Positions 1-64,000 of a stretch of 64,000 bases of DNA are shown piece after piece; positions within the stretch are counted from its first letter, which is position 1, and each line of letters opens with the position of its first letter. The position numbers and the translations under genes were made by a program. The notes below the pieces were generated by a model. That model made no database searches, was not told the origin of the DNA, and saw nothing but the letters and a program-made list of their open reading frames with translations. Source of the DNA: Salipaludibacillus neizhouensis (lineage in GTDB: Bacteria > Bacillota > Bacilli > Bacillales > Salisediminibacteriaceae); the NCBI RefSeq assembly GCF_002886185.1, contig NZ_KZ614146.1, positions 3,361,556 through 3,425,555 of the forward strand, read 5' to 3'.

Positions 1-390
1 AACCACTTTATTTAACGCTAGTGCAACTAATAAAGCAAAGACCAAACGTATTGGAACTGCCGTCCCTGCATATAAGAATGTCACTTCCATTGCTTTCCAA
101 AACATAGGGTCGCTTGTGAACATTTCTTTGTAGTTTCCTAGTCCAATCCAGGTATTTCCTCCCACTAGGTTAGCTTCGTTAAAAGATAAATATAAAGAAT
201 AGAGTATAGGGAAAAGTGTTAGGGCAACCGTTCCAATGATAAATGGGGAAATAAACAAATAGCCCATTCCATTTTCATAACCACTTTCCATTTTTTTCTT
301 TTTAGTTCTTTTAAAGTTAAATTTAGGACCTTTCTGATTGCTTTTTAAAGTTTTCTCTAGCGGGCTTGTTTCATCGTTTATTTGTTTCAC
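1..390 (-). CDS. sugar ABC transporter permease (MalF/UgpA type), N-terminal part
   Basis: Partial gene running off the left edge; 130 codons are visible. The product begins with a Lys-rich cytoplasmic stretch, then a first membrane segment (GYLFISPFIIGTVALTLFPI) and the typical SLYLSFNE and WIGLGNYKEMF motifs of sugar permeases that pair with a MalG-like partner. I chose GTG at 390 because a GAGGTGAT ribosome site lies 5 nt upstream; an ATG at 396 sits on top of that site. It follows the binding-protein gene with an intergenic hairpin between them, so the two belong to one importer operon. The substrate cannot be read from this fragment. Confidence 0.85.
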   Translation of the reverse strand, partial: MKQINDETSPLEKTLKSNQKGPKFNFKRTKKKKMESGYENGMGYLFISPFIIGTVALTLFPILYSLYLSFNEANLVGGNTWIGLGNYKEMFTSDPMFWKAMEVTFLYAGTAVPIRLVFALLVALALNKVV

Positions 391-422
391 CGTCATCACC
401 TCTTTCTTCTATAAATAAAAGA

Positions 423-463
423 GGTCCTGTTAACCCATAGAATTAGAACCCCTACACAGGACC
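423..463 (-). terminator. intercistronic hairpin after the binding-protein gene
   Basis: Perfect 8-bp inverted repeat GGTCCTGT / ACAGGACC with a 25-nt loop between the binding-protein stop and the permease start. On the minus strand it is followed by CTCTTTT rather than a strong T run, so partial termination or mRNA stabilisation (more binding protein than permease) is the likely role. Confidence 0.5.
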
Positions 464-477
464 ACCTTACTTTCTAC

Positions 478-1800
478 CTATTTAGCTAGTATATTCTCTG
501 CATCTTTTCTGAATTGTTCTGATCCTTCTTCCGGTGTTAACTCACCATACATCACCAGTTCATCAATATTTACCAAAGTCTGTAATACTTCAGCTGCATC
601 CGAAGGGAAGTTTGTGTCAGCAGGCGTGCTGTTCTTTCCAACATATTCAATATACTCATAAACCTGTTGATCGCCTTCACTTAAAATTGGTGCTAATTCC
701 TCACGAACATCTGAATCGATTGGAACACCTCGATCTGTACCAATAATTTCAAACACTTCTGTTGCATTCGTGAAGAAACTGATGAATTTCGCCGCTTCTT
801 CTTTGTGCTCAGAATTTTCACTGATAGACCAGAGCATAGATGGCTTCAGGTACATGCCACGATCATTGTTTTCACCAGGGAGCATAACCATTTCAAGTGG
901 TGTCCCAGCTGCATCCTGAAGACTGCCTATTTGATTAGACCAAGAAGTTAAGTCCGTTGCCGCTTCGCCACGGGTAATTAATTCATCCTCGAGCCCTTTA
1001 ATTTGAGATATAATGTCATAGGAAGGCATCAAATCGGAATCTATCATTTCCTTATTCCTTGTAAAATAATCAACTAGCAGCTGATCACCTTCATATCCAA
1101 GGCCTGTCCCATCTTCATTAAATAGTTTCTCTCCTTGCTCTCTTAAATAGTATTCGAAGTGGTTTCCCGGCTCTAACAAACGTGTACCATATTTACCGGT
1201 TGCATCATGAATTTCTTGTGCCATTGTCTGATAATCTTCCCATGTCCAATCGTGTGTAGGTGGTTCCACTCCCGCTTCTTCAAATATTTTTGGATTATAG
1301 ATTGTAGCCATGGCGTTTGTTCCGGTTGGAATCCCAACCAGTTTCCCTTCAACCTTTCCAGAATCGATTGTACCCTCATCTGTTCCTTCAAGATCAATGG
1401 TTCCATCCTCTACAAAAGGAGCTAGGTCGGTAAGTAAGTTTTGGGCAGCATATTGGTTCACGAATTCACCAAAGTTTTGCTGCATAATATCAGGAAGATT
1501 ACTCCCCGCTGCTTGGGCTGCCATTTTTTCAAAATATCCGTCAAACCCTGTAAATTCTGTCGTAATCTTCACATGTGGGTTTTGTTTTTCATACAATGTT
1601 ATAACTTCTTTCGTCATATCATGACGTCCTTGCGACCCCCACCATGACATCCTCAATTCTACTTGTTCCTCACTAGTATCTGAATTTCCTGAACTGCTCC
1701 CTTCTTCATTTCCGGATGCTGACTCTTCTGCGTCACCCCCGCAGGCTGTAATTAAAAAGATCATAAAAGCAGTACACAACAACATTAGTATTTTTTTCAT
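478..1800 (-). CDS. extracellular sugar-binding lipoprotein of an ABC importer
   Basis: Captures a carbohydrate outside the membrane for the permease encoded immediately downstream. The 440-residue product has a lipoprotein signal (Lys-Lys, hydrophobic core, LITAC lipobox with Cys near residue 20), a Ser/Glu-rich linker, then a family 1 solute-binding fold (VELRMSWWGSQGRHD, later YNPKIFEEAGVEPP and WTWEDYQTMAQEI). ATG at 1800 is preferred to GTG at 1809 because the GGAG site lies 8 nt before it. A cre-like operator upstream suggests CcpA control. The particular sugar is unknown. Confidence 0.88.
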   Translation of the reverse strand: MKKILMLLCTAFMIFLITACGGDAEESASGNEEGSSSGNSDTSEEQVELRMSWWGSQGRHDMTKEVITLYEKQNPHVKITTEFTGFDGYFEKMAAQAAGSNLPDIMQQNFGEFVNQYAAQNLLTDLAPFVEDGTIDLEGTDEGTIDSGKVEGKLVGIPTGTNAMATIYNPKIFEEAGVEPPTHDWTWEDYQTMAQEIHDATGKYGTRLLEPGNHFEYYLREQGEKLFNEDGTGLGYEGDQLLVDYFTRNKEMIDSDLMPSYDIISQIKGLEDELITRGEAATDLTSWSNQIGSLQDAAGTPLEMVMLPGENNDRGMYLKPSMLWSISENSEHKEEAAKFISFFTNATEVFEIIGTDRGVPIDSDVREELAPILSEGDQQVYEYIEYVGKNSTPADTNFPSDAAEVLQTLVNIDELVMYGELTPEEGSEQFRKDAENILAK

Positions 1801-1822
1801 GTTTTTCACTCCTTTTCTATTT

Positions 1823-1836
1823 TGAAAGCGCTTACT
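1823..1836. promoter_or_regulatory. cre-like catabolite operator
   Basis: TGAAAGCGCTTACT matches the CcpA cre consensus TGWAANCGNTNWCA at all but the last position and lies 23 bp upstream of the binding-protein start codon, inside its leader. A LacI-family local repressor could bind the same palindrome. Confidence 0.55.
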
Positions 1837-1996
1837 TATTACTCACTTAATCATATGCTATGCTTACTTTTAAATAAATAAAAAATTCAGATATCATTGT
1901 CTAAAAACCAGACAATTGTCGGACATTAAAAAAATTAGTTACAAAGCCATTGTTATACGTTTCATTTTTGAATCTAAATAGATAAATTCTAAATAG

Positions 1997-2025
1997 ATAA
2001 ATCTGTCCAAAAAGGACAGATTTAT
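1997..2025. terminator. 12-bp perfect hairpin, possible terminator
   Basis: ATAAATCTGTCC and GGACAGATTTAT flank an AAAAA loop. The preceding sequence repeats AAATAGATAAA twice. No long T tract follows on either strand, so a terminator role is only possible; it separates the transposase remnant from the sugar importer. Confidence 0.35.
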
Positions 2026-2099
2026 TTCAATATTCTCTTATTATCGCATTTAGTAAAAGTAAAACATAGGAATTGATTACCTCAGCACTTGTTATTAAC

Positions 2100-2558
2100 T
2101 CAACTTTTGCAGACAGAAATAGGCAGGCATGCCTAATAACTGAAGTACGACAGCCCATTCGAGGTAACTAATTTCATCACATAGTTCATAAAACATTCCG
2201 CCTAGCGTTCGTTGGTACTCCAGACTTTGCCAGGACAATACATCGGGAAAAAACGATCGTCGAATGGCAGATTAACGAATCATACCAGCGACTTTGAAAC
2301 TCTTTCTGGAGTTTTTACCAAGGACTTTAATGTTTTGAAGAAGACTTCAATATCCTACCGCATGCCATAAAAACGAATCATCTCTTGGTCACTTAACGTT
2401 AAGTCTGTACTCAAAGTTGAAAGCCAGTCGTACTTTTTATAAGGCACTGATCGTATAAGAAAAGCTGCATTGCCATCTAAAATAAAAATATGTACATGTT
2501 TTTTTGTTTTTGAAGCAAAATAGTCTAGAATTCCACGTTTCAGGAGGGAAAAAATCAT
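2100..2558 (-). pseudogene. decayed DDE transposase (IS4-like), C-terminal remnant
   Basis: The minus strand reads ILDYFASKTKKHVHIFILDG, then VPYKKYDWLSTLSTDLTLSD and IRFYGMR, after which a Trp codon has become TAG. The same frame continues DIEVFFKTLKSLVK. After one or more frameshifts it resumes as VLSWQSLEYQRTLGGMFYEL and CDEISYLEWAVVLQLL. These are, from memory, conserved C-terminal blocks of a transposase group common in Bacillus. The N-terminal half and the inverted-repeat ends are not visible. The 67-residue open piece (2355-2558) is the least damaged part and overlaps the first bases of the coat gene by 2 nt. Confidence 0.8.
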
Positions 2559-3177
2559 GCAAAATCATAACGAACAGCCAGACGAAATGAAAATTTCAGA
2601 AAACATGCGACCACAAATGAGTCATGGAGGGCATGAGATTTTTGACGCACAAGAAATTTTAAGCGGAATCATCGCCATGCTTGATCAGTATCAAATGTAT
2701 GCTGCAAATATTCAGGATCCTGAATTATTAGAGATTCTTAACCACCAAACCAGCTTTATGACTCACCTATATAACACAGTTCTTGAGTCTTTCCAAACCG
2801 GAAAAAAGCCTTCGGATTCCACACACGTATATAATATGACTCGAAGTAATAACGTTGTTTACGGTATACAACCTGGTCAACCACCAAGTAAACCGATTCA
2901 ATTTACAACTGATATAAATGATGGTGGATTATCAGGTTATATGCTCGGTCAGGTCAAAGGACTATCTTCTTTAATGGCCATGACCGCTCTGGAAATGACA
3001 AATCCCGTTCTGCGAAGAGTCATTGCTGACAGTGTGCCTAACCTAATTGAAATGAGTTATGAAGTCTTTCTTTATCAAAATAAACATTCTCATTATCAAG
3101 TGCCACAGCTTAATCCTCAAGATATGTCACAATTGCTTCAGAGCTATTCACCTGCACCGGAAAAACCACTTAACTAG
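2557..3177 (+). CDS. spore coat protein, CotF-like
   Basis: A 206-residue protein with a hydrophilic N terminus, then a helical segment (EILSGIIAMLDQYQMYAANI, then QDPELLEILNHQTSFMTHLY) and a second (GLSGYMLGQVKGLSSLMAMT, then ALEMTNPVLRRVIADSVPNL) that carry the paired CotF-family signature. A Tyr/Gln/Pro-rich tail follows, as in coat proteins. AGGAGGG lies 9 nt before ATG 2557. Family membership implies assembly into the spore coat. It stands upstream of a small acidic protein gene on the same strand and close to four smaller CotF-like genes on the other strand. Confidence 0.75.
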   Translation: MQNHNEQPDEMKISENMRPQMSHGGHEIFDAQEILSGIIAMLDQYQMYAANIQDPELLEILNHQTSFMTHLYNTVLESFQTGKKPSDSTHVYNMTRSNNVVYGIQPGQPPSKPIQFTTDINDGGLSGYMLGQVKGLSSLMAMTALEMTNPVLRRVIADSVPNLIEMSYEVFLYQNKHSHYQVPQLNPQDMSQLLQSYSPAPEKPLN

Positions 3178-3232
3178 GAGCGGGTTTCTCATACGAATGG
3201 AGATCTGGACCTAAAAAGGGAGGTTTCATGAA

Positions 3233-3391
3233 TTGGATAAGAAAAGAGATACAGAAGAAAATGATAAAAAGGTTGCACCTACACTAGATGAAGAAGATTC
3301 ATACGGAGAAGATGCCACTCAATCCGACATAGATCATGGAGATTCAACGAAAGTCACCAGATTGATTAACGATGAGGTTGATCCTTCTTAA
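3233..3391 (+). CDS. small acidic hypothetical protein, 52 aa
   Basis: Short reading frame starting at TTG, nine nt after a GGGAGG site (3218-3223). The product is very hydrophilic and acidic (DKKRDTEENDKK, DEEDSYGED) and ends KVTRLINDEVDPS. An ATG at 3228 in another frame stops after 19 codons, so the TTG frame is preferred. A clear terminator follows 12 nt after the stop, supporting it as the last gene of a unit with the coat protein upstream. Function not recognised; probably spore-associated by position. Confidence 0.55.
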   Translation: MDKKRDTEENDKKVAPTLDEEDSYGEDATQSDIDHGDSTKVTRLINDEVDPS

Positions 3392-3402
3392 TGAAAATAA
3401 TA

Positions 3403-3445
3403 AGAGCATTTAAAAAGCTAATTTGCGCTTTTTAAGTGCTCTTTT
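3403..3445 (+). terminator. intrinsic terminator
   Basis: AGAGCATTTAAAAAGC pairs with GCTTTTTAAGTGCTCT (one G-T pair), followed by TTTT, just after the 52-residue gene. Confidence 0.8.
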
Positions 3446-3580
3446 AAGTTGTTTTTGAAGCTCTAGCTATTCATTCTTTTCCACTTAAGCATTGATTGCC
3501 CACACTCGACCACTACTTCAGCATGGATGCGCAAATTTCCGTCGATCTTGCGCATATCCATATTACTACCACTCATAAAC

Positions 3581-3627
3581 AAAAAAAAGCTGTGTATGCG
3601 AAGGCCTTAAAAATCTTTTCACACAGC
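3581..3627 (-). terminator. terminator of the CotF-like cluster
   Basis: On the minus strand GCTGTGT, a 25-nt loop and ACACAGC are followed by eight T residues; lies directly after the last of the four small coat genes. Confidence 0.75.
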
Positions 3628-3634
3628 CTCTAGA

Positions 3635-3934
3635 CTAATCTTTCGCAACGTTCACGGCATTCTCTGCCACATTCATATCTACCTGTAATTGTTTGCCCAT
3701 GTCGTGAGGATGATAAAAACCTTCATTAATCATATAAGTTGAAATTTGTTGATGAAAGGCGATTGCATCTTCTAAATGCCTTGTCAGCGTCTGTCTCACT
3801 TCAGGAGTAGCTGTTTCCGTAATTGCTAACGCATAGCTTTTTATCTCCGCTTTTGCCGCACTCAAAATGTCTGTAGCAATGACTTGGTCGGTGAGTGATG
3901 CCATTCCTGTAATTTTTTCAAGTATTTTATTCAT
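3635..3934 (-). CDS. CotF-type spore coat domain protein (second half, copy 2)
   Basis: 99 residues corresponding to the C-terminal half of a CotF-like coat protein: LTDQVIATDILSAAKAEIKS, a helix ending ITETATPEVRQTL, and the GFYHPHDMGKQLQVDMNVAE tail. It resembles the product at 4151-4426 (SDHAIATDMLFETKSAVKDF; AITEVTSPEIQTFL; GGIYDAYNVPEQLSKDLSYA), so the two are paralogs. GGAGG lies 7 nt before the ATG. It follows its partner at 3948-4136 by 13 nt, in an apparent four-gene operon. Spore coat assembly is inferred from family. Confidence 0.75.
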   Translation of the reverse strand: MNKILEKITGMASLTDQVIATDILSAAKAEIKSYALAITETATPEVRQTLTRHLEDAIAFHQQISTYMINEGFYHPHDMGKQLQVDMNVAENAVNVAKD

Positions 3935-3947
3935 TCGAAAACCTCCG

Positions 3948-4136
3948 TCATATCAAATGATTTTTCAATTCTTCAAGATGTCCCGAAGTCATCGTGACAT
4001 CATTTTGCATAATTTCCTTTAAAATAGGATCCGTCACCAGTCCTTGCATGAGCGATGCTTTCGTTAAACACAGACTTTTAAACGTAACTAATTCATGTAA
4101 TTCCAGTGTTTCATGTACACCTAATTTTTGACGCAT
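3948..4136 (-). CDS. CotF-type spore coat domain protein (first half, copy 2)
   Basis: A 62-residue protein, start ATG 4136 behind AGGAAGGTGAT; the GTG at 4145 overlaps that site. The core LELHELVTFKSLCLTKASLM followed by TDPILKEIMQND matches the N-terminal half of CotF-like proteins and parallels the 71-residue product at 4438-4653 (VTDMRELINFKGACLTQAKA). Both keep a Cys-Leu-Thr motif. Likely acts with the gene that follows. Confidence 0.7.
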   Translation of the reverse strand: MRQKLGVHETLELHELVTFKSLCLTKASLMQGLVTDPILKEIMQNDVTMTSGHLEELKNHLI

Positions 4137-4150
4137 GCAAATCACCTTCC

Positions 4151-4426
4151 TTAAGTATTATTCAAAGCTCTATCTGCGTAACTCAAATCTTTTGATAACT
4201 GCTCGGGTACGTTATAAGCATCATAAATACCCCCGTCTTGTAAAAAATTATAAATTTGCTCGTGTTGTTTAATCGCATTTCTTAGTTCTTGCACTAAAAA
4301 AGTCTGAATTTCCGGTGAAGTTACTTCCGTTATAGCCGCTGCAAAATCCTTCACAGCCGACTTGGTTTCGAAAAGCATATCGGTTGCGATTGCATGATCA
4401 GAAACGCTTAATTGTTTTGTTTCCAT
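4151..4426 (-). CDS. CotF-type spore coat domain protein (second half, copy 1)
   Basis: 91 residues, ATG behind TAGGAGAG. Reads SDHAIATDMLFETKSAVKDF, then AAAITEVTSPEIQTFLVQEL and GGIYDAYNVPEQLSKDLSYA, the C-terminal CotF-like module. It is 11 nt downstream of the first-half gene and 14 nt upstream of the next pair, which suggests duplication of a two-gene unit. Confidence 0.75.
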   Translation of the reverse strand: METKQLSVSDHAIATDMLFETKSAVKDFAAAITEVTSPEIQTFLVQELRNAIKQHEQIYNFLQDGGIYDAYNVPEQLSKDLSYADRALNNT

Positions 4427-4437
4427 GAAATTCTCTC

Positions 4438-4653
4438 CTATTGATTCATTTGGGATGCTGCAGTACTAAGTATTTCTCTCATATGTCTTACTGTGGTACT
4501 ACCTTGTTGAATATTTTGAGTAATTAATGCTTTTAATTCAGGGTTTTCCACTTCATTTATACGCGCTTTCGCCTGAGTCAGACACGCACCTTTAAAATTG
4601 ATTAATTCACGCATATCAGTCACTTCATGAATTGCAAATGGACGATTTTCCAT
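4438..4653 (-). CDS. CotF-type spore coat domain protein (first half, copy 1)
   Basis: 71 residues from ATG 4653, which has GGAGGTGAAGAG directly upstream; a longer frame to 4695 has no better site. The sequence FAIHEVTDMRELINFKGACL with LTQAKARINEVENPELKALI is the N-terminal CotF-like module. It is first in the four-gene minus-strand cluster. A mother-cell sporulation promoter would be expected but I could not identify one confidently. Confidence 0.7.
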   Translation of the reverse strand: MENRPFAIHEVTDMRELINFKGACLTQAKARINEVENPELKALITQNIQQGSTTVRHMREILSTAASQMNQ

Positions 4654-4707
4654 CTCTTCACCTCCATACAGATCTTTATTAGTGTCTGCGTACAACTAAA
4701 ATTTATT

Positions 4708-4730
4708 CCAGTTCTTGTAACTGGTTTTTT
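4708..4730 (+). terminator. terminator-like hairpin without an evident gene
   Basis: CCAGTT, loop CTTGT, AACTGG, then TTTTTT on the plus strand. The neighbouring coding sequence is on the minus strand, so this may stop antisense transcription or belong to a lost gene. Confidence 0.5.
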
Positions 4731-4956
4731 CAGAATCCCCCGCGCATTGCACAGGAATTAAGCACCTTCCCAATTCAAGGAACGCACTTTGCTTGCACCA
4801 GTATAGATTGGAAGTAAACCCCTTGTTTATTTAACAAAATAAAACTCATATTAAGTAATGTTTAGATAGCACTTCGCTATTTCTTAAACTCCGCTACACG
4901 ACTATGATCATTTTATCGATCATTCTTCAAAGACACATTAATAAGGAGATGTTAAC
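4731..4956. other. intergenic stretch, divergent control region
   Basis: Lies between the minus-strand coat cluster and the plus-strand 59-residue gene. No open frame of note. Contains imperfect inverted repeats such as GATCATTTTATCGATC and the two promoters in principle, but no promoter match good enough to call. Confidence 0.4.
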
Positions 4957-5136
4957 ATGTTTGGGATGGGACGAAGAAAGAATAATGGTAATGCCATGAT
5001 GATGTCACTAGTTGGCATAGGTGTTGGTGCAGCTGCAGCTTACGGCATGTCAAGAAGCCGTAACAACGGTAACAACAGGAACAACGGGAACGATATGTCA
5101 CAGTCGGCCCAAAGAGCGTTTAACCAGATGAGTTAA
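4957..5136 (+). CDS. small glycine/asparagine-rich protein, YrzQ (DUF3918)-like
   Basis: 59 residues, ATG behind AAGGAG. A short hydrophobic segment (MMMSLVGIGVGAAAAYGMSR) follows a basic start, and an Asn/Arg/Gly-rich stretch (RNNGNNRNNGND) leads to SQSAQRAFNQM. The arrangement recalls the small Bacillus YrzQ-type proteins with one Ala/Gly-rich hydrophobic helix. Function unknown. It is monocistronic, with its own terminator 22 nt after the stop. Confidence 0.6.
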   Translation: MFGMGRRKNNGNAMMMSLVGIGVGAAAAYGMSRSRNNGNNRNNGNDMSQSAQRAFNQMS

Positions 5137-5158
5137 TAATTCGTTTCGGATTTTCTTT

Positions 5159-5187
5159 GAACAGCTGAACTTAGCTGTTCTTTTTTT
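5159..5187 (+). terminator. intrinsic terminator
   Basis: GAACAGCT, loop GAACTT, AGCTGTTC and seven T residues after the 59-residue gene. Confidence 0.85.
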
Positions 5188-5225
5188 AGGTCCAAAAGAG
5201 ATATTGAGGATTTCAGGCACACACA

Positions 5226-5274
5226 AAAGAGACTTTCCATTGTTGCCTTTTTACAACCATTGGAAAGTCTCTTT
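5226..5274. terminator. terminator of the gsiB-like gene
   Basis: 14-bp perfect stem AAAGAGACTTTCCA / TGGAAAGTCTCTTT, with TTGTTG / CAAC pairing further in. It lies 6 nt downstream of the stop of the minus-strand gene; on the minus strand the 3' arm ends AGTCTCTTTTGTGT. Confidence 0.7.
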
Positions 5275-5279
5275 CTGTT

Positions 5280-5570
5280 TTAACTGTTGTTACTTGAATT
5301 ACCGTTGCTCTTTTGTCCACTCTTTGCACCAATTTTCTCATAGAATTTTTTGTCTTGATTCTTACTGGTTTGCTTTCCACCTTTTTGTCCTACTTCTTCA
5401 TAGAACTGTTTATCTTGATTCTTGCTTCTTTGCTCTCCGCCTTTTTGCCCTACTTCTTCATAGAACTGTTTATCATGGTTCTTGCTCGTTTGCTTTCCTC
5501 CTTTTCTTCCCGCTTCCTCTCGACTCATGTTCTCTTGATTGTTATTGTTGTTTTGGCTGTTTTGTGCCAT
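5280..5570 (-). CDS. gsiB: GsiB-like general stress protein with KGG repeats
   Basis: 96 very hydrophilic residues with an Asn/Gln-rich start, then MSREEAGRKGG and three near-identical 20-residue repeats of the form EVGQKGGKQTSKNQDKQFYE. This is the pattern of B. subtilis GsiB, a glucose-starvation and general-stress protein related to desiccation proteins. I take ATG 5570 (MAQNSQ) as the start by analogy with GsiB; ATG 5582 is possible but sits directly on its ribosome site. A SigB-like promoter candidate lies upstream. GsiB in B. subtilis has about five repeats, so this is a short version. Confidence 0.85.
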   Translation of the reverse strand: MAQNSQNNNNNQENMSREEAGRKGGKQTSKNHDKQFYEEVGQKGGEQRSKNQDKQFYEEVGQKGGKQTSKNQDKKFYEKIGAKSGQKSNGNSSNNS

Positions 5571-5607
5571 TTCCAACATCATCCTTTTCTAAAAAGTTAT
5601 TTTTCTT

Positions 5608-5633
5608 TATTCCACATAAAACAAAATTAAAAC
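5608..5633 (-). promoter_or_regulatory. possible SigB-type promoter for gsiB-like gene
   Basis: GTTTTA (-35), 14 nt, GGAATA (-10), compared with GTTTAA and GGGTAT for SigB. Weaker than the plus-strand site at 5793 but at a suitable distance and fitting the known control of gsiB. Confidence 0.35.
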
Positions 5634-5792
5634 TACAAATAATTAAAAAGGGAAGTTTGTCCTAATAGCATTAAATATGAGATGGAGATCGGAATGTTTA
5701 AATAGTAATTAACAGCATTTAATGGGCATAATACACACCCTTTCCCTCGATTTAAAGTTACTATCTTAGCTTGGATAATTACTTTTAATAAA

Positions 5793-5817
5793 GTTTAAGC
5801 TTTTTCATAGTGGGTAC
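5793..5817 (+). promoter_or_regulatory. SigB-type promoter
   Basis: GTTTAA, 13 nt, GGGTAC is one base from the SigB consensus. It reads towards the ATP-grasp gene with a leader of about 120 nt. The leader contains GGCTCTGTGTTAAAT, which could be an old insertion-sequence end, and no convincing small gene. Confidence 0.65.
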
Positions 5818-5946
5818 AAAAAATACTATATTTTAAAAAGTTGGCTCTGTGTTAAATCCTTAACATTCCTATGGAGGAACAACCTATTCTGCTTGGTAAA
5901 CGAGCGCTTTAAAAAAAAAGCTAAAATACAAGGAGGTATACTTTAA

Positions 5947-7017
5947 ATGAATATCTTACTAACATCAGGCGCGAGACGCATAGACTTCGTTGGTTTTTTT
6001 AAAAAGGCTTTAAAAGATGCTGATATAAAAGGGAAAATAATTGTGGCCGATCCTGAGGAGAATGCGCCTTCACTACAAGCTGGGGATGAAAATTATGTAA
6101 TTCCTCATCAAACCGATTCAAAATACATGGAAGCTATTTTCGACATTTGCAAAAAGCATCATGTGCAATGTCTTGTTCCGTTAAATGATTGGGAAGTACC
6201 TAAATTATCTGCTCACAAAAAAGAACTCGAAGCAATTGGTGTATCCGTGTTTACGCCGGACAAAAACATTGTTCATAACGTTCGAGACAAAGGAAAATAC
6301 AAAGAGCTTTTGAAGCCATTTGATGTAAAAGCTCCTCAATCCTACTTTGATATTAAAGAAGTGGAAGAAGCGTTAGAGAAGAATGAAATATCATTTCCTT
6401 TAATCGTGAAGCCCCGAAATGGCTCTGCTTCAATCGGAATTGAAATTGCTCACAGTTTAGAAGATCTAAAATTTGCTTATCAGTTTGCGGTGAATAAAAT
6501 AAAGGAAACACCGTTAGATAACGCTACTTATAAAAAACCAGAAGATAACATTATCATTCAGGATGTTATTGAAGGTGAAAAATACAGTGTGGATATGTTC
6601 AATGATTTAGATGGTCGCTTCCTCGGTTCTTTTATCCGTAAGCAAATCGAAATGAGAGGTGGAGATGTCGATAGATGTATTACAGAGAATCCTCCTGAAC
6701 TACTAGACATTGCACAGAGAATGGGTGAAAACCTTGGGCATGCTGGTTACATCAATACCGATGTGTATTACGATGGAACTGATTATTACGTCATTGATAT
6801 AAATCCTCGTTTTGGCGGTGGTTACGCATTTACTCACATGGCAGGTGCAGATATACCTGCTACGATTATCGCGCTAACAGCAGGGGAAAAAGTACAGAAG
6901 GATTGGTTAACTCAAGATTCGGACATTGAACTAGCACGTCATGACGTTGTCGTCCAGGTAGATAAAGAAAAGGTTAGTAACACCCTTAAAACAAAAGAAA
7001 AAGCAAGCTCAATCTAA
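5947..7017 (+). CDS. ATP-grasp ligase, CarB-like
   Basis: 356-residue cytoplasmic enzyme expected to activate a carboxylate with ATP and join it to an amine. An N-terminal Rossmann-like pre-ATP-grasp part (MNILLTSGARRIDFVGFFKK, VADPEENAPS, CLVPLNDWEVPKL) is followed by the ATP-grasp core with SFPLIVKPRNGSASIGIEIA (nucleotide-binding Lys), IIQDVIEGEKYSVDMF and the metal-binding DINPRFGGGYAF. It ends AGADIPATIIALTAGE, as in carbamoyl-phosphate-synthase relatives. AAGGAGG lies 9 nt before the ATG. The downstream M20 peptidase gene suggests a linked peptide or N-acyl substrate, which is inference. A SigB-like promoter precedes it. Confidence 0.8.
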   Translation: MNILLTSGARRIDFVGFFKKALKDADIKGKIIVADPEENAPSLQAGDENYVIPHQTDSKYMEAIFDICKKHHVQCLVPLNDWEVPKLSAHKKELEAIGVSVFTPDKNIVHNVRDKGKYKELLKPFDVKAPQSYFDIKEVEEALEKNEISFPLIVKPRNGSASIGIEIAHSLEDLKFAYQFAVNKIKETPLDNATYKKPEDNIIIQDVIEGEKYSVDMFNDLDGRFLGSFIRKQIEMRGGDVDRCITENPPELLDIAQRMGENLGHAGYINTDVYYDGTDYYVIDINPRFGGGYAFTHMAGADIPATIIALTAGEKVQKDWLTQDSDIELARHDVVVQVDKEKVSNTLKTKEKASSI

Positions 7018-7105
7018 TTTCATCATAAAATCGGACAGTACTTTTCGGTGATAAGTATATAATTATAGCAACAGTTTAGGACTATAAACATGTAGGAGGG
7101 ATACA

Positions 7106-8188
7106 ATGGGTGATCCAATCCCCTTATTAGAAGATTTAATCAAGATAGACAGTTCTGGAAAAACAGGAGCCAATAAAGCAGTGGATTATTGTGCGAAATG
7201 GTTAATGGACAGAGGTCTAGAGGTGAAAAATATAGAAAACAATGGGTACCGAATGTTAGTTTGTGAAGTTGGAAAAGGAGATAATACAATCGTATTAAAT
7301 GGACATGTTGATGTTATAGAAGCTGATAAAGAGCAGTTCCAACCTTATGTAAAAGAAGGAAAAATGTATGGGCGAGGTTCGGTGGACATGAAAGCAGGTG
7401 TCGCCACGATGATGGAGACCATCTCACATATAAAAGATAGAAATATAGGTACAAGAGTAATGCTTCAAATTGTACCTGACGAAGAGACAGGTGGGGTTAA
7501 TGGCACAAAATTTTTAACGGAAAAAGGATATATAGGAGATTTTATTATTTGTGGTGAACCGACCAATTTTGGGATTGCCATCCAATCTAAAGGAGTTTTA
7601 CAACTAGATTTTGAGATATACGGAAAACCAGCTCATGGAAGTAGACCCTGGGAAGGTCATAACGCAATCAAAAAAGCTTATGATCTCTATGAAGACATTC
7701 TAAAGCTTCCTTTTGCAGTAGAGACCGCACCACCTATGTATGACAAACCTTCTATAAACCTTGCAAAGCTAAAAGGGGGAACCGTGTACAATAAGGTTCC
7801 AGAGAAGTGCAAAATGTCACTTGATATTAGGTACTTGCCTGATCAATCACCAGAAGAAATTTTCAACCAGATCCAAGAAATTACGGAGGGCCATGTAAAA
7901 ATTCATATATGCAATGGACCGGTTAAAACTAGAAAAGATAATCCTTATGTAGAAAGTCTTGCTGAGTCTATAAAAAATCATACCCAACTTGAGAAAATAA
8001 ACATTTATGGTCAGCATGGATCAAATGATGGTCAATTTTTTACTAAATATGGAGGATCAGCTGTGGAATTTGGCCCAGTAGGCTTTGACTGGCATGGCGA
8101 AAAAGAAATGGTTTATGTAGATTCTGTCAGAGAATATCAAGAAGTATTGAAAGACTTCGTCCAATCATTTGATAATAGAAAAACCTAG
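7106..8188 (+). CDS. M20-family metallopeptidase/deacylase (ArgE/DapE type)
   Basis: 360 residues. Metal-binding and catalytic positions of M20 enzymes are visible: GHVDV (His67), GRGSVDMKAG (Asp94), PDEETGG (Glu126-Glu127) and CGEPTN (Glu151), with a lid domain starting near KGVLQLDFEIYGKPAHGSRP and a late QHGSNDGQFF motif carrying the last His. Such enzymes hydrolyse peptide or N-acyl amide bonds of small molecules. AGGAGGG precedes ATG 7106. It sits 88 nt after the ATP-grasp ligase on the same strand and is followed by a terminator, so the two may form one unit that makes and trims a small conjugate. Confidence 0.85.
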   Translation: MGDPIPLLEDLIKIDSSGKTGANKAVDYCAKWLMDRGLEVKNIENNGYRMLVCEVGKGDNTIVLNGHVDVIEADKEQFQPYVKEGKMYGRGSVDMKAGVATMMETISHIKDRNIGTRVMLQIVPDEETGGVNGTKFLTEKGYIGDFIICGEPTNFGIAIQSKGVLQLDFEIYGKPAHGSRPWEGHNAIKKAYDLYEDILKLPFAVETAPPMYDKPSINLAKLKGGTVYNKVPEKCKMSLDIRYLPDQSPEEIFNQIQEITEGHVKIHICNGPVKTRKDNPYVESLAESIKNHTQLEKINIYGQHGSNDGQFFTKYGGSAVEFGPVGFDWHGEKEMVYVDSVREYQEVLKDFVQSFDNRKT

Positions 8189-8196
8189 ATTTGAAA

Positions 8197-8232
8197 AAGC
8201 CACCCTTCAACGTTAGCATCGAAGGGTGGCTT
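8197..8232. terminator. bidirectional intrinsic terminator
   Basis: 12-bp stem AAGCCACCCTTC / GAAGGGTGGCTT between two converging genes; on the minus strand the stem is followed by TTTTT. Confidence 0.8.
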
Positions 8233-8249
8233 CATTACAGCTAAAATAC

Positions 8250-8552
8250 TTATTCTTGCTTTTTAGTAGGATTATAGTTACTTGAATGCTTCATTTCATT
8301 ACGGAGCGAGGTATTATGCATGATTCGTAAAACCGGGCGACTCGCGAGAAACAAACTTCCGCATAAGTAAAAGATAGATCCAATAATCTCTGTACTAGTA
8401 AAAAAGTTAAGACAGCTTCCCGCAACAAAAAAAAGCCCTATTAGCAAATCATTTAGAGTCGTAATGAGTCGGTATCTTTTTCTGAAAAAGATACGAAACC
8501 TTCCTGCTTTCACATCGATGTACTCTTCCGTCTCACGAATTTTTGACTTCAT
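8250..8552 (-). CDS. YrhK-like small membrane protein
   Basis: 100 residues. A soluble start with VKAGRFRIFFRKRYRLITTL is followed by two membrane helices (LNDLLIGLFFVAGSCLNFF; IIGSIFYLCGSLFLASRPVL) and a hydrophilic tail. The order and the R-(F/Y)RLITTLND junction resemble the YrhK domain of Bacillus. Function unknown. Monocistronic, facing the M20 gene across the shared terminator. Confidence 0.65.
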   Translation of the reverse strand: MKSKIRETEEYIDVKAGRFRIFFRKRYRLITTLNDLLIGLFFVAGSCLNFFTSTEIIGSIFYLCGSLFLASRPVLRIMHNTSLRNEMKHSSNYNPTKKQE

Positions 8553-8628
8553 AAATTCACCTGCTTCTATATCATCTTACTAAAGGTTAACTACCACCTT
8601 TATAGAAATATAAACGTGAAATTAATAA

Positions 8629-8781
8629 GAAAAACGGCATAGCCGTCTTTTATTAAATACAGCGTCAGCTTCCACCGCCCCGAGTAGCACCTACGAAGTG
8701 CGTGTAGGTGCTACTCGAAAGGACGGTGGGTTTCCCTTGATACGTGCGGTGTGAAGGTAGCAGCCAATTTTATAAATTCTC
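8629..8781 (+). repeat. family 1 hairpin repeat, copy A (with palindromic insert)
   Basis: Starts with ACGGC-ATA-GCCGT-CTTTT, then ATTAAATACAGCGTCAGC, an outer arm TTCCACCGCC, a perfect 14-bp palindrome CGAGTAGCACCTAC / GTAGGTGCTACTCG (8681-8717), the residual arm TTCCCTTGATAC and the closing outer arm GCGGTGTGAAGGTAGC, ending in AATTTTATAAATTC. The same order recurs at 10841, 23445, 26749 (inverted), 28538, 53221 and 57676. Confidence 0.9.
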
Positions 8782-8783
8782 CT

Positions 8784-8862
8784 AAAAAACGCGTAGCGCT
8801 TTTTATTAAATACAGAGTGAGCTTTCGCTATCTAAAGAACCGATAATTTTATAAATTCTTGT
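8784..8862 (+). repeat. family 1 repeat, shortened copy
   Basis: Follows copy A directly: AACGCGTAGCGCTTTTTATT, ATACAGAGTGAGCTTTCGC, then TATCTAAAG and AATTTTATAAATTC. The central hairpin is missing. Confidence 0.75.
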
Positions 8863-8877
8863 AAAATCAACGTTACT

Positions 8878-9084
8878 TTAATCTTCTAACAATTTTCCTT
8901 CAAAAACAATTCTTTGATGAGAAACTTCAATTTCTATTTTCCCGTTTTTCTTCACTTCTTTAAGCACCGGTTCTTCCATCCGATGGACAGGAGTATAACC
9001 ATCATTTTTCATTCTATCTAAGCAAGCATCAATGGATTCATTTTCCTCCACATAAAAACGTTGTTTCTTCTTTTTATCTGCCAT
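8878..9084 (-). CDS. NETI-motif small protein (YebG-like)
   Basis: 68 residues from ATG 9084 behind GAGGGGAATGAG; a longer frame lacks a ribosome site. After a Lys-rich start it reads FYVEENESIDACLDRMKNDG then YTPVHRMEEPVLKE, the signature of the short NETI-motif proteins of Bacillaceae (the usual ENETI is ENESI here). Function unknown. It stands alone between a repeat cluster and the bpsAB pair, on the same strand as the latter. Confidence 0.75.
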   Translation of the reverse strand: MADKKKKQRFYVEENESIDACLDRMKNDGYTPVHRMEEPVLKEVKKNGKIEIEVSHQRIVFEGKLLED

Positions 9085-9174
9085 AATCTCATTCCCCTCA
9101 TCATTAAACTTATAACGTTTATTCAATCTAAGGGTAATATACCGTAAATAACCAGTATCATCAATGTATGTCCT

Positions 9175-9681
9175 TTACCCTTCCCCCAGTGCTCTTTCTT
9201 CTGCAGGAATTCTTATAAGCAGTAAAAACAAGGCATTAAATATTGAAAATAATACGGCAGTAACATAAGCTTGAAATAAAAGTGGAAAAAGCACTAATTC
9301 TAACGTTACTATAAGATAATTCGGGTGGCGCAACTTGGAACTGTAGAGACCTTCCGTGATTCTTTTTTCGCCGGGAATAACAAGGATTTTTGTATTCCAA
9401 AACTTTCCGAGCGTGGTTAGCATCCAGATCCTTAGCCCTTGTAATAACACATATCCGAGTAATATTACGAACCAGTATGGGTGAAGAAGCTGTGCCCCAA
9501 TCGTCCATTCTAAGGCGATAAAGAGAAAATATCCTACATGCATTCCAACTAGCCATTTATAGTGAGCTTGTCCATATTCCAACGCCCCTTTTTCTCGCAT
9601 CCATTCTTCATTACGTTTTGCAATAATGACTTCACTAAGTCGTTGCAGTACAACTAGCCCCCATAAAATCCAAAAAATCAT
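9175..9681 (-). CDS. bpsB: alkylpyrone O-methyltransferase, isoprenylcysteine methyltransferase family
   Basis: A 168-residue membrane protein (about five helices) with the ICMT-type C-terminal block: LGKFWNTKILVIPGEKRITE, GLYSSKLRHPNYLIVTLELV and IPAEERAL. In B. subtilis the homolog (YpbQ/BpsB) methylates alkylpyrones made by BpsA. ATG 9681 overlaps the bpsA stop codon (ATGA), which fixes both the start and the operon; a longer in-frame start at 9723 would lie inside bpsA. The same size as the B. subtilis protein from memory. Confidence 0.88.
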   Translation of the reverse strand: MIFWILWGLVVLQRLSEVIIAKRNEEWMREKGALEYGQAHYKWLVGMHVGYFLFIALEWTIGAQLLHPYWFVILLGYVLLQGLRIWMLTTLGKFWNTKILVIPGEKRITEGLYSSKLRHPNYLIVTLELVLFPLLFQAYVTAVLFSIFNALFLLLIRIPAEERALGEG

Positions 9682-10766
9682 GATCCTACCTCTCTCCATT
9701 CCAATAGTAGAAGCTCTGAACAAAATCCCGGTCCTAATGCGGCCATTAATCCCTTTTCTCCGTGTACAGTCTTGTGTTCCATTATTTTTTTCAATACATA
9801 CAGTACGGTAGGAGAAGACATATTTCCATGATTTTGAAGAACCTTTCTCGATGTTTCCGTCATCTCTTCCGAAAAAGTCAGAGCTTGTTCATAAGCTTGT
9901 AAAACTTTTTTACCACCTGGGTGAGCGACGAAATAACTAATATCTTGCAGGTCAATTTTATTCAAAGAGAGAAATTCCTCTACATTCGGTTTCAACCATT
10001 TTTCAATAACATTTGGAATGTTTCGCGAAAAAACAACGTTTAAACCGTTCTCTTTAAGATCCCATCCCATAATATCTTCTGAGTCTTGCATAAACGTCGA
10101 TTGTGATGCCAGAATAAACGGCAATTTTTTTTGCTTGAATTCCATGCTATTAGCAGCAGTATCCCCAACAATTAGTGCGCATGCTGCCCCATCACCGAAC
10201 AAAGATGTTCCTACTATATTACTTTTCGAAATATCTTCTTTAGAAAAAGTTAAACTGCAGCATTCAACACATACTACAAGTACTTTGGCTCGGGGATATG
10301 CCAGACAATAATCATAGGCACGACTTAGTCCAGCCGCTCCACCAGCGCAGCCAAGTCCCCAAATGGGAATCCGTTTCATGTGAGGTGAAAAGGAAAGTTT
10401 GTTCATCATTTTTGCATCAATAGTAGGTGTCGCAATTCCTGAGCTTGAAATGTAAAATATGGCATCAACATCAGATACAACTGTTTCATCCACTTTTTCT
10501 AAACAAGACCGAATTACTTTCACGCCAAGCTCTACTGCAACTTCTACATATCTTTCATTTTTTTCTGCAAACGTGTGATCCTCTTTAAACCAAGACATTG
10601 GCGCTGACAATTGCCGTTCTTCTATTCCACTAGAATCAAATACTTTAATCATTCGATCTATTGCTGAATAGGATGGTTGAAAGAGATCATAAATAAGTCC
10701 TTTAATTTCTGCTTGTGTATATTTAAAGGGAGGATTCTCTGTTGTGACAGAAACAATTGCAGGCAA
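9678..10766 (-). CDS. bpsA: type III polyketide synthase (alkylpyrone synthase)
   Basis: 362-residue member of the chalcone/stilbene synthase fold. The catalytic triad is readable: Cys140 in IWGLGCAGG, His282 in FVAHPGGKK and Asn315 in NHGNMSSPT. BpsA enzymes condense a long acyl-CoA with malonyl-CoA units to give triketide alkylpyrones in the membrane, which BpsB then methylates. Translationally coupled to bpsB by a 4-nt overlap. GGAGGG precedes the ATG. A family 1 repeat lies upstream between it and pbuG. Confidence 0.93.
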   Translation of the reverse strand: MPAIVSVTTENPPFKYTQAEIKGLIYDLFQPSYSAIDRMIKVFDSSGIEERQLSAPMSWFKEDHTFAEKNERYVEVAVELGVKVIRSCLEKVDETVVSDVDAIFYISSSGIATPTIDAKMMNKLSFSPHMKRIPIWGLGCAGGAAGLSRAYDYCLAYPRAKVLVVCVECCSLTFSKEDISKSNIVGTSLFGDGAACALIVGDTAANSMEFKQKKLPFILASQSTFMQDSEDIMGWDLKENGLNVVFSRNIPNVIEKWLKPNVEEFLSLNKIDLQDISYFVAHPGGKKVLQAYEQALTFSEEMTETSRKVLQNHGNMSSPTVLYVLKKIMEHKTVHGEKGLMAALGPGFCSELLLLEWREVGS

Positions 10767-10840
10767 TTAAAGCCCTCCTTCATAAGAATGATGGCATATC
10801 TTGCCTTTATATTGTGTTAATTACACTGTTTTCATCCAGT

Positions 10841-10964
10841 AAGAAAAACGGCATAGCCGTCTTTTATTAAATACAGCGTCAGCTTCCACCGCCATCTTTA
10901 AAGTATCAAGGGTGGACTTCCCTTGATACGTGCGGTGTGAAGGTAGCTGCCAATTTTATAAATT
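10841..10964 (+). repeat. family 1 hairpin repeat, copy B (prototype)
   Basis: Carries all three hairpins: ACGGC-ATA-GCCGT-CTTTT; outer arms CAGCTTCCACCGCC and GCGGTGTGAAGGTAGCTG; and the inner stem TATCAAGGG / CCCTTGATA. Ends CCAATTTTATAAATT. Confidence 0.9.
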
Positions 10965-10980
10965 ACCTTTTTAAAAATAA

Positions 10981-11022
10981 AAAAGACACTGAAAAAGTAT
11001 GATCTACTTTTTCAGTGTCTTT
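10981..11022. terminator. bidirectional terminator after pbuG
   Basis: About 17 bp: AAGACACTGAAAAAGTA / TACTTTTTCAGTGTCTT with a 5-nt loop and T/A tracts on both sides. Confidence 0.85.
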
Positions 11023-11048
11023 CCATTACTCCACTATTCTATAGTTTT

Positions 11049-12356
11049 TTATAAAAATACAAAATAAAGAACAAACACAACCAACAAACCGTACATCACT
11101 GGATGCACTTCCTTCGCTCTTCCTTTACATACCATCGTAATAGGATACATGATGAAACCTAAGGCGATACCTGTTGCGATACTGTATGTTAACGGCATTG
11201 CAATAATTGTGAAGAAAGCCGGCACTGCAATCTCAAATTTTTTCCAATCAATATTAGATAGCGACGATGCCATTAATACACCAACTACGATTAGCGCTGG
11301 AGCTGTAACAGCCTCTGTTACAACAGCGAGTAATGGTGAAAATAATAAAGCAACCAAAAACAGTATACCTGTAACAATCGATGCAAAACCAGTCCGGGCC
11401 CCTGCCGCTACTCCTGATGAAGACTCAATATAAGCAGTAGTAGTAGAAGTTCCTAAAACAGCTCCAATCGCCGTTGCAGAAGAATCTGCTAAAAGTGCTT
11501 TCTCAGCTCGTGGAAGCTTGTTGTCTTTTATAAAACCAGCTTGATTTGCTACAGCATACATTGTTCCAGCTGTATCGAAAAAGTCTACGAATAAAAATGT
11601 TAAAATAACGATCATCAATTGCAGTGTGAAAATTTCACCAATTCCCATCTCTGCGAAAGGTGCAAAAGCCGCTCCAAAAGTAGGGGCAAGACTAGGTACC
11701 GCACCAATTACTTGTTGTGGAAATGGAACTGCACCAAAAATCATTCCAACTACGGAAGTAATCACAATTCCGTAAAAGATACCGCCCTTAAGTCCTAAAC
11801 TCATTAAAACAACAGTGATAATGACACCAAAAACTGCTAACAACGTTTGTGGTGCACCTAGATTCCCTATTTCTACAAGTGTTGCTTCAGAAGCAACAAC
11901 TATTTCAGCATTCTGCAAACCTATAAAAGCAATAAACAAACCAATACCGGCTCCAGCAGCATATTTTAATTCAGCTGGAATCGCGTTAATAATAAATTCC
12001 CGGACGCCAACTAGCGAGATAATAATAAAAATAATACCTGAAACAAATACTCCTAGTAACGCAGTTTCCCAAGGTATACCCATCCCCAAAACGACGGAGT
12101 ATGTGAAAAATGCATTTAATCCCATTCCTGGTGCTAAAGCAATCGGGTATCGTGCAACAACCCCCATTATAATAGTACCAATTGCTGCAGCCACTGCTGT
12201 TGCAACAAATACTGCACCTTGATCCATACCAGCGTCCATTAAAATTAATGGATTAACAAATAAAATATAAGCCATTGCTAGGAACGTGGTGAATCCACCC
12301 ATGATTTCATTTTTGTAATTTGTTCCTAATTCTTCAAATTCAAAGTAACGTTGCAT
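11049..12356 (-). CDS. pbuG: guanine/hypoxanthine permease, NCS2 family
   Basis: 435-residue inner-membrane purine importer with about twelve hydrophobic segments. FEELGTNYKNEIMGGFTTFL and AYILFVNPLIL at the start, ALAPGMGLNAFFTYSVVLGM and LFVDFFDTAGTMYAVANQAG are typical of AzgA/PbuG-type transporters; the N terminus is closer to PbuG than to PbuO. AGGGGAG precedes the ATG. The leader contains a guanine-type riboswitch and a terminator, so expression should fall when guanine is plentiful. It is downstream of guaA on the same strand with its own promoter. Confidence 0.92.
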   Translation of the reverse strand: MQRYFEFEELGTNYKNEIMGGFTTFLAMAYILFVNPLILMDAGMDQGAVFVATAVAAAIGTIIMGVVARYPIALAPGMGLNAFFTYSVVLGMGIPWETALLGVFVSGIIFIIISLVGVREFIINAIPAELKYAAGAGIGLFIAFIGLQNAEIVVASEATLVEIGNLGAPQTLLAVFGVIITVVLMSLGLKGGIFYGIVITSVVGMIFGAVPFPQQVIGAVPSLAPTFGAAFAPFAEMGIGEIFTLQLMIVILTFLFVDFFDTAGTMYAVANQAGFIKDNKLPRAEKALLADSSATAIGAVLGTSTTTAYIESSSGVAAGARTGFASIVTGILFLVALLFSPLLAVVTEAVTAPALIVVGVLMASSLSNIDWKKFEIAVPAFFTIIAMPLTYSIATGIALGFIMYPITMVCKGRAKEVHPVMYGLLVVFVLYFVFL

Positions 12357-12438
12357 GTCCCAAACTCCCCTTTTTCTTTATATTTTTAGTCTTCCCACAT
12401 TTAACCTCATACAGACTTCAGCTGAACGAGTTTAAACA

Positions 12439-12478
12439 TAAAAAGCCCCGTCTTCACTAGATGGAAGACTAGGGCTTT
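12439..12478 (-). terminator. riboswitch-controlled terminator of pbuG
   Basis: On the minus strand AAAGCCCTAGTCTTC pairs with GAAGACGGGGCTTT followed by T residues, about 75 nt downstream of the aptamer. Confidence 0.85.
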
Positions 12479-12552
12479 CCTGTTTCTATACGTAATAATA
12501 AAAGAAGAAGTGTACATACAATTGAACACTACACCAAACCTTCTTTTACCAT

Positions 12553-12617
12553 TCGTAGTAGAGCTATTTACGGCAGCTCGGTAGAAACTTTCGGGCCCTA
12601 TTCCCAAAAATATACGA
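12553..12617 (-). ncRNA. purine riboswitch aptamer (guanine type) for pbuG
   Basis: The minus strand carries P1 arms TCGTA / TACGA, the conserved AAGTTTCTACCGAGCTGCCG block and TAAATAGCTC. The J3/2 segment reads CTACTACGA with C at the specificity position, which marks guanine/hypoxanthine rather than adenine sensing. A terminator follows before the permease start, so ligand binding should switch transcription off. Confidence 0.93.
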
Positions 12618-12640
12618 AATAAATAAAATTTATAATAGTT

Positions 12641-12670
12641 AGTGTAGCATTACATTATTAAAGCCGTCAA
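12641..12670 (-). promoter_or_regulatory. promoter of the pbuG riboswitch transcript
   Basis: TTGACG, 18 nt, TACACT on the minus strand, ending 24 nt upstream of the aptamer. The -35 box lies in one arm of a 9-bp inverted repeat CGTCAATAT / ATATTGACG (12665-12694) that might also act as the guaA terminator. Confidence 0.55.
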
Positions 12671-12735
12671 TATAAAACACGAATAATATTGACGTTTCCA
12701 CTAATTTCATTCGTTTTTTGTACAATTTAACTATT

Positions 12736-14274
12736 TTACTCCCACTCAATTGTGGAAGGTGGCTTCGATGTAATGTCATAAACAACACGGTTTACGCTCT
12801 TTACTTCATTAACAATACGAGTCGAAATGATCTCCAACACATCATACGGAATTCTTGCCCAATCAGACGTCATTCCATCTATGGAAGTAACTGCACGGAT
12901 ACCAACAGTATAATCATACGTACGTTCATCACCCATGACTCCAACACTTTTCATATCCGGAAGTGCAGTAAAGTACTGCCAAATTTCACGATCAAGCCCT
13001 GCTTTTTTAATTTCATCACGAAGAATCGCATCTGATTCTCGAACAATTTCAAGCTTCTCGTCTGTAATTGCTCCCAATACCCGAATTCCAAGACCAGGTC
13101 CAGGGAATGGTTGACGCCATACTACTTCATCCGGTAAGCCTAACTCCGCTCCAACAATCCGAACTTCGTCTTTAAATAACGTATTTAGTGGTTCAATTAA
13201 TTCGAACTTCATGTCTTCTGGCAGACCACCAACATTGTGGTGGGATTTGATCGTTTGAGCAGTATCTGTTCCACTTTCAATAATATCAGTATAAAGTGTT
13301 CCTTGAGCTAAGAAATCAACATCTACTAATTTTGAAGCTTCTTCTTCAAATACATAGATAAATTCATTACCAATAATTTTTCTTTTTTGTTCAGGGTCTG
13401 TAACCCCGGCCAACTTCGATAAAAAGCGATCTTGAGCATCTATTTTCACAAAATTCATATCGAAGCCTTCACCAAATGTTTTAACAACGCCTTCAGCTTC
13501 ATCTTTTCGTAAAAGTCCGTGATCGATGAACATACAAATTAATTGATCACCTATCGCCTTATGCACCAAAGCTGCTACGACTGAAGAATCTACGCCACCA
13601 CTCAACGCACATAATACTTTACGGTTGCCAACTGACTCACGAATCTTTTCTACTTCCATGTCAATAAAGTTTTCCATGGACCAGTTACCTTCGCATTTAC
13701 AAACCCTGTAAATGAAGTTTTTGAGCATTTCATTACCATATTCTGAATTACGCACTTCAGGATGGAACTGTACGCCATACAACCCGCGACTTTCATCACT
13801 CATTGCTGCTACTGGACAAGAAACATTCGTAGCATCTACAGTGAAACCTGCTGGCGGTGCTTTCACAAGATCACCATGACTCATCCAAACTGTTTGCTCC
13901 TTTGGTAGTGTATTAAATAGTTTAGACTCGGTTTCAATCGTGATTTTTGCTTTTCCGTATTCGCGGTGATTCGAAGCTTCCACGCCACCGTCATAATGGT
14001 GAGTCATCAGTTGCATCCCATAACATATTCCTAGTACTGGAACATCTAAATCAAAGATTGCTGCGTCATAACGAGGGGCACCCTCAGCATAGACGCTTCC
14101 TGGACCTCCGGATAATATAATCCCACTCGGGTTCATTGCCTTCAATTCCTCCGCAGTGACCTTATGAGATACTAATTCGCTAAAGACCCCTAAATCACGG
14201 ATACGCCTCGCAATTAGTTGATTGTATTGTCCACCAAAATCCAACACAATTATCTTTTCATTAATTTCAACCAT
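12736..14274 (-). CDS. guaA: GMP synthase (glutamine-hydrolysing)
   Basis: 512 residues, the usual length. It converts XMP to GMP in the last step of guanine nucleotide synthesis. N-terminal class I glutaminase with the nucleophile in [11 protein letters not shown] (Cys84) and FHPEV; then the ATP-pyrophosphatase P-loop [14 protein letters not shown]; then the dimerisation domain ending PSTIEWE. ATG 14274 has GAGGTGG upstream; an upstream extension to 14313 is unsupported. A guanine riboswitch with terminator sits in the leader, so GMP synthesis and guanine uptake respond to the same signal. Confidence 0.97.
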
Positions 14275-14305
14275 ATCAATTCCACCTCTACTATTTAATT
14301 TAAGA

Positions 14306-14320
14306 GACTGCAAAGCAGTC
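14306..14320 (-). other. small hairpin in the guaA leader
   Basis: GACTGC-AAA-GCAGTC, a 6-bp stem followed by a T-poor stretch, between the family 1 fragment and the guaA ribosome site. Confidence 0.4.
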
Positions 14321-14336
14321 CTTTATGTTAATAAAA

Positions 14337-14353
14337 ACGGCATAGCCGTCTTT
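14337..14353. repeat. family 1 fragment (terminal hairpin only)
   Basis: ACGGC-ATA-GCCGT flanked by AAAAA and CTTTTAAT; symmetrical enough to act as a weak terminator on either strand. It lies within the guaA leader downstream of the riboswitch terminator. Confidence 0.7.
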
Positions 14354-14357
14354 TAAT

Positions 14358-14417
14358 AAAAAAAGCTGTAAATCAATCTTCGTACATAAAAAAATACGAA
14401 GACAGAATTTCCAGCTT
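14358..14417 (-). terminator. riboswitch-controlled terminator of guaA
   Basis: On the minus strand AAAGCTG...TCTTCGTA pairs with TACGAAGA...CAGCTTT and is followed by seven T residues. Confidence 0.85.
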
Positions 14418-14443
14418 TACATCGAAGAAAGAAATATCTGCCT

Positions 14444-14508
14444 TCATAGTCAGGTTGTTTAAGGCAACCCGGTAGAAACTCTTGAGCCATATTCTCAAGG
14501 ATATATGC
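14444..14508 (-). ncRNA. purine riboswitch aptamer (guanine type) for guaA
   Basis: The minus strand reads GCATATATCC, GAGAATATGG, the conserved AGTTTCTACCGGGTTGCC, AAACAACC, then TGACTATGA with C at the specificity position. All three helices can form. A terminator lies 27 nt downstream, so guanine or hypoxanthine should reduce guaA transcription. Confidence 0.93.
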
Positions 14509-14609
14509 GGCAATTACAGTTTTAATTTCATTGAAGCTCCAGTTAGACGATATCCAAGACCATTCGCTTTCACTTAACTGATTCATTTTATCAAGTGATC
14601 TTCACGTGG

Positions 14610-16889
14610 TCAAGCGCCCATTTTTTTCACAATTGCTTCCCATTCCTTTTGCAAAGTCTGCCACTCCCCTTTCGTTTCACGGTCACCGTAGTAAACTCTC
14701 TCATACGTTTTCGTGAGTTTCCCCATGGAATTTGAATTTAATTGTTTATCTATTCGCTTCGCATACTCACGTAAAGTTTCTCCTTCAGCTCTTTCAAGTC
14801 CTTCGTTTTTTAAGATCCATAACAATCGTTGATAAGCCGATACAAACTTTTCATCTTTCCCTAAAACCCTATAATAAACTAAGAAATACTTGTTTTGGAG
14901 GTAATGTTGTTTTTGATAAAAGACCACGACCAATACCGCAACAACAATTGAAATAATAATATTTTTAAGTGTCAACCATTCGTACAGAAGATAGTCACCT
15001 TTATTGGAACCACTGGCAGTCTCTTCATCCAGGTTTCCAGATGCTTCCTCATCCTCAGGAGCAAACGGATCTTCCCTATCTAGCGGATCACTTGCCGGTT
15101 CTGCTGTCTCATTTTCTGCGGTATCTACATCTACAACCGTCTCTTCTTCTTCAAACTCCGTGTAGTTATCAAATCCCTGGGTAGGTTCAAAAGGTACCCA
15201 TCCTACACCCGGAAAATAAACCTCTACCCATGAATGGGCATTTCCGTTCCTAACTTCATACAAATAACGATTTTCATCGATTTCTTCCACCCATTCTCCT
15301 GCTGTAAATCCTTTCACCCACCTGGTTGGAATATCCAATGTTCTTAGTAAAACAGCCATGGATGTCGAGTAATTATCACAATACCCAAGTTGCGTTTCAA
15401 ACAAAAACTGGTCTACGTAATCTTGCCCTTCTTCTGGCACAGGAACGTCCGTTGTTTGATATATGAAATCATTCTCGGAGAAATATTGTTCGACCGCAAC
15501 TACTTGATCATATCGAGTATCCTGACCTTCCACAATCTCTTTTGCTAACTCCGTTACTCGCTCCGGTAATTCTTCCGGCAATTGAAGGTATCTCATTTGA
15601 ATTTCTTCAGGATCAGCCTCCGAGATATTACGTAAAGTCTCAATAGGAAAAGTTGGCTGTTCATATACGATGTCATAGCTTGTTAAAGTAACATTGTTTT
15701 GAGTTGATCCGTGAGCCTGAATTCTACCACTTATGGCGTCGCTGCTAAATGTCAGATTACCAACAGCACCTTCTTCGCCAGCCACTTGATGGGTCAAGGT
15801 ATTAATATTTGCCATTTTAAACTGACCTGGATAGAAGAAGTGACTAAAACCAACGTCTTCTTCCATTTTCACAGATGCTATGGTATCTTCTACTTCTACT
15901 AGTTCTTCAAAAAAAGAGATCTCCACTTCTTCTTCAAAAATAGTGTTCGTCTCTTCATAAAATTGCCCGGATACCCAACCTTGTCCCGTATAATGATTCT
16001 TTGATTCTCCGCGCCAGTAAACAGGTTCTACAACTTCCGCTTGAAAAACTAATTCATCATCCTGTGCAAAACCGCCACCAAGCTTTTCATCATTTTCACC
16101 GTAACCTATTTTTTTTGTAGTTGATCCCGAGCGACTGTCTTCTCCTAACACAACCGATCGAATCGTTGGAACAGGATCAGACCACTGCGGGTCCGGCTTT
16201 GGTGCCACTATACCTACAATAATGGCTATTGTAATCATAACTATAAGCGTATACATCCATGTTGGTGACAGAAACGTATCTGCTTTTCCAGAGATAACTC
16301 TCTCCTCATCCTGGACTTTTAACATCTGTAATAACGTAATCATAAAAAATCCGATGACTACAATTCGTACAATTGCGACAGATGCATCTACCGGTGTAAA
16401 GGTATCAAGTACCGTAATATAGATAATCGTCGTAAAGAGAAAAAAGAAAATACGCTTTGTATGAAAAATCCAAAAGTAAAGCAAATAACAAATTAAAGCC
16501 AATAACAGCAATAAGAGAAATGTTCGAAACGGGTCCGTTAAATAGGCAAATTCTCTTGCATAAATTAGGCCTAAGTTATACTTTACTTCACCAGTGAAAA
16601 GCCTGAGTGTTTCCAGAACACCTTCCAAACTGAAAAAAGATCCCTCATAAAAGATAGTATGCACGCCATATAAACTTGCAATCAATAATACGGGGACTAT
16701 TATCCAATAAGAAATACGAAAATAAATAAGAACAGCACTTAATAATGCAAACAAAACGAAAACGTGAATTTCCGCAGTGTTCGTCACTTGAGGAATCGGT
16801 CTTAACCATTCCCACAAAATTAAAAAAGCCATAGAATAGATAAAAAAATGAGTGATGGACCTTGTGTGCTGTTTTTTTAGTTGCGCCAT
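14610..16889 (-). CDS. membrane transglutaminase-like protein (TgpA/DUF3488 type)
   Basis: 759 residues. About six N-terminal membrane helices (to near residue 220), an extracytoplasmic region, the transglutaminase core with LGYCDNYSTSMAVLLRTLDI (Cys), GNAHSWVEVYFPGVGW (His) and a following Asp region (VPFEPTQGFD), a Glu/Asp-rich linker, one more helix near residue 640, and a cytoplasmic tail of the DUF4129 kind. Family members sit with MoxR and DUF58 genes, as here. Its start is 10 nt after the DUF58 stop, with GAGGTGATG as ribosome site. Substrate unknown. Confidence 0.88.
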   Translation of the reverse strand: MAQLKKQHTRSITHFFIYSMAFLILWEWLRPIPQVTNTAEIHVFVLFALLSAVLIYFRISYWIIVPVLLIASLYGVHTIFYEGSFFSLEGVLETLRLFTGEVKYNLGLIYAREFAYLTDPFRTFLLLLLLALICYLLYFWIFHTKRIFFFLFTTIIYITVLDTFTPVDASVAIVRIVVIGFFMITLLQMLKVQDEERVISGKADTFLSPTWMYTLIVMITIAIIVGIVAPKPDPQWSDPVPTIRSVVLGEDSRSGSTTKKIGYGENDEKLGGGFAQDDELVFQAEVVEPVYWRGESKNHYTGQGWVSGQFYEETNTIFEEEVEISFFEELVEVEDTIASVKMEEDVGFSHFFYPGQFKMANINTLTHQVAGEEGAVGNLTFSSDAISGRIQAHGSTQNNVTLTSYDIVYEQPTFPIETLRNISEADPEEIQMRYLQLPEELPERVTELAKEIVEGQDTRYDQVVAVEQYFSENDFIYQTTDVPVPEEGQDYVDQFLFETQLGYCDNYSTSMAVLLRTLDIPTRWVKGFTAGEWVEEIDENRYLYEVRNGNAHSWVEVYFPGVGWVPFEPTQGFDNYTEFEEEETVVDVDTAENETAEPASDPLDREDPFAPEDEEASGNLDEETASGSNKGDYLLYEWLTLKNIIISIVVAVLVVVFYQKQHYLQNKYFLVYYRVLGKDEKFVSAYQRLLWILKNEGLERAEGETLREYAKRIDKQLNSNSMGKLTKTYERVYYGDRETKGEWQTLQKEWEAIVKKMGA

Positions 16890-16899
16890 TTCATCACCT

Positions 16900-18141
16900 C
16901 TATACCTTTCCTACACCTTTATCTATATTTCCGTCTGATAATTGATAGACTTCTACACCAGTTTTCCGAAGCTCTTGAAGCCGCTTTTTTTCCCATTCAT
17001 CTATTTCACTGCCTTTATCCATCAAGGCAAAATAAACTTGGACTCTCCGTGCTACAAGTACTTTTACTCTCTCTAGAGTTTCACGAGTCAATTCCACGGA
17101 TACGATAATCATAGACACTCCAGAAGGAACTTTATCCTCCGATTCACTAAGCCTCGCCGCAAAATCACCTTGTTGATCACCTTTAAGTTGTGAAAGATGT
17201 TTCACCATTCGTTTCTGGTGGTCTCCCCCAGTATCAAGTTCAAACTGGCGCTTATGGGATCCTAATGTCCAGAGTCCAACATCCAGATGCCTGGTATAGG
17301 CATACATTATAATCGAGGTAACGAGTTCAATCCCCTTTTCATACGCCTCTACCGTTCTAAAGTGATCGTCAGGAATGACATTATTAAAAACGATTAAGAA
17401 GTTCTGACCTATATATTCTTCAAACTCTTTCGTCATTAATTTATTAGTTCTCGCAGTTACCTTCCAATCTATACTCGTCATCTTATCACCAGGAACGTAT
17501 TCTCGCGCTCCTGCAACCGAAGTTACATCTTCAATAAAATCCTTAGAGGATATGTCTGTCTCCGAGTCATGTTTCTCGTAAGCTGCCCACCGCTCGATAT
17601 TATGATATCGTGGATATACAAGCACATTTGAGTTTAAAGCAATAAACTTACGTTTTTCAAAAATCCCAAACATATCACTGGTAGATAGAGTGAAACCTAA
17701 AAACTCGTACTCTCCGCGCTTCACTTCCGGGATGGTATACGAGAAAGTGAGTTTCTTTTTCATCGTGGGATAAAAGATCATTCTTGATTGGCGTGATGGC
17801 ATTTGTTCGCGAATTGCATTTCCAACCTCATCTTCCACAGTTAAATATAAAAAAGGGAACGGCCATTTGCGCCGGACTGATATATCCACCGTTAATTCAG
17901 AACCAGAAGGCAATGCCCCTTCACCCACATTCCTTTCTATCACAAATGAACCAAGAGGAATTAATGCATACAGCAGCATTAAAGCCACTAAAGTAGCTAC
18001 ACTATAAAATAAAAACCAACTTACAAACTCCCCCTGAAACATCGCATAGCTAAACAATCCGACGAACACACCGACTACAATCAATATCTTAAAAAGGAAT
18101 TTTATCGGAGACCATAATCGTTTGAAACTAAGTGATTTCAT
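16900..18141 (-). CDS. DUF58-domain membrane protein
   Basis: 413 residues. Two N-terminal membrane helices (LFKILIVVGVFVGLFSYAMF; FLFYSVATLVALMLLYALIP) precede a beta-rich part and the DUF58/von Willebrand A-like domain marked by REYVPGDKMTSIDWKVTART and NKLMTKEFEE. In the known trio the MoxR ATPase acts as a chaperone on such proteins. The start codon overlaps the MoxR stop (ATGA), so translation is coupled. Confidence 0.9.
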   Translation of the reverse strand: MKSLSFKRLWSPIKFLFKILIVVGVFVGLFSYAMFQGEFVSWFLFYSVATLVALMLLYALIPLGSFVIERNVGEGALPSGSELTVDISVRRKWPFPFLYLTVEDEVGNAIREQMPSRQSRMIFYPTMKKKLTFSYTIPEVKRGEYEFLGFTLSTSDMFGIFEKRKFIALNSNVLVYPRYHNIERWAAYEKHDSETDISSKDFIEDVTSVAGAREYVPGDKMTSIDWKVTARTNKLMTKEFEEYIGQNFLIVFNNVIPDDHFRTVEAYEKGIELVTSIIMYAYTRHLDVGLWTLGSHKRQFELDTGGDHQKRMVKHLSQLKGDQQGDFAARLSESEDKVPSGVSMIIVSVELTRETLERVKVLVARRVQVYFALMDKGSEIDEWEKKRLQELRKTGVEVYQLSDGNIDKGVGKV

Positions 18142-19112
18142 TGGGCTCTTTCTTTCCCTGTTGGAATACCCACTAGTTCGAGTACTTCTTCGATCACCCT
18201 ACCTGTGGACGCATTAGAAAGCTTGGATTCCGAATTTAATATAAGGCGATGTTGCAGGATATATGGAGCTAAATATTTAATATCATCCGGTATCACATAA
18301 TCTCGATCTTGCATAAAAGCATAAGCTTGTCCGGCCTTCATCAACGCTATCGATGCTCGTGGACTGGCACCTAAGAAAACAGCAGGGTGATGCCTTGTTT
18401 CACTCACAATATTAATAATATATTGCTTCACATTTTCATTTACAAAAATGGTTTTAACTTGTTTTTTCATTTCCAGTAGCTCGTCTAATTCTATGACAGG
18501 AAAGAGTGTCTCAATCGGATGTTGCTTCTCTACACGGTTTAAGACTTCAAGTTCCTCTGATTTTGTCGGATAACCAATACGAAACTTAAAGAGAAAACGA
18601 TCAAGCTGCGCTTCCGGTAATGGGTACGTTCCACCATACTCAATCGGATTTTGGGTTGCCATGACTAGAAACGGTTGCTGAATAATCCGCGTTTCTCCAT
18701 CGGTGGTCACGCTGCCTTCTTCTAAAGCTTCCAGCAATGCTGCTTGTGTTTTCGGAGACGTTCGATTAATTTCATCTGCTAAGACAATATTAGCCATTAC
18801 TGGTCCTGGCCGAAAATGGAACTCCATTGTTTTTTGGCTGAAAACAGAGACTCCGGTTACATCAGACGGTAGCAAGTCCGGCGTAAACTGTATACGTTTA
18901 AATTCTCCTCCTATAGATCTGGCAATTGCACGAACCATCATTGTTTTCCCAACACCAGGAACATCTTCCAAAAGAACATGACCACCACTTAAAAGGGCAA
19001 TAAGACTAAGTTCGATTTCTTTCCCTTTTCCTACGACAACTTTCTCGATATTTTCGATTAATTTATATACTAGCGGTTGTTCAACCACTGATCGTTCAGA
19101 TTGTTTTTGCAA
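18138..19112 (-). CDS. MoxR-family AAA+ ATPase
   Basis: 324 residues, cytoplasmic. Walker A EDVPGVGKTMMVRAIA, Walker B VLADEINRTSPKTQAALLEA and the MATQNPIEYGGTYPLPEAQL sensor region are complete. I start it at TTG 19112, eight nt after AGGAGG; the longer frame to 19169 reads through that ribosome site. First gene of a three-gene operon with DUF58 and transglutaminase genes. MoxR proteins are thought to assemble or activate their DUF58 partner. Confidence 0.92.
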   Translation of the reverse strand: MQKQSERSVVEQPLVYKLIENIEKVVVGKGKEIELSLIALLSGGHVLLEDVPGVGKTMMVRAIARSIGGEFKRIQFTPDLLPSDVTGVSVFSQKTMEFHFRPGPVMANIVLADEINRTSPKTQAALLEALEEGSVTTDGETRIIQQPFLVMATQNPIEYGGTYPLPEAQLDRFLFKFRIGYPTKSEELEVLNRVEKQHPIETLFPVIELDELLEMKKQVKTIFVNENVKQYIINIVSETRHHPAVFLGASPRASIALMKAGQAYAFMQDRDYVIPDDIKYLAPYILQHRLILNSESKLSNASTGRVIEEVLELVGIPTGKERAQ

Positions 19113-19395
19113 TGAGGTTTCCTCCTTGAATAGTAGTTTGCAAGCAGTATCATTGAATGTTAAAAACACAAATCTCTAAATCTAATAATAACATGAAAAC
19201 TAGATTTTTCGTTGATTTTCCACAATTACCTAGCTTTAGTTATTCCTTCAATTTAAGGAACTTTTCTCGCTCATGATAGGAGCATTTTTACTCTACTTTC
19301 GCATTCTGTCTGGCTCAAGTCCGCTTTTTTTCTAAGTAGCTCGTTTCTTCCTCTTATCTGCGCATCTTTCAGGCCTAAAATGCTCATTTGGCGCT
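19113..19395. other. intergenic stretch upstream of the MoxR operon
   Basis: About 280 nt that should hold the MoxR promoter. I see no open frame with a ribosome site and no strong promoter match. Confidence 0.4.
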
Positions 19396-19431
19396 AAAAA
19401 ACTGCCGTAAGCATAAGCTCACGACAGTTTT
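19396..19431 (-). terminator. terminator after a 34-residue frame
   Basis: On the minus strand AAAACTGTCGTGAGC pairs with GCTTACGGCAGTTTT (two weak pairs) and is followed by T residues. Confidence 0.65.
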
Positions 19432-19460
19432 AGGTTTTACAAATTAAAATATTTTTACTG

Positions 19461-19565
19461 CTATCGCTGACTTCTCCATATTAAAAACGAAACACCTATA
19501 ATCAGAAATCCAATTACTAAAACAAGGCTCAGGATTGCTGGCCAATAAATCATATTAAACAACAT
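19461..19565 (-). CDS. possible 34-residue membrane peptide
   Basis: Frame of a single hydrophobic helix, MIYWPAILSLVLVIGFLIIG, followed by VSFLIWRSQR. GAGGATGG lies about 13 nt before ATG 19565, and a terminator begins 30 nt after the stop. The composition, the positive C-terminal end and the terminator support a real small membrane protein; no family recognised. Confidence 0.4.
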   Translation of the reverse strand: MLFNMIYWPAILSLVLVIGFLIIGVSFLIWRSQR

Positions 19566-19599
19566 TATCCATAGTCCATCCTCTCATAATAAAAACGTC

Positions 19600-19660
19600 C
19601 TAACTTTTAAATTAAATGCAGCGCGTCATCTTCTGCCGCTATCTCTTAAGAGTAAAGGTT
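19600..19660 (+). repeat. degenerate family 1 fragment
   Basis: AAATGCAGCGCGTCATCTTC followed by TGCCGC is a decayed version of AAATACAGCGTCAGCTTCC-ACCGC; the rest cannot be aligned. Confidence 0.4.
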
Positions 19661-19829
19661 TTTATTCAACCCATCACTATAGTATATACCCTGAATATCA
19701 TCGTTTTAATACAGACAAACATCGCTCTTTAGATCACCTTCCGCCATGCCACGAGATTTGCGATAAGTAAAAACATTCCGTATCCATACACACCATAGTC
19801 CATTGTTGTTGCCCAAAAGTTGGTAGCAC

Positions 19830-19925
19830 CTATCGAAAACCGACTATTTTTTCTTTCATTTACTCGCTCATGCTCTCGTTTTCTACCTACTTTTGTAGGT
19901 GCTACACCGGTAGCACCTACCCCTC
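19830..19925 (+). repeat. family 2 hairpin repeat (TAGGTGCTAC type), single unit
   Basis: Reads GGTAGCACCTATCGAAAACC, then CTCGCTCATGCTCTCGTTTT and the near-palindrome GTAGGTGCTAC-ACCG-GTAGCACCTAC. It is the same unit as the tandem array at 31107-31409. Confidence 0.75.
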
Positions 19926-20015
19926 CCCGAAAAATCAACCCAGCATACAAAACAAGAACCCCCTCTTTATAAAAGAGAGGATTCCACTATTTAACGAGTT
20001 TCCTATGTTTTCACT

Positions 20016-21254
20016 CTATACTCTGCGCCTCGAAATCGGCATTGTCATGCACCTGGGACCGCCTCTTCCTCTCGACAACTCCGAGCTTGGTACCTCAAGA
20101 ACTTCTACTCCGTGTGAACGCAGCGTTTCATTGGTGATGTAATTACGATCATAAGTCACAACTACACCAGGGGCCAACGCTAATGTATTACTTCCATCAT
20201 TCCATTGTTCCCTCGCTGCTTCAATCACGTGCCCATTTCCGATTGGGATAAGAATAATATCATCTAATTCCAAAACTTCTTTCAGAGTTTCAACCAAATT
20301 AGTCCGTTTTTCAACGATAATTTCGCCGTTCTCATCTGTTTCCATCACAAATAAATTCATTTCATCCGCAATTTTTATCACCGCCGGATGGACCGTGAAT
20401 TTATTCGTGTCTACTTGGGTAAATACGGTGTCCAAGTGCATGAATGCACGTTCTTCCGGGATTTGGATCGCAACAATTTTTTTTATGCTTTTATTAACGG
20501 ACAGAAGTTTTTTGAATAACACTTCGATCGCGTGAGGACTTGTTCTGGAACTTATACCGATAGCCATGACCTCTGGTGTTAGGATAAGCTGATCTCCACC
20601 TTCTATCGAGAAGTTATTCGATTTATCATAGATGATCGGTGTGTCAGCATCTTTAAATTCAGGATGGTGATTCATAATGTATTTCATAAAAATGGTTTCA
20701 TTTTTCCTCGCCGTTTGATTCATCGGATTTAATGAAATCCCATTTCCAATGACATTATACGGGTCTCTTGTGAAATACATGTTAACCAAGGGATCTAAAT
20801 AAAACGGATACGGGTGGTCCAGCATTCCAGCAAGCTTGTGCCGTTTTTCTACAAAAACTTCTTCTTTACGGATACCTCGAATCAATGTTTCAACAAGCTC
20901 CGTTGGACTTTTGGAAAGCAAGTATTCTTTTAAACTTATATAAACACTTTCTTCATCTCGATGCAGCTGTTTTGGAAGAGTCAAAAACTCATCGATAAAA
21001 TCCGCTCTAACTTTCTTTTCCGTAAGGGCAGCAGAAGCAAGGTCTGTTACATAAAGTACTTCTGCCCCCCTGGATGAGAGAACTTCTACAAATTTATCAT
21101 GCTCCTTTTGAGCCAAGCGCAGATTAGGGATATCATCAAAAAGAAATTCCTTCATAAACTCTGGGAACAAATTCTCAATTTCTTTACCTGGTCTATGTAC
21201 CATTACCTTCTCAAGTGTGCCGATTTCTGAATAGATATTAAGTGGTGACTGCAT
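20016..21254 (-). CDS. arcA: arginine deiminase
   Basis: 412 residues. Hydrolyses arginine to citrulline and ammonia in the cytoplasm, the first step of the arginine deiminase pathway. Family blocks are intact: EIGTLEKVMVHRPGKEIENL at the start, YFTRDPYNVIGNGISLNPM, SIEGGDQLIL, HLDTVFTQVD, and the catalytic Cys402 in GGPRCMTMPI. No arcB, arcC or arcD is in the window on either side, which is unusual because these are normally clustered. The flanks hold a repeat unit (downstream) and a divergent dehydrogenase gene (upstream). Confidence 0.95.
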   Translation of the reverse strand: MQSPLNIYSEIGTLEKVMVHRPGKEIENLFPEFMKEFLFDDIPNLRLAQKEHDKFVEVLSSRGAEVLYVTDLASAALTEKKVRADFIDEFLTLPKQLHRDEESVYISLKEYLLSKSPTELVETLIRGIRKEEVFVEKRHKLAGMLDHPYPFYLDPLVNMYFTRDPYNVIGNGISLNPMNQTARKNETIFMKYIMNHHPEFKDADTPIIYDKSNNFSIEGGDQLILTPEVMAIGISSRTSPHAIEVLFKKLLSVNKSIKKIVAIQIPEERAFMHLDTVFTQVDTNKFTVHPAVIKIADEMNLFVMETDENGEIIVEKRTNLVETLKEVLELDDIILIPIGNGHVIEAAREQWNDGSNTLALAPGVVVTYDRNYITNETLRSHGVEVLEVPSSELSRGRGGPRCMTMPISRRRV

Positions 21255-21483
21255 CGTTTTCCTCTCCTTTAGCTAAAACCAGTTGTCTATTTCTATCTAT
21301 TTACCCTATCTCTATTTTATCAAATCGCAAAAAAAAGCTTCATCTTCATAATAGTAATAGATTCACTTTTAACTCTAGTTTTTTGAAGCTAATTTCATGC
21401 TGTTAGACTTATAATAAGAATAACATTAAATAGTTTTACTAAGCGCATGAATGTGAGAATTTATAACGACGGAGGTATAGATC

Positions 21484-22329
21484 ATGAAAAAAAAGCTGGC
21501 AATCATCACCGGTGCCAACACCGGCATGGGATTGGCGACGTCTATTGAATTAGCTAAGAAAGGGATACAAGTTGTTATGGTATGCAGGAACCCCGAAAAA
21601 GGAAGGAAAGCACTGTCGACAGCAATCGAGCAAAGTGGTTCCAACTACATTTCATTGATGATTTGTGATTTAGGTTCCTTAAAGAGTGTTCGGTCGTTTG
21701 CACAACTGTTCCGAGAAACCTTTGACTATCTTGACATCCTCATTAATAATGCCGGTGTTGTTTCGTTAAAAAAGCAATTAACAGAGGATGGTTTTGAATT
21801 ACAGTTAGGGGTCAATCACTTAGGCCATTTTCTTCTGACAAACGAACTGTTGGACATGATCAAAGAGTCACCGGATGGTCGCATTATCGTATTGTCTTCC
21901 GGAGCCCACAAGTGGGGTAAATTTGATTTGAATGATCCTTATTTCACCAATGAAAAATATAATGTTATCAAAGGATACGGACGTTCCAAACTAGCAAATA
22001 TTCTTTTTACAAAAGAACTGGCCAGTCAATTAAAAGACACAAATGTCACGGTTAATGCAGTACATCCAGGTGCCGTTGCGACGAGCCTCGGAGTCGACAG
22101 AAAAACGGACTTCGGAAAAACCGTTCATAAACTGTTAAAACCATTTTTCCAAACACCTGCTGAGGGAGCCCGGACTGCAATCTACCTAGCAACAAGCCCT
22201 GAAATCAAGGGAATTACCGGAGAATACTTCGAACATAAGAAAAAGATCTCCGTCTCGGAAACCGCACAAGATAAAACTTTGGCAACAGCATTTTGGAAAT
22301 GGAGTGAAAATGAAGTTGGTTTTCATTGA
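21484..22329 (+). CDS. short-chain dehydrogenase/reductase, retinol-dehydrogenase-like
   Basis: 281 residues. The Rossmann start TGANTGMGLATSIELAKKGI, NNAG motif (LINNAGVVS), active-site Ser region (IIVLSSGAHKWG) and YGRSKLANILF (Tyr and Lys) are present. The long C-terminal part with GARTAIYLATSPEIKGITGE is that of the retinol-dehydrogenase-type subgroup. NAD(P)-dependent oxidoreduction of an unknown alcohol or ketone. CGGAGG lies 9 nt before the ATG. Divergent from arcA and apparently monocistronic. Confidence 0.88.
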   Translation: MKKKLAIITGANTGMGLATSIELAKKGIQVVMVCRNPEKGRKALSTAIEQSGSNYISLMICDLGSLKSVRSFAQLFRETFDYLDILINNAGVVSLKKQLTEDGFELQLGVNHLGHFLLTNELLDMIKESPDGRIIVLSSGAHKWGKFDLNDPYFTNEKYNVIKGYGRSKLANILFTKELASQLKDTNVTVNAVHPGAVATSLGVDRKTDFGKTVHKLLKPFFQTPAEGARTAIYLATSPEIKGITGEYFEHKKKISVSETAQDKTLATAFWKWSENEVGFH

Positions 22330-22451
22330 ACGACGATTGAACGACGACTGAACGGCGTGGAACTATCTGAATTATCAATGTGTATTTTTAAAATATGTAG
22401 TAACCGCTTACTAATCTATGTTATGGTAAATATAAGAACTTAATAAGTAAT

Positions 22452-22540
22452 TGCTAGGGGAGCCACCGTGATGTGATGGCTGAGAGGAACAACCGCCGAC
22501 CCTTTGAACCTGAATTGGTTAATACCAACGTAGGGAAGCA
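22452..22540 (+). ncRNA. TPP riboswitch (THI element)
   Basis: Contains CTAGGGGAGCC, GGCTGAGAGG, ACCCTTTGAACCTGA and GGTTAATACCAACGTAGGGA in the standard order. A terminator follows before thiG. Thiamine pyrophosphate should switch the downstream thi operon off. Confidence 0.96.
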
Positions 22541-22581
22541 TAGATGAACTAAAGTAGAATCTTCTATTATATGTTTATTAT

Positions 22582-22607
22582 GCCCGCCCTTGTTGGCGGG
22601 CTTTTTT
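22582..22607 (+). terminator. terminator of the TPP riboswitch
   Basis: GCCCGCC, loop CTTGTT, GGCGGGC and six T residues. Confidence 0.92.
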
Positions 22608-22675
22608 GCGTTATCATACCCCTGTACTATTAAGTTCTTGTCTATCTTTTTATTTCAACATTGGAGGAATGAAAA

Positions 22676-23443
22676 ATGAAAGATTCGTTAGTTATTGGTG
22701 GAGTAGAATTATCAAGTCGTTTATTTATAGGCACAGGGAAATATGCCGATCATCATCAGATGAAAGAAGCTATCACAACGTCTGAATCACAAGTAGTGAC
22801 CGTTGCATTGCGACGTGTTGATATGGATTCTGAAGCAGATAATATTGTGAATGATATACCAGATCACGTTACATTAATGCCAAACACATCTGGGGCAAGA
22901 ACCGCGGATGAAGCGATACGCATTGCCCGACTTGCGAAAGCGAGTGGAATGGGTAATTGGATTAAAATTGAAGTGATTTCTGACAGTAAATATTTACTGC
23001 CTGATAACCAAGAAACAGTGAAAGCAACCGAGGTTTTAGCAAAGGAAGGCTTTATTGTTTTACCGTATATGAGTCCGGATTTAATGGCCGCAAAGCAAAT
23101 GGAGCAAGCAGGAGCATCTGCCATTATGCCACTAGGCGCGCCTATCGGTTCAAACAAAGGAATTCGAATGAAGGAAATGATACAGATCATGATCGATGAA
23201 ATCAAGGTTCCTATTGTCGTCGATGCTGGGATTGGCAAACCTTCAGAAGCTGCGGAAGCAATGGAAATGGGTGCTGATGCCGTGCTTGTAAATACTGCAA
23301 TTGCTACAGCTGATGACCCTATTAATATGGCACATGCTTTTAACTTAGCTGTTCGATCCGGCCGTCTAGGTTATCTTTCAGGACTCGGACCTATTTCAAA
23401 GAAAGCCCATGCCTCTTCGCCATTAACAGGATTTCTAGGTTAA
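22676..23443 (+). CDS. thiG: thiazole synthase
   Basis: 255 residues. Builds the thiazole phosphate ring of thiamine from deoxyxylulose phosphate, dehydroglycine and ThiS-thiocarboxylate. [63 protein letters not shown] and [20 protein letters not shown] are the conserved ThiG blocks, including the substrate Lys region (IKIEVISD). GGAGG precedes the ATG. First gene after the TPP riboswitch; a family 1 repeat starts 1 nt after its stop and separates it from thiH. Confidence 0.96.
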
Positions 23444-23444
23444 G

Positions 23445-23600
23445 AAAAACGGCATAGCCGTCTTTTTTTAAATACAGCGTGATCTTTAAAGCCACCCCGA
23501 GTAGCACCTACGTAGTACGTGTAGGTGCTACTCGATAGGAGGCGAACTTCCATTGATGCTTGTGGCGTAAAGATAGCTGTCAACTTACAAATTCTTATCT
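23445..23600 (+). repeat. family 1 hairpin repeat, copy D, inside the thi operon
   Basis: ACGGC-ATA-GCCGT followed by CTTTTTTT, AAATACAGCGTGATCTTTAA, outer arm GCCACC, the perfect palindrome CGAGTAGCACCTAC / GTAGGTGCTACTCG, then CTTCCATTGATGC and closing arm GTGGCGTAAAGATAGCTG. The outer arms differ from copies A and B but still pair. A further fragment AAGAAAAACGCATACCGTTT follows at 23603-23622. Confidence 0.9.
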
Positions 23601-23670
23601 TGTAAGAAAAACGCATACCGTTTCTAGAACCTGTCCGATCCTAAAATATATTCAATGAAAAGGTGATTTA

Positions 23671-24777
23671 ATGAGTTTTTACACGAAATTAAAAGAGATT
23701 AATACACTTTCTTTCGATGAGCTTTTTGAAAACGTCACAAACCGTGATGTTGAGAAGGTATTGAAAAAAGACCGATTATCCGAACAAGATTTCATGACAC
23801 TTTTATCCCCTGCAGCAGAAAATTATTTAGAGGAAATGGCACAAAAATCCCATGAAATAACAACACAGCATTTCGGCAAAACCATGCAGTTGTTTCTTCC
23901 ATTATATTTATCTGATTACTGTGTTAACACATGTAAATATTGTAGTTTTAGTGTCGATAATGATTTCCCTAGAAGACGCCTGTCTATGGAAGAAATTGAG
24001 CAGGAAGCAAAAATTATTGCAGACATGGGAATAAAACACATCATACTTTTATCCGGTGAATCGAGAATGCATTCATCCAATGCCTATTTAAAGGAAAGCT
24101 TGAAAGTACTGAAAAAATACTTCTCTTCAATTGGTTTAGAGATTCAACCGTTGGATACAGAGGAGTATCAAGAATTAGTCGACCACGGTATCGACGGACT
24201 AACCGTCTATCAAGAAGTCTACAACGAAGAAATTTATGCTGGTATTCACACGAAAGGTCCGAAGCGAGACTTTAAATATCGCTTGGATACGCCTGAGCGA
24301 GGCGCCTTTGCCGGAATGCGCTCGGTAAATATCGCGGCACTTCTAGGATTGGACGATTGGCGAAAAGAAAGCTTCATCACCGGTCTCCATGCAGCTTATT
24401 TACAAGATAACTATCTAGAAACAGAAGTAGGTGTCTCTTTCCCTAGAATTCGTCCAAACGCTGGTGACTTCCAACCTAAAGTCGATGTGACAGATAAGAA
24501 TCTTGTTCAAGCCTTGCTTGCTTCACGACTATTTTTACCACGGTCCGGGATCACCATTTCAACGAGAGAAACGCCAGAATTTCGTGACCAACTTATCCCA
24601 TTAGGTGTTACAAAAATGTCTGCGGCCTCTTCTACTGTCGTTGGCGGTTATACAGAACCTGATGCAACGCAAAGTCAATTCGAAATATCCGATGAGCGCT
24701 CCGTCAAAGAAGTCAAAGAACTGTTACTTGCCAAAGGATACCAGCCTGTAATGAAAGATTGGCACATCCTGTCCTAA
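23671..24777 (+). CDS. thiH: 2-iminoacetate synthase (radical SAM)
   Basis: 368 residues. Cleaves tyrosine with S-adenosylmethionine to give dehydroglycine for ThiG. The radical-SAM cluster motif CVNTCKYC gives Cys84, Cys88 and Cys91; LSGESRMH, GLTVYQEVYNEEIYAGIHTK and TKMSAASSTVVGGY are further ThiH blocks. Oxygen-sensitive chemistry, in contrast to the ThiO glycine oxidase of B. subtilis. It lies in a thiG-thiH-tenI-thiS-thiF order, 227 nt after thiG because of the inserted repeat. Confidence 0.95.
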   Translation: MSFYTKLKEINTLSFDELFENVTNRDVEKVLKKDRLSEQDFMTLLSPAAENYLEEMAQKSHEITTQHFGKTMQLFLPLYLSDYCVNTCKYCSFSVDNDFPRRRLSMEEIEQEAKIIADMGIKHIILLSGESRMHSSNAYLKESLKVLKKYFSSIGLEIQPLDTEEYQELVDHGIDGLTVYQEVYNEEIYAGIHTKGPKRDFKYRLDTPERGAFAGMRSVNIAALLGLDDWRKESFITGLHAAYLQDNYLETEVGVSFPRIRPNAGDFQPKVDVTDKNLVQALLASRLFLPRSGITISTRETPEFRDQLIPLGVTKMSAASSTVVGGYTEPDATQSQFEISDERSVKEVKELLLAKGYQPVMKDWHILS

Positions 24778-24795
24778 AAATAAGGGGGTTGTTTG

Positions 24796-25467
24796 ATGAC
24801 AAATCAAGACTTTGATTTTCATATTATTTCAGATGGCAATCATTCGATTGAAACACTTGTTGAAAAAGCATTATTGGTTGCTCCTTATGTCGACTTTATT
24901 CAATTGCGAGAAAAACAAAAGTCTTCGGCGGAATTATACGAAACAATTCAGCTTCTATTAGTAGCCGGAATCCCAAGCTCTAAAATTACTGTCAATGACC
25001 GGGCAGATGTCGCACATGTTACGCAAGTAGCCGGCGTTCAACTTGCTTTTCACAGTCTCCATGTGGCTGCAGTAAAAAAAGCATTCCCCTCTCTCAGGAT
25101 TGGGAAATCCATTCATTCTGTCACAGAAGCTAAAGAGGCTGAAGAAAGTGGAGCGGACTATCTCCTTTTTGGACATATTTATCAAAGTTCCTCTAAACCA
25201 GGAAAACAACCAAACGGTTTACAAGGTCTACGCAATATTGTGGAAACTGTGACTATTCCAGTGATTGCCATTGGAGGAATTCAACCGGCTCACGTTAATG
25301 ACATCATGGAAACCGGAGCAAATGGAATGGCAGTGATGTCAGGAGTTTTTAGTGCTTCGAATCCTGAAAAAGCAGCCAGAACCTATAAAGAAGCTTACGA
25401 AAGATCTTTCATCTTTCAAGAAAGGAGTAACAAGCATGTTCATACAAGTGAATGGGAAAAAAGATGA
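24796..25467 (+). CDS. tenI: thiazole tautomerase TenI-like (ThiE/TenI family)
   Basis: 223 residues from ATG 24796 (GGGGG upstream; the TTG three bases earlier is less likely). TIM-barrel of the ThiE family: FIQLREKQKSSAELYETIQL, KITVNDRADVA, then GKSIHSVTEAKEAEESGADY. The SIHS motif is the His-containing variant of TenI aminothiazole tautomerases rather than thiamine phosphate synthase. It would aromatise the thiazole tautomer made by ThiG. It overlaps thiS by 32 nt. Confidence 0.85.
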   Translation: MTNQDFDFHIISDGNHSIETLVEKALLVAPYVDFIQLREKQKSSAELYETIQLLLVAGIPSSKITVNDRADVAHVTQVAGVQLAFHSLHVAAVKKAFPSLRIGKSIHSVTEAKEAEESGADYLLFGHIYQSSSKPGKQPNGLQGLRNIVETVTIPVIAIGGIQPAHVNDIMETGANGMAVMSGVFSASNPEKAARTYKEAYERSFIFQERSNKHVHTSEWEKR

Positions 25468-25639
25468 GGTTCCAGAAAGTCTTCATACAATCGCAGATTT
25501 ACTATCACACTATGGATTAGATAAAAAAGTTGTGATTGTCGAACAGAATGGAGTAATCATTGATAAAACAACTCACAGTGAGACCCTTCTTACAGCCGAT
25601 GACCAACTAGAATTCGTCCACTTCGTTGGTGGTGGATAA
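25436..25639 (+). CDS. thiS: sulfur carrier protein ThiS
   Basis: 67 residues from ATG 25436, behind AAAGGAG. Ubiquitin-like fold ending FVHFVGGG; the C-terminal Gly-Gly is the site adenylated by ThiF and converted to a thiocarboxylate. Here one extra Gly makes GGG. Starts inside the end of tenI and ends 1 nt before thiF, so the three are translationally coupled. Confidence 0.9.
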   Translation: MFIQVNGKKDEVPESLHTIADLLSHYGLDKKVVIVEQNGVIIDKTTHSETLLTADDQLEFVHFVGGG

Positions 25640-25640
25640 C

Positions 25641-26660
25641 ATGGAAACTCGCTATTCGAGACAAACTTTATTTAAGCCTATCGGTGAAAAAGGGCAACAC
25701 CTTCTCCAACAGAAACATGTATTAATCATCGGAGCCGGGGCGCTAGGAACTGGGAATGCAGAAAATCTTGTAAGAGCAGGCGTAGGTACAGTTACTATTG
25801 TGGATAGGGACTATGTAGAAAAAAGTAACCTTCAACGCCAACAGCTTTACTCGGAACAAGACGCTTTCGAACGCCTTCCAAAAGCAGTTGCTGCAAAAAC
25901 TCGTCTTGAAGCGATAAATTCTCAAGTTGACATTCGTGCCCATGTTTTAGATATTAGAAAAGAAGAGCTCGAAGGTTTACTCAAAGGAATAGATCTTCTA
26001 ATAGATGCTACAGATAACTTTGATACTCGGTTAATCATCAATGACCTGACTCAGAAAAACGATATCCCTTGGATTTATGGTGCTTGTGTTGGTAGTTACG
26101 GGTTAAGTTTCACCGTGATTCCTAAAGATACTCCATGCCTGCATTGTCTGATGGAAACTATTCCACTCGGTGGAGCAACCTGTGATACAGCCGGAATTAT
26201 AGCACCTGCAGTTCAAATGGTCGTGGCTCACCAAACAACGGAAGCTATGAAGCTCTTAGTGAACGACAAAGCTTCTTTAAGAAAAAGATTAATCTCTTTT
26301 GACCTTTGGAAAAATGAACAGTCGACGATTGATGTGAGCAGCTTGAAAAACAAGCATTGTTTGTCATGTGGCACTAAACCAACCTATCCATTTTTATCAT
26401 TCGAGAAACAACTGAAATCATCTGTGTTATGCGGAAGAGATTCTGTTCAAATCCGACCTTCTGATATCATGACAAGAGATTTACAAGCTTTAAAAGAACA
26501 GTTGTCTCATCTTGAAGGAAAAGTGGAATCGAATCCTTACTTAGTCACTTTTTTTCATCAAAAACACAGACTCGTATTCTTTTTAGATGGAAGAGTACTT
26601 ATTCATGGCACCAGTGACATTTCCGAAGCCAGAACGATTTATCATCAGATCATTGGGTGA
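25641..26660 (+). CDS. thiF: ThiS adenylyltransferase (ThiF/MoeB/HesA family)
   Basis: 339 residues from ATG 25641 with GGTGGTGG upstream. ETRYSRQTLFKPIGEKGQHL, the nucleotide loop IIGAGALGTGNAENLVRAGV, the DRDYVEKSNLQRQQLY Asp, and four zinc Cys (PCLHC and HCLSCG) are present. Activates the ThiS C terminus with ATP. A C-terminal extension after the second zinc pair contains a degenerate rhodanese-like or unknown segment without a clear active Cys. Last gene of the operon, followed by a strong terminator. Confidence 0.9.
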   Translation: METRYSRQTLFKPIGEKGQHLLQQKHVLIIGAGALGTGNAENLVRAGVGTVTIVDRDYVEKSNLQRQQLYSEQDAFERLPKAVAAKTRLEAINSQVDIRAHVLDIRKEELEGLLKGIDLLIDATDNFDTRLIINDLTQKNDIPWIYGACVGSYGLSFTVIPKDTPCLHCLMETIPLGGATCDTAGIIAPAVQMVVAHQTTEAMKLLVNDKASLRKRLISFDLWKNEQSTIDVSSLKNKHCLSCGTKPTYPFLSFEKQLKSSVLCGRDSVQIRPSDIMTRDLQALKEQLSHLEGKVESNPYLVTFFHQKHRLVFFLDGRVLIHGTSDISEARTIYHQIIG

Positions 26661-26697
26661 TTCAAATTACTCTGAGTTACTTAAATTTACAGCTTTA

Positions 26698-26744
26698 AAG
26701 CAACTGCAGTTACAAGCGATCCTTGTCTGCAGTTGCTTTTTTTT
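26698..26744 (+). terminator. terminator of the thi operon
   Basis: AAGCAACTGCAG / CTGCAGTTGCTT with a 17-nt loop and eight T residues. Confidence 0.88.
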
Positions 26745-26748
26745 AAAG

Positions 26749-26871
26749 AGATAATTTATAAAATTGGTAGCTACCTTCACACCGCAAGTATCAAGGGAAA
26801 CCCACCCTCCTTTCGAGTAGCACCTACACGCACTACGTAGGTGCTACTCGGGGCGGTGGAAGCTGACGCTT
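26749..26871 (-). repeat. family 1 hairpin repeat, copy E, inverted
   Basis: Reverse-oriented copy with the CGAGTAGCACCTAC palindrome (26814-26850). The outer arms GCGGTGTGAAGGTAGCT and AGCTTCCACCGCC are intact, but the end carrying the ACGGCATAGCCGT hairpin is missing. Confidence 0.88.
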
Positions 26872-26909
26872 TCCCCTTCTTCAAGTTTCCTTTTCCAAAA
26901 TAAGAGGGA

Positions 26910-28427
26910 TTATGTAAATGGCTTTGGATTATAATAACGCCATCTATTTTTTCCATTCTCTTTCGCTTGGTACATCGCCTTATCCGCCATTTGGATAAGT
27001 TCATCCAGACTCTCTCCATCTTTGGGATAATGACTAATACCCATACTCGTTGAATTGCTAATCCTCGTGTTATCTATTCTATATTCCCGTCTAAGAGAAG
27101 TTAATAATCTATCAAGCTGTTCTTCTAGTTTTTCATTATCGATATCTTCCAGCAGAATGATAAATTCATCTCCACCAAGTCTGGAAACAAAGCCAGTTTG
27201 ATCCTTCATAAATTCTCTTAATCTCAAAGAAAATTTATTTAATAATTTATCTCCTACTAGATGACCATAGGTATCATTCACACTTTTAAAACCATCAATA
27301 TCCATAAATATCGTATAAAACGAATGCTGCTCTTTGTTTTTAAAGCTGTATTGATATAAATAATACCGGTTAGGTAACCCTGTCATTTGATCATAAAATG
27401 CCAAATTCTTAACTTCTTCCGTTTTACAATCTAACGTTTGAAGTAAGTCATTAATCGTATGTTTCAGCATACTTATTTCATCGCTACCTGATTTATCCAC
27501 TTCCACTCTGGCATTCTTTTCATCCTTTGTTGCTTGAATAGTCCGCAATTCCGTTGACAGTCCCGTTACTCTTGAAGTAATCAATCGATCTAATAAATAA
27601 AATAAGATCATCGTTAGCAGGACACTAGCTAGGAAAAATGACAGAAAAAGCATATTCATATTTGATTGTTCTTCCATATAGTGGCTTCTTTGCATAGGAA
27701 TATCTAACCGTAGCATTTGTTCATTAAATTCATCAAAAAGATACATTGATCCATTTATCATTGTATTATCGGTGATTGATATTTCATGGCCACCATCGTT
27801 GCCTGCCTCATCAACTTCGATGTATGAAAAAGAAGTAGCTAATTCTTTTTGCATCCGATCAAAATAACCAGCCTCTAAAAATTTCCCCATCACGAGTAAT
27901 CCAGCTGAATCACCCTCTCCATTACTCGGATAAACTTCTTCGACAGATAACATTGTTAAACCAAATTCCGTAACGCCGAACAACGTTCTTTCTTTGTTGC
28001 TCTTCTTATCGATTAGTAAACTAAGGTTTTCAACAAATTCCTCACCAAGCTCTAAATTTATCCCCGTATCATAGTTCATTGCTTTTTCTTCTATTATTTC
28101 TGAGTTCTCATTGATGAATATCATTAAGTTTACTTCGTTATTCGTAAAGGTTTCTTTTTGTAAATTCACTTCCTCGTAATTAGGGTATTCCCCTAAAAGC
28201 AAATTGTAGGTGTCATCCCACACTGCCCAGTCTTTATTAAGCCTTTGAAGGTCATCCGTTTCACTTTCTATGTACGCAAGGACATTATCCATTTTAGTAG
28301 ATAAACGATGCTCGTCTAATTTTGCTGCACTTTCAAGTAAAATCGGTTTGATAATAAAAAGTAAAACGATGAAAAATACCAATAAACAGATTAAAATGAC
28401 GTTAAATACCTTCATTTTTAGTTTCAT
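26910..28427 (-). CDS. membrane diguanylate cyclase with CHASE4-type sensor
   Basis: 505 residues from ATG 28427 (AGGAG 10 nt upstream). Helix 1 near residues 10-30, an extracytoplasmic domain of about 220 residues with AWDD-like WAVWDDTYNLL typical of CHASE4, helix 2, a HAMP-like linker, then the GGDEF domain (FYDQMTGLPNRYYLYQYSFK, MDIDGFKSVNDTYGHLVGDK, SRLGGDEFIILLED). The active site is complete, so synthesis of cyclic di-GMP is expected. No RxxD inhibition site is present at the usual place (DQTG instead). Monocistronic. Confidence 0.88.
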   Translation of the reverse strand: MKLKMKVFNVILICLLVFFIVLLFIIKPILLESAAKLDEHRLSTKMDNVLAYIESETDDLQRLNKDWAVWDDTYNLLLGEYPNYEEVNLQKETFTNNEVNLMIFINENSEIIEEKAMNYDTGINLELGEEFVENLSLLIDKKSNKERTLFGVTEFGLTMLSVEEVYPSNGEGDSAGLLVMGKFLEAGYFDRMQKELATSFSYIEVDEAGNDGGHEISITDNTMINGSMYLFDEFNEQMLRLDIPMQRSHYMEEQSNMNMLFLSFFLASVLLTMILFYLLDRLITSRVTGLSTELRTIQATKDEKNARVEVDKSGSDEISMLKHTINDLLQTLDCKTEEVKNLAFYDQMTGLPNRYYLYQYSFKNKEQHSFYTIFMDIDGFKSVNDTYGHLVGDKLLNKFSLRLREFMKDQTGFVSRLGGDEFIILLEDIDNEKLEEQLDRLLTSLRREYRIDNTRISNSTSMGISHYPKDGESLDELIQMADKAMYQAKENGKNRWRYYNPKPFT

Positions 28428-28537
28428 AGCGCTTTTTCTCCTGTACAAGTTAATAGTCCAATTATATCATCAATACCTGTTAATTACTTTTAATATAAAC
28501 CCTTTTATGAAAAGTATAGGAAAAAGTACTTAGTTTA

Positions 28538-28650
28538 TAAGAAAAACGCGTAGCGTCTTTTCTTAAATACAGCGTCAGCTTCCACCGCCATTTTTTAAGT
28601 AACAAGGATGGGTTTCCCTTGTTACGCGCGGTGTGAAGGTAGCTGCTACT
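28538..28650 (+). repeat. family 1 hairpin repeat, copy F
   Basis: ACGC-GTA-GCGT-CTTTT end hairpin, outer arms CAGCTTCCACCGCC / GCGGTGTGAAGGTAGCTG, and inner stem GTAACAAGG / CCTTGTTAC. Compared with copy B both arms of the end and inner hairpins have changed while pairing is kept. Confidence 0.9.
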
Positions 28651-28665
28651 TTTTTCAGATTGAAA

Positions 28666-28697
28666 AATCCACTATGAGAGTTTTCTCATAGTGGATT
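28666..28697 (-). terminator. terminator of the sortase gene
   Basis: AATCCACTATGAGA / TCTCATAGTGGATT with T residues on the minus strand, 15 nt after the sortase stop. Confidence 0.85.
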
Positions 28698-28712
28698 AGC
28701 AATCATTATTGC

Positions 28713-29426
28713 TTAACTATCACTCAAATCATCTTTTAACACAGTATAAACGACAAGTCGTTCATCATGAGTCCCTGCTTTGGAATTAAATTCTCCTGTA
28801 CAGGTAATAAGGTTCAACTGACTTCGATAGGAATAGCCAAAAATCTTTTGTAATGGGGCTTCATTGCGATCATAACTCTTACTTTCTTGAACAACAAAGA
28901 TTTTTTCTTCTCCCTGTTCATCGGTAACAATGATTTCATCTCCTTGAGTTAACTCCTCAAGTTGATAAAATACAGCTGGCCCTGTTTTACTGTCTACGTG
29001 TCCTGCCAGAACAGAACTTCCTTGTTCCCCCGGCAAATAGCCACCTTCATACCAAGCAACCCCATCCATAGTTGATGGTTCATCCATCTGTCCGCTATCC
29101 AACAAGCCGACATCCTCTATGGGTGCATCTATGCCAAGTGTGGGAATTTCAATGTTATTTGGTTCAATTCCCTCTCTAACATAACTCATAACCTGGGATT
29201 CATCTCGTTTAGTTTTATCTGTGGGAATCTTTAAAGCTGGAACAGAAGAGGCTGTTTCCTGCCCCTCTTCTTCCGCTTCCACCTCAACCTCATCAAGTGA
29301 TTCATCGTTTTGGACACTGGAAACAGTATCAGTTGAATCATTGATCATCTGTTCAGAAGTTTCTTCTGTTTCATTCGTACCGCAAGACACTAGTAGTAAA
29401 ACTATCAAGCCTATGCATTTTTTCAT
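28713..29426 (-). CDS. class F-like sortase with a lipoprotein signal
   Basis: 237 residues from ATG 29426, placed by the AAAGGTGAT site. The signal IGLIVLLLVSCG looks like a lipobox, giving Cys15 as the anchored residue, rather than the usual membrane helix. An acidic linker of about 50 residues precedes the sortase barrel with catalytic His143 (VLAGHVDSKTG), Cys209 (LITCTGEF) and Arg223 (HDERLVVYT). Length and motifs resemble class F sortases. It follows the MPKTG surface protein gene by 32 nt and is probably dedicated to it: cleaving the MPKTG signal and attaching the protein to the envelope. Confidence 0.85.
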   Translation of the reverse strand: MKKCIGLIVLLLVSCGTNETEETSEQMINDSTDTVSSVQNDESLDEVEVEAEEEGQETASSVPALKIPTDKTKRDESQVMSYVREGIEPNNIEIPTLGIDAPIEDVGLLDSGQMDEPSTMDGVAWYEGGYLPGEQGSSVLAGHVDSKTGPAVFYQLEELTQGDEIIVTDEQGEEKIFVVQESKSYDRNEAPLQKIFGYSYRSQLNLITCTGEFNSKAGTHDERLVVYTVLKDDLSDS

Positions 29427-29458
29427 CGTCATCACCTTTGAATAGGATTACGTTCTAA

Positions 29459-30838
29459 TTATTGTTGATTTGATGTTTTTCTGCGAGTAATCATAACTAC
29501 TCCAGCTGCAAGTAAAATTGTCATGATGCTATACAAATACCATGGTGACATAGAATTTGAATCACTCATTCCACCTAAACCTGTTTTAGGCATTTCACTA
29601 GGCATACCTGACTCAAACTTTTCAGGGAACTGGTCAACAATCGCACCAGAAACGCCTTCACCTACACCATACATGTGACCATATGCTTCACGTACATTTT
29701 CATACGTTGTTTCATAGTCGCCTTCTACATAGCTATCAAAAGCACCAACTAATTGGTTGACGTGCATTTGAAGACCATCAGCAAGTTCTGTAGCATCTAG
29801 TCTTTCTTCAGTAGCTGTTTCAAGAAACTCTGAGAATGTTGCTCTGTAGCCATCAAGATTTTCTAAAGCTTCTTCTTTACCCATTTCATCGTCTTCTGCA
29901 GTTGCCGTCACGTAATCAACGAAATAACCAATATGCTCGCTCCACTGCTCATTGAATGCCTCTCCTGCTTCTTCACCATAAACGGAAGCGATTGCTGCTG
30001 ATAATTCTTCTGTGTTTTCATTCAATGATCCTGCAATTGACTCAAAATCCTCTGCACCATCAATCCCTTTTTGCATTGTTACTACAGCTAGTGCTGCGTG
30101 CTCAGAAAAAAGGAAGTTCAAATCAGCGCGAAGGTCAGCTGCTGGTGTATCCGGATGTGAACCTTCGAAATCTTCATCAAACTGATCTACGATTGCTGTA
30201 GAAAGACCTTTACCTACACCAAACATGTGCTCCATTGCTTCACTAACATTGTCATATGCAGTGCCAAATTCACCTGCGTTATAATTATCAAAAGCCCAAA
30301 CTAGCTGATCAACGTGCATTTGTAAACCTTCTGCTAGCGCTCCAGCTTCTAATCTTTCCTCCGTAGCTGATTCTAGAAATTCAGAGAAATCTACGCGATA
30401 ATTATCTAGCTCGGCTAATGCTGCTTCTCTTCCTGCTTCGTCTTCTTCCGCTGTTGCTGTTACATAATCAACGAAATATCCAATGTGATCTTCCCACATT
30501 CCACGGAACATCTCTCCAGCTTCATCGCCATATACACTTGCGATAGCACCTGTCAGATCATCCGTATTATTACTTAACGCTCCTGCCGTTGCTTCAAAAT
30601 CTTCTGCGCCCTCAATTCCCTTTTGCATCGTTAATACTGCTAAAAAGGCGTGCTCAGATAAGTATTGGTCTAATGTTGCTCGAAGATCTGCTGCTGGTGT
30701 AGAAACCCTTACCTCATATTCTCCGTGTCCTTCTTCCATGTCTGACTCTTCGTCATGACCATGTCCAAAAACCGAGTTTGCCGGAATTAATAGTGCTGCT
30801 CCTAATGGTAATACTGCTAATGATCTTTTCCAATTCAT
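29459..30838 (-). CDS. secreted two-repeat surface protein with MPKTG sorting signal
   Basis: 459 residues. Signal peptide (LAVLPLGAALLIPANSVFGH), a short His/Asp/Glu-rich start, then two helical repeats of about 185 residues that are over half identical (TPAADLRATLDQYLSEHAFL and TPAADLRADLNFLFSEHAAL; both contain EHIGYFVDYVTATAE or DHIGYFVDYVTATAE and LQMHV). The C terminus has MPKTG (416-420), a Gly/Ser stretch, a hydrophobic helix and ITRRK. Four His per repeat are conserved, which could bind metal, but this is inference. Very acidic. No function recognised. Confidence 0.85.
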   Translation of the reverse strand: MNWKRSLAVLPLGAALLIPANSVFGHGHDEESDMEEGHGEYEVRVSTPAADLRATLDQYLSEHAFLAVLTMQKGIEGAEDFEATAGALSNNTDDLTGAIASVYGDEAGEMFRGMWEDHIGYFVDYVTATAEEDEAGREAALAELDNYRVDFSEFLESATEERLEAGALAEGLQMHVDQLVWAFDNYNAGEFGTAYDNVSEAMEHMFGVGKGLSTAIVDQFDEDFEGSHPDTPAADLRADLNFLFSEHAALAVVTMQKGIDGAEDFESIAGSLNENTEELSAAIASVYGEEAGEAFNEQWSEHIGYFVDYVTATAEDDEMGKEEALENLDGYRATFSEFLETATEERLDATELADGLQMHVNQLVGAFDSYVEGDYETTYENVREAYGHMYGVGEGVSGAIVDQFPEKFESGMPSEMPKTGLGGMSDSNSMSPWYLYSIMTILLAAGVVMITRRKTSNQQ

Positions 30839-31045
30839 GTTGAAACACTCTCCCTTTAGTTTGTTTTAATTTGCTTTCACCCAAGATAACGGAAGAGAGA
30901 TCAATATGGATCACTATTTTCAATAAAAAATTATTGTTGTTTCCTAGAACGCTGATATATCAATGTTTAATGGGGTTAAATATTTTTAATAAAACTAGTA
31001 ATGTTTCGTTTTTTTTTGTTAGTTTTTGTAGTTGCTAGATCGTTA
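30839..31045. other. upstream region of the surface protein gene
   Basis: About 200 nt with an AGGGAGAG ribosome site near the gene and AT-rich sequence. The element GGAAACAAC near 30940 (minus strand) is reminiscent of an ECF-sigma -35 box but no matching -10 was found. Confidence 0.3.
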
Positions 31046-31409
31046 GCAATGTTTTCTGCGACGAAAGTAATCGCAGGAGCAGCTGCTGATAACTTCACTC
31101 TTCAATCTCCCTCATCCTCACTCATTCGCTCGTTTTCTACGTGCTACTTTTGTAGGTGCTATCCCGGTAGCAATTTTTTCTGCGACGAGTAACCGCAGGA
31201 GCACCTACCGATATTCCTCCTCTTCTATCTCCCTCATCCTCACTCATTCACCCGTTTTCTACGTGCTACGTTTGTAGGTGCTACTCCGGTAGCACCTACC
31301 GATAATTCCACTCTTCTACCTCCTTCATCCTCACTCATTCGCTCGTTTTCTACGTGCTACGTTTGTAGGTGCTACTCCGGTAGCACCTACCGACAACTTC
31401 GACGAGTAA
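31045..31409 (+). repeat. family 2 tandem array of TAGGTGCTAC hairpin units
   Basis: Three head-to-tail units begin at 31107, 31229 and 31320, each with CTCATCCTCACTCATTC, CGTTTTCTACGTGCTAC and the hairpin GTAGGTGCTAC-TCCG-GTAGCACCTAC (first unit variant). Lengths are about 122, 91 and 90 bp; the first has an extra 31-nt segment with CTGCGACGAG and CCGCAGGAGC. A more diverged partial unit containing that same segment lies at 31045-31106. Confidence 0.88.
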
Positions 31410-31428
31410 TCTCGGCCGATAAACACCA

Positions 31429-31467
31429 CAAAAAAGACCCAAAAGATCGAAATCTTCCGGGTCTCTT
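31429..31467 (-). terminator. terminator of the sigma/anti-sigma operon
   Basis: On the minus strand AAGAGACCCGGAAGAT, loop TTCG, ATCTTTTGGGTCTTTTTT. Confidence 0.85.
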
Positions 31468-31473
31468 CGTATT

Positions 31474-32316
31474 TTATAAAGGTGAAGCGAGAATTAGATC
31501 TCCTTCAGGCGTTTCATTGTATGGTTGTGGTTCTAATGTGATGGCTATTTGATCAATTTGAAAATCTTCCAAGTCACTAATACGATACGTTACTGCTCCA
31601 TTTCCATTCTCATCAATATTGAAATTCCCCGCTGGCAGTGGGGTTTCTCCTTCAATAAGCCAAGCTTGGAAAGTTTCTGTTCCGTTTAGTGGCGGAAGCC
31701 CTTCTACTTGGATGACCAAGTCTATATTGCCACCTTCAGCAATTATACTTGCCTTACCTTGCCATTCTTCTCCCTCATCTATAGAAGAAAGATTGGAAGT
31801 CTGGATAACATCATAGACTCCTTCTTCATCATCGGTTTCGATCTGAGCTAATATCTCATTATAATCCGACTCAAGAATGTCTCTTTCCATCGCAATGTTG
31901 TCTTTTTCAGACTCTGTTTCTCTGGCCTCATTCCATAGATAGCCATTTCCCGCTACCGATAATAACAGTGCTGCAGCAAGTGTTCCAAAAATAATTGGGG
32001 AACGACGACGTCTTGATACTCCGGGATGATTTTCAGTTATTGACTCACGTTCAGGTGAAACTGGTGTGGTATTTTGCATCGTTTCTGATTCATTTTTTTC
32101 ATCAAAAACACTAGCTAATACTCTTTTTTTCATGCCTTGAGGTGGCTCCTCTGATTCAGTTAGAAACGGAAAATCGCTTGTCAAATCACGCAATTCATTT
32201 AACTCCTCCTGACAGGATTTACAACTTCGCAAATGATCTTCAAACTCTCGTTTTTCTTCATCTGATAATTGATCGTTAAAATAATCGATTACCTGATCAC
32301 ATTGGCGTTCAGTCAT
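31474..32316 (-). CDS. anti-sigma factor, zinc-finger and RskA-like
   Basis: 280 residues. N-terminal ZAS domain with HLRSCKSCQEEL (His-x3-Cys-x2-Cys) that should hold the sigma factor, a linker, one membrane helix (IIFGTLAAALLLSVAGNGYL), a short coiled part, and an outer domain (IIAEGGNIDLVIQVEGLPPL, NGTETFQAWLIEGETPLPAG) of the RskA/anti-sigma-K kind. Such proteins release the sigma factor after regulated proteolysis. Its start overlaps the sigma stop by 4 nt, so both are coupled. Confidence 0.9.
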   Translation of the reverse strand: MTERQCDQVIDYFNDQLSDEEKREFEDHLRSCKSCQEELNELRDLTSDFPFLTESEEPPQGMKKRVLASVFDEKNESETMQNTTPVSPERESITENHPGVSRRRRSPIIFGTLAAALLLSVAGNGYLWNEARETESEKDNIAMERDILESDYNEILAQIETDDEEGVYDVIQTSNLSSIDEGEEWQGKASIIAEGGNIDLVIQVEGLPPLNGTETFQAWLIEGETPLPAGNFNIDENGNGAVTYRISDLEDFQIDQIAITLEPQPYNETPEGDLILASPL

Positions 32317-32873
32317 TGCAAATCCCTCCTTTCATCATGCAATTGGCCATTCAGGTGCTTCAATGCTAACCTAATTCGCCCTTTTACCGTTCCAAGAGGA
32401 ATATCAATTCTCTCAGATATTTTTTGTTGAGAGTACCCTTTAAAATAAAACAAATCGATAATTATTTGTTGTTCTTTTTTTAATGTACGCATGGCCGTCT
32501 TTAAGCGGTCACCCTTTTCTTTCCATTCCACTAAGTCTTCCACGGGGGCTTGATGGTCCCGTAATTCTACCTCTTGATGAATCTCTTCTGAACGGACTTT
32601 TTTCTCTTTTCGAATATAGTCAATCGCTGTATTGCGTGTAACAGTTAGTAACCAAGAAGAAAATTTACCACTTTTATCAGAATATGAACCTGTACCTTTC
32701 CATACTTTTATCATAACCTCTTGGACAATCTCTTCCGCCGCTTGAGAATCATGTACCATCTTGTATGAAAAGGAATAGAGAAGACGTTCATATTTGTCAT
32801 AAAGAGATTCAAGCGCTTCTTTTTCACCGGAGCGCAGTCGCTCGTACAACATTAAGTCCTTGTTTTCACCCAC
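32313..32873 (-). CDS. ECF RNA polymerase sigma factor
   Basis: 186 residues from GTG 32873, which has GAGAGGAG seven nt upstream; a longer frame reads through that site. Region 2 is LYDKYERLLYSFSYKMVHDS plus EEIVQEVMIKVWKGTGSYSD and WLLTVTRNTAIDYIRKEKK; region 4 is KGYSQQKISERIDIPLGTVK. This combination, with an RskA-type partner, resembles SigK/ECF19-like groups. Its target genes cannot be told from the window; the sortase locus downstream on the same strand is a candidate by position only. Confidence 0.92.
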   Translation of the reverse strand: MGENKDLMLYERLRSGEKEALESLYDKYERLLYSFSYKMVHDSQAAEEIVQEVMIKVWKGTGSYSDKSGKFSSWLLTVTRNTAIDYIRKEKKVRSEEIHQEVELRDHQAPVEDLVEWKEKGDRLKTAMRTLKKEQQIIIDLFYFKGYSQQKISERIDIPLGTVKGRIRLALKHLNGQLHDERRDLQ

Positions 32874-32972
32874 TCTTAATCTCCTCTCGGATAGTCTTCC
32901 TACTTTTATAACGAAATAAAAGCAACTTTGGATCACCAATTGACCTATCCTTTAATATGTAACTAAGTACCT

Positions 32973-32997
32973 ATACCCTAATTTAAAAGTCAAAAAC
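32973..32997 (-). promoter_or_regulatory. possible SigB-type promoter for the ECF operon
   Basis: GTTTTT, 13 nt, GGGTAT on the minus strand. The -10 is perfect but the -35 has two changes; autoregulation by the ECF factor is an alternative. Confidence 0.3.
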
Positions 32998-33021
32998 TCT
33001 TAAAATACAACTTATTTCCCG

Positions 33022-33047
33022 GTTTAACATCGCATTAAAACGAGTAT
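33022..33047 (+). promoter_or_regulatory. SigB-type promoter of the csbD-like gene
   Basis: GTTTAA, 14 nt, GAGTAT; one change from the SigB consensus. B. subtilis csbD is a SigB gene. Confidence 0.65.
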
Positions 33048-33100
33048 ATAAAGTATGAAAGAGATTTTAACAATCCTAAAATTAAGGAGAGTTGATAAAA

Positions 33101-33304
33101 ATGGACAAAAATATTTTCAAAGGTAAATGGAATCAATTAAAAGGTGAATCAAAGAAAAAGTGGTCAAAGCTTACGGATGATGACCTTCAATCTATTGATG
33201 GAGACAGGGATAAGCTTGTTGGGAAAATTCAAGAGCGTTATGGAAAAGAAAGAGATGAAGCAGAAAAAGAAGTGAATACTTGGGAATCTGAACAAAACAG
33301 ATAA
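33101..33304 (+). CDS. CsbD-family stress protein
   Basis: 67 residues from ATG 33101, with AAGGAGA 10 nt before. KGKWNQLKGESKKKWSKLTD, DDLQSIDGDRDKLVGKIQER and YGKERDEAEKEV match the CsbD fold of small, charged general-stress proteins of unknown mechanism. The SigB-type promoter upstream fits. Monocistronic, with a terminator shared with the converging amidase gene. Confidence 0.9.
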   Translation: MDKNIFKGKWNQLKGESKKKWSKLTDDDLQSIDGDRDKLVGKIQERYGKERDEAEKEVNTWESEQNR

Positions 33305-33326
33305 TTCTCTCCATACGGACGGACGT

Positions 33327-33357
33327 AAAACGCATCGAAATATTCGATGCGTTTTTT
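33327..33357. terminator. terminator after the csbD-like gene
   Basis: AAACGCATCGAA, loop ATA, TTCGATGCGTTT with T residues on the plus strand. Confidence 0.88.
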
Positions 33358-34840
33358 AACGGTTCCCCTCCCAAATAGCTGATTGCTCCAACTGCCACGC
33401 TATTTTTAACAATGCATCCTCTCGCCCTTTTGTTGCCATGAATTGTACTCCAATCGGAAGACCCTCTTCAGTCATGTGAACGGGGACAGACATCGCCGGT
33501 TGTCCTGTTAAGTTCGCCAATTGCGTAAATGGGGTATACGTTAAACTAGGCAGGAACATTTCATAGATTAATTGCTGCTGCTTTGTCACGTCTCCAGCCA
33601 GTTTAGCCATCTGTTCTTGTAATCTTTCTTGCTCCGCTGTCGAATGGGATAACTCACCAATTCTTGGAGCAGAAAACGCAGTCGCAGGAGTCACAAAAAA
33701 GTCATACTTCTCATGATAGCTGGCCATCTGTGCTGCCGCTCTATCCCAAGAGGCAAGACTGCCAGTGAATTCTGTTGCTGATACAGATTTTCCGGCTTCA
33801 TGCAGCAACCACGTTTCAATTTCTACATCTCCAGGGGTGACTTTCCTGCCTAGCATCTTCTCCATCGATTGAATCATAGCTGAGATTTCGCCACAATTCA
33901 TTAAATAATAATTTTTCATAAGCCCAATGCCATCTACGTCATTATTTCTTTCTTCGACATGATGCCCTTGCTGTTCCAACCAAGTCATGGTTTTTTTTAC
34001 TGCTTTACAAGCTTCTGCAGATACCGGTGTACCTACTGGAGACTCCGTTGTAAAACCAATTCGGAGAGGTTTTACCCAAGGTCTTTTTAATTGTTCTGTA
34101 TAACTTCCCGCAAACAATGGGACTTGAAATGCTGCTTCTGGTTGAATAACCTGTAACTCATCAAGAATAGCCGCACTATCTCGAACCGTTCGGCTAACGA
34201 CAAAATCTATCGAAGCCCCTTGCCATTGTCTACCAATCCCTGGTCCTACTGGTGTTCTTCCTCTGGTTGGTTTAAGACCGAAAATATTTGTAAACGAGGC
34301 AGGAATTCGGATCGAACCTCCCCCATCACTTGCTCCTGCAACGGGGACTATTCCAGAAGCAACCGCAGCTGCCGCGCCACCACTAGAGCCACCAGCAGAA
34401 TACTCCGTGTTCGATGGGTTTCTGGTTACGCCGTGAAGCTCCGGTTCTGTTATGTTTTTTAATCCAAACTCTGGTGTATTCGTGTGACCAATAATCAGAC
34501 ATCCTGCCTTCTGTAATTTAGATACAAAATTTGACGTCTGTTTCGCTATATTTCCCTTAAGTAATTTTGCTCCCGCTGTCATCGGTTCGTCCTTTATTGC
34601 TTGGGAAATATTTTTCAACAGTATCGGCACACCGGCCAAGGGCAAATTCAAACGATCTAGTTTCTGTGCCTCTTCATAAACGGCTTTTTTTCGCATATGT
34701 ATAATAGCATTCAGAGGAGGATTTAACTCTTTAGCCACTTGAAAACTAAGGTCCAATAATTCAACTGCTGTAACTTCTTTTTTCTGAATCAACTCTGCTA
34801 AATCAGTCGCATCTAATCGACGGAATGATTGTGTGTTCAT
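33356..34840 (-). CDS. amidase (amidase-signature family)
   Basis: 494 residues. The Ser-cisSer-Lys machinery is intact: catalytic Lys in GVPILLKNI, the signature SAGGSSGGAAAAVASGIVPV, GASDGGGSIRIPASFTNIFG with the acyl-enzyme Ser, and LKPTRGRTP. Hydrolyses an unknown amide; GatA-type glutamine transfer is unlikely because no gatB or gatC is next to it. The MSVPVHMTEEGLPIGVQFMA end is typical of stand-alone amidases. Monocistronic. Confidence 0.9.
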   Translation of the reverse strand: MNTQSFRRLDATDLAELIQKKEVTAVELLDLSFQVAKELNPPLNAIIHMRKKAVYEEAQKLDRLNLPLAGVPILLKNISQAIKDEPMTAGAKLLKGNIAKQTSNFVSKLQKAGCLIIGHTNTPEFGLKNITEPELHGVTRNPSNTEYSAGGSSGGAAAAVASGIVPVAGASDGGGSIRIPASFTNIFGLKPTRGRTPVGPGIGRQWQGASIDFVVSRTVRDSAAILDELQVIQPEAAFQVPLFAGSYTEQLKRPWVKPLRIGFTTESPVGTPVSAEACKAVKKTMTWLEQQGHHVEERNNDVDGIGLMKNYYLMNCGEISAMIQSMEKMLGRKVTPGDVEIETWLLHEAGKSVSATEFTGSLASWDRAAAQMASYHEKYDFFVTPATAFSAPRIGELSHSTAEQERLQEQMAKLAGDVTKQQQLIYEMFLPSLTYTPFTQLANLTGQPAMSVPVHMTEEGLPIGVQFMATKGREDALLKIAWQLEQSAIWEGNR

Positions 34841-34995
34841 CGTATCACCTCTAGTAATACTATATCATTTATTGACTCTGAACTCTCACTTGTCCTCTTT
34901 GATAGATGATATACTATTTTAAGAGGTACTGGTGAAAAACTGCACGCCAATCTTTCACTTTGATTACTTACTTTATCAAAAAAGGAGAATTACCA

Positions 34996-35304
34996 TTGAT
35001 ATATTTAATTTCAATCATTGTCATTATTGCCATCTTGTTAGGCGTTTATTATATGAATATCGGTATTAGCAAAGTTCAGTTAGAAGAGCTCACACACCGA
35101 CAACAAATAAATGAACATAGTAACAGAGACCTGGATGAGTGGGAATACTATTTAGGGAAACTATTCGGTAAACCATTCGGCACCAAAAAACTCATTGATA
35201 AATATGGCGAACCTTTTGAAGATTTCATGCGGGCAAATCACCCTAATCATGATTCTCGGATATTCGCAAAATACAAAAAATATAAACAGAAAAAGTCATC
35301 GTAA
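34996..35304 (+). CDS. small single-helix membrane protein, 102 aa
   Basis: Starts at TTG 34996, which has AAAGGAG 8 nt upstream; no ATG gives as good a fit. One N-terminal membrane helix (IYLISIIVIIAILLGVYYMN) is followed by a charged cytoplasmic or outer domain (KLFGKPFGTKKLIDKYGEPF, MRANHPN) and a Lys-rich tail. No family recognised. A family 1 end-hairpin fragment abuts the stop codon. Confidence 0.6.
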   Translation: MIYLISIIVIIAILLGVYYMNIGISKVQLEELTHRQQINEHSNRDLDEWEYYLGKLFGKPFGTKKLIDKYGEPFEDFMRANHPNHDSRIFAKYKKYKQKKSS

Positions 35305-35325
35305 GAAAAACGCGTGCGTCTTAAA
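35303..35325 (+). repeat. family 1 fragment (end hairpin)
   Basis: AAGAAAAACGCGTGCGTCTT immediately after the 102-residue gene, equal to the start of the family 1 repeats; the rest is replaced by a family 3 repeat. Confidence 0.55.
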
Positions 35326-35363
35326 ACAAAAGCTACTGCTTTCTTAACCATGAATTTTTAAAA

Positions 35364-35518
35364 GCTCGAAGTAGCGAAGTCGGCTACTCCTGCGGGATTA
35401 GCAATAGCTGAAGACCCCGCAGGGACGAGCGTTACTGGCAGAGGAAGAGACACATTTCTTAGTCCGAGGAGACTGAAGCAGTGCCCGCGGAAAGCGTCCA
35501 CTTAGAGCTGATTCGAGC
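35364..35518 (+). repeat. family 3 repeat (CCGCGGAAAGCG type)
   Basis: Bounded by GCTCGAA and TTCGAGC. Internal blocks are GTAGCGAAGTCGGCTACTCC, TGCGGGA, GCTGAAGACCCCGCAGG, GAGGAGACTGAAGCAGTGCC and CGCGGAAAGCGTCC. Intergenic repeats of this type occur, from memory, in many Bacillaceae genomes. Homologous to 60047-60171. Confidence 0.85.
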
Positions 35519-35552
35519 ACCTCACAATCTAAAAAGAAACAAGTTTTAAAAA

Positions 35553-35579
35553 GACCACCTTCTATAATAGAAGGTGGTC
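35553..35579 (-). terminator. terminator of cydDC
   Basis: GACCACCTTCTA, loop TAA, TAGAAGGTGGTC; on the minus strand followed by TTTTT. Confidence 0.85.
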
Positions 35580-35625
35580 CGTAAAAAAGAAATTATTGTT
35601 TTATTTTAAACGTCTAGCTTCGACC

Positions 35626-37359
35626 TTACGTGAACACACTCTTTTCAATTTGTTTCATTTCATAAAAATAGCCTTTTTTATCCATCAGTTCACTAAAAGT
35701 TCCAGACTCGATCATTTTGCCGTGCTCCATTACAATAATCCGGTCCATCTGTTCAAGACCAGTGAGACGATGGCTAATGAGGATCAACGTGTCTTCCTTT
35801 GCTTGCTCCAAAAGGTGTTGGAAGATGATAGACTCGGTTAATGCATCGACAGAGGAAGTCGGTTCATCCAACAGCCACAAACGTGAGCCTTTTAATATCA
35901 CTCTCGCAATCGCAAGCCTTTGTTTTTCTCCACCGGAAAGATTTTGTCCATGCTCCAATACGCGATCATCGAGTGCAAACTTTCCAAGTTGCACTTTTCC
36001 AAGAGCCTGCAACATGGCCTCATCTGTTAACTCATCACCTGCTATAAGCAAGTTGTCACGGATCGTTCCATAAAAAAAGTGGTTGTGTTGAAGAACGATG
36101 TTTGTCCCTTTCCAAACACTTTTATTTTCGATTTGGTCAATTGATTCTCCTTGTAATCTTACGTTACCTTTTGATGCCTCATAAACCTTTAATAGTAACT
36201 GAAGTAACGTTGATTTACCAGATCCACTCGGACCAACGATTGCAGTTTTAGATCCAGCTGGGAAATTCAATGAAACATTATCCAACGCAAGTCGTTTTTC
36301 ATCCGGAAATGCGAATGAGACGTTCTCCATCTCAATCGTCCATGCATCCCGGTTATCTAGTTGTTTTAATTCCTTTGGTTTTTCGGAAGACTTATTGGTA
36401 TCCTGTTTTTGTCCACCTACTACCGAAAATAATCTTGATGCAGCTAGCCTGCTATCCTCATAGTGAGAAGGAAAAACCGCCATCGGTGTTGAGTTTTCAA
36501 ACACAGTTAAGGAAATCATCACCAGCATAGCAAGGAATACACCATCTAACTGACCTGCCGAAACTAAGTAACCTCCTATCACCAAAATGAACCAAGATAC
36601 CGTTAAAGAAACCATCTGATTCACAGAATGATTAAACAGGCCTCTCACCCCATCACGTTCTTGCTCCTCAATATAGCTATTGGATGCATTCGTGAGCTGT
36701 TGTTCTTTTTCCTTTTGTTTTTGGTGAATTTTTAGGTCAAGAAACCCGTATAAAAATTCCGTTGTCTCCGTCGATAATTCTCCTCGTTGCACTCTTAATT
36801 TACTTTCAATATTTTTTCGTTTCCAAGCAAACCAGCCTGGAACGATGACTCCTGTCAAAATAAGTCCTAATATGAGTACGATAGCTACTTCTACAGAGAA
36901 ATACATTGTAAAAGCAATGGTACTTAAAAACACTATAATCATAACGATTGGCGGGTAATACACACGCAAGAAAAAGTTTTGAAGACTTTCAACATCTCCT
37001 ACGATTCTCGACAATAGATCCCCACTTCTGTACTTCTGAAAAATACCGGGAACCAAAGGCTCTAATCGTTCAAAAAAATGAACCCGCAAATTACTTAAGA
37101 TCGTAAATGTAGCCCGGTGGGAATAGTATCGTTCTGCATATCTGGTTAATGCTCTTGTAACACTAAACAGTTTTAGAAGAGCAATACTAACCGTTAAGAC
37201 ATATAATGGCGGTGTCACCGCTGCTTTGGATATTAAATAACCACTGTTTGCAAACAAGCTGACTGTAGCCATACCCGCCAGAAAACCAAACAAAATAGAG
37301 TAGAAGACGTCTTTCTTTTCCTTCATTACTAATTTCACAACTATTCCGAGCTCTTTCAA
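35626..37359 (-). CDS. cydC: thiol/heme ABC exporter subunit CydC
   Basis: 577 residues: six membrane helices, then an ABC ATPase with Walker A VGPSGSGKSTLLQLLL, signature LSGGEKQRLAIARV and Walker B LWLLDEPTSSVD. CydDC exports cysteine or glutathione-type thiols and is needed for assembly of cytochrome bd. TTG start at 37359 (GGAGG upstream) overlaps the cydD stop, so the two are coupled. In B. subtilis the pair follows cydAB; no cydAB is in this window. Confidence 0.88.
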   Translation of the reverse strand: MKELGIVVKLVMKEKKDVFYSILFGFLAGMATVSLFANSGYLISKAAVTPPLYVLTVSIALLKLFSVTRALTRYAERYYSHRATFTILSNLRVHFFERLEPLVPGIFQKYRSGDLLSRIVGDVESLQNFFLRVYYPPIVMIIVFLSTIAFTMYFSVEVAIVLILGLILTGVIVPGWFAWKRKNIESKLRVQRGELSTETTEFLYGFLDLKIHQKQKEKEQQLTNASNSYIEEQERDGVRGLFNHSVNQMVSLTVSWFILVIGGYLVSAGQLDGVFLAMLVMISLTVFENSTPMAVFPSHYEDSRLAASRLFSVVGGQKQDTNKSSEKPKELKQLDNRDAWTIEMENVSFAFPDEKRLALDNVSLNFPAGSKTAIVGPSGSGKSTLLQLLLKVYEASKGNVRLQGESIDQIENKSVWKGTNIVLQHNHFFYGTIRDNLLIAGDELTDEAMLQALGKVQLGKFALDDRVLEHGQNLSGGEKQRLAIARVILKGSRLWLLDEPTSSVDALTESIIFQHLLEQAKEDTLILISHRLTGLEQMDRIIVMEHGKMIESGTFSELMDKKGYFYEMKQIEKSVFT

Positions 37360-39089
37360 CTTGCATCGCCTCCTTGCTGTACTGCTACCATCTCAGCATA
37401 TTCCGGTACTTGGGTAACTAGGTCCTCATGGGTTCCAGAGGCGACTAAACTACCTTCTGCTAAAAATAGAATCTGATCTGCATTTTTAATCGTATGCAGG
37501 CGATGTGCTACAGTGATTATAGTAGAGCCTTTTGCTAATTCCTTGATAGATCGTTGTAAAATACGTTCTGTTTGAAGATCTAAACCAACAGTTGGTTCAT
37601 CAAAAATAACCACGGAAGGCATCTTTAGAAAAGCCCTTGCAAGAGCTACTCTCTGCTTTTCCCCACCTGAAAGACCTCGTCCACCTTCACCAACGAAAGT
37701 ATCATAGCCATCATCGAGACCTTCAACCAGTTCTGCGATACCAGCCTTTTCAGAAGCTATTACTATTTCTGCTCTCGTTGACTGACTCGTTCCACCAACC
37801 GCAATGTTCTCAGCTATCGTTCCAGAGAATAAATATGGATTTTGGGATATATAGCCAATTTGATCAAACCACGCTGATTCTTGATAGCTAAATATAGGAC
37901 GACCGTCAACAATAATTTCTCCCTCAGAAGGGGAAACAAGTCCTGACAACAGATGTAGAAATGTTGTTTTACCAGCACCACTTTTCCCGACAATCGCCAC
38001 TTCCTTAAATGGGGCAATTTCAGCACTAATTTCCTTTAAAGCAAATGATCCTTCACCATAAGTAAATCCAACACGTTTAAATTCGATAGAAGGTGGCGAA
38101 TCACTTCCCAGCAGCCTGTTATCTCCCCATTCAACCGGCTGTTCCTCTTGTTCTAATTCTGAAGTCACTCTATTAGCAGCGCCTGTACTCCCTCTTCCAG
38201 CATGAAAAGCACTTCCCAGTTCTTTTAGCGACGTGTAATATTCTGGGGCTAACACTAACACGAAAAAAGCAGTGAAAAACGACAACTGATTATAAATGAC
38301 CAGGCGTAAGCCCACTTCCAAGGCAATGATCGCCATACTTAGCATAGAAACGAACTCCATCATTAACGTCGATAGAAAGGCAATTTTCAATACATCCATC
38401 GTCGCTTCCCGATAGTTAATACTACTTTCCCGGATTCCCTCCAATTGTTCTTTCGAACGACCAAAATACTTCAACGTGGAAAGGCCCTGTAAGGTGTCGA
38501 GAAAACGACCTGAAAAAGCTGCAAGTTTTTCCATTTGTTCCTCTGACTTCTTTTGCGTTTTCTGGCCTATAATAATCATAAATATCGGAATAAAAGGTGC
38601 CGTTATAACCATTGTTAGTCCCGACACCCAGTTTACAGAAAATACCGCAATCAATATAATAATCGGCACAAAAGTTGTCTGGATCATTTGCGGATAATAT
38701 TTTGTATAGAAAGCCTCTATTTCATCAATGGAGTCCATCATGACACTAACTTTTTCACCCGATTGCCCTTTTAAAGAAGCTTGCATTGGATTTCTTCTAA
38801 ATTTGGCTAATAGTTCGGCTCTGAATTCTTTTTTTACAATAGAAGCCATCCGAACTCCAGTTCGACCGTTTATATAAGTAAAGAGTCCTCTGCCTAATAA
38901 AACAAGAAGTAACCCACCAAATTCCGGTAACAGCTCCGATACAGATGCTCCTTGAAGAAAAATACGATCTACGATGGTGACAATAAAATAAGCTTGGGCA
39001 ACAATCATTGCTCCAAGTAAAAGAGAAGAGAAAAGCAGGATAGCTCTATGCTTTTTTTGTGCTTGTGCTTTTTCTTTGAGTTTCTTCAT
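37356..39089 (-). CDS. cydD: thiol/heme ABC exporter subunit CydD
   Basis: 577 residues from ATG 39089 (GGGAG upstream); a longer frame to 39218 is not supported by composition. Membrane domain with FLFSSLLL-like helices, ATPase part with Walker A VGKSGAGKTTFLHLLSG, signature GLSGGEKQRVALARAFLKMP and Walker B VVIFDEPTVGLD. Partner of CydC; heterodimer in the cytoplasmic membrane. The length matches the Bacillus CydD. Confidence 0.88.
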   Translation of the reverse strand: MKKLKEKAQAQKKHRAILLFSSLLLGAMIVAQAYFIVTIVDRIFLQGASVSELLPEFGGLLLVLLGRGLFTYINGRTGVRMASIVKKEFRAELLAKFRRNPMQASLKGQSGEKVSVMMDSIDEIEAFYTKYYPQMIQTTFVPIIILIAVFSVNWVSGLTMVITAPFIPIFMIIIGQKTQKKSEEQMEKLAAFSGRFLDTLQGLSTLKYFGRSKEQLEGIRESSINYREATMDVLKIAFLSTLMMEFVSMLSMAIIALEVGLRLVIYNQLSFFTAFFVLVLAPEYYTSLKELGSAFHAGRGSTGAANRVTSELEQEEQPVEWGDNRLLGSDSPPSIEFKRVGFTYGEGSFALKEISAEIAPFKEVAIVGKSGAGKTTFLHLLSGLVSPSEGEIIVDGRPIFSYQESAWFDQIGYISQNPYLFSGTIAENIAVGGTSQSTRAEIVIASEKAGIAELVEGLDDGYDTFVGEGGRGLSGGEKQRVALARAFLKMPSVVIFDEPTVGLDLQTERILQRSIKELAKGSTIITVAHRLHTIKNADQILFLAEGSLVASGTHEDLVTQVPEYAEMVAVQQGGDAS

Positions 39090-39237
39090 TATCTCCCACG
39101 ATCTCCTATCAAAATTCCTGTTGATTTTAGTTGTTACTATTAGCGTATTTATATCTTTATGTAGACGAATTTTCCCTTTAGATTTATTATTCCTGTCCAT
39201 ATTATGACACTTAAACATAGCATTTGTGAAGTAAACT

Positions 39238-39272
39238 GAAAAAACACATGCCTAAATGTTAATTGGCATGTG
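39238..39272 (-). terminator. terminator overlapping the sinI-like stop codon
   Basis: CACATGCC, loop of 12 nt that contains the TAA stop, GGCATGTG, then TTTTTT on the minus strand. Confidence 0.8.
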
Positions 39273-39417
39273 TCCTATCATTATTTTTTTGCAAAGCTTT
39301 CTCTTTTTTTTCGTTAAGAAATTTTCGTATGTCGCTCGGATGCAACCCAAAATTTTTCGCTTTTTCCATCAGGTGAATCCAGTCAGCATCTAAATGAGAT
39401 AAATTGCGTTCCTTCAT
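39259..39417 (-). CDS. SinI-like antirepressor, 52 aa
   Basis: Short gene with GAGTGAGGAAAG upstream of ATG 39417. The product LSHLDADWIHLMEKAKNFGL followed by HPSDIRKFLNEKKEK has the SinI dimerisation pattern (LD-x2-W-x2-L-x3-AK-x2-G-x4-IR-x-FL). In B. subtilis SinI and SlrA bind SinR and relieve repression of biofilm matrix genes. No SinR gene is in the window. The terminator stem starts inside the last codons. Located between cydD and a response regulator, both on the same strand. Confidence 0.8.
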   Translation of the reverse strand: MKERNLSHLDADWIHLMEKAKNFGLHPSDIRKFLNEKKEKALQKNNDRTHAN

Positions 39418-39688
39418 CTTTCCTCACTCCCCCTATTAAACATCCTCAGCTCATAGGAAACCCGGCTGCCTTAAACATATTCTTCTTTATGTTCTTAGGC
39501 CCGTAGCTTTGCGTCGCTACCTTTCAGTAGGTTTGCCTTTGTCTATTAGAAGGTACTACTAAATTCTAGTAATTGACCATCCGGCTCTGATTTAATGTTG
39601 CGTTCTATTATTCACTATAGAATACAAAGGTTAAAATGAGGTTAAATAAATAAAATTTCGATAACTTTTTTATGACAAAAAAAGACAA

Positions 39689-40411
39689 TCAAAAGGAGGA
39701 AATTGTCTTTTCAGAGGCGAACTTATAACCAAATCCTCGTACCGTTTGAATATATTTCGGTTTTCCCGGATCTACTTCAATTTTTCTGCGAAGATTACTA
39801 ATATGAACCATGACTGTTTTCAAGTCTCCGTAACTTTCCATTCCCCATATTTGCTTATACAATTGCTCAGCACTAAATACCTGATTGGGATTTTTCACAA
39901 GAATTAATAACAATTGCTTTTCTTTTGTATATAAATCAACTAATTCTTTACGCACATAGACATCAAAGTTTTTTAAATCGATAGAGAGTTGATCTACCGA
40001 CAGAAAGCGAAGAGTCGTCTGATGCACTTTAGGTGCCTGTCCGCTTCTACGAAGAATAGCTTGAATTCTGGCCTCTAGTTCCACTAGATCAAAAGGTTTT
40101 GTAATATAGTCGTCCGCTCCTGCATTAAACCCTTGTACTTTGTCTTCCGAGTCCCGCTTACAACTCATGAATAAAACAGGCACGGTCGAGGTCTCTCTTA
40201 TTTTCACACAAACATCAAATCCAGTTATACCGGGCAGCAAAATATCCAGCAATACAAGATTCGGTTCCTCAGAGTTAACAAGCTCGAGTGCTTCGAATCC
40301 AGTATCAGCAGTTACTACTTTATAACCCTTTTTTTCTAAATACAAAGAAGTTAATTCACGAATCCCTTGATCGTCTTCAACAATTAATATTTTTTTCTCT
40401 CTCCTATTCAT
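39689..40411 (-). CDS. OmpR-family response regulator
   Basis: 240 residues. Receiver domain with acidic pair EDD, phospho-acceptor in LVLLDILLPGITGFD and KPFD Lys, though the usual LTA region reads LFMSCKRDSEDK. Winged-helix output domain: LLILVKNPNQVFSAEQLYKQ, IWGMESYGDLKTVMVHISNL and YIQTVRGFGYKF. Located 33 nt downstream of the large hybrid kinase on the same strand, so it is probably its partner. Confidence 0.92.
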   Translation of the reverse strand: MNRREKKILIVEDDQGIRELTSLYLEKKGYKVVTADTGFEALELVNSEEPNLVLLDILLPGITGFDVCVKIRETSTVPVLFMSCKRDSEDKVQGFNAGADDYITKPFDLVELEARIQAILRRSGQAPKVHQTTLRFLSVDQLSIDLKNFDVYVRKELVDLYTKEKQLLLILVKNPNQVFSAEQLYKQIWGMESYGDLKTVMVHISNLRRKIEVDPGKPKYIQTVRGFGYKFASEKTISSF

Positions 40412-40444
40412 TTAATCCCCCCCTTACAGTCGAAATATTTATTT

Positions 40445-43400
40445 TTAGGATAAGACAACCGGTAACGAGAAAAATAAAGATGTTCCTTGTTTATTTGTAC
40501 TTTCTACCCAAATTTCCCCTTTATGATAGTCGATAATTTCTTTTGTAATTGCCAAACCTAAGCCAGAACCTTTTGCTCCGCTAATATTTTGGGAACTCCC
40601 TTTGAAAAATCGATTAAAAATATGAGGAATTTCTTCCTCCGGGATTCCATTACCTGTATCTCTTACCTCTACGATCATATGAGGAGTAAAATCTCTCGTA
40701 TCCTCCGATTCACTATAAAGTATTAATTCGCCAGATAAGGAAATTCCCCCTCCTTTTGGCGTATGCTTTATAGCATTGTAGATTAGATTTGCTAATACTT
40801 GATCCATTCTTTCTATATCAATAAATAGTGTTTCACGCTCATCGTCTGAACTAGTTTTAAGAAATGGTTTCTCCATCACAAGTCCACTTTGTTTCACTTC
40901 AAATTCAAATTTCTCATAAATACAAAAAAACCATTCCTTGGCATTTGCAGGGCTCATCGATAGTTGCATTTTCCCTGACTCAAACTTACTCAAGTCATAT
41001 ATATCCGCAATTAGACGGTCTAATAATTTTATTTTTTCTTGAGCCAAAACAAGATACTTAGGATCGTTTATATTGACATAGCCTTCCTGAACTGTTTGGA
41101 TATAACCTTGTAAGAATGTTAATGGAGTACCTAGTTCATGAGATATGTTTGATAGAAGTGCAACTCTCGACTTTTCAACTCGTATTAGCTCCATATTTCT
41201 CATATCTAATTCTTCATTTTTAAACTCTAGTTCTTTTGTACGTGAAGAGACCTCCTCTTCCAGATGATCATTCATTTGAATTAATTCTTGGTTAAGTAAA
41301 TCCAGTTCCTGCGCACGCTCTTTTGCTTCAATACTTGATTTTCTTAAATTTATTAATGTTCTAGTTCTAGACAGCAATTCTCTTTTATCAACAGGCTTCG
41401 TTAAATAATCATTTGCACCCAGTTCAAAAGCGGTGATTCTGTCTTCTATTTGGTTTTTCGCAGTCAGCATTAAAATTGGCAGTTCTGTTAATGAATATTG
41501 TTTTCTCAACAGCCGGCAGACTTCAAACCCCGATAACTTAGGCATCATTACATCAAGCATCACCATATCAAATTCGGCTCCTTGATCTATTAATTGGATG
41601 ACCGCCTCCCCATCTGACACTACTTGTATGTTATATCCCTCCAATGATAAGTAGTTAACTAGAATTTGAATATTTACTGGTTCATCATCAGCAATTAAAA
41701 CTTTCTCACCGTCATTCATAAAACTAACGTGATGCACTTCCCGAAATGGCTCCTCTTTACGTTCTTTAGAGAAAGAGCCTTCAATAGAAACAATTTCAGA
41801 ATTTACATTGCTGCTTTCTTTGAAAGTAGGCAGCGTAAAACGAAAGATTGATCCTTTGCCAGTTGTTGATTCTAGCGATATTTCTCCTTGTTGAAGCTCT
41901 ACTAAACGCTTTGTAATATTCAAACCAATGCCAGTGCCCTGATACGAATTATTCGTAAAATTACCGCCACGATTAAATGGTAAAAAGATGGATTCGTGAT
42001 ATTCTTTTGGAATACCAATGCCTGTGTCAATCACCTCAATGATTACTTTGGCATTTACCTCCTTGGCTTGGATAGTAACCTTCCCTTTTTCTGTATACTT
42101 AATTGCATTTCCAATTAGATTATAGAGAATTTGTTGGAGACGGTTTTCATCCGCTAAGATAGCTGGTATTTTTGAGTGGATATTGTTTTGTAATTGAATA
42201 TCTTTTTGCCTAACGAGTGTTTCACATATTGTCAGAACAACATCCGTGATTTCTTTTAAGTGAACCTTTTTTAATGATAGATCTAAATTATTATTTTCTA
42301 GTTTTGAAAAGTCTAAAATATCATCGATCAAATGAGATAAACGGGTTCCACTTCTTTTAATCATCGAAAGATTACTGTTCATAGCATCGTTTATATCACC
42401 GGCTGCTCCTTCTTGTAAAGAAGCAGTTATACCAATAATCCCATTTAACGGTGTTCGCAACTCATGGGAGGTTACTGCTAAAAATTTATCTTTTAATTTA
42501 TCATTCCGTTGTAGACTTTCGAGCATTTCTTTCTGACTCTTAATCGCATTTTTTTTAGCTTGTTCCTTCTCTAATCGCATTGTATTAATTTTATCTGCGA
42601 GGGCAAATGATAATAATATTAGTTCCAGAGAAGAGGAAAGCTGCCACGCATACTTCGTGTAAAAATTCACTGGAATGAATCCTGAATCGGCCAATATAGA
42701 AATAACAACGCCGCCAAAAAAAATTATCCATGCTAATAGGAAATAACGCGCAGGTCTAAAACCTTTCTTTAAACACATGTAAGCTCCAGCGATGATCACA
42801 ATGGAAGTTATCGCGATACCGACAATACTTAAGTTCAAAGCTGTTGGATAAGATACCATAAGTATGATAATGACAGTAACAGTGAAGAGAACTAGCACGT
42901 TCAAGAGGCGATTAAGCCGCGGAATATTTTGTTTTACCTCTAAAAACGATTTTGCGAATAATATGGCTATGATGTTCGACGTACTCATAAAAAAGACAAT
43001 CGAACGATTATTCCACCAAACAGCATCGGACCATATATGCTGATAGGCTAGTCCTGTAAATGCAAGATGTGTAAAGACATTTGCAACGATAAAAATGACA
43101 TAATACAAATAACTTTTATTTCGTAATGAAAAGAATAGAAATAAATTGTAAAATGCCATCACAACCCCTAGTCCTACAAACATTCCGAGTATGCCATACT
43201 CAAGTTCTGATTTATCAAGAAATGATGGGGGACTATAAACAGTTAATGGAAATTGCATCGCCCCTTGTGTTTCAAACCGAAGATATATTAGTTTTTCGTG
43301 GTTGGGTTCTAAATCAAGGTTAAAGATAAAATTCCGATGATCCATGTCACGCATGTCGAAAGGGAGAAGATCTCCAGTCAGTTCGCGGCTGAAATTTAAG

Positions 43401-43759
43401 TTTGATTCTGAAGAATAAAGAGTCACATTGTCCAAAGTTGGATTATCTATTTCCAGTAACCAATCGTTCTCGTTTGAGTCATTTGTAAGCTGAAATTTAA
43501 CCCAATAAACGGAACTCGTGTAGCTAAAATTAGGAACCACTCCATGATATGGTTGAAATTGTTCATCCAATTCTTGTGTCTGAATATCATCAAACGTCCA
43601 GTGATTTTCTTTATCCTCTAGTATTTCTACGAGACCATCTAACCGAAAACTTCCAGAAGATTCATCAAGTGTTATTACTGAGGTAGCAGATACATCTATA
43701 CCAAAAATAAAAAGGAAGAGAAGTGTGAGAAGCGGCAATTTCATTGTTTTTATTCGCAA
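40445..43759 (-). CDS. 7TMR-DISM hybrid sensor kinase with two kinase modules
   Basis: 1104 residues. Signal peptide, outer 7TMR-DISMED2 domain (about 30-175; YWVKFQLTNDSNENDWLLEI), seven membrane helices (about 185-390), coiled coil, first HisKA (His432 in TSHELRTPLNG) and ATPase (NAIKYTEKG, DTGIGIP, GTGIGLNITK), receiver domain (Asp736 in MVMLDVMMPKLSG), a second coiled coil, second HisKA (His874 in SNISHELGTPL) and ATPase ending GSGLGLAITKEI. TTG start 43759 has AGGAGG nine nt upstream. The outer domain is thought to bind carbohydrates in this family; the ligand here is unknown. Followed by its likely output regulator. Confidence 0.93.
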   Translation of the reverse strand: MRIKTMKLPLLTLLFLFIFGIDVSATSVITLDESSGSFRLDGLVEILEDKENHWTFDDIQTQELDEQFQPYHGVVPNFSYTSSVYWVKFQLTNDSNENDWLLEIDNPTLDNVTLYSSESNLNFSRELTGDLLPFDMRDMDHRNFIFNLDLEPNHEKLIYLRFETQGAMQFPLTVYSPPSFLDKSELEYGILGMFVGLGVVMAFYNLFLFFSLRNKSYLYYVIFIVANVFTHLAFTGLAYQHIWSDAVWWNNRSIVFFMSTSNIIAILFAKSFLEVKQNIPRLNRLLNVLVLFTVTVIIILMVSYPTALNLSIVGIAITSIVIIAGAYMCLKKGFRPARYFLLAWIIFFGGVVISILADSGFIPVNFYTKYAWQLSSSLELILLSFALADKINTMRLEKEQAKKNAIKSQKEMLESLQRNDKLKDKFLAVTSHELRTPLNGIIGITASLQEGAAGDINDAMNSNLSMIKRSGTRLSHLIDDILDFSKLENNNLDLSLKKVHLKEITDVVLTICETLVRQKDIQLQNNIHSKIPAILADENRLQQILYNLIGNAIKYTEKGKVTIQAKEVNAKVIIEVIDTGIGIPKEYHESIFLPFNRGGNFTNNSYQGTGIGLNITKRLVELQQGEISLESTTGKGSIFRFTLPTFKESSNVNSEIVSIEGSFSKERKEEPFREVHHVSFMNDGEKVLIADDEPVNIQILVNYLSLEGYNIQVVSDGEAVIQLIDQGAEFDMVMLDVMMPKLSGFEVCRLLRKQYSLTELPILMLTAKNQIEDRITAFELGANDYLTKPVDKRELLSRTRTLINLRKSSIEAKERAQELDLLNQELIQMNDHLEEEVSSRTKELEFKNEELDMRNMELIRVEKSRVALLSNISHELGTPLTFLQGYIQTVQEGYVNINDPKYLVLAQEKIKLLDRLIADIYDLSKFESGKMQLSMSPANAKEWFFCIYEKFEFEVKQSGLVMEKPFLKTSSDDERETLFIDIERMDQVLANLIYNAIKHTPKGGGISLSGELILYSESEDTRDFTPHMIVEVRDTGNGIPEEEIPHIFNRFFKGSSQNISGAKGSGLGLAITKEIIDYHKGEIWVESTNKQGTSLFFSLPVVLS

Positions 43760-44062
43760 GACTTCCAGCCTCCTAAAAACTTAGTAGTTTTGATCTCTTA
43801 AACCCAATTATTGTTTTAATTAGAACAGGGAAGCCAGAAACTGATGTGCTAGTGGCAAATGCTTCCCACTACTGTGGGAATGCATCAACGTAAGACTAAT
43901 AGAGACAAGTACTACTTCAAAAACAATTTATATAATAAAAAATGACAATAAGTTATAAAATATTCCATTCTGGTAGTTCTATTATCACAAGATAAATAAG
44001 GAACATCAACACATTTCTGAATTATCAAAAAAATAAAAGCAAAAAAGGCTACTTGACAATAA
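43760..44062. other. intergenic stretch upstream of the hybrid kinase
   Basis: About 300 AT-rich nt. A short inverted repeat around 43858-43878 (GCTTCCCACTACTGTGGGAA) is the only structure I can see. No reading frame supported. Confidence 0.4.
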
Positions 44063-44087
44063 AAAAAGCCGCTATCAGCGGCTTTTT
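44063..44087. terminator. bidirectional terminator
   Basis: AAAAAGCCGCT, loop ATC, AGCGGCTTTTT; serves the ypjP-like gene on the minus strand. Confidence 0.85.
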
Positions 44088-44169
44088 CCTAAATGTTAAG
44101 AATATATGCTTACCGGTTTTTTCAAGAGGAAGTTATTTATTCTCTTTCGGCAGGCACTTCGTGTTCTTC

Positions 44170-44796
44170 TTATTGACTCATCCATTTTGGTGGAGTGTTT
44201 TTATCCCAGTAAATATCCCCGATATTATAGTGTTCTTCAAAATCGTCGTTACTTAAATGGTAGTGAAAATTAAACCAGTAGCCTTCCTTAGGACGAATTT
44301 CCCGCCTGACATGAAACATTGCCACATCTTGTTTTGCTTGATGATCATAAACATTAAATATTTTTTCACCATAACCCGGTGTTAAGTCTTCTGTGATCTC
44401 ATAAAATTGAAATTTTTCTTGACCGGCCTCTTCGAAAAGTCCAACTATGACCTCTTCTATATGGGGCAATATCGTTGTCATAACATCATTTTCAACTTTA
44501 TTTACAATTTTCGGTCCAAGTTTTGTGACAGTTTGTTCTTTGGCTTGATTCGTAACCATATGAATATAGTGGTCACTGACATCGTCATCTTCATCGTCCA
44601 AACTATCAAGTTGTGTTTCTTCTATTTCACCTATATCTGGAAGGGGAGTATCTGTTTCCGGCAAACGATCGTTAGAAGAAACAACCTCTTTATTTGCTGC
44701 CTCAGCCTCTGCGTCAAGGTATGTAGGTGGAATATACATTCCAACGGTCATAAATGTTATGAGAACTACCGATAGTTTTTTCAGCCAAAGTTTCAT
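44170..44796 (-). CDS. ypjP: YpjP-like secreted protein
   Basis: 208 residues. Signal peptide (KLWLKKLSVVLITFMTVGMY), a Pro/Glu-rich linker, then QAKEQTVTKLGPKIVNKVEN, DVMTTILPHIEEVI and a Trp/His-rich end (RPKEGYWFNFHYHLSNDDFE, HYNIGDIYWDKNTPPKWM) that matches the Bacillus YpjP family. Function unknown. Monocistronic. Confidence 0.8.
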   Translation of the reverse strand: MKLWLKKLSVVLITFMTVGMYIPPTYLDAEAEAANKEVVSSNDRLPETDTPLPDIGEIEETQLDSLDDEDDDVSDHYIHMVTNQAKEQTVTKLGPKIVNKVENDVMTTILPHIEEVIVGLFEEAGQEKFQFYEITEDLTPGYGEKIFNVYDHQAKQDVAMFHVRREIRPKEGYWFNFHYHLSNDDFEEHYNIGDIYWDKNTPPKWMSQ

Positions 44797-44990
44797 AGGT
44801 CAACTTCCCTCCCAAAATAGATATATTCGTTACTTTAATATTAACATGTTATACGAAAAAGTCTATCAGATAATCGTATTGTAATGAAAACGCAATCTTA
44901 AGATAACTCACTGAATTATGACTTAGCAAGTAAATGTAATATCTTTATTTTACTTATATTAAGAAAAATCTTCGTCTCTTTCAAATCGAT
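44797..44990. other. intergenic, nothing recognised
   Basis: Should hold the ypjP promoter; no clear site or frame. Confidence 0.3.
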
Positions 44991-45060
44991 GGTTGTTTGG
45001 ATGAATTACCTCTTCCTTTCCGTGGAAGACTACGAGCCTATTAGGAGAAAGACGCTCGGT
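44991..45060 (-). repeat. family 3 related fragment
   Basis: GGTTGTTTGGATGAATTACC, CTTTCCGTGGAAGA and GAGCCTATTAGG align with 59869-59930, but the right half is missing. Confidence 0.65.
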
Positions 45061-45070
45061 TTATTGCATC

Positions 45071-45117
45071 AAAAGGACACTGAAAAATTAAAAAATGACC
45101 TTTTCAGTGCCCTTTTT
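45071..45117 (-). terminator. terminator of the acyl-CoA dehydrogenase gene
   Basis: AAAAGGACACTGAAAA / TTTTCAGTGCCCTTTTT, one mismatch, loop of 14 nt; T residues on the minus strand. Confidence 0.8.
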
Positions 45118-45118
45118 G

Positions 45119-46252
45119 TTACTCCTCTTTTTTTATTGTATCCGTAGCTAAAAGCATAATCGTCATGTCATCCATAGGCGGGTTATGAAGGCCCGCTCTT
45201 ATATCACGGTAATATCGTTGTAGAGGATTTTTCATAGAAAGACTTTTCGCCCCTACTATTCGCATTGCTAAGTCAACAATTTCTATTGCTTGATTTACTA
45301 CTGCATGCTTGACCGCACCAAGTTCTGCTTTCATTTGTTGCCGGGTTTCATGATCAGATTCATCCCATTTGGTCGCCATTGAAAAAAGGAAATGCTCACT
45401 TTGAAGTCTTTTCAATTCCATTTCTCCAATTTTCTGTTTTACATTCGGAAGATCTGCAATGGTCCCTTTAATACTATTAGGTGAATAGGACTTAGCAAAG
45501 TCTATCGCGTATTGTTGGGCAGCTTCGGCAATTCCTAAGTAACAAGCCGGAATATGCAAGAGCCATCCATTTGCTGCTTTACTTCCTATATTTATATTTT
45601 CGACGAGAAGTTCTTTTTTTATCGAAACGTTTTGAAGTACTAAATCATTACTAGCTGTGCCTCTCATTGCTATAGAATCCCATGTTTCCTCGATTGAAAG
45701 ACCCTTACTTTCTCTAGGAATTAGAAAGTTTCCCACTTCATCTGTCCCTTCTATCGATGCACTTACTCCAAAGTAGTTTAGAACAGGAGACATTGTCGTA
45801 AATGTCTTTCTTCCATTAATAATCCAAGTGTCCCCATTATCTTTAGCTGTGGTTTCCGGCTTCCCACCTCGAGTCGGGCTTCCTGTTGCAGGTTCCGAAG
45901 CAGCATTGTTTAAAAGAGCGCCATTATCAATGACATCTTTACAGAACGCTTCATAGATCTCTTCCTTCCAAGATTGTTGCTCGTGTAAATGTTTGACGAG
46001 GCCCATGTGCCAACCGATAGAAAGCGAGGTTGAGCCATCACCTTTACCAAGAATTTTCTGAAATTCAACTAATAGTCGTAATGAAATTTCTTCTCCGCCG
46101 TATTTTTTAGGAACTGTTAAAGATGTATAACCTATTTCCCTCAAGTCTTGAATGTTTTTACGAGGGAAACTTCCTTCTTCATCATGTTTCCAAGACCTTT
46201 CCTGGAATACTTTAATTTTGTCTTTTAACATGTCTTTCATTTTATCTGCCAT
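45119..46252 (-). CDS. acyl-CoA dehydrogenase family flavoprotein
   Basis: 377 residues from ATG 46252, with AAGGAGG upstream. FAD-dependent fold: helical N-terminal domain with YTSLTVPKKYGGEEISLRLL, the beta domain (NGRKTFTTMSP; IEETWDSIAMRGTASNDLVL) and the C-terminal helical bundle (RIVGAKSLSMKNPLQRYYRD). The usual catalytic Glu position could not be assigned by eye, and the sequence is closer to the SfnB/DszC-like or acyl-CoA dehydrogenase-like group of Bacillus than to short-chain enzymes. Substrate unknown. Monocistronic. Confidence 0.85.
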   Translation of the reverse strand: MADKMKDMLKDKIKVFQERSWKHDEEGSFPRKNIQDLREIGYTSLTVPKKYGGEEISLRLLVEFQKILGKGDGSTSLSIGWHMGLVKHLHEQQSWKEEIYEAFCKDVIDNGALLNNAASEPATGSPTRGGKPETTAKDNGDTWIINGRKTFTTMSPVLNYFGVSASIEGTDEVGNFLIPRESKGLSIEETWDSIAMRGTASNDLVLQNVSIKKELLVENINIGSKAANGWLLHIPACYLGIAEAAQQYAIDFAKSYSPNSIKGTIADLPNVKQKIGEMELKRLQSEHFLFSMATKWDESDHETRQQMKAELGAVKHAVVNQAIEIVDLAMRIVGAKSLSMKNPLQRYYRDIRAGLHNPPMDDMTIMLLATDTIKKEE

Positions 46253-46369
46253 AGTACCCCTCCTTGCATTAAGATCAGTTTCCATTTGCTGAGTATTTTC
46301 TAATGGTTTTAGTATAACTAAAATTGATACAAGAAACCTAATAGAAGCTTTGTTAGTTAAGTAAGTGCG

Positions 46370-46450
46370 TAGTGTATTTTGTTATATACTGCGTGATTTT
46401 TCGCCACCCCGGGTAGCTCCTCTAAATCGCATCTAGGTGCTAGACCCTCC
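46370..46450 (+). repeat. degenerate family 1 copy
   Basis: ATATACTGCGTGATTTTTCG, CCACCCCGGGTAGCTCCTCT and ATCTAGGTGCTAGACC are decayed versions of the copy D sequence including its palindromic insert. Confidence 0.6.
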
Positions 46451-46548
46451 AATATATTCAATAAAAATAAATGAATAATTGTACTATCACTTTCTAGGCA
46501 CATGTTGCATATAACACAGTAGACAATATTACGGAGAGGAATGTTTAG

Positions 46549-46908
46549 ATGTATCCTTATCGTTACTATCCAAATCCTTATCCTGTTTACCGGCCGGAAG
46601 ATGTATATCCTCCTGTAGAAATCGATATTTTTCAACAATCCTTGTCTACTTCTCAGAGCTTGCTTCAGCATGGAATGACATTGATAAACGGGTTTTCTTC
46701 TGAAGCATTTATTCAGCAGTTTATGAATGCTGCTCAAGCCGGAAAACGTGAAGAGGTTCATCGAATCATTCAGACAATAGGAGTGCCTATAGATATAGAG
46801 ACATCCTTCAACCCGAGTGGCATTACCTTTACACTGCGTGATAATCAAAATGATTCGCCTTGTTGTCGGTTAAAGCTTTATTTAACATGGGGAAGATCCT
46901 TTAGATAG
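46549..46908 (+). CDS. conserved Bacillaceae hypothetical protein, 119 aa
   Basis: Begins with a Tyr/Pro-rich stretch (MYPYRYYPNPYPVYRP), then a helical section (VEIDIFQQSLSTSQSLLQHG; FIQQFMNAAQAGKREEVHRI, IQTIGV) and ends with a beta-like part containing PCCRLKLYLTWGRSFR. The pattern is one I recall from unnamed Bacillus proteins near sporulation genes, without a known role. Ribosome site GGAGAGG. The region between its stop and the SDR gene carries a decayed family 3 repeat. Confidence 0.6.
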   Translation: MYPYRYYPNPYPVYRPEDVYPPVEIDIFQQSLSTSQSLLQHGMTLINGFSSEAFIQQFMNAAQAGKREEVHRIIQTIGVPIDIETSFNPSGITFTLRDNQNDSPCCRLKLYLTWGRSFR

Positions 46909-47000
46909 TGTTTAAAAACAAAGCTACACGGGCAAATTTAATTTAGTACGATATTTTGAAGAAGGCTTATTTCCTAGCTGTATTGATTACATCTTATAGA

Positions 47001-47125
47001 GGTGCTCTAAGTCGCTACTGGCGTCCACTTTTGTGGTCAAAGCTTCAGCCTTCTCGGGATAATCGCCCTATGTGGATTGTGGGGTCGTTGCTATCCCTGC
47101 TGGAATTCTTCGCCTTTCGTTTTCT
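47001..47125 (-). repeat. degenerate family 3 repeat, inverted
   Basis: Reverse complement shows GGCGAAGAATTCCAGCAGGG, AGCAACGACCCCACA, TCCCGAGAAGGCTGAAGC and AGTGGACGCC in the order of 60051-60160. Confidence 0.65.
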
Positions 47126-47183
47126 TCAAGTTTATTCATAAAAAAAATCGCCTTTTGAAAAAAAGAATTAGGAGGAAATTGAG

Positions 47184-47978
47184 ATGGATAAGTATGATTC
47201 TTTGAATGGAAAAGTTGCTCTTATTACTGGTGGAGGTTCCGGAATTGGAAAAGCCTCTGCTGTATTTTTAGCTAAGCAAGGAGTTAAGGTTTGTTTGGTC
47301 GATTTAAAGGAGAAATCGGCTGAAGAGACAAAAGCTGCTATAGAAGATAATAAAGGAGAAGCATCTATTGTCGAAGCAGATGTTTCTAAACCCAAGGAGT
47401 TAGAGGTCGCTTTTAAAGAAACAGTAAATCAATATGGCCGCCTGGATATAGTTTTTGCCAATGCTGGCATAAATGGTACCGTTGCCCCCATTGAGGATCT
47501 TCAACCGGAAGAATGGGATGAAACGTTGACAACGAATTTAAAAAGCACATTTCTTACATGCAAATACGCCATTCCTTATTTAAAAGAGAACGGTGGCAGC
47601 ATTATTATCACAAGTTCTATTAATGGAAATCGAGTTTTTTCCAGCTTCGGAATGTCAGCCTACAGCAGTAGCAAAGCTGCTCAGGTAGCCTTTGGAAAAA
47701 TGGCAGCATTAGAACTAGCAAATTATCGCATTCGTGTCAACATTATCTGCCCAGGTGCAATAAAAACGCATATCGGTGAAAATACTTTTCCGAAAAAGGA
47801 CAAGCTAGAAAAAATTAAAATTCCCGTTGAATATCCCGAAGGAAGTCACCCTCTTGAGCATCATTCAGGTAACGCTGAGCAAGTAGCTAGTCTCGTTTCC
47901 TTTTTAGCATCAGACGCCTCTAGTCATATAACAGGAACGGAATTATTTATTGATGGTGCAGAATCACTGCTGAGATGA
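47184..47978 (+). CDS. short-chain dehydrogenase/reductase
   Basis: 264 residues, classical SDR: TGGGSGIGKASAVFLAKQGV, VDLKEKS (acidic end of strand 2, NAD preference), NAGIN, IITSSINGNRVFSSFGMSAY and the YSSSKAAQVAFGK catalytic Tyr/Lys, PGAIKT, then LASDASSHITGTELFIDGAE. GGAGG precedes ATG. Similar to glucose 1-dehydrogenase and 3-oxoacyl reductase groups; the substrate is not fixed by sequence. Confidence 0.88.
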   Translation: MDKYDSLNGKVALITGGGSGIGKASAVFLAKQGVKVCLVDLKEKSAEETKAAIEDNKGEASIVEADVSKPKELEVAFKETVNQYGRLDIVFANAGINGTVAPIEDLQPEEWDETLTTNLKSTFLTCKYAIPYLKENGGSIIITSSINGNRVFSSFGMSAYSSSKAAQVAFGKMAALELANYRIRVNIICPGAIKTHIGENTFPKKDKLEKIKIPVEYPEGSHPLEHHSGNAEQVASLVSFLASDASSHITGTELFIDGAESLLR

Positions 47979-47984
47979 CAAAAG

Positions 47985-48003
47985 CCATAGCCGTGAAGGT
48001 TCT
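47985..48003 (+). repeat. remnant of a family 1 end hairpin
   Basis: AAAGCCATAGCCGTGAAGG just after the SDR stop resembles the end hairpin but no longer pairs fully. Confidence 0.3.
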
Positions 48004-48207
48004 TTCCGAAAAGTTTTATAAAGACTTATTAAGGCAGTATTATACCAAAAAAATCCTCTTCTGTCTCAAGAAGTAAGAAATATTAAACCAATTCCCATTT
48101 CAATTACCTCCTTTCGTTAAATTCGTTTATACTATGATTAGTAGAACTTCTAAAATTAAATGAATGACTAATAAAGTATTTTCAACTTCACGAAAGGAGT
48201 TTTTCAG

Positions 48208-49065
48208 ATGGCTGCAGCAGAAAATAGACATTGCAAACACCGGATAAGAGCTTCTTACCACTCTTTCCGGGAAAAAGAACAAAGAATTGCTGATTACATT
48301 CTGGCCCACCCTGAAGAAATTATTCATTCAACGATAAGCCAAGTTGCTGAAAAACTTCAGGTAGCAGAGGCAACCGTCTTTCGTTTTTGTAAGCACATAG
48401 GTTTTAAAGGTTACCAAGCGATGAAAATAGCTTTAGCCTCAGAAATCGTCACGGGAATGAAAGACATCCATGAAACTATCCAAGAGGGCGATGACGAACA
48501 GCTTGTAGCAGAGAAAGTATTCAAGGCTAATATACGAACATTAGAGGAAACATTAACAATTATCGATGGTAATAATTTCAAAAGAGCTGTAGACATGATC
48601 TTAAACGCTAATCGCCTAGAGTTTTATGGAAATGGAGGTTCTGGTGCCATTGCCCTTGATGCTCATCACAAGTTTATGCGCACCGGAATCCCTTGCATTT
48701 CATATAGTGACTCGCACTTTCAGGTGATGTCGGCATCTCAGCTTACGGAAAAAGATGTCGTTGTTTTAATTTCTCATACTGGAACGAACCGGGATATTCT
48801 TGATGCCCTGGAAATAGCAAAAGAACAAGGAGCGATGACGATCGGCATTACAACACTTGCAAAATCACCACTCAGCCAAGGTGTTGATGTAGCATTGTAT
48901 ACGGTATCAGAGGAAACTGATTATCGTTCAGAAGCACTTTCTTCGCGTCTAGCGCAGCTTACATTAATTGATGCTCTTTACGTCAATGTGAGTATGCAAA
49001 GAAAAGAACTTATGAAGAAATCTTTAACAAAAGTGCGAAAAGCTATTTCCGCTAAAAGAATCTAA
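48208..49065 (+). CDS. MurR/RpiR-family transcriptional regulator
   Basis: 285 residues. N-terminal helix-turn-helix (IRASYHSFREKEQRIADYIL, ISQVAEKLQVAEATVFRFCK) and C-terminal SIS sugar-phosphate domain (RLEFYGNGGSGAIALDAHHK, DVVVLISHTGTNRDI, ITTLAKSPLSQGVDVALYTV). Such regulators sense phosphorylated sugars. AAAGGAG precedes ATG 48208. It converges on the glycoside locus (terminator between them), and may control either that locus or a distant one. Confidence 0.92.
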   Translation: MAAAENRHCKHRIRASYHSFREKEQRIADYILAHPEEIIHSTISQVAEKLQVAEATVFRFCKHIGFKGYQAMKIALASEIVTGMKDIHETIQEGDDEQLVAEKVFKANIRTLEETLTIIDGNNFKRAVDMILNANRLEFYGNGGSGAIALDAHHKFMRTGIPCISYSDSHFQVMSASQLTEKDVVVLISHTGTNRDILDALEIAKEQGAMTIGITTLAKSPLSQGVDVALYTVSEETDYRSEALSSRLAQLTLIDALYVNVSMQRKELMKKSLTKVRKAISAKRI

Positions 49066-49080
49066 CTGACAACGCGTTTA

Positions 49081-49115
49081 AAAGATGTGCAACAGTAAAG
49101 TTGCACATCTTTTTT
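49081..49115. terminator. bidirectional terminator
   Basis: AAAGATGTGCAAC, loop AGTAAA, GTTGCACATCTTT and T residues on the plus strand; shared with the glycan operon end on the minus strand. Confidence 0.88.
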
Positions 49116-49146
49116 CTTTTTATAACTCTTCTTTTCTTTATCTACA

Positions 49147-49782
49147 TTAAGCTGTTTCTAAAGACTCCTTTTTTCTTTCAATTCTATTAATCGCAAGAAG
49201 TGAACACCATAAACTCAATGTAGCGAATCCGCTTCCAAAGTAGAACATCGTTAACCCAGGTAAAAAATTGAAAACATAATAAATGGCGCTAACTCCAACA
49301 GCCATAAAAATAATAATATGTGGATTGATTAATGCAATGTAAAAAGCATGTTTAAAATAGTGGCTAAATTTCAAATCATATTGGACATAAATAGGTAGAA
49401 TGATAAAGACGGTTGCAACATAGCATACAGCGATAAGTACCAGGGCAACAGAAAGGAAACTATGAAGATAACCTTCGATCGATCCTAAATACAAAAAATC
49501 TATATAAAGAATATATCCTGTCCCACCAAGAATAACTCCTAGTATATTCGACTTTAAGAATTCACTTTTAAATACTCTTGTAAATGTTTTAAAAATAGGA
49601 ACTTGGTCATCTTTCACGATTAATTTTCTTATAATTGTAAACATCGCCACTGTTGCTGGCATGAATCCCAGTACAATACCTCCTAAAAAGGTGAACAATA
49701 TCCATAGTAAATTGATATATGCCAGCCTCATTAACCAATCAGAAATAACATAAAGCGGTGTATCGGTCCAATTTTTCTCCAC
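49147..49782 (-). CDS. yesL: YesL-like DUF624 membrane protein
   Basis: 211 residues with about five membrane helices; SDWLMRLAYINLLWILFTFL, GGIVLGFMPATVAMFTIIRK and AINRIERKK are typical of DUF624 (YesL). These proteins are usually encoded with family 1 solute-binding proteins and YesM/YesN sensors in sugar-uptake loci, as here. Exact role unknown. Last gene of the locus on the minus strand, 17 nt after the small lipoprotein gene. Confidence 0.85.
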   Translation of the reverse strand: MEKNWTDTPLYVISDWLMRLAYINLLWILFTFLGGIVLGFMPATVAMFTIIRKLIVKDDQVPIFKTFTRVFKSEFLKSNILGVILGGTGYILYIDFLYLGSIEGYLHSFLSVALVLIAVCYVATVFIILPIYVQYDLKFSHYFKHAFYIALINPHIIIFMAVGVSAIYYVFNFLPGLTMFYFGSGFATLSLWCSLLAINRIERKKESLETA

Positions 49783-49799
49783 CTTTGTTCCCCCTTCAG

Positions 49800-50339
49800 T
49801 TAGTTATACATCTCCCCTAGTATTTCTAACCCAAACTCATTAACAGGTCTATCCTTCATCATGACAGCTATGAAAGAAGAGGCGTGTTCAACATTCAATC
49901 CCTCGAATAGTGGCGAATCTGCATCTAAAGGGATTGCAAAAAGATGCTCTTTGCCCGTATTTTCATCCACTTCTATAAATTGATCGAAGTTATCTCCTAA
50001 AGATTCCTTATCAACAATCGAATCTAGTGGATGTAAAATTACTGAGTCAAATATTATAGGGTACATTGAGTTTTCAACAATATAAATATCACCGTCTCCT
50101 GCAACCATTTCCACTGTGAGTTTTTCTGAGGAAGGAAGAAACATATGCACATCCGTTGTCTGGTGTTCGTGACTCGAGGTGCCTCCCTCAAAAAAAGAGA
50201 CGATATGATCATGTAAATCAAATGGAAGATCAGTGAAGAACATGATGTCTAACGTGTGAACACTTTTTTCTTTATCTCCACACCCTGTTATAAAAGCAAA
50301 AGAAACAACGATAATCAATAACTGTACTGTTTTTTGCAT
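49800..50339 (-). CDS. small lipoprotein of the glycan locus
   Basis: 179 residues from ATG 50339, with AAAGGA upstream. The lipobox FITGC puts the lipid Cys near residue 20. The rest (HTLDIMFFTDLPFDLHDHIV, VEMVAGDGDIYIVENSMYPI, IFAIPLDADSPL-like stretch) does not match a family that I know; the DGDIYIVENSMYPIIFDSVI part loosely recalls a piece of a solute-binding protein. Located between GH3 and yesL genes, so a partner in the same uptake system is likely. Confidence 0.6.
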   Translation of the reverse strand: MQKTVQLLIIVVSFAFITGCGDKEKSVHTLDIMFFTDLPFDLHDHIVSFFEGGTSSHEHQTTDVHMFLPSSEKLTVEMVAGDGDIYIVENSMYPIIFDSVILHPLDSIVDKESLGDNFDQFIEVDENTGKEHLFAIPLDADSPLFEGLNVEHASSFIAVMMKDRPVNEFGLEILGEMYN

Positions 50340-50398
50340 GGATCTCAAATCCTTTATAGTAGCACCTTCACAGAGAGAGTAAACGTACTACAGTATCA

Positions 50399-53206
50399 TT
50401 AAAACAAACGTAACCAGCTTACTTTAACAGCACCTTTTATAATGACATATACATGTTGACTCCCATTTACCTGTGATAAATCTACTTCTAGTTCCTGCCA
50501 ACTATTCGACTTTTCAATGGAAACATTACCAATTATTTTTCCATCTTGATTTCCAAGTCTGATCTCTATTTCTCCATTACTTGTGTTTGAATATACTTTA
50601 GTTTTGAATCGTGTTGTCCTTTCACCAAGATCAACATCGTGAAAAGCTATCCAACTCTCTTTCTCTGACGGACGTACACAGTATTCCTTTCCTTCCCCTT
50701 CGTCCAAGATAACATTCGTGTAGTCATCATAATTTATCGCTTTAATACCATTAGACATTTTTCGTAAAGGAATTGTTTCTCCTTCAACATTCAAATCGAC
50801 TTCTGCTATTATATTTGCTGAAGAACTCCCTATCATTAACGTGTAAGTGTCTTTTTCCACACAATATCTTTCTCGCGTCACATCCCAAATTTCCAACTCC
50901 GAAATAGGTAGTGTAAATTCTACACGTTTACTTTCCCCTGCTTTTAGAAAAATCCTGTTGAATCCTTTTAATGTCTTTATTGGTCGCTTCACACGAGATT
51001 TATTCGCTTTAACATATAGCTGAACGACTTCTTCACCAGCCACTGCACCACTATTTTCAACATCAACCGTTATTGTCACTTCGCTGCCTAATTTAACATT
51101 TCTCTTACTTAGGACCACCCTACTATATTTAAAATCAGTATAGCTTAATCCATGACCAAAAGGATAAAGGACTTCGCCATCAAAGTATTGGTACGTTCGT
51201 TTCCCCTTTATAACATCATAATCCTTGATATCCGGTAGCTGTTCTATGGAACGGTACCAGGTCATACTCAACCTTCCAGCAGGATTATAATCCCCGAAAA
51301 GCACATCAGCAACAGCAGAGCCTAACTCAGGCCCCGCATGAGATGTATACATGACTCCTGGAATATTCTCTTCACACCAATTTACTGCATAAGGATAACT
51401 CCCTACTATGACTACAACCGTGTTAGGATTGACTTCCTTGACAGAACGAATAAGCTCTTCTTGAGCCGGTGGTAAAATGATATCATCCCGATCAATTTCT
51501 TCTTTCCCGTTAATAAATGGATTATTCCCCACAAATACCACAGCTGTATCTGCCTCTGCAGATGCTTTTATCGCTTCTGCGAGGCCATCTATTACCATTT
51601 CCACGTGATAGTAATCTGATCCTAGAGTATCTCCACTATCTTGTACAAAAAGCCGTCTATCTTTTCTAGCACTAATTGCTTTTCCATTCCATGATGTTAA
51701 CCGGTGATTGTTCCCTTCTCCTTCAAAGCTAACTATTTCCTTTACAAACCACCCACGGGTTTCTTCTGCAGTAGCCGTAAGTGATTCATCTCCAGCAGTC
51801 ACAAACTTACCAGTAGTTAGTGATTTCAATGTTTGACTTCCAAAGCCCCAATCGATCAGTTCGAACAATTCTGCTTCTTCCGCATTTTCTTGATTTGCTA
51901 CGAGAGCTTTTTCTTCCGAGCCATCAAGAGTGATATATTGACCCGTATGTTTTGAACGGATACGGACACACTTACTACCATTTTTTAAAACAACATTGTC
52001 ACGCCCAATCTTGTTTTGAATACCTTCTAGAGGAGTCACCCGATATGTAGGCGTTCCACTATACCAGTCAATATGAACCTCATTTGCTAACGGTCCGATA
52101 ACAGCAACCGAGTTAGTTTTTTCTTTATTCAATGGTAGGATCCCATCGTTTTTTAATAACACTATTTGCTCCTGTGCTGCACGATATGATAATTGCAAAT
52201 GTTCAGGCGCGAGTAATGTTGATTCTGAGATATGTGCATATGGATTTTTATCTGGATCAAATTCACCAAGGCGGAATCTTACCCCAAAAGCATTATTTAA
52301 AGCAATGTCTAAGTCGCTCTCTTCTAACAAATCCTGTTCTATCGCATTACGAATAGCTTTGATTGAAATTTCTGCATCATCTGTAATACTATCTACTCCA
52401 CTTTTAATCGTGCTTGCCAATGCCTTCGCATAGTGATCGTAATATTTGTGATCATTGACAATTCCTAATACATCTCCTGCATCACTTACAATAAAACCAT
52501 CCATTCCCCATTCATCTTTGACGATTTCTTTCACATAAGGATGTAAAAGGGCAGGTGTTCCATTAATGGAATTATACGCAGTCATCATCGACTTCGCCTT
52601 CCCTTCCACTATCGCAGGTTTAAATGCTTTCAAGTAATATTCATACATATTTCGTGGATCTATACTAGCTGAGCACGATCCACGATCAATTTCGTTATTA
52701 TTACCTAAAAAATGCTTTAATGTTGCCACTGATTTAAAGAAAACTGGATCATCACCTTGCATACCTTTTACTAATTCTTTCGTTAATTGACCTGTTAATT
52801 CCGGATCCTCTCCATAGGATTCCTCAGTTCTCCCCCATCTAGGATCCCTTTCCATGTCCACGGTCGGTGCCCAAAGAGTAAGGCCGTTCACGGTTGGTTC
52901 CTTTTGAAAAAATACTCGTGCTTCATCACCAATAACTGTTCCAATTTTCTTCATTAATACTGGATTCCACGTATTCGAAAGCCCAATATTTTGTGGGAAA
53001 ACAGTTGCTTCTCCTAGCCAAGCAATACCGTGAGCAGCTTCAGTCCCTTGTTTATAAGCACCTACTCCAAGCCTAGAAACTTCTGGCTGGTGTTGCATCA
53101 TTAGCTCAATTTTTTCATCAAGAGTAAATCGTGAAACTAAGTCTTTCACTCTTTCATCAAATGGTAAATCTGAATTTTGGTAACTATATTTTTCTGTTTC
53201 CGGCAA
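50399..53206 (-). CDS. GH3 beta-glucosidase/beta-xylosidase with trefoil-like insert and C-terminal CBM6-like domain
   Basis: 935 residues, no signal peptide. Catalytic barrel (TEAAHGIAWLGEATVFPQNI; KHFLGNN; nucleophile Asp242 in GFIVSDAGD). Between the barrel and the second sheet domain, residues about 410-540 form an extra segment with CVRIRSKHTGQYITLDGS and LKSLTTGKFVTAG, like a fascin-type beta-trefoil. The second domain resumes with AVVFVGNNPF and DIILPPAQEE, then a fibronectin-like domain and a CBM6-like end (about 830-935). Cleaves beta-linked glucose or xylose from oligosaccharides. A cytoplasmic location is inferred. Confidence 0.88.
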   Translation of the reverse strand: MPETEKYSYQNSDLPFDERVKDLVSRFTLDEKIELMMQHQPEVSRLGVGAYKQGTEAAHGIAWLGEATVFPQNIGLSNTWNPVLMKKIGTVIGDEARVFFQKEPTVNGLTLWAPTVDMERDPRWGRTEESYGEDPELTGQLTKELVKGMQGDDPVFFKSVATLKHFLGNNNEIDRGSCSASIDPRNMYEYYLKAFKPAIVEGKAKSMMTAYNSINGTPALLHPYVKEIVKDEWGMDGFIVSDAGDVLGIVNDHKYYDHYAKALASTIKSGVDSITDDAEISIKAIRNAIEQDLLEESDLDIALNNAFGVRFRLGEFDPDKNPYAHISESTLLAPEHLQLSYRAAQEQIVLLKNDGILPLNKEKTNSVAVIGPLANEVHIDWYSGTPTYRVTPLEGIQNKIGRDNVVLKNGSKCVRIRSKHTGQYITLDGSEEKALVANQENAEEAELFELIDWGFGSQTLKSLTTGKFVTAGDESLTATAEETRGWFVKEIVSFEGEGNNHRLTSWNGKAISARKDRRLFVQDSGDTLGSDYYHVEMVIDGLAEAIKASAEADTAVVFVGNNPFINGKEEIDRDDIILPPAQEELIRSVKEVNPNTVVVIVGSYPYAVNWCEENIPGVMYTSHAGPELGSAVADVLFGDYNPAGRLSMTWYRSIEQLPDIKDYDVIKGKRTYQYFDGEVLYPFGHGLSYTDFKYSRVVLSKRNVKLGSEVTITVDVENSGAVAGEEVVQLYVKANKSRVKRPIKTLKGFNRIFLKAGESKRVEFTLPISELEIWDVTRERYCVEKDTYTLMIGSSSANIIAEVDLNVEGETIPLRKMSNGIKAINYDDYTNVILDEGEGKEYCVRPSEKESWIAFHDVDLGERTTRFKTKVYSNTSNGEIEIRLGNQDGKIIGNVSIEKSNSWQELEVDLSQVNGSQHVYVIIKGAVKVSWLRLF

Positions 53207-53220
53207 GATAATCTCTCCTT

Positions 53221-53349
53221 AAGAAAAACGGCATAGCCGTCTTTTATTAAATGCAGCGTCAGCTTCCACCGCCATCTTTTAAGTAGCAAGGGTGGGGTTC
53301 CCTTGATACTTGCGGTGTGAAGGTAGCTGCCAATTTTATAAATTCTTAT
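53221..53349 (+). repeat. family 1 hairpin repeat, copy H
   Basis: ACGGC-ATA-GCCGT-CTTTT, outer arms CAGCTTCCACCGCC / GCGGTGTGAAGGTAGCTG, inner stem GTAGCAAGGG / CCCTTGATAC with one mismatch. Lies between GH31 and GH3 genes, against the direction of the operon. The remaining gap to 53525 shows no other feature. Confidence 0.9.
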
Positions 53350-53525
53350 CTCTTAAAAAAAACTACGAACATCGTCTATTTATTATGTTAAACGTATAAA
53401 TACGCTTACAATATCGAAACTTTTCTTCTGAAACTCAAATGAAAGCTAGAGACACTCTTTCGAGATCCTCGCTAGTTTTCAACTTATAACATTGTTTTAT
53501 ATGTCCTCGGCTAATTAACTGTCTC

Positions 53526-55853
53526 TTAATCTTCCAAAGGTATAACAAAGTATGTTTGATCACCTTCTGGTATGAGAAGTTTTATACCTAAAGAAGTTTT
53601 TTCGATAATTGTACCTTGGACTGAACCCACTGTATGAAAGCCTCTCAGCACCACACTCCATGGTTTCGAAGGTTGCTTGTTTAAACTAACTGTGATCGCA
53701 TCCTCTTGTTTCGTCATTGTTACGGTGAATTCTTCTTCACCCTTAACATTAGTAACCGTGGTTGTAGCACTTTTTTTCAGTTGAAACACGTGCAATTCAA
53801 CATTCTCGGCATAATCATAATCTGGTCTCGAATTTTCTGCTCCAATTGCAACAACCGCATTAGGTCGTACAAATAGTGGGAGACTCAAATAATCATGTTT
53901 TTCCTTGAACCAAGTACCACCTTGAACCGTTTCATTTGTAAAATAATTCGTCCATGTTCCTTTAGGTAAATAATAGGAAACGACTCCGTCTTCATTAAAA
54001 ATAGGTGCAACTAATAATGAGTCACCGAACATATATTGACGGTCTAAATGGTCACATGTGGGATCATTGGAAAATTCAAGTAGCATTGCTCGCATTATTG
54101 GTAGGCCGATATCAGCAGAATGAACGGCAGATTGATATAAATATGGCATTAATTTGCATTTTAATTTTGTGAAATGCCTGACCACTTCAACAGACTCCTC
54201 GTCGTAAAGCCACGGGACACGATATGATGTACTTCCATGCAGCCTGCTATGGCTGGAAAGTAAGCCGAAAGCCGCCCATCGTTTATATAAATCAGCTGGA
54301 GCTGTACTTTCAAATCCTCCGATATCATGGCTCCAAAAGCCAAAACCCGATAATCCTAGAGATAATCCACCACGAAGACTTTCCGCCATCGATTCATAAG
54401 TTGCGTTACAATCACCGCCCCAATGTACTGGAAATTTTTGACCTCCAGCTGTGGCTGAACGAGCAAATAATGTCGCTTCTCCCTTACCTAGCTTATCTTC
54501 CAATAATTCAAATACCTTTTTGTTATAGATAAAAGAATAATAGTTGTGCATTTTTTCAGGACTGGAACCATCATGGTAAACAACGTCCGTAGGAATTCTT
54601 TCACCAAAGTCGGTTTTAAAGCTATCTACGCCCATGTCTAATAGTTTGTTTAAATGCCCGTTGTACCAGTCACATGCCTGTGGATTTGTAAAATCTACGA
54701 TTCCCATTCCTGGCTGCCACTTATCCCATTGCCAAACATCTCCGTTGGCTCTCTTTAATAAATATCCTTTTTCCACTGCTTCATCAAAAAGATGGGATTG
54801 TTGCGAAATATAAGGATTAATCCATACACATATCTTCAATCCTTTCTCCTTTAATCGAGTCAACATCCCTTGAGGATCCGGAAAAACATTTTTATCCCAT
54901 TCAAAATCACACCACTTTAATGCTTCCATCCAAAAACAATCAAAATGAAAAACACTCAATGGTAAATCTCTTTCTGACATGCCATCTACAAAGCTATTAA
55001 CTGTAGCTTCGTCATAGTCAGTAGTAAATGAGGTTGTCAGCCATAACCCAAAAGACCACGCAGGTGGTAAAGCTGGCTTACCAGTCAAAGAAGTATAGTT
55101 TTCTAATACTTTTTTTGTTGAACCTCCACCAATAATGAAATACTCCAATGATTCTCCTTCGACGCTAAATTGCACCTTTGATACTTTTTCAGAGGCCACT
55201 TCAAAAGAAACATTTTCAGGATGGTTTACAAATACTCCGTATCCCTGATTAGATAAATAGAAAGGAATGTTTTTATAGGATTGTTCAGAACTAGTTCCGC
55301 CATCTTTATTCCACGTGTCTACCACTTGACCATTTTTAACAAATGCAGTAAATCTTTCACCGAGACCATATACATTTTCACTAACCGATAAATCAAGTTC
55401 TTCGCGCATATATGTAGCCTTATCTACGCCAGTAACATGAGCCATCCCTTTAAATCCGCTGCCTGTTATACGTTTATGATCATTGAAGAATTGTACTCCC
55501 CAACCGTTTAATTTATCCAATTCTACTGCCAGACTTCCACTTTTTAGAGAAATTTTCTCGACCGTTTCCTGAATATCTACAGCCACATTTTCCTGAGCGT
55601 TGATTGAGAACTCAGGCCCTCTTTTTTTAATTCCTTTATGATGAACAACTTTAACACGAATCACTTCCTCCATAGGAGATGAATAGTTCACCGTTAATAC
55701 CGGTAGATCAAGTTGCGCTGACCTTCTGCTTACATCTTCTGGTGTAGCTAGTACGCTTAACGATTTGTCATCATAAGAGGATTGAAATAAATAAGCTGCG
55801 CTAATAAGGTCATATCCCTCTTTAATTAACCAGTTACCATCTGTAAATTTCAT
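53526..55853 (-). CDS. alpha-xylosidase, GH31 (YicI type)
   Basis: 775 residues. Removes terminal alpha-1,6-xylose from xyloglucan oligosaccharides and related glycosides. N-terminal beta domain, then the barrel with SFGLWLTTSFTTDYDEATVN, HFDCFWMEALKWCDFEWD, the nucleophile Asp415 in GVDSFKTDFGERIPT, and FARSATAGGQKFPVHWGGDC plus GLSGFGFWSHDIGGFE. These blocks follow E. coli YicI nearly residue for residue from memory. No signal peptide, so oligosaccharides must be imported first, matching the ABC genes upstream. Confidence 0.93.
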   Translation of the reverse strand: MKFTDGNWLIKEGYDLISAAYLFQSSYDDKSLSVLATPEDVSRRSAQLDLPVLTVNYSSPMEEVIRVKVVHHKGIKKRGPEFSINAQENVAVDIQETVEKISLKSGSLAVELDKLNGWGVQFFNDHKRITGSGFKGMAHVTGVDKATYMREELDLSVSENVYGLGERFTAFVKNGQVVDTWNKDGGTSSEQSYKNIPFYLSNQGYGVFVNHPENVSFEVASEKVSKVQFSVEGESLEYFIIGGGSTKKVLENYTSLTGKPALPPAWSFGLWLTTSFTTDYDEATVNSFVDGMSERDLPLSVFHFDCFWMEALKWCDFEWDKNVFPDPQGMLTRLKEKGLKICVWINPYISQQSHLFDEAVEKGYLLKRANGDVWQWDKWQPGMGIVDFTNPQACDWYNGHLNKLLDMGVDSFKTDFGERIPTDVVYHDGSSPEKMHNYYSFIYNKKVFELLEDKLGKGEATLFARSATAGGQKFPVHWGGDCNATYESMAESLRGGLSLGLSGFGFWSHDIGGFESTAPADLYKRWAAFGLLSSHSRLHGSTSYRVPWLYDEESVEVVRHFTKLKCKLMPYLYQSAVHSADIGLPIMRAMLLEFSNDPTCDHLDRQYMFGDSLLVAPIFNEDGVVSYYLPKGTWTNYFTNETVQGGTWFKEKHDYLSLPLFVRPNAVVAIGAENSRPDYDYAENVELHVFQLKKSATTTVTNVKGEEEFTVTMTKQEDAITVSLNKQPSKPWSVVLRGFHTVGSVQGTIIEKTSLGIKLLIPEGDQTYFVIPLED

Positions 55854-55880
55854 AATCTCAAGACTCCTATTCTAAAGATT

Positions 55881-55904
55881 GGACCCTATGAAATCACAGG
55901 GTCC
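55881..55904 (-). terminator. intercistronic hairpin after the binding-protein gene
   Basis: GGACCCT / AGGGTCC, 10-nt loop, no T run. The same kind of GGxCC hairpin follows the other binding-protein gene at 423-463. Confidence 0.45.
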
Positions 55905-55930
55905 TTCTATTTTTAGTTGCATTATTACAG

Positions 55931-57634
55931 TTACTCTTCGTCCCACAATTCAATTCTTTTTTGAATCAGTTTAGTAAATTCCTGCTCCATCTCTTCCACG
56001 CCATGACCTTCTAATTCCTCCATAAAACGGTCATATACCTCATCAAATTCATCTTCGTCAGCTAAAATCGCCTCTGGTATTCGCGTCATCATTGTATCTT
56101 CCGCTCGTTGGAATGGAACAGCGATTGGTGAATCTGAGCTCCAATTTATTTCCCAACCTGCTCCCCAAGGTTTCACAGGGAATTCATCTGATGAGGGAAA
56201 GAGATCTGCCCATATTTCTGCATCATAAGCCGCCAGAACCTCTTTTTCTTTGTCTGTATAATCCTCAACTACCGTTTCCGGAGTATTAATTGTGAAAGGT
56301 TGACCTTCTGAATCCAGGACGCCATCTCCATAGTTCGGACCATATGCTGTAAAAACATTTATACCTGTTCTTTCATTAAATTTACTATCACTTAAACGCT
56401 CTTCCCGTTGTTCTTCTGTAAGATGACGATTTCCTTCATCATCATATTGATAATGTTCGCCTTCAATTCCCCAGTTGTTTAAGATTTGAGCTTCCTCTGA
56501 AGCCATCCAGTCCAGGAATTTAATAGCACGAACTGGGTCAGGGTTATCAACTGTGATCCCAATTCCCCATTCTGCTAAATAACCAGCGTCTTGAAAGTTT
56601 GCTTGTTTAAATGTGTCATCTAAGGTTACAGGGTAAATTCCGTGCATTCTTTCTTGCTTCCCGTCTTCTCGGAGAGCTGTTTGTGCATCAGCTATAGACC
56701 ATTCAGCATCTATCATTCCAAGAACACGCCCAGAAGATATTTTAGAAATATACTGATCTTCCTGCTGTACAAAAGTTTCCGGATCTAGTAATCCTTCGTT
56801 GTTCATATGATTTAACCAGCGGAAATACTCACGCTCTTCTGGTCTTCGATAATGTAAAATTGCTTCTTGAGTTTCATGATCAATAAACCATTCTCCATCA
56901 TCAGATCCGCCTGTGGCAAAAAAAGCGGGGTTTGTCACAGAGATAAGCATGCGCCAATCATCAGCAAGTAGAGATAATGGTATTGTCGGTTGCCCATCAA
57001 TTTCCGGATACATTTCATAGTATTCCGCGATAGCATTTTCAAAGTCTTCCAATGTATTAATTTCCGGATAGCCTAACTCTTCTACGACAGCATGCTGTAA
57101 CCAAAATCCATTTCCTGGAGACCAATACTCTTGATCAACGCCGTTCGTTCCTAGGAAGTAAATAGCATCATCATCCTCACTCCAAGTCATCCGATCCAAA
57201 TAGTCACCATATACCTCTTTAATATTCGGTCCATGTTCTTCAATTAATGGACGTAAATCTACCATTGCTCCTGCATCCACCATTAATCCGCCATCACCTT
57301 TAGGTAAGATAAAATCAGGATAATCACCACTCGCAGCGAACAAAGAGATTCTTTCAGCAGGATCACCAAGTGCAAAATCAGCATCTAGGGATACTCCTGT
57401 AGCATTTAAAATCTCTTGACCAACTGGACTGTCCATCCCATTCCAACTTGGATTGTCATCCGCTGCAAATACTGAAAATTCGATTTCTGAGTCACTCATT
57501 TCATCATTGCTAGTCTCATTGTCGCCATCATTATTGTTCGTTGATGTTTCTTCAGAATTACTGCATGCTGGAACGAATAAAAATAAACTCACAATGATAA
57601 AAACTCCATAAAACCCCTTATACTTTCTACTCAT
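55931..57634 (-). CDS. extracellular oligosaccharide-binding lipoprotein (LplA/LipO type)
   Basis: 567 residues. Lipoprotein signal FIIVSLFLFVPACSNSE, acidic linker, then a large solute-binding fold: SEIEFSVFAADDNPSWNGMD, NATGVSLDADFALGDPAERI, FILPKGDGGLMVDAGAMVDL and AIKFLDWMASEEAQILNNWG. The length is typical of the LplA group that works with YtcP/YteP-type permeases and no dedicated ATPase (an MsmX-like ATPase elsewhere is usual). Its gene lies between the permease and hydrolase genes. Confidence 0.9.
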   Translation of the reverse strand: MSRKYKGFYGVFIIVSLFLFVPACSNSEETSTNNNDGDNETSNDEMSDSEIEFSVFAADDNPSWNGMDSPVGQEILNATGVSLDADFALGDPAERISLFAASGDYPDFILPKGDGGLMVDAGAMVDLRPLIEEHGPNIKEVYGDYLDRMTWSEDDDAIYFLGTNGVDQEYWSPGNGFWLQHAVVEELGYPEINTLEDFENAIAEYYEMYPEIDGQPTIPLSLLADDWRMLISVTNPAFFATGGSDDGEWFIDHETQEAILHYRRPEEREYFRWLNHMNNEGLLDPETFVQQEDQYISKISSGRVLGMIDAEWSIADAQTALREDGKQERMHGIYPVTLDDTFKQANFQDAGYLAEWGIGITVDNPDPVRAIKFLDWMASEEAQILNNWGIEGEHYQYDDEGNRHLTEEQREERLSDSKFNERTGINVFTAYGPNYGDGVLDSEGQPFTINTPETVVEDYTDKEKEVLAAYDAEIWADLFPSSDEFPVKPWGAGWEINWSSDSPIAVPFQRAEDTMMTRIPEAILADEDEFDEVYDRFMEELEGHGVEEMEQEFTKLIQKRIELWDEE

Positions 57635-57675
57635 TTGATAATCCCCCTTAAATTTTTAACTGAAATTAAAGTGTT

Positions 57676-57793
57676 TTAAAACGCGTAGCGTCTTTTATTA
57701 AATACAGCGTGATCTTTCGCCACAATCATTTACGTGTCAAGGGTAGATTTCCCTTGATACGCGTGGCGTAAAGATAGCTGTCAATACCTAAAT
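57676..57793 (+). repeat. family 1 hairpin repeat, copy I
   Basis: ACGC-GTA-GCGT-CTTTT end, outer arms GTGATCTTTCGCCAC / GTGGCGTAAAGATAGC, inner stem GTGTCAAGGG / CCCTTGATAC. Occupies nearly the whole gap between permease and binding-protein genes and touches the permease stop codon. Confidence 0.9.
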
Positions 57794-58701
57794 TACTTCA
57801 CCGCTCCAAGTGTCATCCCTTTCACAAAATATTTTTGTAAAAATGGATAGACAATTAAAATCGGTACCATCGTTACAATCGTAATTGCCATTCTCACTGA
57901 TTCAGGAGAAACTCTGTTGGTCTGATCTGCAGTCCCTCTGACCGAATCCATCCCTGCCCCAGCCGAGGTAGAAGTACTTTCTAATATTTTCATTAGCTCA
58001 TATTGTAAGGTTGTTAACGATTCGTTTGTACTATTGTAAATATAGGTATCAAACCACATATTCCACTGCATGACGGCAATAAACAACGCGATTGTAGCTA
58101 AGACAGGCTTACATATTGGCAAGATAATTTTCCAATAGATTGTAAAGTCATTGGCACCATCAATTTTAGCTGACTCTTGTAACGCCACTGGTAAATTATC
58201 CATAAATGATCGAATTATTATGACATTCCAAGCACTTATTAATAACGGGAAAATATAGACAGCAAATGTGTTTATCAGCTCTAAATCACGCATTAACATG
58301 TAAGTTGGAATTAATCCCCCACTAAAAAACATTGTCAACACGATAGCAATAGAAACAAACTTTTTAGCTTGAAAATCTTGGCGACTTAACGTATATGCAA
58401 CCATCGAACACGCAATCAAACCGAGTACAGTTCCAATAACTGTCCTTAATACAGAATTCATAAAGCCCGTGATTAAGGTGTCATATTGCATAATCACAGC
58501 ATAGTTATTTAGAGTGAATTCTCGTGGCCAAGCGTAAATCCCTCCACGGACAGTGTCTGTTGAATCATTTAGAGAAATAGCCAATACGTTTAAGAACGGG
58601 TAAAGCATGATTGTGACAATAACTCCCATAAAAATATAGTTACAAATATCAAACATTCGTTCAGGCAACGTTACTCGATCTAGTTTCATATTTTTCATCA
58701 T
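57793..58701 (-). CDS. carbohydrate ABC permease (LplC/YtcP type)
   Basis: 302 residues, six membrane helices. TVRGGIYAWPREFTLNNYAV and the EAA loop MDNLPVALQESAKIDGANDF-like sequence (YWKIILPICKPVLATIALFI) identify the second permease subunit; it ends FVKGMTLGAVK as in YtcP/LplC. GGAGGTGAAG precedes ATG. Follows its partner by 13 nt. Confidence 0.93.
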   Translation of the reverse strand: MMKNMKLDRVTLPERMFDICNYIFMGVIVTIMLYPFLNVLAISLNDSTDTVRGGIYAWPREFTLNNYAVIMQYDTLITGFMNSVLRTVIGTVLGLIACSMVAYTLSRQDFQAKKFVSIAIVLTMFFSGGLIPTYMLMRDLELINTFAVYIFPLLISAWNVIIIRSFMDNLPVALQESAKIDGANDFTIYWKIILPICKPVLATIALFIAVMQWNMWFDTYIYNSTNESLTTLQYELMKILESTSTSAGAGMDSVRGTADQTNRVSPESVRMAITIVTMVPILIVYPFLQKYFVKGMTLGAVK

Positions 58702-58714
58702 TACTTCACCTCCG

Positions 58715-59677
58715 CTACATTACACTAGTATTAGACATTCGTTTAAAAAATCCATTAGCAAGTAATAACAAAATAATACTTACCATCGAATTAAAAATAC
58801 CCAGCGCTGTACCGTACGAATAATTTCCCATTCCAATTCCATAATTCAACGCGTATAGCTCGAGTACCTCTGAATATTCACGAACAAGTGAGTTCCCAAG
58901 AAGAAGTTGCCTTTCAAATCCAATACTGATCATATTTCCAATAGACAGGATTAAAATAACCATGATTGTTGGCCGAATCCCAGGAAGTGTTATGTGCCAA
59001 ATTCGCCTCCACCTGTTGGCACCATCTACTCTTGCAGCTTCATAAAGTTGAGGATCCACCCCAGCCATAGCTGCTAAAAATATAATGGAGTTCCAGCCCA
59101 TCTCCTTCCAAATATCAGCTCCAGTCAAGATTACCCAGAACCAGTGTCCTTGAGCCATAAATTGGATTGGAGACTCGATGATGTTAAGACTCACTAACAA
59201 GTCGTTTATAATTCCTCCATCAGTAGATAGCATCTTCGTAACAATCCCAGCTACAACTACCCACGACACGAAATGAGGTAAGTAGGAAATTGTTTGAACT
59301 GATCTTTTGAATAGAGAATCTTTTAATTCGTTTAAAGATACTGCGAAAATGATCGGGATTGTAAAGCCTACAATCAGTAACATTAAACTCATGACAAGTG
59401 TGTTTCGTAACACTAAATAAAAATGAGGATCTTGAAATAAGGTAATAAAATGCTTGAAACCTACCCATTCTTGTTCGGTAATTGATCTTCCGGGCCGGAA
59501 ATCTTGAAAGGCCATCGTCCATCCCCATACAGGTAGATAATTAAATACAAATATCCATACTACAAAAGGAATAGACATTAAATAAAGAATTTTTTGGTTT
59601 TTCATCGTTTTCCAGAAGTTTTTCTTATTGTCTGGAACCCAAAGATTTGGTTGCGCTTTCTTTTTTCCGATTTCCAC
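58715..59677 (-). CDS. carbohydrate ABC permease (LplB/YteP type)
   Basis: 320 residues from GTG 59677, with AAGGGGGG upstream; a TTG further up overlaps that site. Six helices; VWGWTMAFQDFRPGRSITEQ, EWVGFKHFITLFQDPHFYLV, the EAA loop VDPQLYEAARVDGANRWRRI and the end TALGIFNSMVSIILLLLANG are those of the first subunit of the LplB/YteP group. First gene of the transporter part of the operon. Confidence 0.93.
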   Translation of the reverse strand: MEIGKKKAQPNLWVPDNKKNFWKTMKNQKILYLMSIPFVVWIFVFNYLPVWGWTMAFQDFRPGRSITEQEWVGFKHFITLFQDPHFYLVLRNTLVMSLMLLIVGFTIPIIFAVSLNELKDSLFKRSVQTISYLPHFVSWVVVAGIVTKMLSTDGGIINDLLVSLNIIESPIQFMAQGHWFWVILTGADIWKEMGWNSIIFLAAMAGVDPQLYEAARVDGANRWRRIWHITLPGIRPTIMVILILSIGNMISIGFERQLLLGNSLVREYSEVLELYALNYGIGMGNYSYGTALGIFNSMVSIILLLLANGFFKRMSNTSVM

Positions 59678-59869
59678 GTTATCCCCCCCTTCCACAACTT
59701 AATTATAGCTAGTTGCATCCTGCTTAAATACCTGAAGGATTACTACTAAAATCATATAAAAATTACTTTATGTACACGGTTACATTACCTTTACAATGCA
59801 ATTCTCCATGCAAAATCATCACTTTCAACTCGCTTTTTTTCTACTTTGTTGCTTTTGTTATCAAGGAAG
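59678..59869. other. permease promoter region
   Basis: About 190 nt upstream of the permease genes. No cre site and no unambiguous promoter; a YesN-type regulator would be expected to bind here. Confidence 0.3.
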
Positions 59870-60000
59870 GTTGTTTGGAAGAATTATCGCTCGCTTTCCG
59901 TGGATGATCCGCGAGCCTCCTCGAGCGAGCAAACAAACGCTCTGCGGGGTCTCGCTTGGATCATTCTTCCACAGGAGTCTCACGAATTCTTCCATACAAC
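59870..60000 (-). repeat. family 3 related repeat with inverted ends
   Basis: Ends GTTGTTTGGAAGAATT and AATTCTTCCATACAAC are inverted repeats with one mismatch in 16. The inside contains CGCTCGCTTTCCGTGG, CGAGCCTCCTCG and CTCTGCGGGGTCTCGCTTGG, a diverged reverse-oriented version of the family 3 blocks. Confidence 0.8.
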
Positions 60001-60046
60001 ATTTTTTAGAAAGGCAGTTTACGTAATTGTTATTGTTTCTGAAAAA

Positions 60047-60171
60047 GATCGAAGTAGCGAAGGCGGCGACTCCTGCGGGAAAGCAACTGCTGAAGACCCC
60101 ACAGGGCGAACTTTCCCGAGGTGGCTGAAGTCGTTGCCCGCGGAAAGCGTCCGCCTAGAGCGGATTCGATC
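60047..60171 (+). repeat. family 3 repeat
   Basis: Bounded by GATCGAA / TTCGATC; internal GTAGCGAAGGCGGCGACTCC, TGCGGGAAAGCAACTGC, TGAAGACCCCACAGG and GCCCGCGGAAAGCGTCCGCC. Compared with 35364-35518 both end arms have changed together (GCTCGAA/TTCGAGC). Confidence 0.85.
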
Positions 60172-60200
60172 CTCTCTGTTTAACGAAAAAACAATCTTTA

Positions 60201-60234
60201 AAAAAACCATCTAAAAGTTAGAACTTTTAGATGG
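60201..60234 (-). terminator. terminator of the two-component operon
   Basis: CCATCTAAAAGTT / AACTTTTAGATGG with a 2-nt loop; on the minus strand followed by seven T residues, 19 nt after the regulator stop. Confidence 0.85.
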
Positions 60235-60253
60235 CCACCGGCTAATAAAACAC

Positions 60254-61801
60254 CTATTCAATTTTTGCCTGTTTATTTCTTCGATAAGCAGACGGAGAAG
60301 TTCCTACGTATTTCTTAAATTTACTATGAAAATAATCAACGTTATTGTACCCAATAATTTCTGCAACCTGATAAACCTTTTTACCTTCTATCAACAGTCT
60401 TTTAGCGTTCATAATACGCACTTTATCTAGATACGTATTAAAGTATTCACCCGTGTATTTTTTAAATAACTTACCTAAATACGCGCTGTTGTAATTTAAC
60501 AAGTCAGCCAACTTATCTAATTTCAAGTTTTCATTATATCTACTATCAATAAGAACTAATAATCTCTTTAATTGGTCATCCGTATTAGCATCGTACTCCA
60601 TTTTGTTATAGACGCTAACTACTAAAGCGCTTACAAAACTTTGTAGATCTATCATACTTTTTTGTTGATAAACCTCCAATACTTTTTCTAGAACGCTTGA
60701 AATGTAAGCTGCTTTTTCAGGCTTGGATATCAGTAATTTATTTAATGCAGTTGTTAACACATAAACATAGCTCCTTTTCACTTCATCTTCGGAATATATC
60801 TCCTCTGCAAGATACGCAATTTCTGAAATAATGGTTTCTATTGAATCTTCTATGCCTATATCTAACGCAAAATATAATTTATCGATGCTTTCATCCATGT
60901 CTACACACTTATTATTTTGTCGTTTAATTACTTCCTTTCCTTCTGATAATAATTCGTCCTTGGGAAAGAAAAATTTGTTATGAATTAATTGTGTTGCCAT
61001 ATTATAAGAAACATTAATTTCACTTATATCAGTCACAGGTTTTCCTGATGCTACAGTGAAACTCACATGAATAGAATTCAACATGTCCTTAATTTCACCA
61101 AAAAGTAATAAACGTTCCTTTTTGTTATTTAACTTACTCTCCATTAAAACTGCCACGTAGGGTTCATTGCTAAAAACGATTCCTTTATGATTCGTTTTTA
61201 TGATCTTTTGTATCTTACTTTTTATTGTTATTATCGTCGAGTCATGTTCGTTCATTTCTTCTAGTCGAATTAATAGTATCTCATATTTGTCCCATTCCAA
61301 ATCAAACTGCTTAGCCTCAAATATTACTTCGCTAGAAGCCCTTTCTTTTTTCAAAAGCATCGATAAAATAAATGAATCACGTTTTCTTTCAGCATCGATT
61401 ACCGTTAGTTGAGTCACTTTTTGTTGCTTTTCCAGTTCTTTTTTAACCTTATTCAAATAATCTACTAATTCCTCTTCATCGATCGGTTTTAATAAATATC
61501 CTGCAGCATTGCTTTGAATCGCTTTTTTGGCATAATCAAAGTCAGCATACCCGCTCAGTATTAAACACTGAATAGTATGGTCAATTTCGTGTAAGTTTTT
61601 TAATAACTCTAATCCATCCATTCCTGGCATCCTAATATCAGATATTATTACATCAGGAGATAATTCTCTGTATTTATCCAAAGCAGTGTATCCGTCATTT
61701 GCTACAGCTGTTATTTCAAAGCCATAATCCTCCCATGGTATAATCGCTCTCATGCCTTCTCTGACTGTTGGCTCATCGTCCACAACCAATACTTTGTACA
61801 T
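60254..61801 (-). CDS. YesN-type response regulator with AraC output domain
   Basis: 515 residues. Receiver (VLVVDDEPTVREGMRAIIPW, Asp in DVIISDIRMPGMDG, LSGYADFDYAKKAIQ, KPID), a long middle region, and two AraC helix-turn-helix motifs (LLNYNSAYLGKLFKKYTGEY; VAEIIGYNNVDYFHSKFKKY, VGTSPSAYR). Expected to activate the downstream transporter and hydrolase genes. Follows its kinase by 57 nt. Confidence 0.93.
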   Translation of the reverse strand: MYKVLVVDDEPTVREGMRAIIPWEDYGFEITAVANDGYTALDKYRELSPDVIISDIRMPGMDGLELLKNLHEIDHTIQCLILSGYADFDYAKKAIQSNAAGYLLKPIDEEELVDYLNKVKKELEKQQKVTQLTVIDAERKRDSFILSMLLKKERASSEVIFEAKQFDLEWDKYEILLIRLEEMNEHDSTIITIKSKIQKIIKTNHKGIVFSNEPYVAVLMESKLNNKKERLLLFGEIKDMLNSIHVSFTVASGKPVTDISEINVSYNMATQLIHNKFFFPKDELLSEGKEVIKRQNNKCVDMDESIDKLYFALDIGIEDSIETIISEIAYLAEEIYSEDEVKRSYVYVLTTALNKLLISKPEKAAYISSVLEKVLEVYQQKSMIDLQSFVSALVVSVYNKMEYDANTDDQLKRLLVLIDSRYNENLKLDKLADLLNYNSAYLGKLFKKYTGEYFNTYLDKVRIMNAKRLLIEGKKVYQVAEIIGYNNVDYFHSKFKKYVGTSPSAYRRNKQAKIE

Positions 61802-61858
61802 AATTCGCCTCCCCTTAGATTAGAAGCCAAAGTTCTTTTCATTTCCAAACTTCCTCTG

Positions 61859-63634
61859 CTACTTTTGAACAGGTATATAAAAAGAAATACAGGTCCCTTT
61901 TAAATATTCACTTTCAATGACAAGGCCTTTTCCGTAGGTCAACATAAGACGTTCGTGAACATTTCTTAATCCAATACGGTTCTCTGCTCTATCTCTTTCT
62001 TCCTTTAATGAATGGGAGATCTCCTTTACCTTTTCATTTTTAATTCCTACGCCATTATCAATCACACGTACAAGGATAAGGTTATCTATTACACTTGTTT
62101 CAACGATAATCCTCCCCCCTTCCGCTTTATTTTCTAAACCATGTATAACCGCATTTTCCACAAGCGGTTGAATACTTAATGGAGGTATTCTACAATTTTT
62201 GGACTCCTGATCAATACGCAACTCAAATTCTATTCGTTCACTAAAACGAAAATTTTGGATTTCAAGATATGCCGTTACCATCTCAATCTCTTGCTTTAAA
62301 GGAATCATACCCCCACCTACTTCTAAGCTTGTACGTAGTAATTTCCCCAATTTCTTGACAGCATGTGCTATTTCCTTTTCACCATTGATATGAGCCCTCA
62401 TTCGAATGGTCTCTAATGTGTTAAAAAGGAAATGAGGGTTGATTTGACTTGCTAACATTTTAAATTTAATTTCATCCTGACGCTTCTCCAACATTCTTTT
62501 CTCATTATTTTTCTCTTCCACTTCTTCTAGCAGCTCTTTAATACTAACTGTCATCGTATTAAATTGTTCTGATAATTTTCCTATCTCATCCTCTCCATCT
62601 ACTATTAAACTGGTCGATAGATTCCCTTTGGCGACCTTATCAATATGATTGCTTAATATCGAAAGTCGTTTAGATATAAGGTGAGAAAAGCTGTAAATTA
62701 AAATAAGTGCCACAAAAAAGCTAAAGGAAATAATTATGATACCTAACCTGCTTAATCTGTTTGCATCTTGAACAATCTCCGCGTCAGTAATAGTAGATAC
62801 GATTCTAAGATCATTAAGACTGTTTTCAACACTGATGTTTTCAACAATGACATAAGATGGCTCATCAAAGATTACATCACGGAACGTTCCCAATTCCTCG
62901 TTAATAAGTTTCGTTGAAAATGTGTCTTCCTCTAAGTTAGAGTTTATTAAGTCAGTCCTATTTGCGGCGACAATATTATTATTTGAATCTACAATCATAG
63001 TTGGCAGTGTTTCTTGAGATAGAATCCAATTTAAATAGTTTGTATTCACATCGATAACCAAAACTCCAAAAGTTCCATGCTCAATAGAATGAATGACTCT
63101 CGTTAAACTTAAACCTTTTTGGTTATCCTTCATTTCGTTTTCGATAAGGCTCCAGTTCAATAATCCTTTTCCAGAAACAGCAGTCTGATACCAATCAGTT
63201 AATTTTGTATCCTCCGTTATAGGGACAAAACTCCAATTGTTTAGCATTGTTTCGTTATTGTAGTAAAAACGAACATCTGCTATCTCCGTGTAATTTTGTT
63301 TATAAAGTTGCAAGGTTGGATAATTTTCATATGCAACGACAACCTCATATATTGATTCGTACTGTCTATTCGTCATTTCCTTTAATCTTTGATCTAATAG
63401 GATATAATTTGAAACATAAATCGGGGGGGCAAGAGCCTCTGACACAAGTGTCTTAACTCTTGCTACATCTGAATTTGCTGCATCCACGGCTTTATCTACT
63501 GCCATATTTCTTAATTCATAGGTTAAAAATAGACCTGTTATTAAAACAGGTACAAATACGACAATAATAAAGGATAAAATAAGCTTACTTCGTATCTTCA
63601 TGTTGTTTATTTTAGTAATAACATAATTTTTCAT
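61859..63634 (-). CDS. YesM-type sensor histidine kinase
   Basis: 591 residues from ATG 63634 (GGAG 8 nt upstream); the longer frame to 63718 has no ribosome site. Helix 1, an outer dCache-like domain of about 260 residues, helix 2, HAMP (RLSILSNHIDKVAKGNLSTS), then a His_kinase domain with SQINPHFLFNTLETIRMRAH and ATPase (VENAVIHGLENKAEGGRI, IDNGVGIKNEK, GIGLRNVHERL-like). Senses a sugar or the loaded binding protein outside the cell and phosphorylates the YesN-type regulator. Confidence 0.92.
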   Translation of the reverse strand: MKNYVITKINNMKIRSKLILSFIIVVFVPVLITGLFLTYELRNMAVDKAVDAANSDVARVKTLVSEALAPPIYVSNYILLDQRLKEMTNRQYESIYEVVVAYENYPTLQLYKQNYTEIADVRFYYNNETMLNNWSFVPITEDTKLTDWYQTAVSGKGLLNWSLIENEMKDNQKGLSLTRVIHSIEHGTFGVLVIDVNTNYLNWILSQETLPTMIVDSNNNIVAANRTDLINSNLEEDTFSTKLINEELGTFRDVIFDEPSYVIVENISVENSLNDLRIVSTITDAEIVQDANRLSRLGIIIISFSFFVALILIYSFSHLISKRLSILSNHIDKVAKGNLSTSLIVDGEDEIGKLSEQFNTMTVSIKELLEEVEEKNNEKRMLEKRQDEIKFKMLASQINPHFLFNTLETIRMRAHINGEKEIAHAVKKLGKLLRTSLEVGGGMIPLKQEIEMVTAYLEIQNFRFSERIEFELRIDQESKNCRIPPLSIQPLVENAVIHGLENKAEGGRIIVETSVIDNLILVRVIDNGVGIKNEKVKEISHSLKEERDRAENRIGLRNVHERLMLTYGKGLVIESEYLKGTCISFYIPVQK

Positions 63635-63672
63635 CAGCATTTCTCCATAGCTCTTCATTAGTAGGCAATAAA

Positions 63673-63686
63673 AGGAAACGCTTACA
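63673..63686. promoter_or_regulatory. cre-like site before the sensor kinase
   Basis: TGTAAGCGTTTCCT on the minus strand, two changes from the CcpA cre consensus, 39 bp upstream of the kinase start. Suggests catabolite repression of the sensor operon. Confidence 0.4.
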
Positions 63687-63758
63687 TTTAAAATAAATTC
63701 ATATACTTTATTGTACATGAAAAAAACATATAAGATACAGTCTATATTATTCTTAAAA

Positions 63759-64000
63759 TCATATAGTAATTTGAAGTTTTGTTAATTTCTTCGATTTTAA
63801 GTTAAGTAGAATAGTATAATTATTTACTCTCCGTACTATTGTATTTTCTGAGTCTATCACTTTAGAAATCCCTTGCCTCAGACATAATTCTATTTCCTGA
63901 TCCTTTCCTGATAATAAGGAAATACTAACTTTCTTGTTTAACAAATCCCACTCTAAATTTTCCACCTTTACTTGTCCTCTTCCCAAAATACCAGTAATAG
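63759..64000 (-). CDS. C-terminal end of an unidentified protein, possibly a glycoside hydrolase
   Basis: About 80 residues, open to the right edge, ending LLNLKSKKLTKLQITI. The beta-rich sequence ILGRGQVKVENLEWDLLNKK with VSISLLSGKDQEIELCLRQG resembles the small C-terminal sheet domain of several glycoside hydrolases such as GH95 alpha-fucosidases, but too little is visible for a firm call. A further hydrolase would fit the locus. Confidence 0.35.
   Translation of the reverse strand, partial: ITGILGRGQVKVENLEWDLLNKKVSISLLSGKDQEIELCLRQGISKVIDSENTIVRRVNNYTILLNLKSKKLTKLQITI

Follow-up and report, generated by a model that had tools for sequence, protein, structure and literature searches.

The window analysed here, a stretch of 64,000 nucleotides from Salipaludibacillus neizhouensis, contains seven copies of a folded repeat between its genes. 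Is this repeat a small mobile element moved in trans, a terminator or other 3' element of the genes beside it, or a structured RNA, the three options named in the original prediction?

Architecture of the repeat

All seven copies were recovered both by a repeat search and by a covariance model (CM), which was built from copies of the S. neizhouensis genome and of a second genome, with the copies at 53220 and 10840 serving as seed sequences (Table 1). The core word of the repeat had eight matches in the window at up to three mismatches, whereas 100 shuffles gave 0.00 on average. In the whole genome, about 245 copies of this non-coding repeat of 120–160 bases were found (254 pattern matches; control 10).

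The informative reading direction is the minus strand of the window, 5' to 3', hereafter orientation R. In R, the element begins with approximately AGATAAGAATTTATAA. Next come an internally looped outer stem, a single inner hairpin and a unit made of an A-tract, a hairpin and a T-tract, which ends with TTTTTCTTA. The plan first described had been read from the far end. A single plan, as proposed for all copies, was found in four of the seven (type A), since the inner hairpin exists in two alternative types. In the other three (8626, 23441 and 26746; type B), a hairpin of about 35 nt, GAGTAGCACCTAC..GTAGGTGCTACTC, takes the place of one inner-stem arm. The end hairpin, supposed to be present throughout, is absent from the copy at 26746. 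All copies are intergenic, as stated, according to the list of open reading frames, except that thiG takes its TAA stop codon from the end of the copy at 23441.

Table 1. Copies and related units of the repeat in the window.
Positions	Strand	Feature	Support and remarks
8626..8785	-	Type B copy with the internal GAGTAGCACCTAC hairpin	CM 102.7 bits
8786..8870	-	Decayed second unit; in R, its end hairpin and T-tract lead straight up to the 8626 copy	Repeat search
10840..10971	-	Type A copy, complete	Runs from about 10971 (5') to 10840 (3', CTTA); CM 159 bits, seed; fold z -5.55
10982..11022	-	Host terminator-like hairpin, T-tract running into the element	Belongs to the gene ending at 11049; read directly
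14329..14439	-	Eighth unit: a degenerate copy or an end-hairpin unit standing alone	CM 39.4 bits; repeat search
23441..23600	-	Type B copy, terminal TTA is the thiG stop codon	CM 87.8 bits
23604..23640	-	End-hairpin remnant with T-tract; the 23441 copy sits behind it	Repeat search
26746..26870	+	Type B copy, inverted, between convergent genes, end hairpin missing	CM 49.1 bits over 26746-26898
28538..28668	-	Type A copy whose end hairpin has 4 bp (ACGC/GCGT) and whose 5' end is altered	CM 125.5 bits
46362..46452	-	Decayed partial copy	Repeat search; nhmmer 17.4 bits
53220..53351	-	Type A copy, complete	CM 160 bits, seed; AGGAGAG and TTG start directly after the 3' end
57672..57802	-	Subfamily 2 of type A, with the GATCTTTCGCCAC arm in the plus-strand reading; has lost its TTTTTCTTA end	CM 111.8 bits

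Fold and paired changes

The paired changes on both arms that had been pointed out earlier exceeded shuffled and slid controls. Two-sided change was seen in 23 of 29 pairs and in 206 cells, versus 60.7 in shuffles (0 of 500 shuffles reached the observed value); these counts lean towards the structure, because it was drawn from one copy in the set and the alignment was fitted to it. RNAalifold, given a poor alignment, returned only 11 pairs. Fold z-scores of four copies ranged from -3.9 to -5.6, and that of the decayed piece at 8780–8870 was not significant (-0.83). Wobble pairs outnumbered A-C mismatches when cells were counted (88 versus 50), but not by pair column (11 versus 10). The predicted fold of the element is supported by the paired changes; the wobble counts do not single out a structured RNA, and the folded strand may be either one, as RNA or as DNA.

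Edges of the element and insertion site

Edges were inspected in 154 anchored copies obtained from 176 nhmmer matches, the source places including the first 100 of the 254 pattern matches. Included in this set are one very weak match (C1:669695), one or more spurious overlaps (C3:334629 +) and about four copies with a misplaced 5' anchor, among them the window copy at 10840. The 3' edge is sharp, with column information dropping from 1.56 to 0.16 bits within one base and lying between 0.03 and 0.30 bits in the 20 bases beyond. The 5' ends are altered or truncated in some copies, and the 5' flank is a T-tract with up to 86% T (100 copies). Once copies behind terminators of the element's own type were removed, T occupied the peak of this flank in 65 of 77 copies.

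A hairpin followed by a T-tract was found on the 5' side of 77 of the 154 copies, versus 13 on the other side; the terminator test is crude, and the remaining 77 copies show no 5'-side terminator by it. With own-type terminators left out, the proportions were 58/122 versus 11/122, and between convergent gene pairs 24/46 versus 6/46. Similarly, in genome G025, from another genus, a terminator was present on the 5' side in 15 of 23 cases versus none on the other, and in genome G010 in 11 of 17 versus two. These cases are loci with ends found by fuzzy patterns (23 from 33 G025 loci, 17 from 28 G010 loci), one or more of the rows being spurious (L323 +). An own-type terminator preceded 35 of the 154 copies; the 32 left out to obtain the 122 were counted in slightly different windows. 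Copies are shown by this survey of predicted terminators to start right behind a T-rich tract, about half of them with a recognisable terminator hairpin, and some to stand behind the apparent terminators of other copies.

The word TTTTTYTTW, which resembles the element's own end, was present as target in 34 of the 154 copies versus 1 of 914 control positions. However, 21 of these 34 copies stand behind own-type terminators, and among the 119 others it was found in 13, only four having the exact TTTTTCTTA. Since the word occurs mostly at own-type terminators, the target that emerges is the T-tract and not a copy of the element's end. For 17 of 60 copies facing a gene, the terminal TTA is the exact stop codon of that opposing gene (next commonest spacing: 4).

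No clear target duplication was detected, be it of three bases (0/50, 0.43 expected), two (9 versus 3.1) or four (2 versus 0.59), and the largest excess in an offset scan was 12/154 versus 2.4. Inverted terminal repeats, judged by eye, extend over six bases at most (TAAGAA/TTCTTA).

Orientation relative to replication

Most copies point along the direction of replication, in a ratio of 123:21. The leading strand was assigned from binned GC skew, with all of C3 taken as one block, and 144 of the 154 copies were used, the ten set aside being on C4 or in the unclear 1.3–2.0 Mb part of C1. Orientation and terminators both correlate with leading-strand genes. Among convergent pairs only, the distribution was 37:8 (p = 1.5e-5), a test that removes much of the leading-strand gene effect and is based on 45 copies and a home-made gene caller.

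For G025, 49 of 52 copies fit two half-chromosomes, a value reached in none of 2000 shuffles (best shuffle 42); the 52 are the listed places out of at least 97. For G010, the fit was 41 of 42, the split point being read from the data and the 42 being hand-picked from 101 rows, one per cluster, after exclusion of copies in stacks and of matches that the palindromic end hairpin gives on the opposite strand. With strands assigned in this way, R is shown to be mostly the presumptive lagging-strand template.

Occurrence in other genomes

Comparison with orthologous sites in relatives, suggested as a check on the original prediction, revealed spacers without the element. The thiG–thiH spacer lacks it in three congeners, and behind the gene at 11049–12356 congeners (e.g. 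L204) have a terminator-like hairpin and no element, both neighbours being kept in G007. Neither a base-exact empty site nor a copy polymorphic between strains was seen, the congeners being too diverged.

None of seven congeners gave a model match at E ≤ 0.001. At least 97 were found in G025 at that threshold, where six copies taken from the top matches share 94% mean identity. An order-wide search with stricter filters had hits in three of 299 genomes at E ≤ 1e-6, the S. neizhouensis genome included; four further genomes yielded one short match each (21–29 bases, E about 1e-3), taken as chance. One 25-base pattern of the element was found in no named genome contig and no viral contig, in a collection from which near records may be missing. 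G010 carries a family of different sequence with the same plan, and other genera have families of different sequence in the same niche.

At the gathering score, Rfam detected four riboswitches only in the 64-kb window, with no match to the element and no group II RNA (domain V), and a lax Rfam search of three loci gave no family match across the whole element. A longer, autonomous version was not seen in the 160 bases upstream of 22 partial matches or in 3-kb stretches, a range in which one might be overlooked. Searches of open-licence papers, several of them narrow, found no description of such an element.

A probable mobile element that homes to terminators

Dispersed copies, patchy occurrence, element-free spacers, a preferred site and a strand bias make the small mobile element moved in trans the best supported of the three options. 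Judging from sequence comparisons, we consider it likely that the repeat is a mobile DNA element that is non-autonomous, inserts behind intrinsic terminators on the lagging-strand template and can stack behind its own. The terminator option retains some truth, as the element closes on one side with a hairpin resembling a terminator and usually stands behind one of the host, but to call it a gene's 3' element would be too simple.

Insertion could proceed as follows. A folded single strand would be joined behind a hairpin plus T-tract while the lagging-strand template is exposed. The joining would be done by a trans-acting enzyme, and the moving form could be DNA or RNA. A new copy would bring its own hairpin and T-tract, and thereby a new target, so that the element would stack. 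Behind a terminator, an insertion probably does next to no harm, and this would allow copy number to rise.

One possible but doubtful route is through a TnpA-REP (RAYT) enzyme, a Y1/HUH single-strand transposase such as is assumed to move REP elements. IS608 and ISDra2 are described as targeting the lagging-strand template and having subterminal secondary structures (PMC6006769), and the single-strand habits of the element (lagging-strand template, no clear target duplication, an end hairpin beside the cut site) fit such an enzyme. Y1_Tnp matches were present in all four carrier genomes tested (G000, G008, G010 and G025), but also in 10 of 13 other genomes of the same search, so that they do not discriminate. 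Moreover, no element ends flank the Y1 genes in L231–L240 (loci other than those of G010), one L231 copy lying about 1.6 kb away. The GTAG or CGTC tag by which REP sequences are defined (PMC3733652) was seen, by eye, in subfamily 1 only, subfamily 2 having GATA/CGTG.

It is unlikely that the element is instead an RNA parasitising, in trans, retrotransposition by the ribonucleoproteins of bacterial class C group II introns. Its target and strand habit are those reported for these introns, which insert immediately 3' of rho-independent terminators and prefer the template of lagging-strand synthesis (PMC8919778), and a 3' end that is sharp, next to 5' ends that are altered or truncated, also agrees. 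Reverse transcriptase matches exist in the carriers G000, G008 and G010, with 13 to TIGR04416 in G000 (five over the cut-off) and 11 in G010. In contrast, G025, for all its copies, has no match at E ≤ 0.001 to TIGR04416 or PF00078, although the enzyme may have been lost, and the Rfam result for the window speaks against a group II RNA there.

A repeat that is no longer mobile, having spread earlier and been kept by selection as a 3' element in host use (a backup terminator, a bidirectional one or an RNA stabiliser), would account for the terminator-like hairpin and the preserved pairs, and co-option as terminators has been proposed for the SPRITE repeats of pneumococcus (PMC3049150). This is nevertheless distinctly improbable, considering the seven congeners without a model match, the many copies behind an existing terminator, where a second looks redundant, and the families of different sequence that fill the same niche in other genera. 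Passive or gene-neighbourhood duplication with no mobile element, named earlier as an outcome that would overturn the prediction, can practically be dismissed: tandem copies exist, but flanks are not shared among the 154 copies and orientations are opposite on the two replichores.

The terminator-homing mobile element may have counterparts. We suggest, tentatively and with somewhat less than even confidence, a Bacillales class of such non-coding elements comprising several families (the S. neizhouensis element, that of G010, the G034/G084/G075 type and the G032 type). Common to its members would be two stems, one outer and one inner, and a terminator at the end that contains TTTTCTTA or similar. 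Their insertions would lie behind terminators of the host, on the lagging-strand template, and they would be moved by one conserved single-strand or transcription-coupled machinery that recognises hairpin plus T-tract both as the element's own end and as target. Little sequence is common to these families.

If the mobile reading of the repeat is true, a non-coding element that lands at terminators of the kind it carries spreads to sites where it does little harm and creates further such sites. It would be a natural record of terminators and replication direction, and would explain stacked structured repeats in such genomes. It also raises the question of the enzyme by which a hairpin plus T-tract is recognised, in single-stranded DNA or in RNA; with its many copies and no detected reverse transcriptase, G025 allows the retro route to be told from the DNA route.

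Comparison with known systems

The element differs from a MITE of a DDE transposon by the lack of a clear target duplication and by terminal inverted repeats that amount, by eye, to the six bases given above at most. Intergenic repeats of a Bacillus group are also represented by the bcr repeats, and mobile-element characteristics are stated for bcr1 of the Bacillus cereus group in the title of a paper. The B. cereus bcr repeats were considered as a candidate and rejected, on indirect grounds (no blastn match in plasmids; nearest named ThiH relatives, a Bacillus MAG and Pontibacillus marinus at 77%, outside that group) and with bcr compared by description only.

SPRITE, BOX and RUP of Streptococcus pneumoniae are likewise intergenic repeat families read as parasitic, and SPRITE is described as resembling a rho-independent terminator near gene 3' ends, with one 18-bp duplex and a uridine-rich tract (PMC3049150). 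Unlike SPRITE, from which it is set apart by description only, the present element has outer and inner stems plus an end hairpin, stands behind a host terminator and is oriented by replication.

With IS200/IS605 and with REP sequences and their TnpA-REP/RAYT, the element shares its small size, fold and extragenic location. It is, however, longer and three-stemmed, its site is a terminator, no Y1 gene examined is flanked by it, and no constant GTAG or CGTC tag stands at the hairpin foot. IS200/IS605 elements insert 3' of a fixed short target with no target duplication; here the site is a T-tract rather than a fixed word, and no clear duplication was seen.

Class C introns are similar in two respects, the position behind an intrinsic terminator, even if half of the copies show none by the test used, and the bias for the lagging-strand template (123:21, 49/52 and 41/42 in the three genomes). 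They differ in that the element measures 120–160 nt, has neither a reverse transcriptase nor an Rfam group II match, occurs in one carrier (G025) without a reverse transcriptase match, and ends in a structure that is itself terminator-like.

Fold and ends of the element

A repeat search of the window recovered all seven copies named in the original prediction, and the core word of the element gave 8 matches there, where 100 shuffles averaged 0.00. In the whole genome (G000, 5.5 Mb), the outer-stem arm pattern, with at most two mismatches, gave 254 matches and the reversed control pattern 10, so that about 245 copies are present. The sequence stretches around 144 places of G000 yielded 176 profile hits, and from these 154 anchored copies.

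Read along R (5' to 3', minus strand of the window), the element begins near AGATAAGAATTTATAA. Its outer stem consists of CAGC/GCTG, an internal loop and either CTTCACACCGC/GCGGTGGAAG or CTTTACGCCAC/GTGGCGAAAG. The inner hairpin is GTATCAAGGG/CCCTTGATAC in type A, and in type B a GAGTAGCACCTAC hairpin takes the place of one arm. A spacer, an A-tract, a hairpin, a T-tract and CTTA follow. The end hairpin is ACGGC/GCCGT or ACGC/GCGT, and also ACCGC/GCGGT in G025, a genome of another genus. At the 3' end, the information in 154 copies falls abruptly from 1.56 bits at the final base to 0.16 one base on; the 5' boundary is less sharp, with a flanking T-tract ahead of it (T up to 86%, 100 copies). 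Four copies (C2:204724, 480922, 502045 and 797991 of G000) have an altered 5' start in common, ATACACCAGAATTTAT replacing GATAAGAATTTAT, and are perhaps a sub-lineage having its own junction.

The fold is conserved. Changes on both sides were seen in 8 of 29 pairs among 23 distinct seed sequences (28 cells, versus 6.3 shuffled) and in 23 of 29 among 122 distinct model matches from 96 sources (206 cells, versus 60.7, 0 of 500 shuffles), which bears out the paired arm changes of the original prediction, the counts being of non-independent events because the alignment follows the structure and part of the signal lies in two subfamilies (sequence variants). In the latter set, 94.9% of cells were paired, versus at most 51.9% after sliding.

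Preferred sites behind terminators

The element prefers certain sites, and it stacks. A hairpin with T-tract lay directly 5' of 77 of the 154 copies, versus 13 of 154 for the other side on the opposite strand (p 2.6e-16); a separate terminator count, over a different search span, gave 83/154 copies versus 53/757 control positions. Directly behind an own-type terminator, i.e. the element's own end hairpin and T-tract, sat 35 of 154 copies. Once such copies were set aside, the asymmetry was 58 on the 5' side versus 11 on the other, of 122, and the T-tract of the 5' flank persisted (T at peak in 65/77). Between convergent genes, where gene ends lie on both sides, the figures were 24 versus 6 of 46.

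The end-like word TTTTTYTTW occurred in the flanks of 34/154 copies versus 1/914 control positions; 21 of these 34 were stacked copies behind own-type terminators, and only 13 of 119 other copies had it. The target is therefore the T-tract, and it is only suggested that the target word copies the element's own end. No clear target duplication was found around the copies. At the 3' end, the terminal TTA was the exact stop codon of the opposing gene in 17 of 60 copies facing such a gene's end, and the next most frequent spacing had 4 (home-made gene caller); for thiG, the congener genes end, by eye, at the matching place. In 11/154 copies, a Shine-Dalgarno-like word lay no more than 8 nt from the 3' end.

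Orientation relative to replication

The element has a strand preference. With the leading strand of G000 assigned from binned GC skew, R was in leading-strand sense, i.e. that of the lagging-strand template, in 123 of the 144 copies used. The ratio was 61:2 where both neighbour genes run along R, 8:3 where both run against it (p 0.23), 6:3 between divergent genes (p 0.51) and 11:5 where the end of the stretch cuts off the gene context. Between convergent genes it was 37:8 (p 1.5e-5); this class alone shows the bias independently, which is therefore more than gene direction. For G025, two half-chromosomes with an origin near 3.0 Mb fit 49 of 52 among the matches listed (0 of 2000 shuffles reached 49, the best 42), and GC skew agreed with the split in 6/6 20-kb stretches.

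Distribution

The occurrence of the element is patchy. A covariance model search of 35 genomes (E <= 0.001) gave matches in six: at least 97 each in G000 and G025, seven in G034 (best E 1e-4, genome 76% complete), five in G010, three in G032 and two in G008; at this threshold, 0 of 7 congeners had any. Six G025 copies, drawn from the top matches, have a mean identity of 94%, which suggests that the element spread there not long ago.

The original prediction proposed a comparison with empty orthologous sites in close relatives; element-free spacers were found at two sites, none base-exact. Behind the 11049-12356 gene, several congeners have a terminator-like hairpin without the element, and in G007 (L204) the gene downstream of this spacer is also kept. 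The thiG-thiH spacer lacks the element in G001, G004 and G006; the best named relatives of the G000 ThiH are from a Bacillus MAG and Pontibacillus marinus (77%).

Related families and other repeats

Weak matches with differing sequences were seen in G010, G032, G034 and two genomes from other families, represented by L330 and L331; by eye, they share the plan of the element, with an outer and an inner stem, then an A-tract, hairpin and T-tract ending at or near TTTTCTTA. The G010 family (101 BLAST matches, pieces counted in) obeys the rules of the element: its 5' part resembles GATAAGAAAGTATAAA, terminators lie on the 5' side in 11 and on the other in 2 of 17 rows, and the orientation of 41 of 42 places fits a split at 2.95 Mb. 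The likeness in plan may reflect either common descent or convergence.

The type B inner hairpin uses words of a second repeat family, so that the two may have exchanged parts. Congeners G002 and G003 contain many matches, some of them in tandem, to positions 19844-19926 of the window. A hybrid copy (C1:3182248 of G000, L130) has the second family in place of the 5' part. A CTTCGCTACTTCGA word, related to a further dispersed repeat, abuts some elements (C1:103176, 2216366 and 3543692).

Other repeats and riboswitches in the window
Feature	Position	Strand	Remark
Purine riboswitches (two)	12536-12637, 14427-14528	minus	under 2 kb from each other; a xanthine/uracil-type permease gene lies shortly downstream of one
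Second repeat family	19863-19926, 31024-31391		palindromes GTAGGTGCTAC..GTAGCACCTAC
Second repeat family	31066-31385		near-tandem copies of ~107 nt
TPP riboswitch	22446-22553
Further dispersed repeat	35360-35523, 60043-60176		AAAAGATCGAAGTAGCGAAG ... TGCCCGCGGAAAGCGTCC
c-di-GMP-I riboswitch	39453-39547

Mechanism and known systems

The element would move in trans on an exposed single strand, a hairpin with T-tract probably being recognised both as its end and as its target. A Y1 transposase is a doubtful candidate for moving it: all 4 of the carrier genomes tested had matches, but so did 10 of 13 others, and none of the Y1 genes examined was adjoined by the element. Still less likely is the machinery of class C group II introns, which, according to excerpts of PMC8919778, favour terminator sites and the lagging-strand template as the element does, but G025, with its many copies (at least 97), matched neither the models of group II reverse transcriptase nor those of RVT_1.

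Searches of open-licence papers found no non-coding element that combines these habits and whose own end is a terminator. Terminator targeting, which the element shares, is already known for class C introns. Its lagging-strand habit is shared with IS608 and ISDra2, which target this strand (excerpts of PMC6006769), and its terminator-like end has a counterpart in SPRITE, terminator-like repeats described in excerpts of PMC3049150.
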